Source of the DNA: Warburgia ugandensis
Lineage: Eukaryota > Streptophyta > Magnoliopsida > Canellales > Canellaceae
Length of the DNA stretch: 64,000 nt
Reading direction: 5' to 3'
Assembly (NCBI GenBank): GCA_035236585.1
Contig: CP141127.1
Coordinates: 65,019,495-65,083,494 of the forward strand
The position numbers were made by a program, and so were the translations under genes. Below, piece by piece: positions 1-64,000 of this stretch; the stretch's first letter is position 1, and every line of letters begins with the position of its first letter. The notes under the pieces are model-generated. The model saw only the letters and a list, made by a program, of their open reading frames with translations. It made no database searches and was not told the DNA's origin.

Positions 1-330
1 CCAATGACCACAAATACATCCTGAAATCCAACATTACAAAATTTACTACCAACCCTGCACAACAAAGAACACAAATTAATTTCTATAATATCCAAGAGAC
101 CAAGCAACAATCAACATAAACGAGTAGGCATGGGAGTTATCAAAGAAAAACCCCAAGCAGATATGCAACATCTTATTATGCAAAGGAAATAGAAGAAGCC
201 GTTAGAGAGCATCAACCGTAACCCAAATAAGAAGAAACAAAAATCCTACAAAAGCTTCAACGTCACATTAAATTGGTTTAAAAGGGAAAAAAGGGACTAA
301 GAAATCCATCCACAAATCCCTTATGAAATT
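1..330. repeat. Left end of the 0.9-kb A-rich unit array
   Basis: This is array sequence cut on its right by Copia-1. Its phrases recur in the same order at about 44903-45230 and 36440-36780: Met-codon-free A-rich text, then the phrase around 'cttattatgcaaagg', then 'cccttatgaaatt'. The interrupted unit resumes at 4960. No coding sense was found in it. The similarity to other units is seen directly by eye; percentages were not computed. Confidence 0.85.
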
Positions 331-536
331 TGTTGAATATAGCATTGTATTGTATATCTTTACTTACCTTAATCATAGTTTTACTTTATTTTTAGTCACA
401 CATTGTACGGTTAGGAGCATGTAACTATCCTTGTTTAGTATATATATGAGATAAGTGTGAGATGTAAACCAACCAACACACATTCACCCATTCTAAGGGT
501 TTCTCTCTATATCTCTCTCTTGGCTCCACTTTATCA
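331..536 (+). repeat. Copia-1 5' LTR
   Basis: 206 bp, from TG to CA, matching 4749-4959 with scattered substitutions and small indels. The segment before the end is CT-rich and is followed directly by the primer-binding site. Confidence 0.92.
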
Positions 537-549
537 TGGTATCAAAGCC
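537..549 (+). promoter_or_regulatory. Copia-1 primer-binding site (initiator tRNA-Met type)
   Basis: The sequence TGGTATCAAAGCC abuts the 5' LTR. Plant copia elements typically carry TGGTATCAGAGC complementary to the 3' end of initiator tRNA-Met. One base differs here, while Copia-2 has the canonical form. Confidence 0.85.
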
Positions 550-768
550 ATAAGAGAAACCCTAATTATCTACTTCTTTTTTCCCTTTTTTGGTTTGCCC
601 GTGTATCCATTCGGACAATACCTTTGGTGACCGTGCATTTCTACCGGTCACCCCTCCATCGTCTTTGGCATTCCCAGATAGCCATTACTATCGCAAGATT
701 GTCGTTGTTGCTGAAACACACCGTCAGTGACCTCTTCCAAACATGAATCAACCCCCAGATAAGTAATC

Positions 769-1640
769 ATTGCTTCCAAAAATGGTATTTTCACTTATGT
801 AATTTCTAGATCTCCTATTATTACGGCGGAGAAATTAATTAATAGTGAAAATTATCTATCTTAGTCTGCCTCTATGGAATTATGATTTATGAGTCAGGGT
901 TATGAGGACCATTTGGTCAAGAAAGAGGAAGATATTTTTGCTACAGACAAAGTGCAATGGAAAAAGATTGATGCACAATTATGCAGCCTATTATGGCAAT
1001 CCATGGACCCCAAAGTTTTACATCATCTTCGCGCCTATAAAACATGTTTCAAATTTTGGACTCAAGCCAAGGGCTTATACACAAATGATATTCAACGTTT
1101 TTACAAAGTTGTTGACATTGTTCATGTTAGACAGCAGGACATAGATCTTTCGACTTACATTAGAAAGATTGCATACCTCAAGGAGTTCTTGTCTCTGATG
1201 CCTCCTACTGATGGTGCAGAAGCCCAACAAACACAGACTGACAAGTTTTTCATGGTGTTGAGTCTCAATGGACTCCACCCTGACCTTGAATCCATCAAAG
1301 ATCAAATTCTTGCTAGTCCTTCGGTGCCCTCATTAGAGAAAGTATTTGCCTGCTTGTTGTGTATCTCCTCTACTCAAACAATTACTTTTGATGGCCCTTC
1401 AGATTCCTTAGTTTTGGCCTCTCAGGTAAACACTCGAGGCAGCCATGGTGGTGGTCGTAATCGAGGACAGCGTCCTTAATGTACATACTGTAATAAGATT
1501 GGACACACTTGGGATCGGTATTACCAACTACACGAGCAAAGACCTCACACTGCCAATATTGCCTAGTCATCTAACACCCAGTTACCTGACTCATCTGAGG
1601 ACTTCACATCTCAGAGTATTACCTTGACTGGTAGTGACTA
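769..1640 (+). pseudogene. gag: Copia-1 gag (broken)
   Basis: Gag of the copia type (the family that carries the virus-like particle protein). Compared with Copia-2, the start codon ATG is ATT at 769-771. In-frame stops follow at 862 (TGG to TAG), 883 (TGG to TGA), 1477 (CAA to TAA) and 1564 (CAG to TAG). The longest open piece, 889-1479, covers the gag core and ends in a Gly/Arg-rich stretch. The zinc knuckle just after it reads CxxCxxxxHxxxxY: the last Cys of the CCHC knuckle is Tyr. The same Cys-to-Tyr change occurs in one of the two gag copies of Copia-2. The frame then leads into pol. It cannot make a functional Gag. Confidence 0.85.
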
Positions 1641-4600
1641 TGATGTGTACCTCCGGTATCAGGCAGCCAAGTCATCTTCTGCTGCCTTCGTTGCTCAGAC
1701 TAGTAATCCTACTGTTTGCTATACCCAATCTTCTTCTATTGGCCCGTGGATTCTAGACTTTGGAGCTTCTGATCACATATCTAGTAACAAATACCTTTTC
1801 TCCTCTCTTACTAGTTCTTCTACTTTTCCTACTGTCACTCAAGCCAATGGTTTCAAAATTGTAGCTAAAGGTATTGGTTTGGCTCATCCCCTTCCTACTC
1901 TTCCTCTCACCTCTGTCATTTATGTTCCTGAGTGCCCATTTAATCTTATTCCCATAAGTAAAATGATCCGCACTCTTAATTGCTCTCTCACTTTTTCTAA
2001 TAAATCTATAATCTTTCAGGACCAAGGTACGGGGAAGACGATTGGTACAGGGGGTGAGCCTCAAGGCCTTTATCGTCACACATCACCTGCAGCTCCTGCT
2101 GCTTGCATCTCCACTGATTCTCCTGCTCTTATTCACAATCATTTGAGCCATCCTAGTCTCTTCAAACTTCAAAAGATGGTCCCTCATTTTTCTACTTTGT
2201 CGTCTCTTGAGTGTGAGTCTTGTTAGCTTGGAAAACATACTCGTGTTTCATTTGCAAAGCGTCTCAATAATCGGGCTATGTCCCCCTTTGAACTTGTCCA
2301 CACTAATATTTGGGGTCCTAGTCATACTAGTTCTACTTTGGGTTTTTAGTATATTGTAACTTTTATTGACGATTATTCTCGATGTACTTGGTTATTCCTT
2401 ATGAAGAATCGATCTAAATTATTATCAATATTTTAGAAATTTTGTGCTGAAATTCAAACTCAATTTGGTGTTACTATCTGTGTTTAACGCAATGACAATG
2501 CACGAGAATTTTTTTCTACACCTTTTTCTTCCTTTGTCTCAACAAGGAATTCTTCACTAGTCATCATGTACCCACACTCCTTAACAAAATGGAGTAGCTA
2601 AACGCAAAAATCATAATCTCATAGAGACAGCTCGCAATTTACTTCTTCATAGTCATGTTCCTTTTCGTTTCTAGGGGGATTCTGTTCTCACTACTTGCTA
2701 CTTAATTAATCGCATGCCTTCTTATGTGTTGCAAGATCAGATTCCCCATTCCATTCTCTTCCGCACACAACCTATTTATCTTCTTCCTCGTGTTTTTAGA
2801 TGTACTTGTTTTCTACACAACCTTGCACTTGGGCAAGATAAGCTTTCCGCAAAGGCCACAAATGCATCTTTTTAGGATATTCCAGGCTTCAAAAGGGGTA
2901 TCATTGTTATATTCTTAACACTAATCGGGATTTTCTCTTAGCAGATGTAACTTTCTTTGAGCAGTCACCATTCCAGGCCTCTCTCCAGTTCTAAAATTTT
3001 ACCTCTTCCATATATTTCCCTACCTGCAAATGATGTCCCTTGTCCTCTTCAAGTTTATCATCGTTGGCCTCCTCTTGAAGCTACTCCAGGTTCCACTAAA
3101 GTCCCTAGCGACTAACTCTATGTCCCATCGGGTTTACCTACTTCGGCCCCGCATCTAGTTGACAGCTTGCCTATTGCTCTTCGAAAAGGTAATCGATCTA
3201 CTCGTAATCCTCATCCTATCAATAAATTTTTAAGTTACCATCTATTATCTTCACACTATTATGCATTTGTTTCCTCCTTATCCTTTATTTTATATCCTAG
3301 GTGGCGACAGGCCGTGGTAGATGAAATGACTGCTTTGCATATGTATAGTACTTGGGACTTGGTTCCTTTGCCACCTGGTAAAACTACAGTAGGTTGTCGT
3401 TAGATGTACACTATTAAGATGGGTCCTGATGGACAAGTTGATCAACTTAAAGCCCGCCTAGTTGCTAAGGGCTATACTCATATTTATGGTCTTGACTATG
3501 GTGAGACCTTTTTCCCAATTACAAAGGTTGCTTCTACTCGATTATTCCTCTCTATGGCTGCTATGCGTCATTGGCCTTTTTACCAACTAGATATTAAAAA
3601 TGCTTCCCTTCATGGTGATCTAGCAAAGGAAATTTATATGGAGCAACCGCCTGGCTTTGTTGCTTAGGGGGAATCTAGTTTAGTGTGCAAATTGCGTCGC
3701 TCTCTATACAGCTTAAAACAATCTCCTCGAGCATGGTTTGGATGCTTTAGCTCTGTTATTCAGAAATTTGAAATGCTTCAGAGTGACGCAGATCATTCTG
3801 TTTTCTATCAGCACAACTCTTCGGGTCAGTGTATCTATCTAGTGGTCTATGTGGATGACATTGTTATCACAGGTAGTGATCAAGACAGCATTCAGAGACT
3901 TAAACAACATCTCTTCTGTCACTTTCAGACTAAAGACCTAGAAAAACTCAAGTATTTTCTATGAATTGAGGTAGCGTAGTCTAGTACAGGTATTGCCATT
4001 TCACAGAAAAAATATGCTTTAGACATCTTGGAAGAGACTGGTATGTTAGATTGTAAGCCCGTGGACACACCCATGGACCCGAATGTTAAACTTGTACCAA
4101 GACAGGGGAGCCTCTAGCATACTCTGAAAGATATCAGAGACTTGTGGGTAAACTGAATTATCTCACAATGCAATAGTCATTGGGATATTGTGGTTCACAT
4201 TCTTCGATATATCAAAGGAGCACCAGGTCAAGGTGTGTTATATGAAGATAAAAGTCATACTCAAATTGTTGGGTACACAGATGCTGACTGGGCTGGTTCT
4301 CCTTCAGACAAGTATTCTACCTCAGGATATTGTATTTTTGTTGGAGGTAACTTAGTATCTTGGAAAAGCAAGAAACAAGATGTAGTTGCCAAATCAAGTG
4401 CAGAAGCTAAGTACAAAGCCATGGCTCTAGCAACATGTGAACTTATTTGGCTGAAACTACTCCAGGAGATGAAATTTGGAGAGGATGGAAGTATGAAGCT
4501 AATATGTGATAATCAAGCAGCCTTACATATTGCATCTAATCCCATTTTCCATGAAAGGACCAAACACATAAAAGTGGATTGTCACTTCATTAGAGAAAAG

Positions 4601-4677
4601 ATCTTGTCAGGATGTATTGCTACCAGCTTCGTCCATTAAAATGATCAACTAGCAAACATCTTCACTAAATCTCTCAG
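1641..4677 (+). pseudogene. pol: Copia-1 pol (PR-IN-RT-RH, many stops)
   Basis: Remnant of the copia polyprotein. The protease motif is at about 1747-1776 and reads WILDFGASDH, so the usual D-S-G triad is D-F-G. The integrase HHCC region is at about 2125-2225 and the catalytic core follows in broken frames to about 3000. The reverse transcriptase palm begins near 3300 and has the YVDD box near 3850. RNase H spans 4190-4639, with the ADW motif early and ending in the usual 'KHIKVDCHFIRE' region. Stops at 2224, 2347, 2674, 3401 and 3665 are CAG to TAG or TGG to TAG relative to Copia-2. Others (about 2434, 2484, 3962 and 4637) are different changes. Domain order is that of copia (integrase before RT). 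Confidence 0.88.
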
Positions 4678-4739
4678 AGGGCCTCCAATTAAATACATTT
4701 GTAACAAGCTTGGTGCAAATGACTTATATGCTCCAGCTT

Positions 4740-4748
4740 AAGGGGGAG
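4740..4748 (+). promoter_or_regulatory. Copia-1 polypurine tract
   Basis: AAGGGGGAG lies immediately before the 3' LTR, the expected position and composition for the plus-strand primer. Confidence 0.8.
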
Positions 4749-4959
4749 TGTTGAATATATCATTGTATCGTATATCTTTACTTAACCTTAGTCTTAGTTT
4801 TGTTTTATTTTTAGTTCCACATTGTACAGTTAGAAACATGTAACTATCCTTGTTTAGCATATATATATGAGATAAGTGTGAGGTGCAAAACAACCAACAC
4901 ACATTCACTCATTCTAAGGGTTTCTCTCTATCTATCTCTCTCTTGGCTCCACTTTATCA
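4749..4959 (+). repeat. Copia-1 3' LTR
   Basis: 211 bp, from TG to CA, homologous to 331-536. It is followed by the target duplication AAATT. Confidence 0.92.
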
Positions 4960-7900
4960 AAATTTCACGGCCAAATTAATAATTGTTCACCTGACAATCG
5001 TCCCTGTGCAATTCTACATAGAATCATACATAAGCAATTTCTCTTGCAAAAATTTCAACCTTATGCAAATGACAAATGAGCAACAAATAACAGAAAAATA
5101 AGAAGATCATGGAACCACTGATTTTATGACCACATTGTGGAATTGCCAAACATTGAACAATATGTTAAAGTAACATATGATCAAGTTCAACTAAACAAAT
5201 GTCCCCAAAATATATCCCGAAATACGACATTACAAAGATTATTGGCAACCCTACACAACAAAGAACACAAATTAATTTCTACAATATCCAAGAGACAAGA
5301 TAACAAACAACAAGTACATAAGAGTAAAAACATGGCCTTGCAACCCAACTTGGCAATAAACATTCACAAGTTGAGGAAACACGAAAAAATTCAAGGACTG
5401 ATTTAATTTTAAAAAAGAAAAGAAGTAATTACGCTTCATTGTTCTAGCACGAGAGCACTCTAAAATGACTCTAAACATAAAAAGAGTACAAACTCCCCTT
5501 ATCAAGGCATCAACACTGGAACTTCAAAAAGGTAAGTAACTCAACATATATAATCCACAAATTTAAACATTACGAATTTGAAAAATTAAATCAGCATAGT
5601 TCTAAACTAAATCACATAACAATGAGAAAGAATTTAAAGTAGAATGAAAACGCCGTAGTGTTGTTCTTTGACATAAGGCACAGAGGTTATCCAAGTAAAA
5701 TCTCAAGCAAAGAGGCATCCTCTTAGTGTGGAAAGGAAATATAAGAAGTTGTTAGAGAACTTCAAGTGCAATCTAAATAAAAAAACCTACAAAAACTTCA
5801 ATGTTACATCAAATCTATTTAAACGGAAAAAAGGAACTATGAAACCGATCAACAAACCTAATATCAAATTTCACATCCAAATTAGTAATTGTTGTTCTCA
5901 TAATCTTCTGCATGCAACTCCATAACCAATCATATACAAAAGGCTCCTCATGCAAGAATTTCTACCCTGCACATATAACGAGTGAACAAGAAATAACTGG
6001 AAAATAAGAAGACCACACAAGTACTGATGTCATGTCCACATTCTGAAATAACCATATTAAAAGAAATATCTTAAAGTAAGGAAAGGTTAGGATCAACTTA
6101 ACCCATGTCCCCAGATCAATTTCAAAAATTGACAATGCAAAGATTAGCACCAATCCTGCACAACAAAAGGCACAACTAAATTTCAAAAACATCCAAGAGA
6201 CCATATAACAATCAACTTGAAAAACAGAGAATATAAGAGTACAACAATGGCCTCACAAGGTAACTCATAAAAAAAAATTCACAAGTTGCAGAAGGCCTTA
6301 AAATTTAAAGTACTGAAGGAAAGGTAAAGAAAAAAAAAAAAGAACAACTCTTCATTGTTCTTGTATGAGAGAACTCAAAAATGATATGCAAGAAAAAAAA
6401 AAAAGGCTCAAGACCCACTTTGCAAAACATTAACATTAGAAGCCCAAAAAGGCAAGTAACTCAACATCTGCAACACAGATTTTCAATATTACTAATTTAA
6501 AACATTAAATCTGCATATTTCTAACCCAAATGATAAGACCATAACAAAGAATTTAAAGCACGTTAAAAACACACTGGCAAACAGCATGGGAGTTATTTAA
6601 GCAAAACCCAAGCAGAGATGCAACATTTTATTATGCAAAGAAAATATAAGAAGTCATTAGAGAACATCAACTGCAGTCTAAACAAGAAAAAACAAAAATG
6701 TTATAAAAACTTCAACATCACATCAACTAGGTTAGAAAAGGGCAAAAGGGACTAAGAATGCCATCCGCAAACCCCTTATGAAATTTCACTGCTAGATTAA
6801 TTATTATTCACCTAACAATCGTTCCTGTGCAATTTCATATAGAATCATACATAAGAGATTCTTCTTACAGAAATTTCAAACTTGAGCACATGACAAGTGA
6901 AACACAACCAACAGTGTCATGGCCACATCACGGAATTGCCAAATTTTGAACAATATCTCAAAGAAACATAAGATTAGGTTCGAGGAAACCAATGTCCCCA
7001 AATATATCCTGAAATCTGATACTACAAAGGTTACTGCCAACCTTGCAAAACAAAGAATACAATTTAATTTTTATAATATCCTAAAGACCATACAAGAATC
7101 ATCACAAACAAAAGGTACATAAGAGAAACCATGGCCTTGCAATCCAACTCGCCAATCAACATTCACAAGTTGAGGAAACCCTGAAAAATTCAATTACTGA
7201 TTTTAATTTCCAAAAAGAAAAGAAGGAATGGCGCTCCATTGTTCTAGCAGGGGAGTACTTTAAAATGACACTGGCCCAAAAAGAAAATAAGCAGAAAACC
7301 TAACTTTTCAATACATAAACACTGAAACCCCAACAAGACAAGTAACTCAAGATATACAATCCACAAATTTCACCATTACAGACTACATTGAATCCGCTCA
7401 AAGAGGAAAAAAGGAACTGAGAAAGAGATCTCCAAACCACCAATATAATTTCACAGCCTTGGTGCAACGGTAGAGTTGTAGTCATGTGACCTTGAGGTCA
7501 CGAGTTCAAGGCGTGGAAATAACCTCTTGCAAAATGCAAGGTAAGGCTGAGTACTATTGATCCTTGTGGTCTGCCCCTTCCCCGGACCCTGCATAGCCGA
7601 GAGCTTCATGCACCAGGGCTGCCCTTTATTAGGCATTGTTCTCATAACAAATCTTCAGCATGTAGTTCCATAAAAAATCATACATAAGTAGCTACTGGCA
7701 CATAGTTTTCGACCCTACACATATGTCAAGCGAACAAGAAACAATAGGAAAAATTAGATAACTACTGATGTCATGACCTCATTGTGGAATTGCCACATTT
7801 ACAGAAACATCTTAAAAGTAGCAAAAGGCTAAGCTCAATTAAACCCAATTCTTCATATCAATCTAGAAAATGGACCCTGCAAAGATTAGCCCCAATCGTG

Positions 7901-10050
7901 GACAACAAAGAACATAACCAAATTTCTGAAACGTCCAAGAGACCATATAACAATCAACACAAGCAACTAAGTATATAAGAGTACATCCATGGTCTTTAAA
8001 AGCAACTATCCAATCAACATCTCAAGTGGAGGAAAGCCTAAAAAATTCAATCACTGATTTTAATTTCCAAAAAAAAAAAAAAAAAAAAAAGGAATGAAAC
8101 TTCTTATTCTAGCAGGAAAGTACTCTAAAATGACATTAGTAGAAAAATATAAGCACAAAACCCATTTTGTAAGACATCAACATTGGAAGAACAAAAGGAC
8201 GAGTAACACAACATCTGCAATCCACAGATTTGAATATTACCAATTACAAATATGAAATCTGCATGTTTATAAACAAAATCACATGATGCTAACAAAGAGT
8301 TCAAAGCAAGCCAAAAAACCCCTTGAGTAATTCATTGTCAGAAGGCAGGGAAGTTATCCAAGCAAAACCACAAGCAGATGTAGAAGCTGTTAGTAAATTT
8401 CAACTGCAATCTAAACAAGAAAGCAACAAAAACTTCAACATCACAATAAATCAGTTTAAAAAGGAAAAAAAGTTACAAAAGCTTCAATATCACATTGAAT
8501 CATTTTAAAGAGATAAACCAAACTAAAAAAAGAGATAAAAAAACCCATTATGAAATTACAAACCCAGATTAGTTATCATTATCCTCACAATATTTCCTGT
8601 GCAATTCCATAAAGAATCATACTCCTCGCACAAAAATTTCAAACCTGCGCATATGATGAGCAAACAAGAAACAACAGAAAAATAAGAAGATCAGAGAACT
8701 AATGATGCCATGACCACATTGTGGAATTGCCACATTTAGAGAAATATCTTGAAGTAACAAAATGTTAGGTTCGACTAAACCCAGGTCTCCGGATCAATCA
8801 TGAACATTGACCCTGCAAAGATTAGTGTCAACCCTGGATAACAAAGAACATAATTGAATTTCTAAAATATCAAAGAGAACATATAACAATCAACACAAAC
8901 AATGAGTATCTAAGAGTACAACCAAGGCCTCGCAACCCCACTTTCCAATCAACATTCACAGGTTGAGGAAACCTTGAAAAAATCAAGGACAGATATGAAT
9001 TTGTAAAAATAAAAAAGGAAAGGTTCTTTTTTGTTCTAGCAAAAGATTACATAAAAATGACATTGGCCAAAGAAAATAAACATAAAACACACTTTGAAAG
9101 ACATAACACTAGAACCCCTGAAAAACGATTAACAACACTTGTGATCCACAAATTTCAACATTACAAAATTGAAAAATTAAATCCGTAAATTTGTAAACTA
9201 AGTCATGTAACGCTAAGAAGAGTTCAAAATAGGCCCAAAGAGTAAAAAGGCACAGAGGTTATCCAAGCAAAATCTCAAGAAGAGATGCATCGACTTATTG
9301 TGGAAAAGAAACATAAGAGGTCTAAGTGAACTTCAACTGCAACCTAAACAAAAATAAAAGAGCTATGAAAACTTCAATATCACATTGAATCGGTTTAAAG
9401 TGGAAAAAAGCAAACCCAGAAAGACAAGTAACTCAACATCTGCAATACACAGATTATTACCAATTGAAAATATATTTCTAAACCAAATCATGTGACTTAA
9501 ACAAAGAGTTTAACACAGGTCAAAAACCCTTAGAAAATTTCATTGACAAAAGGCACAAATGTTAATCCAAGTAAAATCTTAAGAGGAGATGCATCCTTCA
9601 ACCACAACATAAGCAAAAACAAAATAAAAAGCTACAATTGATATCATATTGAATCAATTTAAAAAACTGAACAGGAACTCAGAAAGCAATCCTCAAATCC
9701 CTTATGAAATTTCACAGTTAGATTAATTATTGTTCTCCTGACAATCTTTCTTACATATGCAAGTCCTTGCGTAAAAATTTCAGCCCTGCGCATATGGCAG
9801 GCAAACAAGAAACAAAACGAAAATAAGTAGACAAGAGAACTACTAACTCCATTAACACATTGTAGAATGGCAACATTTAGAGAAATATCTTTGAGTAATA
9901 GAGTATCGGGTTCCACTAAAACCATTTCTCCAAATCAAACCTGAAATTTGACCCTTTAAAGAATAGCATCAACACAAGACCACAAAGAACACACAAGAAT
10001 TTCTAAAATTTCCAAGAGACTAGATAACAATCAATACAAGCAATGAGTAT
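4960..10050. repeat. Array segment, block A (part 1)
   Basis: About five units of the A-rich repeat with an Au SINE inside. Clean unit spacing can be read between the phrase 'aaatttcac' at 5866 and 6781 (915 bp). The + strand is A-rich and G-poor: in 6961-7020 I count 25 A, 14 T, 11 C and 10 G. The stretch 4960-8480 is colinear with about 45546-49045, including the SINE at the same place. Some units (8546-9697) carry an extra internal duplication that also occurs in 24661-25851. Short open frames on either strand here are composition effects and are not called as genes. Confidence 0.85.
7457..7629 (+). mobile_element. Au-type SINE, copy 1
   Basis: A tRNA-derived short element. The left part has an A-box-like stretch ('ggtgcaacggtagagttg') and a B-box-like stretch ('ggtcacgagttcaaggcgtgg'). 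It then has the family-typical 'cctcttgcaaaatgcaaggtaaggctg', a 'ccttgtggtctgccccttcccc' type body and a 3' end 'gggctgccctttatt'. This agrees with the Au SINE family known from many flowering plants. It sits after the array phrase 'aatttcacagcc'. The same junction recurs at copy 2 (48043), so the two are one insertion duplicated with the surrounding DNA. Transcription would need RNA polymerase III; activity today is unlikely. Confidence 0.88.
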
Positions 10051-10257
10051 TGTTAAAGTAGAGCCAAGAGAGAGAGATAGAGAGAAACCCTTAGAATGGG
10101 TGAATGTGTGTTGGTGATTTTGCACCTCACACTTAACACATATATATACTAAACAAGGATAGTTACATGCTCCTAACTGCACAATGTGGGACTAAAAATA
10201 AAGCAAAACTAAGACTAAGGCTAAGTAAAGCTATACAATACTATGCTATATTCAACA
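10051..10257 (-). repeat. Copia-2 3' LTR
   Basis: 207 bp. Read on the - strand it starts TGTTGAATATAGC and ends TTTAACA. It is nearly identical to 15069-15275. Confidence 0.93.
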
Positions 10258-10268
10258 CTCCCCCTCAA
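10258..10268 (-). promoter_or_regulatory. Copia-2 polypurine tract
   Basis: On the - strand TTGAGGGGGAG precedes the 3' LTR directly. Confidence 0.8.
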
Positions 10269-10315
10269 GAGTCATATGCACCAAGCTTGTTACAAATGAA
10301 TTTAATTCGAGGTCC

Positions 10316-13300
10316 TCAGAGAGATTTTGTGAAGATGTCTGCTAGTTGATCATTTGAATTGACGAAGCTAGTAGCAATACATCCCGACAAGATCTTTTCT
10401 CTAATAAAATGACAATCCACTTCTATGTGTTTGGTCCTTTCATGGAAAACTGGATTAGATGCAATATGTAAGGCTGCTTGATTATCACATATGAGCTTCA
10501 TATTTCCATCCTCTCCGAATTTCATCTCCTGGAGTAATTGTTTCAGCCAAATAAGTTCACATGTTGCCATAGCCATGGCTCGATACTCAGCTTCTGCATT
10601 TGATCTGGCAACTACATTTTGTTTCTTACTTTTCCAAGATACTAAGTTACCTCCAACAAAAACACAATATCCGGAGGTAGAACGCCTATCTAAAGGAGAA
10701 TCAGCCCAGTCAGCATCTATGTACCCAACAATTTGAGTGTGGCCTTTATCTTCATATAACAAACCTTAACCTAGTGCTCCTTTAATATATCAAAGAATGC
10801 GAACCACAACATCCCAATGACTATCACACAGTGATTGTAGGAATTGACTGACTACACTGACAGCAAAAGAGATATATGGTCGAGTAATGGTGAGATAATT
10901 CAGTTTACCCACAAGTCGCCGATATCTTCGAGAGTCCGCTAAAAGCTCCCCCTGTCCTGGTACAAGCTTAACATTCGGGTCCATAGGTGTGTCCACGAGC
11001 TTACAATCTAACATACTAGTTTCTTCCAAGATGTCTAAGCATATTTTCTTTGTGAAATGGTAATACTTATACTAGACTGAGCTACCTTAATTCCCAGAAA
11101 ATACTTTAGTTTTCGCAGGTCTTTAGTCTAAAAGTAATGGAAGAAATGTTGTTTAAGTCTCTAAATGCCATCCTAATCACTGCTTGTGATGACAATGTCA
11201 TCCACATAGACCACTAGATAGATACACTGACCTGAAGAGTTGTGCTGATAGAAAACAGAATGATCTGCTTCACTCCAAAGCATTCCAAATTCCTGAATAA
11301 CAGAGCTAAATCATCCAAACCATGTTCGAGGAGATTGTTTTAAACCTTATAGAGAAGGTGCAATTTGCACACTAAACCAGACTCCCCCTGAGCAACAAAG
11401 CCAGGTGGTTGCTCCATATAAACTTCCTCTGCTAAATCACCATGAAGGAAAGTATTTTTAATATCCAGTTGGTAAAGAGGCCAATGCCGCATAGCAGCCA
11501 TGGAGAGGAATAATCGAACAGAGGCAACCTTTGCAACTAGGGAAAAGGTGTCACCATAGTCAAGACCATAAATCTAAGTATAGCCCTTAGCAACTAGGCG
11601 GGCTTTAAGTCGATCAACTTGTCCATCAGGACCCATCTTAACAGTATATATCCAATGACAACCCACTATAGTTTTACCAGGTGCCAAAGGAACCAAGTCC
11701 CAAGTTCCATTCGTATGCAAAGCATTCATTTCATCAACCATGGCCTGTCTCCACCCAGGATGTGAAAGAGCCTCACTGGTGCTTTTGGGAGCAGAAATAG
11801 AGGACAAGAAGGAAATAAATGCATAATAGGCTGAAGCTAATCAATGGTAACTCAAAAAATTATGGATAGGTTGAGGATTGCGAGTAGATCGATCACCTTT
11901 TCGAAGAGCAATAGGCAAGCTGTCAACCGAATGCAGGGCTGAAGTAGGTGAAGCCGGTGGGACAGGGAGATTGTCATCAGGGACTTCAGTGGAACCTACA
12001 ACAACTTCAAGAGGAGGCCGGCGATGATAAACTTGAAGAGGACGAGAGACATCATCCGCAGGTGTGGAAATATAGGGAAGAGGTAAAATTTCAGAAATGG
12101 ACAGTGGCTCAACAATGGATGAGAAGAATGGTGATTGCTCAAAGAAAGTTACATCTCCTGAGAGAAGATATCGATTAGTGTCAAGAGAATAACAACGATA
12201 CCCCTTTTAAAGCATGGAATATCCCAAAAAGATGCATTTTGTGGCCTTAGCAGAAAGCTTATCTTGCCCAGGTGCAAGGTTGTGTACAAAACAAGTACAT
12301 CCAAAAACACAAGGAAGAAGATAAAGAGGTTGTGTGGGGAAGAGAATGGAATAGGGAATTTGACCATGCAACACAAAAGAAGGCATACGATTAATTAAGT
12401 AGCAAGCAATGAGAACAGCATCCCCCCAGAAACGAAAAGGAACATGACTATGAAGAAGTAAAGTGTGGGTTGTCTCTATGAGATGATGACTTTTGCGTTC
12501 AACAACTCCATTTGTTGAGGAGTGTGGGCACATGATGATTGGTGACGAATTCCTTGTTGAGACATAAAAGAAGAAAAATGTGCAGAAAAATATTCTCGTG
12601 CATTGTCACTACGTAAAACACAGATAGCAACATTAAATTGAGTTTGAATTTCAGCACAAAATTGCTTAAAGTTTGAGAATAATTCAGATTGATTCTTCAT
12701 AAGGAATAACCAAGTACATTAAGAATAATCGTCAATAAAAGTTACAAAGTACTGAAAACCCAAACTAAAAACAGTATGACTAGGACCCCAAACATTAGTG
12801 TGGACAAGTTCAAAGGGGAGCATAGCCTGATTATTGAGATGCCTTGGAAACAAAACACGAGTATGTTTTCCAAGCTGACAAGACTCACACTCAAGAGACG
12901 ACAAAGTAGAAAAATGAGGGACCATCTTTTGAAGTTTGGAGAGACTAGGATGGCTCAAATGATTGTGAATAAGAACAGGAGAATCAGTGGAGATAAAAGC
13001 AACAGGAGCTGTAGGTGAGGTGAGACGATAAAGGCCTTGAGGCTCACCCCCTGTACCAATCGTCTTCCCCGTACCTTGGTCCTGCAAGATTATATATTTA
13101 TTAGAAAAAGTGAGAGAGCAATTAAGAGTGCAGGTCGTTTTACTTATGGGAATAAGATTAAATGGGCACTCAGGAACATAAAGGATAGAGGTGAGAGGAA
13201 GAGTAGGAAGGGGATGAGCCAAACCAATACCTTTAGCTACAATTTTGAAACCATTGGCTTGAGTGATAGTAGGAAAAGTAGAATAACTAGTAAGAGAGGA

Positions 13301-13939
13301 GAAAAGGTATTTGTTACTAGATATGTGATCAGAAGCTCCAAAGTCTAGAATCCACGGGCCAATAGAAGAAGACTGGGTATAGCAAACAGTAGGATTACTA
13401 GTCTGAGCAACGAAGGCAGCGGAAGATGACTTGGCTGCCTGATACTGGAGGTACACATCATAGTCACTGCCAGTCAGGGTAATACTCTGAGATGTGAAGT
13501 CCTTAGATGAGTCAGGTAACTGGGTGTTAGATGACTGGGCAATATTGGCAGTGTGAGGTCTTTGCTCGTGTAGTTGGTAATACCAATCCCGAGTGTGTCC
13601 AATCTTATTACAGTATGTACATTGAAGATGCTGTCCTCGATTACGACCACCACCACAGCTGCCTCGAGTGTTTACCTGAGAGGCCAAAACTAAGAAATAT
13701 GAAGGGCCATCAAAAGTAATTGTCTGAGTAGAGGAGATACGCAACAAGCAGGCAAATACTTTCTCTAATGAGGGCACCGAAGGACTAGCAAGAATTTGAT
13801 CTTTGATGGATTCAAGGTCAAGGTGGAGTCCAATGAGAGTCAACACCATGAAAAACTTATCGGTCTGTGTTTGTTGGGCTTCTGCACCATCAATAGGAGG
13901 CATCAAAGACAAGAACTCCTTGAGGTACAATGGAAGCAA
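10316..13939 (-). pseudogene. pol: Copia-2 pol with second gag copy (frameshifted)
   Basis: Read on the - strand, the frame 13939-12719 begins inside the second gag copy. It passes a zinc knuckle whose last Cys is Tyr, the protease motif WILDFGASDH, and the integrase zinc-binding HHCC region, and stops just after 'FVTFIDDYS' at a TAA where Copia-1 has CGA. The integrase core continues in separate frames (12700-12476 and 12533-12207). RT begins at about 11807-11574, keeps YVDD near 11200, and RNase H occupies 11029-10316 with the ADW motif and a C-terminal 'DIFTKSL'. At least one stop and several frameshifts prevent a continuous polyprotein. Domain order is copia-like. Confidence 0.87.
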
Positions 13940-13941
13940 CG
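13422..13941 (-). repeat. Copia-2 gag duplication, copy A (Copia-1-like)
   Basis: This 520-bp block matches the next block (13942-14461) end to end with many substitutions, so it is not a fresh duplication. Its protein shares with Copia-1 the missing Glu codon in the 'LKEFLSLMPP' stretch, the Cys-to-Tyr zinc-knuckle change and the 'YYQLHEQRPHT' wording. Copy B has none of these. The copies are in tandem, in the same orientation. Confidence 0.88.
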
Positions 13942-14855
13942 AAAGATGACTTGGCTACCTGATACTGGAGGTACACATCATAGTCACTACCAGTCAAGGT
14001 AATATTCTGAGATGTGGAGCCCTCAGATGAGTCAGGTAACTGGATGTCGGATGATTGGACGATGTTAGCAATGCAAGGAGGTCGCCCGTGTAGTTGGTAA
14101 CACCGATCCCGAGTGTGTCCAATCTTATTACAATATGTGCATTGAGGACGCTGTCCTTGGTTACAACCACCACCACGGCCACCTCTAGTGTTTGCCTGAG
14201 AAGTCAAAACTGAGGAATCTGAAGGGCCATCAAAAGTAACTGCCTGAGTAGAGGAGATATGCAACAAGCGGGCAAATACTTCATCCAATGAGGGCACCGA
14301 AGGGCTAGCCAGAATTTGATCTCTGACGGATTCAAGGTTAGGGCCGAGCCCAATGAGAGTCAACACCATGAAAAACTTATCGGTCTGTGTTTGTTGGGCT
14401 TCTACACCATCAGTAGGAGGCATTAAAGACAAGAACTCCTCCTTAAGGGACACAATCTTTCCTATGTAAGTCAAAAGATCCATGTCCTGTTGTCTAACAT
14501 AAACAATGTCAGAAACAACTTTGTAAAAACATTGAATATCATTCGTGTATAAGCTCTTGGCCTGCGTCCAAAATTTGAAACATGTTTTATAGGCGCGAAG
14601 ATGATGTAAAACTTTGGGATCCATGGATTTCCATGATAGGCTGCATAATTGTGGATCAATCTTTTTCCATTGCACTTTGTTTGCCACAGAAATATCTTCC
14701 TCTTTCTTGACCAAATGGTCATCATAACCTTGACCCATAAACCATAATTCCACAGAGGCAGACCAAGACAGATAATTATCACTACCAATTAATTTCTCCG
14801 ACGTAATAATAGATCCAAAAATTAAATAAGTAAAAATACCATTTTTAGAAGCCAT
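13890..14855 (-). CDS. gag: Copia-2 gag (copy B), open but joined to an out-of-frame tail
   Basis: An open frame of 321 codons starting with ATG at 14855, just downstream of the LTR and primer-binding site. It encodes the copia gag core (N-terminal 'SDNYLSWSASVELWF' region, typical of gag polypeptides of LTR copia type) and then a Gly/Arg-rich segment. A complete CCHC knuckle follows: CTYC, then H four residues later, then the final Cys. After about residue 300 the frame crosses the junction with copy A (near 13941) and ends in a short unrelated tail, so it is cut off from protease. The Gag part could still be translated; whether it is expressed cannot be seen. Confidence 0.7.
   Translation of the reverse strand: MASKNGIFTYLIFGSIITSEKLIGSDNYLSWSASVELWFMGQGYDDHLVKKEEDISVANKVQWKKIDPQLCSLSWKSMDPKVLHHLRAYKTCFKFWTQAKSLYTNDIQCFYKVVSDIVYVRQQDMDLLTYIGKIVSLKEEFLSLMPPTDGVEAQQTQTDKFFMVLTLIGLGPNLESVRDQILASPSVPSLDEVFARLLHISSTQAVTFDGPSDSSVLTSQANTRGGRGGGCNQGQRPQCTYCNKIGHTRDRCYQLHGRPPCIANIVQSSDIQLPDSSEGSTSQNITLTGSDYDVYLQYQVAKSSFVASIVPQGVLVFDASY
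13942..14461 (-). repeat. Copia-2 gag duplication, copy B
   Basis: Second member of the tandem pair. It encodes the intact CCHC knuckle and the 'LKEEFLSLMPP' form, so it derives from a subfamily other than that of copy A and Copia-1. Confidence 0.88.
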
Positions 14856-15055
14856 GATTACTTATCTGGGTGGTCTACGGCGAAGATCGGCAGCAACAAC
14901 AATCTGGTGGCAGTAGCGGCGATCTTGGAACACTAGAGATGACAGAGGAGTGACCGGTAAAGAACCATGGTCGCCAAAGGAATTGCCGGAATGGATACAC
15001 GACCAAACCAAAAAGGAAAAAAAAGGAGAAGGTAGATAATTAGGGTTTCTCTTAT

Positions 15056-15068
15056 GGCTCTGATACCA
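15056..15068 (-). promoter_or_regulatory. Copia-2 primer-binding site
   Basis: On the - strand TGGTATCAGAGCC directly follows the 5' LTR. This is the canonical plant initiator tRNA-Met site. Confidence 0.88.
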
Positions 15069-15275
15069 TGTTAAAGTAGAGCCAAGAGAGAGAGATAGAG
15101 AGAAACCCTTAGAATGGGTGAATGTGTGTTGGTGATTTTGCACCTCACACTTAACACATATATATACTAAACAAGGATAGTTACATGCTCCTAACTGTAC
15201 AATGTGGGACTAAAAAGAAAACAAAACTATGACTAAGGCTAAGTAAAGCTATACAATACTATGCTATATTCAACA
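15069..15275 (-). repeat. Copia-2 5' LTR
   Basis: 207 bp, with about four differences from 10051-10257. It is followed on the + side by AGTAT, the target duplication. Confidence 0.93.
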
Positions 15276-17446
15276 AGTATATAGGAGTCAAACCATTGTC
15301 TCACAATCCAACTAGGCTACCAACGTTCACAAGTGAGGAGACCCTAAAAAATTGAAGCACTAATATGAATTTTCAAAATGAAAATTATTTGAATAACTCT
15401 TCATTATTCTAGCAAGAGAGAACACTAAAAAGACACTGGCCCAAAAAAATAAGCATAAAACCCACTTTGCAAGACATCAACAATTTTGAACTCCAGAAAT
15501 ATGAGTAATTCCACATCTGCAATTCACAAATTTCAAAATTACCAATTTGTAAAATTAAAATCGCATTTGTAAACTAAATCATGTAAGGCTAAGAAAGAGT
15601 TCAAAGCAGGCCAAACACCCCTAGAGTAATTCTTTGACAAAAGGCATTGAGGTTGTCCAAGTAAAAGCTCAAGCACAGATGCATCCTCTCATTATGCAAA
15701 GGATATATATGAAGTCATTAGCAAAGTTCAACTACAATCAAAACAAAAACAACTAAGAAGCTACCAAAACAAAAATATCATATCTAATTGGTTTAATGGG
15801 AAAACAACAACGAAAAAAGTGACCACACAAGCCCCTTATGAAATATTACAACTAGATTAGTTAGTGTTTTCCTAACCATCTCCCGCATGCAATTCCACAA
15901 AGAATCATACATAAGCAACTCCTCGTGCAGAAATTTCAATGCTGAACCTATGATGGGCGAACAAGATGCCATAGGAAAATAAGAAAATCAGGAAACTACT
16001 AACTTCTTGACATTGTGAAATTGCAACATCTAGAGAAATATCTTTAAGTAGCAAAAGGTTAGGTTCAACTAAACCCATGTCTCCATATCAATCCCATAAT
16101 CCCAACCCTAAAAAATTAGTGCTGAATTCTTTAAATATCCAAGAGATCAGATAACAACACAAACAGTGAGTATATAAGAGTGCAGCCATGGCTTCATAAC
16201 CCAACTCACCAATCAACATTCAAGAATACAGGAAACTCTAAACAGTTCAAGGACAGACTTGAATTTCCAAATGGAGGAAAATAAAACGATCGATGCTTCA
16301 TTATTCTGGACAAAGAGTACCCTAAAATTAGTGGAAAAAATAACACATAACCCGCTTCGCAAGACATTAACATTGGAACCCAGAAAGAAAAGTAATTCAA
16401 TATTAGCAATCACAAATTTCAACATTATCAATTTGAAAAATTAAATCCTTATATATCTAAACTAAACTAGGTAACGCAAACAAAGAGTTTAAAGTAGGCC
16501 AAAAACACCCCCATGTAATTCATTGACAAAAGGAACGAAGGTTACCTAAGCAAAATCTCAAACGGAAATGTTGTGCAAAAGAAAATATAAGTGAACTTCA
16601 ACTGCAATATAAAAAATAAAAAAAAAAACTAAAAAGCAACAAAAACATCAATGTCATATAAAATTAGTTCAAGGAACAAAAGAAGATCTAAGAAGGAAAT
16701 TTGGAAACCCCTTATGAAATTTCACAACTGGATAGTTACTCTTCTCGTGATAGTTTAGCGCATGCAATTCCATAAAGAATCAAACATACATAACTCCTCG
16801 AGCAGAAATTTCAAACATGTGCATATAACAAGAGAACAAGAAACAACAGGAACATAAGAAGATCGGAGAACTACTAATGTCATGACCACATTATAGAATT
16901 GCAACATTTAGAGAAATATCTTAAAGCAACAAAAGGATGAGTTCTACTAAACCCATGTCTCCATATCAATCCTGAAATTCGACCCTTCAAAAATTAGCGC
17001 CAACCTAGACAATAGAAAAGACAACTAAATTTGTGAAATATCCATGTGACCAAATAACAATCAACACAAACAGTGGCTATATAAGAGTACAATCATGGCC
17101 CCACAACCCAACTCGAAAATTAACATTAACAAGTTGAGAAAAACTCAAAAATTCAAGGACTAATTTTAATTTCCAAAGGGAAAAAAAAAGAAGAAGTAAT
17201 CACACTTCATTTTCATGGCCAAAGAGCACTCTAAAATGACACTGGCCCCCCCAAAAAAAGAAAAAAGTACAAAACCCCCTTTGTAAGACATCAACACATA
17301 ACCCAAAATGACAAGTAACTCAACATCTACAATCCACAAATTTCAACATTACAAATTTGCAAAAATAAATCCGCATATTTTTAAACTAAATCATGAGACG
17401 CTAACAAAGAGTTTAAAGTAGGCCAAAACCCACTAGAGTAATTCAT
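15276..17446. repeat. Array segment, block A (part 2)
   Basis: Array units continue across Copia-2. The phrase 'ccccttatgaaat' recurs with 876 bp between 15841 and 16717. The segment up to about 17235 is colinear with about 50040-52158. It contains the empty site of SINE copy 3 ('atatctaaac', 16453-16462). Confidence 0.85.
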
Positions 17447-17913
17447 TGAGTCGGTGGTAGTCATTCCAATGCTTCTAATGACTTTCTTGCTTGTCTCCTG
17501 TCGGTTTACGAATCAAATGTGAGAATTTTAATGAAAAAAGAAAAAGCTTATGATGAGCATCTATTTGAGTCTATCATTTCCAAGATCTAATTCCAGTTTT
17601 TTTTTGTTATGTAGTGGAAATGCCTCATGATCTGTAGTTTTATGCTTTAGGGAAAAAAATGTTCTAGGTAGATGCGGGACATGGGACCCCCAGAATTTGT
17701 ATGCAAGAGGAGCCTACAGGAGTGCTAATCAACCAAGCCACCAGGTTTGTGAATTAGGTGGGATCCATGAAAGTAGTGGCTTGTGGATCAGTACTAGATC
17801 CTATAAATAAAAATAAGGGTAAGGAGCAATTTTATCCATCTCTAAATGTGCTAGTAATGGATTATTTGATCCATATTGATGCAATGCAGCCAGACGAAGA
17901 GGTTGGGGCCTAC
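17447..17913. other. Unidentified insert in an array unit
   Basis: Array text stops at 'gtaattcattga' and resumes at 'aaaaggcacaaattg'. The roughly 465 bp between have mixed composition (more G and T than the array) and match no family I recognise. I see no terminal repeats and no clear target duplication. Part of the unit after the insert is also missing. It could be a filler or a fragment of an unknown element. Confidence 0.6.
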
Positions 17914-18132
17914 TAAAAGGCACAAATTGTGCAAATGGAATATAGGAAGTCGTTACTGAGCTTCAACTGCAATCTAAACAAAAAAAAAAAAACTAACAAA
18001 CTGCAAAAACATCAATATCATATCGAATCAGTTTAACAGCAAAGCAGGAACTAAGAAAGTCATCTGCAAACCCCTTGTTAAATTTCACAGCAACATTAGT
18101 TACTGTTCTCCTTATAATCTTCTACATGCAAC
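17914..18132. repeat. Short array segment before the hAT-like element
   Basis: Recognisable unit text ('ccccttgttaaatttcacagcaac', then 'cttctacatgcaac'), broken by the element that follows. Confidence 0.8.
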
Positions 18133-19233
18133 CTATGTAGTCACAAGCGCACCCAGGCGTAAGGGGTGTGCCTTGCGCCCAGAGGGACTAGGCACACGAC
18201 TAGGCGTGCCTAAGTGTCAAGGCGCAAAATTAAGGATTTTAAATATTTAAAAAAAGAATAAATCTAAAAATTGCAAATAAATAAATAAATAAGCATAGAA
18301 ATATGAAGATATGAATAAATATTTGTCAAATGGTGAAACCAAACAACAACCTAAAGTTAAACCAAACAATCAGACGTAATTAAGTTCAGAAAACATACGA
18401 AAATATATAGGAATCTATTAGAGTGGAATGAAAACAAATCAAACAATCATAAGAGGGACCTTGCAAACAAATAGAACAAAAAAAAAAAAAAAAAAAAAGA
18501 ATACTAAAGTAAGAAATATAGAAAAGTAAGAAGGTCATGCAAACAAAACTTAAGAAAAATGAAAAGAAATATGCAAAATATAAAAACAATGTTTATGGAT
18601 CAGTTGTTTTATTGTTTGAAGTATTATAATGGTCTCATTTATTCATTTGTTACAAAAACAAATGGGGGTTCGGGGGCAACACCCCCGATAAGTGGGGTTT
18701 GGGGCGGCAGCCCCAGTGGGGGTCCAAGGGGACAAAGCCCCCTGGCGGCAGGGCCCAACGATATGCACCATCTCAAGGTTGTAGCTGCATTTGTAATTGA
18801 AAAAGTGTCAAATGTGAATGCAAGGCACATGGAAATGGGGGCGCATTAGGTGCACGACTAGTCACTTACACCCACCCAAAATTGAGTCGCAAGCCCGTAC
18901 CTTTTTTGCGTCTAGCAACTAGTCACGCCTGCAACTACATAGTACCTAACAAAAATTTGTAATTTCTTACCTTTAATCACTTCAAGAAACCTTCAATTGT
19001 CAATGGAAGATGAGGATAGTAGCAAGAAGACGAAAGAAAGTTTGGGAAGAAAGGGGAAGGCGCAGCAAGTCGCCCACTTGGAGTTGGAGGCGCAAAAAGC
19101 GCAAGGCGCAGCAAGTCTCGTGCCTAGGTGCGCCTAGGCGCACTGCGCCTTAAACCCGTTGCGCCTGGCCTTAGTTGAGTCACAAGGCTGCCCCTTTTTG
19201 GCCTAGCGACTAGTCACGCCTGTGACTACATAG
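18133..19233. mobile_element. Non-autonomous hAT-like DNA transposon
   Basis: About 1.1 kb with terminal inverted repeats: left CTATGTAGTCACAAGCG and, on the other strand, right CTATGTAGTCACAGGCG, one mismatch in 17. It is flanked by an 8-bp duplication of the array target, catgcaac (18125-18132) and cgtgcaac (19234-19241), with one mismatch. An 8-bp duplication is the mark of the hAT superfamily. Both ends are rich in GCCTAGGCG-like motifs, unlike the surrounding A-rich array. There is no transposase; the open frame at 18559-18849 runs through low-complexity G-rich text and is not convincing. The interior holds a 20-base A run and a GC-rich hairpin cluster. Confidence 0.78.
18660..18760 (+). 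repeat. GC-rich hairpin cluster with G runs
   Basis: Several short inverted repeats follow each other, of the type gggggttcgg...ccgaac-like and 'ggggcggcagcccc', 'ccaaggggacaaagcccc'. Four or more runs of four to five G lie within some 80 bases, enough for a predicted G-quadruplex on the + strand. It is strikingly GC-rich against a background that is mostly A and T. Confidence 0.75.
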
Positions 19234-19241
19234 CGTGCAAC

Positions 19242-20740
19242 TACAAAAACCATAATACATAAGTGACCCCTTGTGCAAAATTTTCAACCCTGCACTTATG
19301 ACAAACGAACTAGAAGCCACAAGAAAACAAAAAGATTAGAGAAGTACTACTAATGTCATGACCACGTTGTGGAATTGCAATATACAGAGAAATATCTTAT
19401 AGTAACAAAATATTAGATTCGACTAGACCCTTGTCTCCATATCAATCCTAAAATCAGACCCTTCAAAGAGTAGCTCCAACCCTGGACAACAAAGAGCATA
19501 ATTGAATTTCCGAAATATCCAAGAGACCATATAACAATCAACACAAACAACGATTATATAAGAGTGCAGTCGTGGCCTCAACCCAACTTGCCAATCAACA
19601 TTCACAAGTTGATGAGACCCTGAAAATTTCAAGCACCAATATGAATTTCCAAAATGAAAAAAAATTGAATAACACCTCATTCTTCAAGCAGGACCATACC
19701 TTTAAATGACACTAGCCTAAAAAAAAAGGCACAAAACCCTCTATGTAAGACATTAACACTTGAAGCCCAAAATGACGAGTAAGTCAACAACTACAATCAA
19801 CAAATTTCAACATTATCAATTTGGAAAATAAAATCCACATGCTTCTAAGCTAAACCACATCATGCTAACAAAGACTTCAAAGCAAGCCAAAAACTCCCTA
19901 TAATAATTCACTTACAAAAAGGCAGGGAGGTTATCCAAGCAAAATCTCAAGCAGAGAAATATAATCTTATTGTGCAAAGGAAATATAAGAAGTCATTTGC
20001 AAGCTTCAACTGCTATCAAATCAAGATCAACTAAAAATCCACAAAAGCTTCAATATCATGTCAAATTAGTTTAAAGAGGAAAAGAAGAACTAAGAAAGGG
20101 ATCCCCAAAAGCCTGAAGTTTTATTGTTCTCCTCACAAAGCAATTCCTCGCGCAGAAATTTCAACCCTACGCATATCATGATCGAACAAGAAATAACAGA
20201 ATTAAGAAGATCAGAGAACTACTAATGTCATGACCACATTGTGGAATTGCCACATTTAGAGAAATATCTTAAGGTAACAAAAGATTAGGTTGGAGTAAAC
20301 CCATGTATCCAAATCAATCCTGAAATCCGACCCTTGAAAAATTAGAGCCAACTCTTGACAACAAAGAACACAACTGAATTTCTGACATGAGACCAAATAA
20401 CAATCAACACGAACAATCACTACATAAGAGTACAACCATGGCCTCGCACCCCACTCACCAATCAACATTCACAAGTTGAAGAAACACTAAAAATTTAAGG
20501 AATTATATGTATTTTCATAAAAAAAAATAATGCTTCATTGTTCTAGCAGGAAGGGACTCTAAAATGACACAGGCCGGAAAAGTAAAAGAACAAAACCCAC
20601 TTTGCAATACATAAACACTAGAGCCCTAGAATGACGAGTAACTCGACATCTACAATCCATAAATTTTATCATTACCAATTTTAAATTTTAAATCTGCATA
20701 TTTTCCAAATTATATCATGTGACACTAACAAAAGAGTAAA
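19242..20740. repeat. Array segment between the hAT-like element and the spacer
   Basis: About one and a half units, resuming the target text 'aaccataatacataag'. The unit near 20107 has lost the 'cttatgaaatttcac' part. Confidence 0.82.
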
Positions 20741-23105
20741 TATCCCAAACAGGACTTCCTTGAACAGGAAAACAATAAGGGAGTCAATGAGAAAATATTA
20801 GCATCTATAACATGACAGATAACAATGGTTATTAAATTATTAGAGCAAGAAGCCAATGTCCAGTACATGCAAGTTCTCAGTCATGAAATTTGGGGGACCT
20901 TGACAGAGCAATGGCAACCATATGAGAAACACCCAACTTAAGTACCCCTTTTCAATCCTGAAATATGGAACTTGACATAATAATGGCAACCCTGGGAAAA
21001 TGAAAGCAGAAGTAGATTTTGCTAACAAATGCCTCATTATTCCACAATAATACAAGGCCCCTAAAAGCCAAAGATATCACTAGACAAAGCCCATTCGCAA
21101 ATCATTGGCATTATACAATGCAGGTGCTCAACATGGGCAAGGTCCACATAGATTCACAGTAAGCCAAAAACCATTGAATTTTGTTAGCAAATGCCTCCTT
21201 ATTCCATCGTTACAAAGGCCACCAGATGAAATCCAAGACATTACTAGCCAAACCACATTTGCAGATCTAAAATGTAAGTGCTCAACACATGCAAGGTCCA
21301 CCTAGATTCTTCATAAGCCAAACACCAATGAAGATTCCATCCGACCAAATTAGATGATGCTGATACAAGATGAGTGAACCTCATCCAGCATAAGTCTTTC
21401 CACCACTTAATGGCCAGAAGTTACCCAAGGTTGGAACTCCCAGGTAGAAGCTACAGCAAGTTCAAGTCATTCATCTTCAAATGCATGGGCTGGGGGTTTT
21501 TCCAAACACCGGAGTGGTCTAAGGATATGTAAGTACAACTCTTGCTATAGGACCCTTCTTGACCAAACTTTTCTGATTCACCCCAACATTATCCACTTGT
21601 TCAACTGTCACTGAGCAGTTTTTTGGACATCAGACGAGACTCCCAGTGTGCAGCAAAAATTTTGTTAACACCAATCTGTAGTAGAGAACAAAAGACCACA
21701 GCCCATGATGCTCATATGCAGACATAGGTATTAGTAGCTAGCAAGTAACTAGACCTTTCTCACCAAAATGCATTACAAATTTTGCTAACACCATTCTGTA
21801 ATAGGCAACCAGAAACCACAGTCCAGGATGCTCACATCCAGAAGTAGATATAACCAGAAATACACTAATAACAATTCTTGAATCTAAACAGCACAGACCA
21901 ATCCGAAATTCTGTGGTCTGATATCAATTCCAGTTCATAAGGAACCCCTTCAGAAACTCTTAGGTTCTCTTACTAGCCAAAAAGTATTAAAAAATAAAAG
22001 AAGACTAATAGAGAGAGAACCATACCAATACATATGATGAAATTGTTCAGCACAAACCAGGAGAGTGTCTGACATAGAAAATCTTTGCCACGAAAGGAAT
22101 AAAAAAAATCCACCCACATATTTTAAATATGAGAACATGAAAAGAAAAATTAGGGATAAGGATGAGAGGTAGGCAGAGGAGCATTAGTAACCATAAGGAA
22201 CAAGGTCACTATCTTTAAAGACAAATCTAAAGAATGGATGAGCAAAGAAAAGGTTAGGACTAAGTACGAATTCATCTCTCTTAAACATCACAATCCAATC
22301 ATGAAATGCAAATATTTACTGGCAGCTACCCCAGAAAAAATAGCGACCAAGTTTCAGGGAGCAGTTTGAACAAAAATGATAAACCTATAACAATTAGATA
22401 AAATCATTAATAAGCATCAGAAACATTATCCTGGCACCAGGAATGAAAGCCTCAACATTTTCAATCAACATATTCAGCATTAACCATCTGACAGACCAAT
22501 CATTTACAAAGTATTCACAAAATCAATTAAGATCCAAGCCAGGCAATAATAGTAACAAACCGAACAAAAAAGAATAACCCCCCTTAACATTAATGAAAAA
22601 TGAATCTCAGACAAATTCAAATTCTCCATCTTCAAACACGCTCAAAGGAATAATGAAGACATTTATGGCAGTCTAACATCATCTAAAAACAAAAAAGAAA
22701 AAGATATCAAATCAACTACAGTCCCTGAGCAAGAATCAAAAGAAACTAACACAACTTCCATGTCACACACCGGTAGCAAAATTAACATTGTGCATATTAC
22801 AGAAGCCTCGACGCATCATCCCTGCAAATCTTGAAAATGCAGAGTGGGACTTCTGCTTGGGAGCATGCTATACACAATTTACCAAAAAAACATCCTGATA
22901 AAAAGCTAGATGACTGTAGATAACTAATTTTGCAGTCAGTGAATGCTTATAGACAGGAGATAGGACCAAGGGTAGACTGCAAACCTTATGTTCTCTGCAC
23001 ACCACTTTGCAGTTACGAAATCCAATTATCACCATAGAGGAGAACACTGGAAAACCAAGGGATGATTTGAATTTCACAAATGAGCAACTTCATTATTTAA
23101 GATAA
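20741..23105. other. Spacer of non-array DNA with local duplications
   Basis: This 2.4-kb stretch lacks the array phrases. It is A-rich on the + strand. It contains its own old tandem duplications: about 20876 against 20957, about 21016-21177 against 21178-21330, and about 21654 against 21772. Its last 140 bp (22963-23105) match 54190-54345 in inverted orientation. No open frame is convincing. On the - strand it looks like intron text; one possible micro-exon between AG and GT signals near 22030-22075 is too short to claim. Confidence 0.6.
22963..23105 (+). repeat. Dispersed repeat, copy 1 (inverted relative to 54190-54345)
   Basis: It shares with the reverse complement of 54190-54345 the order 'accaaggg.agactg.aaacc', 'cacaccactttgcagt', 'gagaa.aacactgga' and 'gatgatttgaatttcacaaat'. 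Read on the - strand, it also resembles the array core around 'aattcaaatca.tccttg'. Confidence 0.75.
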
Positions 23106-27096
<3,991 letters not shown>

Positions 27097-27248
27097 GCCT
27101 ATTCCTCAATTCAATTGAATCAAACTCTAATTGCAACTCAAACTCAAATTGAGGTTTTGTTCAAAAATGCTAAGAAATTTGATTGTATGAAATAATTTGT
27201 AATTTTTTGTTCTATCGTTGCATAGAATAACAAGGAAAGGCCCATTCA

Positions 27249-27486
27249 TTATTGCTCGTCTCCAAATATCCAAATTTCGTTGCCTAATACCCATAGATAG
27301 TTCGAATTATATAGGAACAATGATCAATTCTAGCTTGAATGGTTTGTAGGGATACCCCTACCTTCTCTGATCCATTCGACACGTGCAATTTCTTTTCCGT
27401 CGATACACCCTGCAATTTGTATTTGAATTCCTTTTGTATCAACCTGTTTAGTAAATTCAATAGTTTTTTTTGGAGGAACATTTCGT
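27249..27486 (-). pseudogene. rps3: rps3 3' end fragment
   Basis: Read on the - strand: plastid ribosomal protein S3 C-terminus, with 'TKGIQIQ'-type text, '[11 protein letters not shown]', 'SLQTI' and 'IDHCSY.IRTIYG', then a stop at 27249-27251. A one-base insertion near 27357 and another change in the 'cacccTGC' part break the frame. The orientation is opposite to the psbD and rps18 pieces. Confidence 0.85.
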
Positions 27487-27645
27487 TTCTAAACAGAAGC
27501 ACCATGTTCAAGTACTCTTCAGTCTATTACGCATTAATCAATATTCGATTAAACTTCAATAAGTCTATTGGAATTGGCTCTATATCAATGGAATCTCATC
27601 ATCCATTCATAACGAATTGGTATCGTATATTCATACCAATGGCAA

Positions 27646-28112
27646 AACAAGAAGATCAAAGAACCACTAATGTCATGACCACATTTTGCAATTGCCAAAT
27701 TTTGACCAATATCTTAAAGTAACATAAGATTGGGTTCAACAAACCCAATGTCCCAAAATATATCCTAAAATCCGACACTACAAAGATTACTACCAACCTT
27801 GCACAATAAAAAAACAATTTAATTTCTATAGTCTCCAAGAGACCAAATAACAATCAACACAAACGACAAGTACATAAAAGTAAAACCATGACCTCGCAAT
27901 GCAACTCACCAATCAACATTCACAAGTTAAGGAAAACCTGAAAAATTCAAGGACTAATTTTAATTTCGAAAATGAAAATAAGGAATGACACTTCATTGTT
28001 CTAGCATAAGAGTACTCTAAAATGACACTATCTAAAAAAAATAAGCACAAACCCCACTTTTTAAGACATCAATGCTGGAACCTTAGAAAGACAAGCATAA
28101 GAGTAGTCTAAA
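27646..28112. repeat. Array segment before LINE-2
   Basis: Unit text from 'aagaagatcaaagaaccactaatg' to 'gaaccttagaaagacaag'. A short phrase (about 28001-28023) is repeated at 28091-28113 just before LINE-2, so the 5' junction has a local copy jump. Confidence 0.8.
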
Positions 28113-31100
28113 ATGAACAAGGGCTGCTAGGGAGTTCCCTAGAAGCAACGTGCTACATCGGATCCCGAGTGTAGTGGACAATAGGCAAAGGCTGCTAGAG
28201 TGTCCCCTCAAAAGCAATGCATTACATCAAAACCCAGGTGCAGTGGAAAGTATGCATGGGTTCCCACGCCATTCTAATAGTGCATGGGTAAATAGGCTAG
28301 GTCAAGAGAACAAAATTCGTATCACTACATGGAGTATAGACACATTGACATATAAGAGTCTAGAGTTAGTGGATACAATGAAACGTAGGCGAGTCAACAT
28401 TGCTTATGTTCAAGAAATCAAGTGGAATGGGACTAAAACTAGAGAAATTGATGGGTATAAGCTTTGATACATTGGAAAAGACAATAATAGAAATGGTGTA
28501 AGGATAATGGTAGATAAAGAGTTGAAGGATAAAGTTGTAGACGTTAAAAGAACCAATGATAGAATTATACTACTAAAACTTGTTTTAGGAGAGAAGATCA
28601 TAAATGTCATTAGACCATATACACTGCAAGTAGGGTTAGGGGATAGAATCACGAGACAGTTCTGGGAAGATATGGAGGAAGTCAGGAAAGATATTCCCAA
28701 CACAGAGGGGATGTTTATGGAAGTCGATTTTAATGTTTATGTAGGAAAAGAAAAAGAAGGATATGATAGGGTACATGAGGGTATAGTATTGGAGAAAGAA
28801 ATGAGATGAAGGAAGCTATACTCGATTTAGGCTTTGCATATAACCTAGCTATAACAAACACATACTTTAAGAAGAGGGATGAACACTTACTAACCTTTAA
28901 AGGTGGACCATATAACAGCCAAATAAACTTTCCTACAAAGGAATGCTGAAAAATCAATGCGAAGGGATTGTAAGGTGATACCCGGAGAGAGTAACCTCAC
29001 AATATAGATTAATGGATATGGATATCTGCATTAAAGTATGTAAGAAAGGAAATGAACTTAATAGGTATCCAAAAACTAAGTGGTGGAACTTAAAAGGAGA
29101 GAAAATAACATCATTTACAAACAAGTTGATAGTAGAAGGAAACCAGAACGATGAAACAGAAGTAAACACCACATAGACTAATATGGCCATGTCTATTAAG
29201 AAAGTGGCAAAAGATGTCCTAGGAGTATCTAAAGGTAAAAGGAAACCAACAAAGGAAACCTGGAGGTAGAGTGAAGAAGTACAAAAAAGTTATTAATGAG
29301 AAACATGTGTGCTTTAAAGCATGGCAAAGGACTCAAAATAATGAAAACTTTGAGCAATATAAGAATGCTAAAAAAGTTGCTAAGAGAGTGATAAATGAGG
29401 CTAAACTCAAAGCATATGATGATCTGTATAATAGATTAGGAACAAGAGAGGATAAGAAAGACGTGTTTAAATTCGCAAAAGCAAGAGAAAGGAAGAGTAA
29501 GGACTTAAACCACATTAAGTGTATTAGAAGTGATGACCAAAGGGTACTAATCAAAGATGACAAGATCAAACAAAGATGGGAAAGTTACTTTCAAAAATTA
29601 CTAAATGATAATTACCCTGAGAATATAGCGGTTAAAGGTATTGTAAACTCAAATAATGTTGGGCATTATAAATATGACCATAGGATAAAACACCTGAAGT
29701 GAAAAAGGCCTTGAAAAAGATGAAATTATGAAAGGCTCTGGGGCTTGATGTATACCAATAGAGGTTTGGAAGTATATGGGAGACACTGGGGTAGTTTAGT
29801 AGACAAAATTGTTTAACAAGATTGTAAAATTGAAGAAAATGTCGGATGAATGAAGGAAGAGCTCTATTGTACCAATTTACAAGAATAAAGTAGATATACA
29901 GAGTTATGAGCCATACCATGAAACATTTTGAAAGAGTGATGGAAAAGAGGCTACGGAATGAGACAAGTGTGTTAGAGAACCAGTTTGTTTTCATGCCTAG
30001 GAGGTCTACCATAAAAGCTATTTTCTTACTTAGACAATTGATAGAGAAATATAGGGAGATGAGGAAGTACCTCCACATGGTCTTTATTGACTTAGAAAAG
30101 ACTTATGATAGGGTCCCTGGAGAGTTTAATATGGTGGGTGTTGGGTGAAAATGGGGTCATGGGGGTATATAGACATAACTAAGTATATGTATGAAAAAAC
30201 AGTAACAAATGTTAAAACCACTAGCAGAGAGACCAGTGATTATTCTATCACTATAGGATTGCAGCAAGGATCGACATTAAGCCGGTACCTTTTCACCATG
30301 GTTATGGATGAGTTAATAAAACATTTGCACAAGGAGATTCTATGGTGCATGTTATTTGCAGATGATATAGCTTTGATTGATGAGACAAGGGATGGCGTAA
30401 ACACAAAACTAGAGTTATGGAGAGATGGATTAGAATCTAAAGGATTAAAATTAATAGAACTACGAAAGAGTATACGGAATACAATTTTAGTAAGGAGAGG
30501 AGCAGGAATGGAGCATTAGGAAAGATTCATAAACATGAAGTTCCCCTAAAAGAACACTTCTAATACCTGGGATTTATAATTTATGAGAGTGGAAAGATTA
30601 AAAGAGAGGTTGCCCAGAGAATCCAAGTGGGTTGGAACAAATGGAGATATGCCTCTAGAGTTTTGTGTGATCCTAGGGTGTCACTCATATTGAAAGGAAA
30701 ATTCTATAGGCTGGATGTAAGGCCAACCATGCTCTATGAATCAGAGTGCTGGGCAATTGAGGAACAACATGTAAATAGGATGAGGGTTGCCAAAATGCGA
30801 ATGTTAAGATAAATGAGTAGCAAGACAAGAAAGGATAGAAATGAAAACATTAGAAGAATCTTAGAGCGGAACAAATAGGTAACAAGATGAGGGAGATTAA
30901 ACTTAGATGGCTTGGACATATCTAACGTAGACCAAAAAGGGCACCAGTTAGAAGGAGTGAGGCGAGCCAAGTCGAAGGTTCTAAAAGGGCAAGGGGAAGG
31001 CCCTAGAGAACGTGGATAGAAGTAGTGAGAAAAGATTTAAAAACTTTGGGACTAAAAGAAGTTGTGACACTTAATAGAAGGCAATGGAGGAACAAGATTC

Positions 31101-31147
31101 ATTTGACCAACCCTTAATTGGGATAAGGTCTTGATGATAAAGATGAC
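28113..31147 (+). mobile_element. LINE-2: 5'-truncated, degraded RTE-clade LINE
   Basis: About 3 kb of the same family as LINE-1. It starts within the 69-bp N-terminal repeats (two units, 28118-28250). The endonuclease region follows (frames 28150-28467 and 28507-28809, with 'RITTWSIDTLT' and 'YVQEIKWNG'). Then come the linker and the RT region: 29906-30148 with '[12 protein letters not shown]' and the motif A stretch '[12 protein letters not shown]', and 30145-30519 with 'GLQQGSTLS' and 'FADDIALI'. The C-terminal region includes 'GWNKWRYASRVL' (30627-30812). It ends in 'aattgggataaggtcttgatgat', the RTE-type 3' end with short repeats. Many frameshifts make it inactive. The flanks are at different unit phases, so the junctions are rearranged. 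Confidence 0.88.
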
Positions 31148-34100
31148 AATGAGTGAAGTACTGATGCCATGACCACATTTACAAAAATATCTTAAAGAAA
31201 AGCTTAGATTCGATTAAACCCATGTCTCCAAAGCAATTCCAAAATTGACGATGCTAAGATTAGCACCATCCTACACAACAAAGAAAACAACTAAATTTTA
31301 GAAACATCCAAGAGACCAGATAACAGTAAACATGAATAACTAAGTATATAAAAGTGTAACCACGACCTCACAACGTTACTAGCCAAAAAAGATTCACAAG
31401 TTGAGAAAGGGCTTACAAATTCAAACACTGATTTCAATTTCCAAAAGGAAAGAAAAAGGAAATGGCATTTCAATGATCTAGTAGGAGAGTACTAAAAGAT
31501 GATAGACCAAAAAAACAAAGCACAAAACTCACTTTGCAAGACATTAACTTACAACCCTAGAAAGACGAGTAACTCAACATCTACAACACACAGATTTCAA
31601 CATTAATAATTAAAAATATTAAGTCTGCATGTTTCTAAACCAAATCATATGATGCAAACGAAGAGTTTAAATGTCGAAAATCCCATAAGAGTAACTGACA
31701 AAAGCCACGAGGGTTATCAAAGCAAAACCCCAAGCATAGATGTAACATCTTATAATGCAAAGGAAAAATAAGAAGTCATTGCAAAAAATCAAATGCAATC
31801 TAAAAGAAAAAACAAGAAAGCTACAAAAGCTTCAACATTATGTTGAATTGGTTTAAAAAGTAAAAAAGGGACTAAGAAAGCCATCCATAAACCCCTAATG
31901 AAATTTCACTACCAGATTAATTATTGTTCACCATACAATTGTCCCTGTGCAATGCCTTATAGGATCATACATAAGTAATTCCTCTAGCAAAAATTTCAAC
32001 CTTGCACATATGACAAGTGAACAACAAAATAAGAAGATTAGAGAACTACTAATGTCACGATCACATTGTGCAATTACCAAATCTTGAACAATATCTTTAA
32101 GTAACATAAGATTAGGTTCCACTGAACCAATGTCCCTAAATATATCTTGAAATCTGACATTACAAAAATTACTACCAACCATGCACAACAAAGAACACAA
32201 TTTAATTTCTACAATATCCAAGTGACAAGATAACAATCAACACAAACAACAAGAAGATAAGAGTAAAACCATGGCCTAGCAACCCAACTCGCCAATCGAA
32301 ATTCACAAGTTTAGGAAACCCTAAAAAATACAAGGACTAATTTTAATTTCCAAAAAGAAAAGAATTCAATGCTCTAAAATGACACTGAGCAAAGAAAATA
32401 GACACAAACCCCACGTTACAAGACATCAACACTAGAACCTTAGAAAGACGAGTAACTCCACATGTACGATTTACAAATTTGAACATTACGAATTTGAACA
32501 TTTAAATCTGCAAATTTGTAAACTAAATCACGTAACATTGAGAAAGAATTCAAGAAAGGATGAAAACGTTGAAGTGTTATTCTTTAGCGAAGTATTGATG
32601 TGACAACCACATTTGGAGAAATATCTTAAAGTAAGAAAAGGTTATGTTCGACAAACCCATGTCTCCAAATCAAGTCTAAAATTTGACAATGCAAAGATTA
32701 GCACCAATCCTGTAGGATAAAGAACACAAGTAAATTTCAGAAACATCCTATAGATTAGATCACTATCGACACAAAAAGTAGAGTACACAAGAGTACAACC
32801 ATGGCCTCACAATGTAACTCACCAAAAAACACTCACAAGTTGGAGAAGGCATTTCCAAAAGGAAAGAAAAAAGAAATGACACTTCATTGTTCTAGTAGGA
32901 GTATAGTAAAAAATGATAGGCCAAAAAAAATGCACAAAACCCACTTTGCAAGACAAAAACAATAGAACCCTAGAAAGACAAGTACCTCAACATTTGCCAC
33001 ACACAAATTTCAACATTACTAATTTACATTGTGAAATCCGCATTACTTCTAAATCAAATCAAATGACACTAACAAAGAGCTTAAAGCAGGTCGAAAACCC
33101 CAAAAGAGTAACTAACAAAAGGCATGGGGGTTATCTAAGCAAAACCCCAAGCAGGTATGCAACATCCTATTATGCAAAAAAATATAAGAAGCCATTAGAG
33201 AACATCAACTACAATCTAAACAAGAGAAAGAAAAATGCTACAAAAATTTCAACATCACATCAAATTGGTTTAAAAAGGAAAAAAGGAACTAAGAAAGCCG
33301 TCCACAAACCCCTTATGAAATTTCACTGCCAGATTAATTATTATTCACCTGAAAATCATCCCAGTGCAATTACATATAGAATCAACATAAAGTGAACAAT
33401 AAGCAACTCCAAAATAAGAAGATCAGAGAATTCCGGATATCATGACCACATTGTGGAATTGCCAAATTTTGAACAATATCTTAAATTATTTAAGATTAGG
33501 TTCGACTAAACCAATGCCTCCAAATAAACCCTGAAATCCAACACTACAAAAACTACTGCCAACCCTGCACAACAAAGAACACAATTTAATCTCTACAATA
33601 TCCAAAGACTAGATATCAATTAACACAAACAACAAGTACATAAGAGTAGAACCATGGCCTCGCAACCCAACTCGCCAATCGACATACACAAGTTAGAGGA
33701 AGCTCTAACAAATTTAAGGACTGTTTTTAATTTTCAAAAAGAAAAGAAGGAATGACGCTTCATTGTTCTAACACAAGAGTACTCTAAAATGGCACTGATC
33801 AAAAGAAAAATAAGCACAAACCCCACTTTTCAAGACATCAACACTGGGACCTTAGAAAGACAAGTAATTCCACATATACAATTCACAAATTTCAACATTA
33901 TGAATTTGAAATTTTAAATCTGCATAATTGTAATCTAAATCACATAACACTAAGAAGAATTCAAGGCAGGATGAAAACACTGCAGTGTTATATCCAAGCA
34001 AAATCTCAAGCAAAGAAGCGCCCTCTATGGAAAGGAAATAGAAGAAGTCATTAGAAAACTCCAGCCGCAATATAAAGAAAATAAAGCTACAAAAACCACA

Positions 34101-37100
34101 ACATCACATCAAATACATTCAAAAAGGAAAATACGATCTATGAAAATGATCCACAAACCAAATATCATATTTTACATCCAAATTAGTAATTGTTCTTCTC
34201 AACACCTGCAAAACAGATTTCAACATGAGTAATTTAAAATATCAAATCCTCATATTTCTAAACCAAATCATATGAAGCTAACAAAGAGTTTAAAGCATGT
34301 CAAAAACCCCATAAGAGCAACACACTAACAAAAGGCATGGGGGTTATCTAAGCAAAATCACAAGCAGAGATGCAACATCTTATTATGCAAAGGAAATATA
34401 AAAAGTCTCTACAGAACATCAACTACAATCTAAACAAGAAAAAACAAAAAAGCTGCAAAAGCTTCAACATCACAACAAATTAGTTTAAGAAGGAAAAAAG
34501 AGACTAAGAAAGCCACCGCAAACCCCTAACGAAATTTTGCTACCAGATAAATTGTTGTTCACCGTACAATTGTCCCAGTGCAACTCTCGCAAAAATTTCA
34601 ACCTTGCACATATGAAAAGTGACCAAGAAGCAACAGAAAAATAAGAAGATCAGATAACCACTGATGTCATGACCACATTGTGGAATTGCAAAATTTTGAA
34701 CAATATCTTAAAGTAACATAAGAATAGGTTTAACTAAACCCATGTTACCAAATATATCTCCCAACCCTGCACAACAAAGAAATTTTTTTAATAAAAGCAA
34801 CATAAGATTAGGTTTGACTAAACCAATGTTCCCAGATATATCTCTTAACCCTGCACAACAAAGAACAAAATTTAATTTCTACAATATCCAAGAAAACAGA
34901 TAATAATCAACACAAACAACGAGTACATAAGAGTAAAACCATTGCCTCCCACAACCCAACTCGCCAATCAACATTCACAAGTTGAGGAAACCTTGAAAAA
35001 ATCCAAGGGCCGAATTTAATTTCAAAAAGAAAATAAGGAATGCTGCTTCATTATTCTAGCACGACAATACTCCAAAATGACCCTAGAAAAATAAAGAAGC
35101 ACAAATCCCACATTTCAAGACATCAACACTGGAACCCTAAAAAGATGAGTAACACAACATATGCTATACAAAAATTTCACCTTACAAATTTGAAAACTTA
35201 GATCAGCATATTTCTAAACTAAATCATGTAACATCGAGAAAGAATTCAATGCAGGCTGAAAATGCCAGTGTTATTCTTTGACAAAAGATGCAGAGGATAT
35301 CCAAGCTAAATCTCAAGCAGAGACACGTCCTCTAACTATGGAGAGGAAATATTAGAAGTCATTGGAGAACCTCAGCTGCAATATAAGCAAAAAAAGAATA
35401 GCCACAAAAACTTCAATATCACATCAAATCGTTTTAAAAAGAAAAATAAAAAACAAAAAAAGAACCATGAAAATGGTGCAGAAACTAAATATCATATTTC
35501 ACATGCAGATTAGTAATTGTTCTTCTCATAATCTCCTGTGTGCAACTCCATAACAAATCATACATAAAGGGCTTCACGCACAAGATTTTCTACCTAATGC
35601 ATATGACGAGTAAACAAGAGATAAATGCAAAATAAGAAAATCCAAGAAAGTACTTATGTCATGACCACGCGTAGAGAAATATCTTAAAGTAAGAAAAGGT
35701 TAGGTTCGATTAAACCTATTTTTCCATATCAATTCTGAAAAATTTACAATGTAAAGATTAGCACCAATCCTGCACAACAAAGAACACAACTAAATTTCAG
35801 AAACATTCAAGGGACCAGATAGCAGTCAACACGAAAAACCAAGTATAGAAGAGTACAACCCCAGCCTCCCAATGTAAATCGACAAAAAACATTCACAAGT
35901 TGAGGAAGGCATAAAAAATTCTAGGACAGATATTAGTTTCAAAAAGGAAAGAGAAAAGGAATGTCTCTTCATTGTTCTAGTGGGGGAGTACTAAAAAATG
36001 ACAGGATTAAAAAAAAGGCACAAAACCCATTTCCCAAGAAATCAACATTAGAACCCCAGAAAGACGACTAACTCAGCATCTGCAGCACAGATTTACACAT
36101 TACAAATTTAAAATAGTAAATTAGCATATTTCTAAACCAAATCATATGACACTAAGAAGGAGATTAAGGCAAGTCAAAAACCACATCCGGAAACCCTTAT
36201 GAAATCACTGCCAAATTAATTATTATTCACTTGACAATCGTCCCTGTGCAATTCTATATAGAATCATACACAAGTGATTCCTTTCGAAGAAATTTCAACC
36301 TTGTGCATATGACAAGTGAAAAACAACCAACAACAGAATAAGAAGATCAAAGAACTATGGATGTCATGGCCACATTGTGGAATTGCCAAATTTTGAACAA
36401 TATCCTAAAGTAACACAAGATTAGGTTCGAGGAAACCAATGGTCCCAAATTATATCCTGAAATCCGACACTACAAAGATTACAGCCAACCCGGCACAACA
36501 AAGAACACAAATTAATTTCTATAATATCCAAGAGACCAGGCAACAATCGACATAAAAACCAAGTGCATAAGGCATGGGAGTTATCTAAGCAAAACCCCAA
36601 GCAGAAATGTAGCATCTTATTATGCAAAGGAAATATAAGAAGCCATCAGAGAGCATCAACCGCAATCCAAATAAGAATAAACAAAAATCCTACAAAAACT
36701 TCCACATCACATCAAATTGGTTTAAAAGGGAAAAAAGAGTCTAAGAAAGCCATCCACAAATCCCTTATGAAATTTCACTACCAAATTAATCGTCCCTGTG
36801 CAATTCCACATAGAATCATACATAAGCAATTCCTCTTGCAAAAATTTCAACCTTGCACATATGACAAGTGAACAACAAGCAAAGCCAAAACAAGAAGATC
36901 AAAGAACTCCAAATGTTATGACCACATTTTGGAATCGCCAAATATTGAATAATATCTTAAACTAAGATAAGATTAGATTCAAGTAAACCAAATCCCCAAA
37001 TAAATCCTAAAAACCAACACTACAAAGATTACTGCCAACCCTGCACAACAAAGAACACGACCTAATTTCTACAATATCAAGAGACTAGATAACAATTACA

Positions 37101-40100
37101 TAAGAGTAAAACCATAGCCTTGCAACCCAACTCGCGAATCGACATACACAAGTTGAGCAAACCCTGACAAATTCAAGGACTGATTTCAATGTTCAAAAGG
37201 AGAAAAAGGAATGACTCTTCATTGTTCTAACATGAGTACTCTAAAATGCCACTGACCAAAAACAAATAAGCACAAACCCCACTCTTTAAAGTACCGATTT
37301 TAATTACCAAAAAAAAAAAAGGAATGAAACTTCATTGTTCTAACAGGAGTATAGTAAAAATTGATAGGCAAAAAAAAATAAAAAATGCACAAAACACCCA
37401 TAGCAAGACATCAAAATTACGACCATAGAAAGACGAGTAAACATTTGCAAAACAGATTTCAACATGAGTGATCTAAAATATTAAATCCTCATATTTCTAA
37501 ACCAAATCATATGAAGCTAACAAATAGCTTAAAGCATGTCGAAAATCCCATAAGAGTAACTCACTATAAAAAGGAAAGAAATCACTGCCAGATTAATTAT
37601 TATTCACTTGACAATCATCCCTGTGCAATTCTATATAGAATCATACATAAGAGATTCCTTTCGCAAAAATTTCAACCTTGCGCATATGACAAGTGAAAAA
37701 CAACCAACAACAGAATAAGAAGATTAAAGAACTACGGATGCCATGGCCACAATGGAATTGCCAAATTTTGAACAATATCTTAAAGTAACACAAGATTAGG
37801 TTAGAGGAAACCAATGACCCCAAATTATATCTTGAAATCCGACACTACAAAGATTACGACCAACCCTGCACAACAAAGAACACAAATTAATTTTTATAAT
37901 ATCCAAGAGACTAGGCAACAATCACCATAAAAACCGAGTGCATAAAGCATCGGAGTTATCTAAGCAAAACACCAAGCAAAGATGCAACATCTTATTATGC
38001 AAAGGAAATATAAGAAGCCGTCAAATAATATCAATCGTAATCCAAAGAAGAAAAAACAAAAATCCTACAAAAATTTCAAAATCACATCAAATTGGTTTAA
38101 AAGGCAAAAAAGAGACTAAGAAAGTCATCCACAAATCCCTTATGAAATTTCACAACCAAATTAATAATTGTTCACCTAACAATCGTCCCTGTGCAATTCC
38201 ACATAGAATCATACATAAGCAATTCCTCTTGCAAAAATTCCAACCTTGCAAATATAACAAGTGAACAACAAGCAATACCAAAATAAGAAGATCAGAGAAC
38301 TCCAAATGTCATGACCACAATGTGGCATTGCCAAATATTGAACAATGTCTCAAATTAAGATAAGATTAGGTTCGACTAAACCAATCCCCAAATAAATTCT
38401 GAAAACCGATCTACAAAGATTACTGCCAACCCTGCACAACAATGAACACAATTTAATTTCTACAATATCAAGAGACTAGATAACAATTAACAAAAACAAC
38501 AATTACATAAGAGTAAAACCATAGCCTTGCAACCCAACTCGCCAATCGACATACACAAGTTGAGCAAACCCTGACAAATTCAAGGACTCATTTCAATTTT
38601 CCAAATGAAAAAAAAGGAATGACGCTTCATTGTTCTAACACAAGAGTACACTCTAAAACGGAACTGGCCAAAAAAAAAAAAAAGCACAAACCCCACTCCT
38701 TAAAGGAATGATTTTAATTGCCAAAAGGAAAGAAAAAAGGAATGACACTTGATTGTTCTAGCAGGAGTATAGTAAATAATGATAGGCAAAAAACTAATGC
38801 ACAGAACACACTTTGCAAGACATCAAAATTACGACTCAAGAAGGATGAGTAACTCAACATTTGAAAACAGATTTCAACATGAGTGATCTAAAATATTAAA
38901 TCCTCATATTTCTAAACCAAATCATATGAAACTAACAAAGAGTTTAAAGCATGTTGAAAACCCCATAAGAGTAACTCACTATCAAAAGGCATGGGAGTTA
39001 TCTAAGCAAAACCACAAGCAGAGATGCAACATCTTATTATGCAAAGGAAATATAAAAAGTTGCTACAGAACATCAACTGCAATCCAAACAAGAAAAAACA
39101 AAAAAACTGCAAAAGCTTCAACATCACAACAAATTAGTTTAGAAAGGAAAAAAGAGACTAAGAAAGCCATCCGCAAACCTCCTAATGAAATTTTGTTGCT
39201 AGATAAATTAATGTTCACCATACAATCGTCCTAGTGCAACTCTCGCAATAATTTCAACCTTGTGCATATGACAAGTGACCAAGTAACAACAGCAAAATAA
39301 GAAGATCAGAGTATACTGATGTCATGACCACATTGTGGAATTTCCAAATTTTGAACAGTATCTTAAAGTAACATAAGAATAGGTTTTGACTAAACCAATG
39401 TTCCCAAATATATCTGCAAACCTGCACAACAAAGAAATTTTTTAATAAAAGCAACATAAGATTAGGTTTGACAAAACCAATGTTCCCAAATATATCTCCT
39501 AACTGCACAACAAAGAACAAAATTTAATTTCTACAATATCCAAGAAATCAGAAAACAATCAACACAAACAACAAGTAAATAAGAGTAAAACCATGGCCTC
39601 CCACAACCCAACTCACCAATTGACATTCACAAGTTGAGAAAACCTTGAAAAAATTCAAGGGCTGATTTTAATTTCAAAAAGAAAATAAGAAATGACGCTT
39701 CATTATCCTAGCACGACAGTACTCCAAAATGACACAAGAAAAATAAAGAAGCACTAACCCCACATTTCAAGACATCAACACTGGAACCCTGAAAAGACGA
39801 GTAACACAACATATGCTATACAAAAATTTCAACATTACGAATTTGAAAACTTAGATCCGCATATTTCTAAACTGAATCATGAAACACTGAGAAAGAATTC
39901 AATGCTGGCTGAAAATGCCACAGCGTTATTCTTTAACAAAAGGTGCAGAGGTTATCCAAGCAAAATCTAAAGCAAAGACACATCCTCTAACTATGGAGAA
40001 GTAATATAAGAAGTCGTTAGAGAACTTCAGCTGCAATATAAACAAAACAAGAATAGCCACAAAAACTTCAAAATCACATCAAACCGTTTTAAAGAGAAAA

Positions 40101-40192
40101 AGATTAAAAAAAAAAAAGAAAAAGAAACCATGAAACCGGTGCACAAACTAAATATCAAATTTCACATGCAAATTAGTAATTGTTCTCCTCAC
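31148..40192. repeat. Array segment with higher-order blocks D1 and D2
   Basis: About ten units, several shortened by deletions. Two longer blocks repeat: 34207 to about 37400 and 38862 onward, about 4.66 kb apart. The second continues beyond LINE-1 to about 45.2 kb. Both share an extra 80-bp micro-duplication ('caaagaaattttttaataaa' region, about 34755-34850 and 39418-39500), so they are copies of one altered ancestor. No gene seen. Confidence 0.83.
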
Positions 40193-40245
40193 AAACTCCG
40201 CCAATGATGGTCCCGAGCCTGGATGAAAAAGGAGGAGGGTCCTGC

Positions 40246-40519
40246 GTCAGGTGCCAGCCGACAGGGGAGAAGTTGAAGATGATTTTGTTATTTCTTTCTT
40301 ACAAATGAATATGCATTTGTATATTAGTTTGTGAGGAAGAAATGAAAATCATCTCCCCCTTCTTAAATATGGCAACCCTTGTGTCAGGTAGCCAGTCGGC
40401 AAGGGTGAAGCTGAAGATGGTTTTGCTATTTCTTTTTGCTTGCAAATGAATGTATATTAGTTTGTAAGGAAGAAATGAAAATCATCTTCAGCTTTTAAGA
40501 AATACGGCAACCCAAATAT
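40246..40519 (+). repeat. 137-bp tandem duplication in LINE-1 leader
   Basis: Text from 'gtcaggtgccagccgacagg' to 'gaaatgaaaatcatctcccc' recurs at 40383-40519 with substitutions. It lies before the coding part. Confidence 0.78.
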
Positions 40520-40550
40520 GACATGAATCGAAAACAGACATTCCCTCAAG

Positions 40551-40825
40551 CTAGGGCGTTCCCCATAAGCGACGAGCTGCATCGGATCCCGGGTGCGGTG
40601 AAAAATAGGCAAGGGCTGCTAGGGCGTTCTCCCAGAAGCGACGCGCTGCATCGGATCCCAGGTGCAGTGAAAAATAGGCAAGGGCTGCTAGGGCATTCTC
40701 CTAGAAGCGACGCACTGCATCGGATCCTGGGTGTAGTGAAAAATGGGCAAGGGTTGCTAGAGCGTCCCCTCGGAAGCGACGTGCTGCATCAGAACCCAGG
40801 TGCAGTGAAAAGTGGACATGAGTTC
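40551..40825 (+). repeat. 69-bp repeats encoding 23-residue units in LINE-1
   Basis: Four consecutive units start at 40551 (68 bp), 40619, 40688 and 40757 (69 bp each). Being a multiple of three, they keep the frame and encode repeats of the type LLGRSPRSDALHRIPGAVK plus four residues. LINE-2 has two related units at 28118-28250. The one-base-short first unit means that the frame before it differs. Confidence 0.88.
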
Positions 40826-41470
40826 ATACCATGGAGGTCAAGAAAGGCAATAGTAAATAGGGTATCACCAGAACATAAGATTCGTATCACCACATGGAAT
40901 ATAGGGACACTAACAGGCAAGAGTTTGGAGTTAGTAGACGTGATGAAACATAGGAGAGTCAACATCGCTTATATCCAAGAAACCAAGTGGAAAGGGGCAA
41001 AAGCAAGAGAAATAGATGGGTATAAATTATGGTACGTAGGAAAGGAAAATAACAGAAATGGCATTGGAATAATAGTGGATAAGGAATTAAAGGATAAAGT
41101 TGTGGATGTTGAAAGAATCAGCGATAGAATTATAATAATAATAATTGTTTTAGGAGAGCAGATTATAAATGTTATAAGTGCATACGCACCACAAGTAGGG
41201 TTACAAGAGATAATCAAGAAACAGTTTTGGGAAGATATGGAGGGAGTCATGCAAGAAATTCCCAACACTAAGCGGATATTTATAAGTGCAGACTTAAACG
41301 GCCATGTAGGAAAAGATAAGGAAGGATATGATAGAATACACGGTGGATATGGTATGGGTGAACGAAATAAGATGGGGGAGAATATCCTCGATTTTGCTTT
41401 GTCATATAACCTATCTGTTGCAAATACACTCTTTAAGAAGAGGGATGAACATTTAATAACCTTTAAAAGT

Positions 41471-41542
41471 AAAAAGGGCAGCCCCGGTGCACGAAGCTCC
41501 CGCCTATGCGGGGTCCGGGGAAGGGGCGGGCCACAATGGCCT
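41471..41542 (-). mobile_element. Au SINE 3' fragment inside LINE-1
   Basis: On the - strand this reads as the 3' third of an Au SINE: 'gcccgccccttccccggacc', 'gcgggagcttcgtgcaccgg', 'ggctgccctttt'. LINE-2 lacks it at the corresponding place (28895-28915), so it was added to LINE-1, or came with its source copy. Confidence 0.85.
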
Positions 41543-41619
41543 AAAGTAGACTTCATAAAAGCCAAATAGACTTTTTTCTACTTAGGAATAATGAACAATC
41601 TACATGTAAGGATTGTAAG

Positions 41620-43757
41620 GTGATAACTGGTGAGAGTTTGACCTCACAACATAGGTTAATGGTTATGGATATCCATATCAAAAGATGGAGAAAAAGAACT
41701 AAACTTAATACACACCCAAAAACTAAGTGGTGGAACTTAAAAGGAGAGAAAATAACCTCCTTCAAAAATAAGTTGATGGTAGAAGAAAAGTGGAACTATG
41801 AAACAGAAGTAAATACTATGTGGACTAATATGGCTAAGTGCATTAAGAAAGTGGCAAAAGATGTCTTAGGAGTACCTAAAGGTAAAAGGGTATTAACAAA
41901 GGAAACATGGTGGTAGACTGAAACAGTTCAAAAAGTTATTAAAGAAAAACGGATGTGTTTTAAAGCATGGCAGAAGATTAGAAATAATGAAAACTATGAG
42001 CAGTATAAGAATGCTAAAAATGTTGCTAAGAGAATAGTGAGGCTAAACTTAAAGCATATGATGAGCTCTACAATAGACTAGGAACAAGAGAAGGTGAGAA
42101 AGATGTGTTTAAACTTGCAAAAGTAAGAGAACAGAAGGGTAAGGACTTAGATCATGTTAGGTGTATTAGAAGTGATGATCAAAGGGTATTAGTCAAAGAT
42201 GATGAGATCAAATAAAGGTGGGAAACATACTTTCAAAAATTGTTATATGACAATGGCCCTGAGAATATAGGGATTGAAAATACTATAAATCAAAATAACA
42301 TTGGATATTATAGGTATGAACGTAGGATTAGAATACCTGAAGTAAAAGAGGCCTTGAAAAAGATGAAATCAGGAAAGGCCATGGGGCCTGATGGTATACC
42401 AATAGAGGTTTGGAAGCATATGGAAGACATTGGGGTAGTTTGGTTGACCAAGTTCTTTAACAAGATTATAAAATCAAAGAAAATGCTTGATGAGTGGAGG
42501 AAAAGCTCTATTGTACCAATTTATAAGAATAAAGGAGACATATAGAGCTGCACTAATTATAGAGGGATCAAACTTATGAGCCATACTATGAAACTTTTTG
42601 AAAGAGTGATTGAGAAGAGGCTGTGTCATGAAACAAATGTATCAGAAAATCAATTTGGTTTCATGCCTGGGAGGTCTACCATGGAGGCTATTTTCTTACT
42701 AAGACAATTAGTAGAGAAATATAGGGAGAGGTGAAAAGACCTCCACATGGTCTTTATCGTTAATATGGAGAGTGTTGGGTGGTAAAGGGGTTTCGCAAGG
42801 ATATATAGACATAATTAAAGATATGTATGAGGGAACGGTAACAAATGTTAAGACCACTAGTGGTGTGACTGGTGATTTTCCTGTCACTATAGGATTGCAC
42901 CAAGGATCGGCATTGAGTCCATACCTTTTCACATTGGTTATGGATGAGCTAACAAAACATTTGCACGAGGAGATTCCTGGTGCATGTTATTTGCAGATGA
43001 TATAGTCTAAATTGATGAGACAAGGGAGGGTGTAAACATAAAGCTAGAATTATGGAGACAAGCATTAGAATCTGAAGGATTTAAAATTAGTCGAACTAAG
43101 ACAGAATATATGGAATATAATTTTAGCAAAGAGAGTAGGAGTAGAACACCAGTCAAGATTGATAACCAAGAAGTCCCCGTCAAAGACCACTTTCAGTACT
43201 TGGGATCAATAATTCATGAGAGTGGAGAGATTGAGAGGGAAGTTATCCAGAGAATTCAAGCGGGTTGGAACAAATGGAGATATGCATCTGGAGTTTTGTG
43301 TGATCAACGGGTGCCACTCAAACTAAAAGGAAAATTCTATAGGATGGCCATAAGGCCGGCCATGCTCTATGGATCAAAATGTTGGGCAGTTAAGGAACAT
43401 CATACTCATAGGATAAGTGTCGCAGAAATGAGGATGTTGAGATGGATGAGCGGTAAGACAAGAAAAGATAGAATTCGAAATGAAAATATTCGAGGAAATT
43501 TAGGGATAGCACCAGTAGGTAATAAGATGAGGGAGACTAGACTTAGATGGTTTGGACATGTTCAAAGGAGACCAACAACGGCACCGGTTAGAAGAAGTGA
43601 GGCAATACAAGTAGAAAGTTTTAAAAGGGCAAGGGGAAGGCCCAAAAGAACGTGGATAGAAGTGGTGAGGAAAGATTTAAAAACTTTGGGACTAAATGAA
43701 GACATGGTATTTAATAGAGTGGAATGGAGGAATAAGATTCATGTGGCCGACCCCTAA
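41620..43757 (+). pseudogene. LINE-1 ORF, reverse transcriptase and C-terminal region
   Basis: Fragmented continuation. Frame 41620-41916 holds the end of the endonuclease and the linker. Frame 42240-42545 holds RT motifs ('SGKAMGPDGIPIEVWKHM', 'EWRKSSIVPIYKNKGD'). The region 42550-42720 reads 'NYRGIKLMSHTMK' and 'ENQFGFMPGRST'. At 42745-42775 the stretch that in LINE-2 encodes '[12 protein letters not shown]' is missing, so the motif A Asp is lost. Frame 42772-43005 has 'GLHQGSALSPYLFTLVMDEL', and the FADD box at about 42985 is reached only by a frame change. Frame 43110-43757 is the C-terminal part with 'LRWFGHVQRRP' and 'RGRPKRTWIEVVRKDLK'. Confidence 0.85.
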
Positions 43758-43789
43758 TTGGGATAAGGTCTTGATGATGATGATGATAA

Positions 43790-45424
43790 TCTTCTGCATG
43801 CAACTTCATAACAAATCATACATAAAGGGCTCCTCACACAAGATTTTCTACCTAGTGCATATGACGAGTAAACAAGAAATAAATGAAAAATAAGAAAATC
43901 CCAGAAAGTACTTATGTCATGACCACACAGAGAAATATCTTAAAGTAAGAAAAGGTTAGGTTTGATAAAGCCTATTTTTCCATATCAATTCCAAAAATTT
44001 ACAAAGTAAAGATTAGCACCAATCCTGCACCACAAAGAACACAACTAAATTTCAGAAACATTCAACAGAGCAGATAGCAGTCAACACAAAAAACTGAGTA
44101 TAAAAGAGTACAACCACAGCCTCGCAATGTAAATCACCAAAAAAATTCACAAGTTGAGGAAGGCATTAAAAATTCAAGGACTGATTATAGTTTCAAAAAG
44201 GAAAAAAAGAGAAAAGGAATGACTCTTCATTGGTCTAGCAGGTGAGTACTCAAAAATGGCAGGAGAAAAAAAAAGAGCACAAAACCCACTTTCCAAGACA
44301 TCAACCTTAGAAGCCCAGAAAGACTACCAACTCAATATCTACAATGCAGATTTAAACATTACTAATTTAAAATATTAAATTAACAATTTTCTAAACCAAA
44401 CCATGTGACAATAAGAAAGAGATTAAGATAGGTCAAAAACCACATAAGAGTAACTCACTAACAAAATGCATGGGGGTTTATCTAAGCAAAACCGCAATCA
44501 GAGATGCAACATCTTATTATGTAAAGGAAATATAACAAGCCATTAGAGAACATCAACTGCAGTCTAAACAAGAAAAAACAAAAATACTACAAAAACTTCA
44601 ACATCACATCAAATTGGATTCAAAAGGAAAAAAGGGACTACAAAAGTCATCCGCACACCTTTATGAAATTTCACTGCCAGATTAATTATTATTCACCCGA
44701 CAATCGTCCTTGTGTAATTCTATATAGAATCATACATAAGTGATATCCTTCGCAGAAATTTCAACCTTATGCATATGACAAGTGAAAAACAACCAACAAT
44801 AGAATAAGAAGATCAAAGAACTACAGATGTCGAGGCCACATTATGGAATTGCCAAATTTTGAACAATATGTTGAAGTAACACAAGATTAGGTTCAAGGAA
44901 AACAATTGTCCCAAATTATATCCTGAAATCCGACACTACAAAGATTACTACCAACCCTGCACAACAAAGAACACAAATTAATTTCTATAATATCCAAGAG
45001 ACCAGGCAACAATTAACATAAACAACGAGTAGGCATGGGAGTCATCTAAGCAAAACCCAAGCAGAGATGCAACATCTTATTATGCAAAGGAAATATAAGA
45101 AGCCGTTAGAGAGCATCAACCATAATCCAAATACGAAAAACCAAAAATCCTACAAAAGCTTCAACATCACATCAAATTGGTTTAAAAGGGAAAAACAGAC
45201 TAAGAAAGACATCCACAAATCCCTTACGAAATTTCACAGCACAATTAATAACTGAGATGCAACATCTTATTATGCGAAGGAAATATAAAAAGCCGTTAGA
45301 GAGTATCAACCATAATCCAAATACAAAAAAACAAAAATCCTACTAAAGCTTCAGCATCACATCAAATTGGTTTAAAAGGAAAAAAACAGACTAAGAAAGA
45401 CATCCACAAATCCCTTATGAAATT
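43790..45424. repeat. Array segment between LINE-1 and the RTE fragment
   Basis: It continues the unit interrupted at 40192. From about 44903 it is the counterpart of window bases 1-330. It contains a 190-bp tandem duplication (45064-45253 and 45254-45427), nearly identical and therefore recent. Confidence 0.85.
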
Positions 45425-45541
45425 TCATCATCATCATCATCAAGACCTTATCCCAATTAGGGGTCGGCCACATGAATCTTATTCCTCCATTCCACTCTAT
45501 TAAATACCATGGTTTCATTTAGTCCCAAAGTTTTTAAACAA
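45425..45541 (-). mobile_element. Orphan RTE LINE 3' end
   Basis: On the - strand it reads from 'gtttaaaaactttgggac' through 'tggaatggaggaataagatt' to 'aattggggataaggtcttgatgatg', matching the last 115 bp of LINE-1, with the short-repeat tail at the left. It is a severely 5'-truncated insertion, common for LINEs. Confidence 0.88.
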
Positions 45542-48042
45542 CACAACTAATAACTAATCACCACACAATTGTCCTAGTGCAATTCCACATAGAATCGTAC
45601 ATAAGCAATTCCTCTCGCAAAAATTTCAACCTTGCTCATATGACGTGTACAAAAACAACAGCAAAAAAGACGATCATTGAACCATTGATTTAATGACCAC
45701 ATTGTGGAATTGCAAACTTTGAACAATATCTTAAAGTAACATAAGATCAGGTTCAACTAAACCAATGCCCTCCCCAAAATACAACACTACTGAGATTATT
45801 GGCAACCCTGCACAACAAAGAACACATTAATTTCTACAATATCCAAGAGACTAGACAACAATCAACAAAAACAACAAGTACATAACAGCAAAACCATGGC
45901 CTCGCAACCCAACTCGCCAATAAACATTCACAAGTTGAGGAAACACGGAAAAATTTAAGGACTAATTTTAATTTTCAAAAAGAAAAGAAGTAATTACACC
46001 TCATTCTTCTAGTATGAGAGTACTATAAAATGACACTAACCAAAAAAAAGAGCACAAACACCCCTTACCAAGACATCAACACTGGAACTTCAGAAAGGCA
46101 AGTAACTCAACATATATGATCCACAAATTTAAACATTACGAATTTGAAAAATTAAATCAGAATATTTCTAAACAAAATCACATAACACTAAGAAATAATT
46201 TAAAGCAGGCTGAAAACCCCATAGTGTTATTCTTTGACATAAGGAGCAAAGGTTATCCAAGCAAAATTTCAAGCAGAGAAGCATCCTCTTAGTGTGGAAA
46301 GGAAATATAAGAAGTTGTTAGAGAACTTCAAGAGCAATCTAAAAAAACGAGCTACAAAAACTTCAATGTCAAATCAAATCTATTTAAACGGAAAAAAGGA
46401 ACTATGAAAACAATCCACTACCCTGACATCAAATTTCACATCCAAATTAGTAATTGTTGTTCTCACAATCTTCTGCGTGCAACTCCATAACCAATCATGT
46501 ATAAAAGGCTCCTCATGCAAGAATTTCTACCCTGCACATATGACGGTTGAACAAGAAATAACTGGAAAATAAGAAGATAAGAAAAGTAATGATGTCATGT
46601 CCACATTGTAAAATAACCATATTAAGAGAAATATCTGAAGGAAAGAAAAGGGTAGGATCGACTAAACCCATGTCTCCAAATCAATTTAGAAATTTGACAA
46701 TGCAAAGATTAGCACCAATCCTGCACAAAAAAGAACACAACTAAATTTCAGAAACATCTAAGAACCATATAACAGTCAACTTGAAGAACTGAGAATATAA
46801 GAGTACAACAACAGCCTCACAATGTAACTCATCAAAAAACATTCAAAAGTTGGGAAAGGCCTCAAAATTTTAAGGACTAAAGGAAAGAAAAATAAAAATA
46901 AAAAATGACTCTTCATTGTTCTAGTAGGAGAGAACTAAAAAATAATAGGCAAAAAAAAATAAAAATGCTCAAGACCCACTTTGCTAGACATCAGCATTAG
47001 AACCCCAGAAAGGCAAGTAACTCAACATCTGCAACAAACAGATTTTCAATATTACTAATTTAAAACATTAAATCCGCATATTTCTAGACCAAATGATAAG
47101 ATGCTAACAAAGAATTTAAAGCATGCTGAAAACACACTGACAGAAGGCATGGGAGTTATCCAAGCAAAACCCAAGCAGAGATTCAACATCTTATTATGCA
47201 AAGGAAATATAAGAAGTCATTAGAGAGCATCAACTGTAGTCTAAACAAGAAAAAACAAGAATGCTACAAAAACTTCGACATCACATCAACTAGGTTAAAA
47301 ATGGAAAAAGAGACTAAGAAAGCAATCCTCAAATCCCTTATGAAATTTCACAGCCAGATTAATTATTATTCACCTAACAATCGTTCCTGTGCAATTTCAT
47401 ACACAATCATACATAAGTGATTCCTTTGGCAGAAATTTCACCTTGCGCATATGACAAGAGAAACACAACCAACAGCAAATTAAGGCGATCAAAGAACTAC
47501 TGATGTCATGGCCACATTACGGAATTGCCAAATTTTGAACAATATCTTAAAGAAACATAAGATTAGGATCGAGGAAACCAATGTCCCCAAATATAACCCA
47601 AAATCCGACACTACAAAGATTACTGCTAACCTTGCACAACAAAGAACACAATTTAATTTCTATAATATCCTAAAGACCAGACAACAATCAACACAAACAA
47701 CGAGTACATAAGAGAAAGCATGGGCTTGCAATCCAACTCACCAATCAACATTCACAAGCTGAGGAAACCCTGAAAAATTCAAGGACTGATTTTAATTTCC
47801 AAAAAGAAAAGAAGGAATGGCGCTTCATTCTTCTCACAGGGGAGTACTTTAAAATGACACTGGCCAAAAAAACAAAAAATCACAACTTAACTTTTCAAGA
47901 CATCAACACTAAAACCCCGAAAGACAAGTAACTCAAGATATACGATCCACAAATTTCACCATTACAGGACGACATTGAATCTGCTCAAAGAGGAAAAAAG
48001 GAACGGAGAAAGAGATCTGCAAACCACTAATATAATTTCACA

Positions 48043-48216
48043 GCCTTAGCACAACAGTAGAGTTGTCATTGTGTGACCTTGAGGTCACGGGTTCAAGGTG
48101 TGGAAACAGCCTCTTGCAAAATGCAAGGTAAGGCTGCGTAATATTGACCCTTGTGGTCCACCCCTTCGCCGGAGCTTGCATACGCAGGAGCTTCATGCAC
48201 CAGGGGTGCCCTTTAT
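48043..48216 (+). mobile_element. Au-type SINE, copy 2 (paralogue of copy 1)
   Basis: It has the same body and the same array junctions as 7457-7629, with independent substitutions. The flanks before ('gagatctgcaaaccactaat') and after ('attgttctcataac') match those of copy 1, so the SINE was present before blocks A and B separated. Confidence 0.88.
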
Positions 48217-51208
48217 TTGGTATTGTTCTCATAACAATCTCCAGCTTGCAGTTCCATAAAAAATCATACATAAGAAGCTGCTTGTACATAGTTTTCGACC
48301 CTGCACATATGACAAGTGAACAAAAAACAATAGGAAAATTAAGAAAATTAGATAACTACTGATGTCATCACCCCCTTGTGGAATTGCCACATTTACAGAA
48401 ATATCTTAGAAGTAACAAAAGGCTAAGCTCAATTAAACCCATTTCTTCATATCAATCCAGGAAACAGACCCTGCAAAGATTAGCCCCAATCCTGGACAAC
48501 AAAGAACGCAACAAATTCTGAAACGTCCAAGAGACCATATAACAATCAACACAAGCAACCAAGTATATAAGAGTACAACCATGGTCTTCCAAAACAACTC
48601 TTCAATCAACATCACAAGTTGAGGAAAGCTTGAAAAAATTCAAGCACTGATTTTAATTTTGAAAAAAAAAAAAAGGAATGAAGCTTCTTATTCTAGCCAG
48701 AAAGTACTCTAAAATGAAATTAGGAGAAAAATATAAGCAGAAAACCCACTTTGCAAGACATCAACATTGGAAGAACAGAAAGACGAGTAACACAACATCT
48801 GCAATCAACAGATTTGAATATTGCCAATTACAAATATGAAATCTGCATATTTATAAACGTAATCACATGATGCTAACAAAGAGTTCAAAGTAAGCCAAAA
48901 AGCCCTTGAGTAATTCATTGTCAGAAGGCAGGGAGGTTATCCAAGTAAAACCACAAGCAGATGTAGAAGTTGTTAGTAAATTTCAACTGCAATCTAAACA
49001 AGAAAGCAACAAAAACTTCAACATCACAATGAATCAGTTTAAAATGGAAAAAAAGGGACTCGGAAAGCAATTCGCAAACCCCATATGAATTTCACAGCCA
49101 GATTAATAATTATTCAACTGACAATCATCCACGTGCATTTCCATAAAGAATCAAACATAAGAGATTCCAAGTGTAGAAATTTTAACCCAGCGCATATAGC
49201 AAGTGAACAAGAAACAACAGGAAAATAAAAGAACTAGAGAACCACAAATGTCATGACCACATTGTGGAGATGCAACATTTACAAAAGATGTTAAAGCAAC
49301 AAAAGATTTTGTTCAACTAAACCCATGTCTCCAAATCTATCCTGCAAACCAACTCTATAAAGATTAATACCAACCCTAGACAAGAAAGAACACAACTGAA
49401 TTTCTAAAACATCCAAGAGACCATATAACAATCAAGACAAAATATGACTATATACAAGTATAACGATGGTTCGCAACCCAACTCGCCAATCAACATTTGC
49501 AAGTTCAAGAAATCCTAAAAAATTCCAGGACTGATATGAATTTTCAAAACAAAAATAAAAGGATTGAAGGTTCATTGTTCCAACAGAATACTATAAAAAG
49601 CTACAATCAATATCATATTGAATCAATTTAAAGAACAGAGCAGGAAATAAGAAAGCACTTCGCAAATCCCTTATGAAATTTCATAGCTAGATTTGTTATT
49701 GTTCTCCTGACAATCATCCGCATGCGATTTCACAAAGAATCATACATATGAGAGTCCTTGAGTAAAAATTTCAGCCCTGCGCATATGGCAGGTGAACAAG
49801 AAACAAAAGGAAAATAAGTAGACAAGAGAACTACTAATGTCTTGACCACATTGTGGAATGGCAACATTTAGAAAAATATCTTCGAGGAACAGAATATTGG
49901 GTTCGACTATAACCATTTCCCCAAATCAAACCCAAAATCCAACCCTAAAGATTAGCATAAACACGAGACAACAAAGAACACAACAGAATTTCTAAAATTT
50001 CCATGAGACCAGACAACAATCAATACAAGCAATGAGTATATAGGAGTCAAACCATGGCCTCACAATCCAACTCGCCAATCAACGATCACAGGTGAGGAGA
50101 ACCTGAAAAATTCAGGCACTGATATGATTTTCAAAATGAAAATGATTTAAATAACTCTTCATTGTTCTAGCACAAGAGTACACTAAAAAGACACTGGCCC
50201 AAAAAAATTAAGCATAAAACCCGCTTTGCAAGACATCAACACTTTTGAAAGCCAGAAATACGAGTAACTCAACATCTACAATTCACAAATTTCAAAATTA
50301 CCAATTTGTAAAATTAAAATCACATTTCTAAACTAAATCACGTAATGCTAAGAAAGAGTTAAAAGCAGGCCAAACACCCCTAGAGTAATTCTTTGACAAA
50401 AGGCACTGAGGTTGTCCAAGTACAAGCTTAAGTGCATGTGCACCCTCCTATGGTGCAAAGGATATATATGAAGTCATTAGCAAACTTCAACTACAACCAA
50501 AACAAAAACAACTAAAAAGCTACCAAAACTTCAATATCATATATAACTGCTTTGACAGGAAAACAACAACTAAGAAAGTGACACACAAGCCCCTTATGAA
50601 ATATTACAACTAGATTAGTCAGTGTTTTCCTAACCATCTTCGCATGCAATTCCACAAAGACTCATACATAAACACTCCTCATGCAGAAATTTCAATGCTG
50701 AATCTATGATGGGCGAACAAGATGCCACAGGAAAATAAGAAAATCAGAAAACTACTAACGTCTTGACATTGTGAAATTGCAACATCTAGAGAAATATCTT
50801 TTAAGTAGCAAAAGGTTCGGTTCAACTAAACCCATGTCTCCATATCAATCCCATAATCCCAACCCTTAAAAATTAGCACGGAATTCTTTAAATATCCAAG
50901 AGACCAGATAACAACACAAACAGTGAGCAAATAAGAGTGCAGTAATGGCTTCATAACTCACCTCTTGAATACAGGAAACTCTAAACAATTCAAGGACAGA
51001 CTTGAATTTTAAAATGGGAAAAAAAAAAAAAAAGGAACAGTGCTTCATTATTCTGGCCAAAGAGTACTCTAAAATTAGTGGAAAAAATAACACAACCTGC
51101 TTTGCAAGACATTAACACTGGAACCCAGAAAGAAAAGTAATTCAACATTAGCAATCCACAAATTTCAACGTTACCAATTTGAAAAATTAAATCCTTATAT
51201 ATCTAAAC

Positions 51209-51370
51209 GGTAAAAGTTGTCATCATGTGACCTTAGGTCACGGGTTCAAGGCGTGGAATCAGCCTCTTGCAAAATGCAAGGTAAGGCTGCCTATTATAGG
51301 CCCTTATGGTCTGCCCCTTCCCTGGACCCCAATGGGCGGGAGCTTCGTGTACCGGGGCTGCCCTTTTTTT
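51209..51370 (+). mobile_element. Au-type SINE, copy 3, with perfect target duplication
   Basis: Slightly shortened at the 5' end, with a T-rich 3' end ('gggctgccctttttt'). It is flanked by a perfect 10-bp duplication atatctaaac (51199-51208 and 51371-51380). The paralogous site in block A, 16453-16462, has a single copy and no SINE. This is the youngest clear SINE event in the window. Confidence 0.93.
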
Positions 51371-52158
51371 ATATCTAAACTAAACCAGTTGACGCGAACA
51401 AGGAGTTTAAAATAGGCCAAAAACACCCCAATGTAATTCATTGACAAAAGGCACGAAGGTCACCTAAGCAAAATCTCAAACAGAGATGCATCCTCTTATT
51501 GTGCAAAGGAAATACAACAAATAGTAAGTGAACTTCAACTACAATATAAATAACCAAAAACTAAAAAGGTACAAAAACATCAATGTCATATTGAATTAAT
51601 TCAAGGAACAAAAGAAGAACTAAGAAGGCAATCTACAAACCGCTTATGAAATTTCACAACTAGATTACTTACTCTTTCGTGATAATCTTCCACATGCAAT
51701 TCCATAAAGAATCTAACATAAATGACTCCTCGCGCAGAAATTTCAAACATGTGCATATAACGGGAGAACAAGAAACAACAGGAACATAAGAAGATTAGAG
51801 AACTACTAATGTCATGACCACATTATAGAATTGCAACATTTAGAGAAATATCATAAAGTAACAAAAAGATGAGTTCTACTAAACCCATGTGTCCGTATCA
51901 ATCCTGAAATTCGACCGTTCAAAAATTACCGCCAACCTAGAAAATAAATAAGACAACTGAATTTGTGAAATATCCAAGTGACCAAATAACAATCGACACA
52001 AACAATGGCTATATAAGAGTACAACCATGGCCTCACAACCCAACTTGTCAATTAACATTAACAAGTTGAGCAAACCTCGAAAAATTCAAGGACTGATTTG
52101 AATTTCCAAAGAGAAAAAAAATAAAGTAATCACACTTCATTGTTCTGGCCAGAGAACA

Positions 52159-52520
52159 CTCTAAGTACTTTCTTGGATCCTTACATATTGCATATATCAC
52201 TAAAAATATAACCAAAGATATCTCCGAATAAATGTCACACATCCCAGATATCACAGAACATATAACACATATGTTGGATATTACAGAAGGTATCTTTGGA
52301 GATATTGCAGGAGATATGCCAAAAAACGCCAAACACACACCGTTAGAAAAAAGGGCAAAAATAGTTTCGAGAAGAGCCTCCGTGGTAGGCGGGGAAGCTT
52401 TCTTTGTCACTGCTGAGCGTCTAGAAAGAAGACGCGTCAAAATTATCCGCGTCATTTTTGACGCGGTGGACGGGAAACATCACCCTCCGCCGACCTTCTC
52501 TTGTAGTTAACTTTGATCTG
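52159..52520. other. Junction region at the array end, GATAT-rich
   Basis: It contains repeated 'gatat' phrases, and 'ggagatatgcc' followed by 'aaacgccaaacacac' (52310-52345). Related phrases occur in the minisatellite at 57661-57960. The last part (52385-52500) is richer in CG dinucleotides. No gene or known element could be assigned. Confidence 0.45.
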
Positions 52521-54189
52521 ACAGTCCAATACTGCCAGATTACTTTAATCCTGACAGTTCACTCATAGAAATTCATCTATTAATACAAAACTATATTTTG
52601 TTGGAGTCTTTGGGTCCGAAGGGCTAGAGCAACTCTCAACAGCCAATCGAGGTTAGGGTTTTGTGGTTTCGTAAAATTGTTCAGGCTAAAATCAAGATCT
52701 TTCGTCAAGATCTTTCGTTACCATGTTGATTCAATATTTGAATCTTGAAAATCTATGATTTTTATGACTCTGTAGTATGGATAAGAAGGAAATGGCCATT
52801 CATTCCGCGAGATGTAGAGGACAGAATTTTGCTTGTGATCTTCCGATAAGCCGTTGGTTTTTCTTTATTAGAAGAAATACAGATGTTAAAAGGTAGTTTC
52901 TTCTTTGAGATCTGATGGCTTTGTTGTTGATCACTGGTTGTGATTGTATGTTGCGTTAGTATTAAGAGCCTTGATTTCTTCAACAGGGAAGGCTTTCCCT
53001 TTGAGTCTTTATCCTTTTGGTATTGGACTAGATTTCTTTCCTTATTTCCGTGACATCTTAACTGATTTCATACAAGGATTATAGACGTGTTTGATTGGGA
53101 GAAAGTTCTTATAAGTTGGTTTTGGATTTTTATGATGGGATTTTTGAGGAACATAGATGTTGAGCCTGCATCTAAACTATATTGAATGTTGTCCTACAAA
53201 TGGTTATCATTTGTTGCCTAATGATGTTTTTGATCAATTGACATCCATTTCGTTCATCTTGTCTTGGATGATGAATTGATATCAATTCATTTATTCTCTT
53301 TTCCATGGTTGACATCGATCTTGTATGTAGTAATTTGACAATTGGAAGTTGGTCATGTGACAGTTTACTAGGTGCTAATCGTCCGTTTTCTAGATGATTC
53401 TTTGATGGTATAAGACTGTATTCTCTTCCGAAACCATTTCTGTTTACTAAGCGTATTCTCTCCGAAGACTGTTTCCTCGGATCTGAGAGGGTTTTGTTGC
53501 GTGTTGTTCATGGTTGTATGGATTGTGATGGAGTTCAACTTATGGAGAGGATCGTAGATGTTGAGATTGCATCTAGACTATGATAAATGTCGTACTGCAA
53601 AGAGTTACCAGATTCTGCCAATGATGTTTTGGATTGATTGGTATCTTGTGCATCCACTAGCATCAAATTTGGGCGTGCATTATTGCTAGCAGAATGGTAG
53701 TTCTTACCAATCTAAGAATTTTCAGATAAGGGCTGCGATATCCCTTCCAAAATTGTAATTCTTTTTATTTTTTATCAACAGATTTGTTACGAAATTTGTA
53801 ATTGTATTTTGCTAGACAATCAAAGTGAAGATTGGATTCAATGAAGGCAGATTTCTTTATCATGTAAGATGGATTTGCAAAAAACTTTTTAATATTCTGG
53901 TTACCATGTTTGAACATAGTTAAACTTAATTTGCAGCATTTAACTTCGTTTTTTAGAGCTTGGTGACCATAGGCAATCAATTTTTAGCCAGTCTCATTGA
54001 AGGTTGGCCTTCTTCTCTATTCATCCACTAGTATCAAATGATTTGGTTGAATCTTTGTAAATTCTTAGCTCCTTGAATTCTTAATGATGAAACTTTTGTG
54101 GTACAGATCCTCCGCTCTTGTTTTCCAATGATGGTAGAGGCGTCGAAGTTCTGTTCTTATGTTTTTTGTTAATTGTTATTTGCTCTATT
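52521..54189. other. Unassigned T-rich region with an old duplication
   Basis: The + strand is T-rich, the reverse of the array. A degenerate duplicate is visible: 'gatgttgag.ctgcatcta.act' near 53157 and 53550, each followed by 'aatgatgtttt.gat' and 'gacatccat' or similar. No continuous coding frame. It may be intron or decayed element sequence. Confidence 0.45.
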
Positions 54190-54345
54190 CAGTTCTCTTG
54201 AATTAAGAAGTTGCTCTATTTGTGAAATTCAAATCATCCCTTGGTTTTTCCAGTGTTCTTCTCTATTGGCAATATTTGGATTTTGTGACTGCAAAGTGGT
54301 GTGAGGAGAACGTAAGGTTTCCAGTCTGCCCTTGGTGCCAGGGTG
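54190..54345 (-). repeat. Dispersed repeat, copy 2
   Basis: The reverse complement matches 22963-23105 (see there). The open frame across it on the - strand (54431-54234) is not recognised as a protein. Confidence 0.75.
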
Positions 54346-54636
54346 AGTCCAACAAAGAACTTTCCTGTGTTATCCTCCAACACACCTGAAGCCATTTGTA
54401 CCAATTCCCCTTCCCAACTTTCTTTCTGCACTCATCTCCTTTTGTGGGCTTTGATGGATCTGAATCTTTGCGTGATCCAACAATAGCAGCTGCAGGAAGT
54501 CCTACTTTCTAAACACGTAAAAAATTTCTCTCTTCCCAGATTATGTAATAAAATGAAATATACTTTTGATGGCAATAAAATACATTACTTGACAACATAT
54601 CTGAAAAAGATGAGGGGTTAAGACATAAGATAAGCA

Positions 54637-54850
54637 ATAAAACGTAGCAAAACATAATTGCAGAAGAAACAAAGTATGATCAATTGAGAGTTCAATGCTG
54701 TCAAGCATTTCTCTAGCTAATACGTCCACAGGATCAACAAATGAGATAACTCCAAGCAAAAAAGCGTAGCAAAACATAATTGGACAAGAAGCAAAAAGTA
54801 TGACAATTGAGAGTTCAATGCAGTCAAGCATTTCTCCAGTTAAGACATAT
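54637..54850. repeat. Local direct duplication, about 85 bp
   Basis: 'cgtagcaaaacataattg' to 'gtcaagcatttctc.ag' occurs at about 54637-54720 and again at 54763-54850. It lies in otherwise unassigned DNA (54346-55450), where I see no gene. Confidence 0.75.
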
Positions 54851-55450
54851 ACCGGATAATGACTGCTAGGAAGCTGCATATAAATGGAATTAGGCTTTAC
54901 TAAGATCAAGAGACTTTTACAGTTCTATCATAAAATTTCCCTATCTGCATTGTCCAGCAGAGCGATGGCTCAATCTCTCCTCCAAGAAATGACAAGTATC
55001 TAACTTCCCACCACACAAAGAGACCCCACCAATTCTTCTTTGATAGGAGAGATCAATAAGAAGAGTCCTCAGTACCACCTCATTTGAGTTTGCAATGCAG
55101 TAAGTCTGGGATAATCCCTGACTGTCTCCCTCCATTATCTCTAGACATACATCCCAGTAGTGGAATGGTCAAATTTCTGTCAGAACTGCTGCCAACCCAA
55201 GTTTTGTGATAGTTAAGGGAGCTAGAATCTGCCATAGCAATAGTATAATGGTACATGTGAGGCTCATATAATGAGCATCAATTCTAAAGTACCTCATCCA
55301 ATAGCTCTGAAACTTTTTTCTTCATGAACGACGGCCAGTATCAAGTTCAGCAATCAAAACTTTCCCATTAGCTTTTATCTTAGAAAACCACACTGAAAAC
55401 CCAATTCGAAAAAATATATCCAATATTCATTTTCAGCACAAAATCGTTGA

Positions 55451-55491
55451 ATCATCATCATCAAGACCTTATTCCAATTAGGGGTCGGCCA
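55451..55491 (-). mobile_element. Minimal RTE LINE 3' tail
   Basis: About 40 bp: on the - strand 'tggccgacccctaattgg' followed by 'aataaggtcttgatgatgat'. It equals the extreme 3' end of LINE-1, which suggests an ultra-short LINE insertion. Confidence 0.8.
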
Positions 55492-55654
55492 TTAGCTCCA
55501 AGATATATAAACTGAAAATTACACTTCAGCATTTGTTAACTTGAGTTAGTATAAAATTAGAAATAAACTTTTGTGCAATTTTCTTCTTCATGGAGAGGCA
55601 GTCAATTGACATGAACCTGCAATCAAGGATATTCTAGGAGAGATACCAAGTTGT

Positions 55655-55753
55655 TTGTGACCAAGTGCATTCGAGGCGTGGAAACAGTGGTCTGCCCCTT
55701 CCTCAGACCCCATACACACACAGGAGCTTCATGCACCAAATTGCTCTCTTTTC
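55655..55753 (+). mobile_element. Au SINE remnant with internal deletion
   Basis: B-box part 'tgaccaagtgcattcgaggc', then 'gtggaaacag', and directly 'tggtctgccccttcctcaga' and 'aggagcttcatgcacc'. The 'cctcttgcaaaatgc' middle is missing. It lies in an otherwise featureless stretch (55492-55965). Confidence 0.75.
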
Positions 55754-55965
55754 CATGGAGAGGCAGTCAATTCATTTGCAACTGCTTCATACCATGAGCT
55801 AATGTTTGTTACAGTACAAAGGCAGGGCAACTAAGATGCTGGAAGTTATTGTCATTCTACTCTTCATGAGCAAATCATAACCCAGCACAACAAACATGTA
55901 TTCATTCGTTCCACTGTAAGCAGACTAGCAGTTCACTGAAGAAAAATACATACTAATGTGACTTT

Positions 55966-57220
55966 TCAATAATTCCAAAAGATCTGGTTAGCTCTATACT
56001 GTTTCTTGAGATACACTGTTATTAGTTGTGAGTGTGTGCACTTCTTCTGACTCTTGGACTCTAGAAGTGAGTCTGAACTTGAATGAAAATCTACTCTACC
56101 AAAGACCTCAAACACTAATGGATCTATCAAAATGTGTGGATAACTACTTAAGTTCATGCTTTTCAAAGCAAAAGACAAATTCCTTCCTAGTCTTCTGTTC
56201 AAGTATGCATCAAAGACACAACCATAGGTCACAAGGTCAGGGATGACCTTCTCATATTTCATGTGTTCAATGCTTACATGGAGATCCCAAAATATGCCCA
56301 TTCTTGAAAAAGCCAAAGCTCGAATGTTGAATGTAGTAAGATCAGGTGAAAATACAGCCTTCAACATGTTAAAAAATTCTCTCTACAGACTTTTCATTTT
56401 GAAGTTGGCAACATAGGAGAGCAAAAGAAGGTTCCACAGAAGGTTTCCTGTATTCCACCTACCAAGACCTACACCCCTCAAAAATTCACCTAATCTGAAG
56501 AACCTTCGTTTTCTTATATAGGCAAGTGATATTGCCCTGATTGTTTCTTTCTCTACAAGGATTCTGGATCTTTTCAGGGGACCATATGCGGTTTCCATCT
56601 CTGTTAGAGAGCCAAAAGTACTATTATATCTCACAATTGCATTTGCAGTATTGGAATCAACTACATAACCATTTGAAACCATTTTCTCCATGGTGGCTTC
56701 CATCAATTCAAGCTGTCCTCCCTTCCCAAAGCATGAAATAGCAGATGAGTAAAATCTCAGGACACAAGTTCAAGTCCCTTGAAGTCACCTCATGCAGGAT
56801 TCTGTCCACCTCATCAAAACATCTCATCTTTCCATATGCATCCATTAGATCTGAAACTATCTCAATGTCTGGCATAAATGAGCTATTTATAATCCCATTC
56901 TACAGAGCATGGGCTTTCAGGAAGTGGCCATTTTCTGCATAAGATAGCATTAATTCTGATAAGGTAGCACAATTACATATGTAACCTTCAGGTATGACCT
57001 CAAGAAGTAGTTGACGAGCAACTTCTGTCATTTTATTTTGACCCAACATGCGTATTAATGGATCATAGTCCACACTAGTATGCTTTCCTTTGCCATTATG
57101 TGCTGGTTCCACTGCCTGATAATCTTTCGGGCCAGAATCGTTGAATGTCAAGAAAATATTCAAAATGGAAAAGTCCCAGATCAGAGATCTCTATGCAATC
57201 CATTCTCAAAGCTTCAAAAG
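55966..57220 (-). pseudogene. PPR (pentatricopeptide-repeat) protein pseudogene
   Basis: On the - strand three main frames line up as one protein: about 57163-56900, a shifted part to about 56707, 56706-56383, and 56367-55966. They contain helix pairs of the PPR kind, for example 'SDLMDAYGKMRCFDEVDRIL', '[19 protein letters not shown]' and '[19 protein letters not shown]'. PPR proteins bind organelle RNA. The gene is broken by in-frame TAG codons at 56900-56902 and 56383-56385 and by a frameshift near 56770. The N-terminus is not defined: the frame at 57163 begins without ATG, and an ATG at about 57211 leads to another frame shift. It vaguely recalls Arabidopsis At3g42630, from memory only. 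Sequencing error at three places seems unlikely but cannot be excluded. Confidence 0.7.
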
Positions 57221-57660
57221 CGGATCTCTTTACAAGTTGAACAAGAGGAAACGCAGAGAGAATGAAGAGAAAGGGAAATCAACTTCTTCGGTGTTCAAAA
57301 GGTATGGAGTGAAAGTGAATGGATTGTACAGATTGGGTTTTCTACGGAGTTTCGCATAAACCCTCGGGTATCCAAAGATTTTTTTCGATAGCCAGTTCTT
57401 CTTCAGCAAAAGATAATCTGGAAGCCATTTGAAAAAAATTCCACCAATTAAAGGCAGAGAAACAGGTGACACATGGGGAAATGTTAGAAGAGATGGGGAG
57501 TTTCAAGACGTGAAAAATGATAAACAGTGCAATGGTCGATTAATTTGAGAAGCCGAAGTTTTCTCCTCTGCCCGTGCGAATTCCTTTATGGGATGAAGAA
57601 TACGATGCCCAGCTTTCTCTCTCTCTAAAAAACCATGTGTTGAATATGATTTTTTCTTTA
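57221..57660. other. Region upstream of the PPR pseudogene
   Basis: Possible former promoter or 5' exon. An 80-codon frame at 57472-57230 (-) starts with GTG and has no family resemblance. Nothing firm can be assigned. Confidence 0.35.
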
Positions 57661-57929
57661 GAAAGTAACAAATTTTTTGGCATATCTCCAATAACACAAA
57701 ACATATCGAGTATAATAAAGTTAAATAAACTAGACATCTCACATATGCTGAAGGTATCACAATTAAATAAACTTGACATCTAACATATGCAGAAGATATC
57801 GCATTTAAATAAATATGATATCTCACATATGCAAAAGATATCACAGTTAAATAAACATGATATCTTACATATGCCGAAGATATCGCAATTAAATAAGCTG
57901 CATTTCTGAAATACGCCATGATATCTCAG
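57661..57929. repeat. 42-bp minisatellite with palindromic cores
   Basis: Four clear 42-bp units start at 57721, 57763, 57805 and 57847, each beginning 'ttaaataaa' and containing a CATATG hexamer and, about seven bases later, G(A/G)TATC. A degenerate unit lies on each side. The length is divisible by three, so the - strand frame (57919-57503) shows a periodic protein, which is an artefact. Confidence 0.9.
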
Positions 57930-58119
57930 AAACGCCAAACATATGCTGTTAAATAAACCCCCTAAGACTTTCAAATTAGTAGGGACTTTTTATCTTACAA
58001 GCTAAGTTTTAATTGAATTAATTCTTACACGAAGATAGCAAAATATATTCAATTTGCTTCTTAATATTAAATAAACATTACAGCATCAAGTCACTGAGTA
58101 TGTATCTTACCTAATTCCA
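57930..58119. other. Spacer between minisatellite and gypsy derivative
   Basis: AT-rich. It includes 'cgccaaacatatgctgttaa' (57937-57956), related to the text at 52331. Nothing else recognised. Confidence 0.4.
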
Positions 58120-58643
58120 AGAGCTTAACTTCTTAGACTCCTGTGCAGCACTTAGCTTGGCTTCTCACTCTGCACCAACTAAGTAAGCCTCATTAAAATC
58201 TTTAAAGAGAAGAACAACTGAAAAGGACTTAGAAAGAACTTTAACTTTATTTTTCTGAAGATGCTTACAACTTTTGGATCTCTATACTAAATGTACAACC
58301 CCGTTGGTGTAATGTGGATGGTTGATTATGAGATGTCTTACAAATGAGGGAGCTCCTCTATTTATAGGTGCTCACCCCTTCCACCTTAATGACGGGTTAG
58401 AATCATTACAAGTATATGGTCCAGATTATCCTTTAGAACATTCCTCTAAAATATCCAAAGTCTACCACTTTCTAGATCTTGGATATGGACACTTCTAGAA
58501 TTCAAGTCTTCTAGAAACGGGCCTTCCTCCACAGGCCTTAAATAATGCACCTAAGTCCCTCAAGCACAGTCCACAAACCAAAAGGGGCCTCTCTTAAAGC
58601 CGGTGGTGTTGGTCATGGACTGCATAACAACAGTCCCTTGACA
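58120..58643 (-). repeat. 3' LTR of the gypsy derivative
   Basis: About 524 bp, bounded on the inner side by the purine tract. It includes a TATA-like 'tatttataggtgctc' region (on the + strand near 58360) that on the - strand reads 'cctataaatag', a possible promoter element. Confidence 0.65.
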
Positions 58644-59294
58644 TTTCCCCCATCTAATAACATCCACGCTCTCGTCGATATATCTTTCCTGGTGTTGGGA
58701 AATTTGTTGGGTATCACGTTCTGTTTTTATGTGACTTGCATCTCCCCAGTCTTGTGGTCCTCTCCTTGCAATTCAAAGTCTGATTTGTTGTGTTTAACTT
58801 CCATTGTGTAGAATCCCATTTTATTTTGTGCACCTCTTGCACATTTTCTTGAATACTTCTAAGCTTCATCCCTCTTGCACATTCACGTCTAGTCATTCTC
58901 TTTTTGAAGTGCAATGTCACACTCTTCTTTGTGTCATTAGTTGCGGCAATACCCCTAGTGTTCTTCAATTACTAACATCCTTATGACAGTTAAGCATTGC
59001 AACGTGCCTAGTTGTATTGTCTCCATATTTCCTGTAGAGTTCTCCTATCGCAGCATATGTCTCTTCCCATCCTCATGTGTAGCAACATCTTTTCTAGCTT
59101 TTGGATTCTCTAGGGTTTTCTCAGGCATCGACATACTCATGGCACCTAGTTGCACCTTCTCCTCACTTGATGCAACTTCTACCCATTGTAGCATGTCGCC
59201 TTATGTGCTTACTGATCATGCTAGATCCTTTAGTTCACATTCCTTCTTACGTATAGCCATGTTGTGTAGGCTCTTCTAGTTGGACATTATGCAT

Positions 59295-59705
59295 GCGGTG
59301 AGGTCCGTCACAAAAGTAGCATGGCTTGATGGGAAAACCTTCCATTAACTAGCATAGCTCTTTGGTTTTGAAATGTTGATCTTAAGGGTTTCACAAAGGC
59401 TTACCATCCTCAAGAAGTTTGGTTTGCCCTCCCACTCCCCCTAAGCTCTTCCATCATAACTTCAAGGGACCCACACCTTGGATGCGTAGCCTCTAGCCTT
59501 ATGGAGATAATGGACATGACCATCTCCATCTTCGCAAACTTGTGTTTCAAAGATAACCGAAAGATAAGACCAAGTTTTTGGGCATACCTCTATTATTCCT
59601 TCGGGAATCCTTGCAAGCCAAATCTTCGTTTGAGATGTGAGAATTTTCCACCATCTTCTCCTCCCTAGGATACGAACCACCACTTCTAACCTTGCTTTGA
59701 TACCA
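59295..59705 (-). pseudogene. gag: gag-like fragment of the gypsy derivative
   Basis: On the - strand the frame 59713-59462 (83 codons) contains 'RRRWWKILTSQTKIWLARIP' and 'CEDGDGHVHYLHKARGYASK' and stops. About 120 bases later another frame has 'IKPCYFCDGPHRMHN', a CxxCxxxH knuckle of the type seen in plant gypsy Gag ('CDGPH'), with the fourth metal ligand not in frame. No protease or RT follows. The N-terminal part is not recognised, so the assignment rests on the knuckle and on the primer-binding site. Confidence 0.55.
59694..59705 (-). promoter_or_regulatory. Primer-binding site of the gypsy derivative
   Basis: TGGTATCAAAGC on the - strand, separated from the presumed LTR end by seven bases. 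Initiator tRNA-Met type. Confidence 0.65.
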
Positions 59706-59812
59706 ATTTTCATGGGCTTAGCTTCTCAAACTCCGACATGGCGCTTAGCTTGGCCTCTCACTCGATACTAAGTAAGCCTGATTAAAATCTTTAAGGAGAA
59801 GGCACTAAGAGC

Positions 59813-60457
59813 AACACTAAGGGTAAAACAATCCACAAATTGTAAAGCAACAGTGGGTGAGGCAGTAAATATCAAAGCAAGACATATAAATGAATGGAAT
59901 TATTAAAACTTTTAAACTAAGGAGTTCATGGGAGGGAAAATAAAAAGAAGAAAAAGAAAAGCAAAAATAATTAGGTAATAGTTCATCTATGAGGGATCTC
60001 TCTGAAAAATCTTCATGAAAAGAGAGTAGGAAATTGAAAGGGTTAAGAAAAGAGGGAAAAAGAAGAAGAAATAGAACCCAAAAGTACATATATAAGAAGA
60101 AAGATAAAATGAAAATGGAACAAATGAAAATGGAAAGAATTAGTTTGTTTGTTCCTTTGTGTTGGCACAAAGATATCCTTCAAGAGGCTCATGACACTCG
60201 CCTTTCTAAGTTCACGAGAAAGGGAGAGATATGTAACTAGAAACCCTAACTTTTATTTTCTTTTTTCTTTTCAAAGGTGCAATAATGTGTGGATACAAAA
60301 GTAAATGGTATGGAAATTTCAAAACAAAGAATGTACAAACAAAGTCTAGAGGTAGAAGATAATTTGTTGTTAGCATTGCACAAAAATAAGTAGTGTAGCA
60401 TTGACTGCTTTTCTTAACTACATATTGATAAAAAAAAAGAAAAAAAGAAAAAGATGT
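59813..60457. other. Unassigned stretch between two retroelements
   Basis: A-rich on the + strand, with simple A/G-rich stretches (60034-60120 and 60429-60453). No coding frame or repeat family recognised. It may include the displaced remainder of the 5' LTR. Confidence 0.4.
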
Positions 60458-60822
60458 TTGTTAAGTGTCCAATTTCAGCCAAAATACCCTTAATCTAGCA
60501 TCAAATTAGATCATCTCATTGATCAATTTTGAAATTTTACTTAAAATTTTTGTATTTTAGTTACAATTAACCATCCAATCATTGATTTGCAAAATCTAAT
60601 GGTCAGATGATCATCAGAGCTAATCAAATGTATAACATACAATTTAGATGATTCTAATTTAGTCCTATTTTTGCAGACCAACCAAATTGGAATTAGATAG
60701 ACCAGATCAAGAAAGAGGAAATTGCTTGGAAAGAGAAGAAATTGAAGATAATCAGGAAATAAAGTATAGAATTTGGAAAAGAGAGAAGAAATGGAATTTG
60801 AATCAAACTCTTCTAAAAGATC

Positions 60823-60830
60823 TATATAAA
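60823..60830 (+). promoter_or_regulatory. TATA box of the proposed gypsy LTR
   Basis: TATATAAA lies about 40 bp before the CT-rich tract. Its position suits transcription starting near 60855. Confidence 0.5.
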
Positions 60831-60867
60831 GAAAAAATAACACTGTTGAAAAGGACGGCATCAGTGG

Positions 60868-61720
60868 GTTGATCTCTCCCCCTCTGCTCTCCCTCTCCCT
60901 CTCCCTCTTCCTCTCCCGCACCACACCCCCCTTCAACGCACCTCTATCTCCCCCATACTTTCTTGTTCTCCTTCTTTGCCTCTTCTCTCTCACTTTCCCT
61001 CTCTCTGCTATCTCCTCCTCTTGTTTCTTTGTTTCTCGCTCCTCCTTTCTTCTCCCTTCTCTCTTTCACTCTCTCTTCTCCCTCTCGTTCTCTCTTTCTC
61101 ACCCAATCTCTCTCTTCATCGGCAACTAGACCTGACGCCATCCTCTCTCCCTTTCTCTCTTTGCTGCCTCTCCACCATGACCTTAGGCACCTCCTTCCCA
61201 TCTCTCTCTCTCTCTCCTTGTCTACCAGATGTCGGGCCAATCCTGTCTCCCTCTCATTCCCTCTTTGCCAGCCTGCACTAGCCTCCCTGTTCACTACACC
61301 ATATCTATCCACCGCAAGAGACTGACCGGCCAACCCCCATCTCCCTCTGCTTCTCCATCGCACCTAAGGTTGGACCAACTCACTTTGTTTTCCTCAACTG
61401 GCAACTCCTCACCACCTCTCTTCTTCTTCTCTCTTCCTCACAGCACCACATCTCTCTATCCTTCCCTCTTTCTCCTTCTGTCAATAGCTCTCTCCTCTCT
61501 ACCAGTCAGCATGTCCTCCCCACCTCTCTTTGTTCTCTCTTTCTCCTTTTCGGTTTCCATCAAGAAACCAGAACTCTCAGCTGGGAGCTCCACCTCCTCC
61601 CTTCCTTGCTTCACCGATCTGACAAGCTCATGAGAAATCAGGTTTACTCCATTTTCCCTCGTTTCTCTCCTCCCTTCTCCGCCATCTTCTCTGTCACCAT
61701 CTTCCTCCTCCAGCATTCCC
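60868..61720 (+). repeat. 850-bp polypyrimidine (CT-rich) tract
   Basis: Almost unbroken C and T with CTCTCC, TCTCTCTC and CCTCTT repeats. Open frames across it on both strands (for example 60963-61325 and 61363-60944) are Ser/Leu/Pro or Arg/Glu low-complexity products of this composition, so no gene is called. In the proposed LTR it would be the transcribed R-U5 part. Confidence 0.85.
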
Positions 61721-62434
61721 TGCATTTTTTGGTTAAAATAAATAAAATTCCATTTTTACCCTTCAAACTTTAAATATAATTCCTTTTGTACCTCTAATTT
61801 AATTACATCTACATCCATGTTCTTATCACAGTTCTGACCATCCAAGTGTAAAGCTTAAACCTAATCAACGGTTTAGCTTTAACAAACAAGATCACTTCAA
61901 TTCTTGATCTGTTTCTCATCAGAATTTTAATTAATCTTCAGATCTTGTTCTTAGGACAATTCTTAGTTGATTTCTCATCTTTGATCTTCAATCTAAAATC
62001 TAGAAATTAGATCTAAGCCGTCCAAAACCCAAAAGCATTCTTTAGCCCAGATCATCTAAACTTTTGAGAATTTGCTCAATCCAGCTACTAGATCTTTAAT
62101 CAAAAGTACCAATGAGAGATTGATGAAGGCCGATAGACATTTATGATATCATATTTGAAGAATTTTATTATAATCAAGCTAGGGAAGTAAATTTTATTTG
62201 TTTTCTCTTAATTTTCTATCTTTTTGAATTTGGATTTCTATAATTTTCATAGTTAAATAGATTTTAGTTTATAGTTCATTGCTATTTACTTTCTATCATT
62301 TATTTTAATTTTTAGGCAATTAAATTTTATTTAAACTCCATCTTTTTAAGTTGAGTCCCTGTGGGATTGTCCTGTACTTGCATCAGCTGCACTACAATAG
62401 CTCACCCACTTGTGGTAAAATAATTTTAAAAAAT
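61721..62434. other. AT-rich inner part of the proposed gypsy LTR
   Basis: No genes. It carries low-complexity A/T text and 'gatct'-rich phrases, consistent with the U5 part of the LTR, and ends at the primer-binding site. Confidence 0.45.
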
Positions 62435-62453
62435 TTAGCACCATTGTAGGGGA
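62435..62453 (+). promoter_or_regulatory. Decayed primer-binding site of the gypsy element
   Basis: TTAGCACCATTGTAGGGGA resembles TGGCGCCGTTGCCGGGGA of Tat/Athila elements. Most differences are G to A or C to T, three of them at the CG-containing part. Confidence 0.6.
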
Positions 62454-63369
62454 TCTGCAATGGATTTTTCATAAAATTTCAAAATATTCAATTTTTTTTA
62501 AGAATTGCATTATTTTAGAAATTTAGGCATTTTTATGTGCATTTTTAATTTTTCTTGTGCATAATCATCATATTTTTTTTAATTTTGTTACTTATTGCTA
62601 TTTTTATTTTTCTAAAAATTGGAATAGGAGGAATTCAATGAGGATAGCAAAATTTTTATTTTGAATAAATTGTAGTGAGGACACATTGTATTTTTTTGAA
62701 AGCATTGTAATAATATAGGTCAAGGGTGAACCATCGTAACCTGAAAATGGAAGTGGAATGTAAATGGCTCCACCCTTGTATGAGAAGACTTTATTTAGGA
62801 CTCCACTATGCTCAATCCTAACTCCTTAAGATTCCTAGATTAGGGTTTGCATTATTAGAGTAATTTTGCATTATTTAGTAGTTTAATTGCATATAGAAAG
62901 TATATTTTATAATTGTTGCATATTAGGGTTTGCATTAGTTTATTATTTTTAATTATATTCTTAGGGCACGTTTATCGCTTTAAGGTTATTTGTATGTTGA
63001 TCGAACTGTCATGGAGTGTGGAAATTAATTAGTAAGGGCACCTGACCCCACAAGATTAAGGGTGGATTTATTCACCACCTCTTGGCCTACCTAGGATAAT
63101 CACCATAAGTGCACAACCTAGCCATTCAAATAATTTAAAATTAATTAGAAGAGACCCATAGAGCCATCATATGCTCGTAGGACCCTCCTTAAAGGGTGAT
63201 CTATTGTCACTCCATTGACTTTTGAGCATTGTGGTTATAGTAGGTGTCTTAAAATTCAAGTGATTTTCCTATGCCTTCCGTTGATGTCTATTGAGGGTTA
63301 AATGCCTCTTGACATGATTATTGTATTAACTACTTTAGAGCAGAACCTAATTGGTAAGTAGTAGTTAAA
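62454..63369. other. Leader between primer site and gag
   Basis: Runs of T and A (62480-62640), then mixed text with 'agattagggtttgcattatt' repeated in part (62830 and 62925). No open frame of note. It is the expected untranslated leader of the gypsy element. Confidence 0.45.
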
Positions 63370-63900
63370 TCTGAAAGAGTATTTGGAACCCAATTGATAA
63401 TGTACAATGGTAAATTTTTGAATAAACAACCAGATGTGGCAGAAGAGTATTTGGAACGGCTAGCTGAAAGTGCATAGACCTAGGCTGATTTAAAAAGAGC
63501 AGAACATCCAAATGGACCTAAGCCCACTACCACATTTACTGGGAGATGCATGTTTGTCATGTCTGAAAAAGATGAACTTAATGCCATAGTAGCAACCCTA
63601 GCTAGAAAAGTAGAAGCCATAAAAATGGGAAAGAAAAACACAAATAATGATGGACAAGTGTGTAGCATCTGTGAAAGTACTGCCCATCTTACTTAGGAAT
63701 GTCCTATCATTCCAACATTTTAAGAGGTGCTTCATGATCAGGCTAATGCACTTAACACTTATAAAAGACATTTCTCCTTGTATTCAGAGACATAATCCCA
63801 ACTAGAGAAACCATCCAAATTTCAGTTGGACAAATGAACCAATTGTTAATGTCTCACAACTAGGCCCATACTAGCCTCATCCAAAACTAAGGACTACTTG
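63370..63900 (+). pseudogene. gag: Gypsy gag remnant with CCHC knuckle
   Basis: In one broken frame: 'DVAEEYLERLAESA', then about 100 codons later 'VCSICESTAHLT', a stop, 'ECPIIPTF', and 'VLHDQANALNTYKRHFS'. This is the zinc knuckle (CxxCxxxxHxxxxC) and the Asp-Gln-Ala-Asn text after it that plant Tat/Athila gags show. Shortly after, in another frame, the characteristic 'HPNFSWTNE' appears. Several stops (TAG and TAA) make it non-functional. The rest of the element lies beyond the window. Confidence 0.7.
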
Positions 63901-64000
63901 CTCCAACCGCATACCCAACTCATCAACCTCCTTCTTTTGGACTTTACTTGCCCCCACCCAAAAGGCTCGTCTAGGATAATATCAATCAAATCATTCAAAA

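Follow-up and report, generated by a model that had tools for sequence, protein, structure and literature searches.

A probable tandem segmental duplication bracketed by nested insertions in a divergent repeat array of Warburgia ugandensis

Tandem segmental duplication through unequal crossing-over is a textbook process, and satellite arrays are commonly too homogenised for single exchanges to be read in them. Plant satellite and tandem arrays are described, in the part of Vondrak et al. (PMC7004042) considered here, as long, head-to-tail, bound to chromosome regions and associated with retroelements. REANNOTATE (PMC2672092), in the part considered here, deals with clusters of repeats, taking relative order from nesting and age from LTR divergence. 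A literature search by topic rather than by locus gave no published work tied to the array studied here. The window is the whole analysed stretch of 64 kb from Warburgia ugandensis, on contig C2; positions are those of the window, and negative positions lie to its left. It is set in an array of ~83 kb built from A-rich units of ~900 bp, and the locus is very probably best explained by a block duplication bracketed by insertions, with LINE-1 and SINE-1 preceding it.

The array and its units

A unit profile search of a 123-kb region placed the array between -31009 and 52164, with all matches on the plus strand. No plus-strand unit was found in the 31.8 kb right of 52164, and the right flank gave a single weak minus-strand match of 22 bits. 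Two unit searches of the 1.12-Gb, 14-contig genome returned at least 115 and at least 111 matches. Among the matches listed, every one in both searches lies on C2, in clusters at 64.8-65.07 Mb and 69.17-69.33 Mb. The units run head-to-tail in one orientation over tens of kb, as in a satellite array, but they are neither homogenised nor of high copy number, the median identity between full units being 70.6% (n=40), a difference of ~29%. Several other internal pairs match as closely as A and B do, one example being 34198-35536 and 38853-40199 at 90.4% identity. Five internal duplications other than A/B were measured at K 0.09-0.13, and judged by sequence comparison A/B is one of several duplications within the array. 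Tentatively, the array could be a satellite in which homogenisation has nearly halted, with clusters confined to one chromosome and measured large rearrangements (A/B and the five internal pairs) at K ~0.09-0.13, possibly leaving a readable record of satellite growth by block duplication and then decay.

The units might alternatively be exon-intron modules from a minus-strand gene, either giant or multi-copy, the block duplication then being a gene duplication. Pyrimidine stretches ending in AG occur on the minus strand, which is rich in T, and a minus-strand frame of about 45 residues is repeated in many units and stop-free in 17 of 70 genome matches. The other 53 matches contain stops, however, the best match off C2 reached only E 0.03, variation had no three-base periodicity (lowest permutation value 0.12 in 153 overlapping windows) and conservation was even along the unit at 0.74-0.86 (25-base means). 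On the first three of these grounds a coding origin of the unit was rejected, and the gene reading is regarded as very unlikely. The minus-strand RNA fold of one unit (24687-25547) was no better than 20 shuffles (z -0.02); in the window no match to Rfam passed the gathering threshold, and no tRNA was found. For strand-asymmetric mutation as a possible cause of the A-rich strand, 814 of 962 differences were polarised and 148 were left unpolarised; with polarisation by unit majority, itself biased, the A>G versus T>C ratio was 0.97 and three other mutation types were tilted towards A (p 0.01-0.03). A PPR-like gene in the right flank was dropped, three minus-strand frames being PPR-like by eye and Pfam giving none.

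Extent, divergence and probable joint of blocks A and B

The sequence-only reading had paired 1-330 and 4960-17235 with about 44903-52158 as a segmental duplication; the analysis puts these blocks at 1-330 and 4960-17234 and at about 44907-52164. The duplication, ordinary in kind, is real, and its interpretation is upheld on the basis of empty sites, equal divergence and LTR divergences below that of A/B. The pair itself was confirmed, but its limits were too narrow, as the duplication reaches ~23.7 kb left of the window. Block A measures 40.9 kb (17.2 kb as first drawn) and block B 25.8 kb (7.3 kb as first drawn); as a caution, most of a duplication can be hidden by a window edge.

1..330, plus strand: block A, the array up to Copia-1, running on left to about -23672 (C2:64,995,822)
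4960..10050, plus strand: block A, array including SINE-1
15276..17234, plus strand: block A, right end, holding the SINE-3 empty site
23136..26308, plus strand: block X, a patchy and older paralog matching A 6583-10050 and B 47140-50100
26309..26321, plus strand: junction X/B, identity with A resuming at AACACATAG
26322..45234, plus strand: block B, left part, counterpart of -23672 to 331
about 44907..52164, plus strand: block B as first drawn, reaching the array end
52164: right end of the array

Colinearity, claimed for the whole pair, holds in five pieces of 83.1-90.7% identity and fails at about 8475-9623.

12-331 with 44914-45234: 90.7%
4974-9057 with 45545-49599: 84.9%
9624-10050 with 49593-50039: 83.1%
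15276-16462 with 50035-51208: 89.6%
16449-17234 with 51367-52164: 87.1%

The full colinear chain has 17 pieces, the first three of which are weaker (79.7, 80.0 and 81.1%) and were excluded from the block. The copies are colinear, in the same orientation and much more like one another than like the repeats around them, as in a tandem segmental duplication. A 0.3-kb difference near -12900 to -12600 is unit sequence missing from B, which ruled out an insertion as its cause.

Pooled K2P, biased low by omissions picked after the bin test (LINE-1, SINE-1, 8561-9808, -12104 to -11610 and -7251 to -4370), was 0.108 +/- 0.005 within the window (5435 sites) and a matching 0.107 +/- 0.004 outside it (6272 sites). 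With nothing omitted, K ranged from 0.091 to 0.171 over 15 block segments, with 0.198 in the far-left piece. Bins of ~250 bp were each compared with all other places in the 123-kb region. The B counterpart was best in 23 of the 29 bins of block A as first drawn, and the outcome named beforehand as a refutation, namely blocks no closer to each other than to other units, did not arise. The missed bins were 4960-5208 (B counterpart 83.6%, 216 bits versus 83.9%, 243 bits elsewhere) and five at 8599-9808. Left of the window, in the extension, the counterpart was best in 21 of 37 bins and another place was better in 16; ten of these 16 are every bin of -7251 to -4370, and five of the ten were matched better by a local copy within A, at 94-98%. 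Such local copies indicate that exchange went on after the duplication, and they speak against a complete end of exchange in the array.

The likeness of A and B could instead stem from piecemeal unit exchange, by gene conversion or a series of small unequal exchanges, in place of one block copy. The mismatch at 8.5-9.6 kb, the local tracts within A and the like age of the five other internal duplications would fit such a process, but order is colinear over >20 kb with equal K in both halves, and both copies share the LINE-1 and SINE-1 insertions; piecemeal exchange is considered very unlikely.

Block X has K of 0.15-0.19 in most pieces and 0.21-0.32 in two. It is without SINE-1, the empty site being read by eye because the automatic alignment put the right side of X under the SINE (A-X K 0.64). 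Unit phase jumps from 461 to 579 at the X/B junction (26308/26318), and 26308/26322 is presumably the duplication joint. The arrangement might instead be an assembly artefact in which two haplotypes of one block were set in tandem; yet the joint sequence contains no N and a K of 0.107 would be large for allelic haplotypes, and this explanation is considered extremely unlikely. A single block duplication is the preferred reading. B has no counterpart of 17235-26308. A simple tandem duplication would lead one to expect a copy of that stretch right of 52164, and its absence there counts against the simple form. For the stretch of A at about 8475-9623, B offers no orthologous sequence, and near 8474 there is also a break in A itself. 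Gene conversion from X to A was rejected for this stretch, as A-X values of 0.153 and 0.173 exceed the pooled A-B 0.107. Judged by these comparisons, the older state here seems to be preserved in A, with B departing from it, and both breaks could be accounted for by a single deletion in each copy.

Insertions and the order of events

Elements shared by the copies and elements confined to one of them are as follows.

331..4959, plus strand: Copia-1, LTRs 331-536 and 4749-4959, TSD AAATT
45229..45233, plus strand: Copia-1 empty site in B, AAATT once
10051..15275, minus strand: Copia-2, TSD AGTAT
50035..50039, plus strand: Copia-2 empty site in B, AGTAT once
7459..7627, plus strand: SINE-1, A copy, common to A and B
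48046..48214, plus strand: SINE-1, B copy
51209..51370, plus strand: SINE-3, B only, TSD ATATCTAAAC
28110..31150, plus strand: LINE-1 with RVT_1, in both copies (A copy about -18290 to -15100)
40200..43787, plus strand: LINE-2 with left neighbour sequence, in B
45250..45540, no strand assigned: B-only 174-bp tandem duplication (94.8%), then inverted LINE 3' fragment

SINE-1, presumably Au-like, as it was first named, occupies the matching unit position in both blocks of the A/B alignment, as had been claimed; being common to both, it is older than the duplication. LINE-1, presumably RTE-like, is also common to both copies and thus predates the duplication. Its 3' junction is identical in A and B, and in A it is flanked by the 17-bp TSD AGTGAAGTACTAATGCC. 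LINE-1 and LINE-2 are classed as LINEs, for which RVT_1, a lack of LTRs and a target-site repeat are typical. RVT_1 exceeded the Pfam cut-off in two LINE-1 pieces and lay just under it in one LINE-2 piece (28.4 of 29.6 bits), and three LINE-2 pieces gave no Pfam family. A paralogous stretch near 35530 is without LINE-2, and the A counterpart of 40200-43787 is missing. The inverted fragment at 45250-45540 is 98.2% identical to the 3' end of LINE-2. Neither this B-only change nor the sharing of LINE-1 had been pointed out in the sequence-only reading.

The unshared insertions were likewise placed correctly by the sequence-only reading. The Copia-1 repeat AAATT stands at 326-330 and 4960-4964 in A, the Copia-2 repeat AGTAT at 10046-10050 and 15276-15280, and each is single in B. 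The SINE-3 repeat occurs twice in B (51199-51208 and 51371-51380) and once in A (16453-16462). A 0.77-kb element in A, which we assume to be MULE-like, ends in terminal inverted repeats and is flanked by a target repeat of 9 bp, and its empty site is single-copy in B with one mismatch. Copia-1 and Copia-2 have the LTRs, 5-bp target repeats and copia-type Pol domains of Ty1/copia elements. In both, gag_pre-integrs and Pol_BBD were over the Pfam cut-off and gag was under it. RVT_2 was over the cut-off in two pieces of Copia-1, whose domains lie on separate frame pieces, and under it in a Copia-2 piece (24.7 of 31.6 bits); pieces 4157-4636 (Copia-1) and 10319-10765 (Copia-2) gave no Pfam family. 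A Caulimovirid-like element left of the duplicated block was discarded as a dating mark, since from outside the block it is silent on order.

LTR K2P was 0.078 for Copia-1 and 0.020 for Copia-2, in line with the claim that Copia-1 is the older. In the proposed comparison with the LTR clock, both values fall below A/B, but Copia-1 is not clearly lower, its 95% bootstrap interval of 0.040-0.122 overlapping 0.107 (bootstrap 0.089). LTR divergence by itself weakly suggests that Copia-1 followed the duplication; its order is settled because of the empty site in B. The single-copy empty sites and the presence of SINE-1 in both blocks uphold the proposed order of SINE-1, duplication, and then Copia-1, Copia-2 and SINE-3.

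Colinearity, shared and empty sites and divergence are the observed part of this history. An ancestral stretch, in an old array on one chromosome, already held LINE-1 and SINE-1 when a single unequal exchange, the probable mechanism, copied it in tandem. The copies, today -23672 to at least 17234 (A) and 26322 to 52164 (B), then drifted apart to K2P about 0.107. A later acquired Copia-1, the 0.77-kb element and Copia-2, and B SINE-3 and, beside the Copia-1 site, the small duplication with the LINE 3' fragment. Different units were probably lost from each copy, with deletions probably producing the mismatch at 8.5-9.6 kb and B probably losing its right end past the counterpart of 17234.

Comparison with known systems

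The copies resemble a textbook tandem duplication in being colinear, co-oriented and near neighbours on one chromosome, but B lacks the right end relative to A and each copy has probably lost different units since. The divergent units of this array let single duplications, deletions and insertions be aligned, ordered and relatively dated. As a worked example of how such arrays evolve it is useful; it records ordinary genome history and leaves general views unchanged.

Like the arrays in the part of Vondrak et al. (PMC7004042) considered here, this one is head-to-tail, tied to a region and associated with retroelements. Unlike them, its full units are ~70% alike, it is found on one contig among the matches listed, and no LTR element was noticed as its founder in an analysis aimed at other features. 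As in the corresponding part of REANNOTATE (PMC2672092), nesting gives order and LTR divergence gives age, whereas here it is a duplication that is dated, between shared and unshared insertions.

Genomic setting of the array

The window occupies positions 65,019,495-65,083,494 of contig CP141127.1, in an assembly of 14 contigs with a size of 1.12 Gb. A query unit (4960-5900) from the array of about 900-bp A-rich units returned at least 115 matches in the assembly and a second query unit at least 111, in both cases on CP141127.1 only among the matches listed. On this contig, the unit clusters are about 4 Mb apart.

Units located on CP141127.1 by unit search
About 64,988,607-65,071,658: main array
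64.81-64.86 Mb: a few further units
69.17-69.33 Mb: second cluster, both orientations

Sixteen stretches around unit matches were taken for study, and a contiguous region of 123,494 bases, free of N, was analysed in window coordinates (negative positions lie left of the window). A unit profile of 883 positions was built from 40 full units drawn from all clusters, whose pairwise identity had a median of 70.6%. Profile annotation aligned 44,443 bases of the region and placed the array at -31009 to 52164, with every unit on the + strand. Strand asymmetry is strong in 4960-52164, the + strand of the unit consensus holding 44% A and 13% G. No coding signal was found in the unit, the fold of a single unit was nothing special, and no Rfam or tRNA matches were found across the window. 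The unit behaves like array DNA, and constraint is not visible.

Frames at -29765 to -24794 (contig positions about 64,989,730-64,994,700), inside the array and left of the duplicated block, resemble those of a caulimovirid-type endogenous element. A presumably gypsy-like element (-39493 to -31447), judged by its frames, adjoins the array's left end from outside, and its 0.77-kb repeats are 97.8% identical. An A-rich (39% A) non-unit stretch occupies 20733-23135, and several paralogous alignments start at its right end, about 23136. In the right flank, 54029-54336 includes a stretch in inverted orientation (54157-54336; 87.8% identity to 22965-23141) and a weak minus-strand unit match of 22 bits. 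Further right, at 57721-57932, a 42-bp ATATC-rich unit is repeated in tandem, close to degenerate frames of PPR-like appearance on the minus strand, for which a Pfam search gave no match.

Extent and divergence of the duplicated block

The sequence-only reading had proposed that two stretches of the array, blocks A and B, are copies of each other. Self-comparison recovered the A/B diagonals at 83-91% identity; among the matches listed, many other unit pairs reached 65-80% and some internal pairs 82-90%. The B counterpart was the top match in 23 of 29 bins of the in-window part, an outcome that did not refute the proposed copying. The colinear chain joining the blocks runs on leftward past the window edge. 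Of its 17 pieces, 14 span -23672 to 17234 versus 26324 to 52164, and the three leftmost are weaker (79.7-81.1%; K 0.198 for the one measured). In this extension, matched to 26322-45234, the counterpart was favoured in 21 of 37 bins. Ten of the 16 misses are all ten bins of -7251 to -4370, where a local copy inside A beats the B counterpart at 94-98% in five.

Pooled A/B K2P, which omits element sequences and most stretches failing the bin test and is somewhat low because of this removal, was 0.108 +/- 0.005 in the in-window part (5435 sites) and 0.107 +/- 0.004 in the extension (6272 sites). This equal divergence of both halves is the best sign of a single event. With nothing dropped, 15 within-block segments gave K of 0.091-0.171 (0.140 for the LINE-1 segment, 0.166 for SINE-1).

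Colinearity held overall but failed at A 8566-9057 versus B 49100-49599, where K is 0.302, near background. The same A stretch differs by K 0.153 from block X, an older patchy paralog (23136-26308), and A 9058-9623, without a B counterpart, matches X at 0.173. An odd joint in phase (position along the unit profile), 877|560 (873|556), is common to A and X and absent from B, and private breaks lie in B at 49599 (phase 503) and in A near 8474. On the fewest-step reading, the ancestor would have had both units, A and B each losing a different one.

Colinearity of X with the stretches 6583-10050 of A and 47140-50100 of B is uneven. Measured to both blocks, its K amounts to 0.18 on the left side of the SINE site, 0.21-0.26 immediately to the right of that site, 0.30-0.32 at 24415-24680 and 0.18-0.19 at 25781-26206; to A only, it is 0.15 at 24687-25190 and 0.17 at 25191-25780.

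Insertions and the order of events

The proposed order, SINE-1, duplication, then Copia-1, Copia-2 and SINE-3, was borne out by shared and single target sites, with insertion junctions read base by base. Copia-1 (331-4959) is present only in A, flanked by AAATT (326-330/4960-4964; single in B at 45229-45233), as is Copia-2 (10051-15275), flanked by AGTAT (10046-10050/15276-15280; single in B at 50035-50039). SINE-3 (51209-51370) is present only in B, between copies of ATATCTAAAC (51199-51208/51371-51380; single in A at 16453-16462). Since each target site is single in the other copy, these are insertions and not clean losses. Copia-2 also carries an internal 513-bp direct duplication (13408-13920 and 13928-14440, 87% identical).

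SINE-1 lies in both blocks at the identical unit position (7459-7627 and 48046-48214) and is older than the duplication. The unit is uninterrupted in X at this site (by eye, the alignment program having misplaced X there); should X be the nearest outgroup at this point, SINE-1 would have inserted after X had split off and before A and B separated. LINE-1 (28110-31150), with an identical 3' junction in A and B and its 17-bp target repeat kept in the A copy, is likewise older than the duplication.

Three insertions entered A once the block had been duplicated, namely Copia-1, a 0.77-kb element and Copia-2; B acquired SINE-3 and, at 45250-45540, a small duplication accompanied by a LINE fragment. 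The 0.77-kb element has terminal inverted repeats and a 9-bp repeat, TTTAAAATA, and its target site occurs once in B with one mismatch. LINE-2 (40200-43787 region) is found in B; in A the corresponding sequence is missing, the phase jumping from 882 to 197 near -922. Because an internal copy at 35.5 kb is empty of LINE-2, LINE-2 is younger than that copy.

LTR divergence was 0.078 for Copia-1 (bootstrap 0.040-0.122) and 0.020 for Copia-2 (0.005-0.040), against 0.107 between A and B (0.100-0.116). The suggested LTR clock is consistent with the order, though no proof of it for Copia-1, which was at least as old as the A/B split in 8.9% of 1000 bootstraps; for Copia-1 the proof comes from the empty site.

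The finding is real, and the logic of the sequence-only reading was right. A and B are one more tandem block duplication within a decaying satellite-like array, with insertions that are unusually legible.
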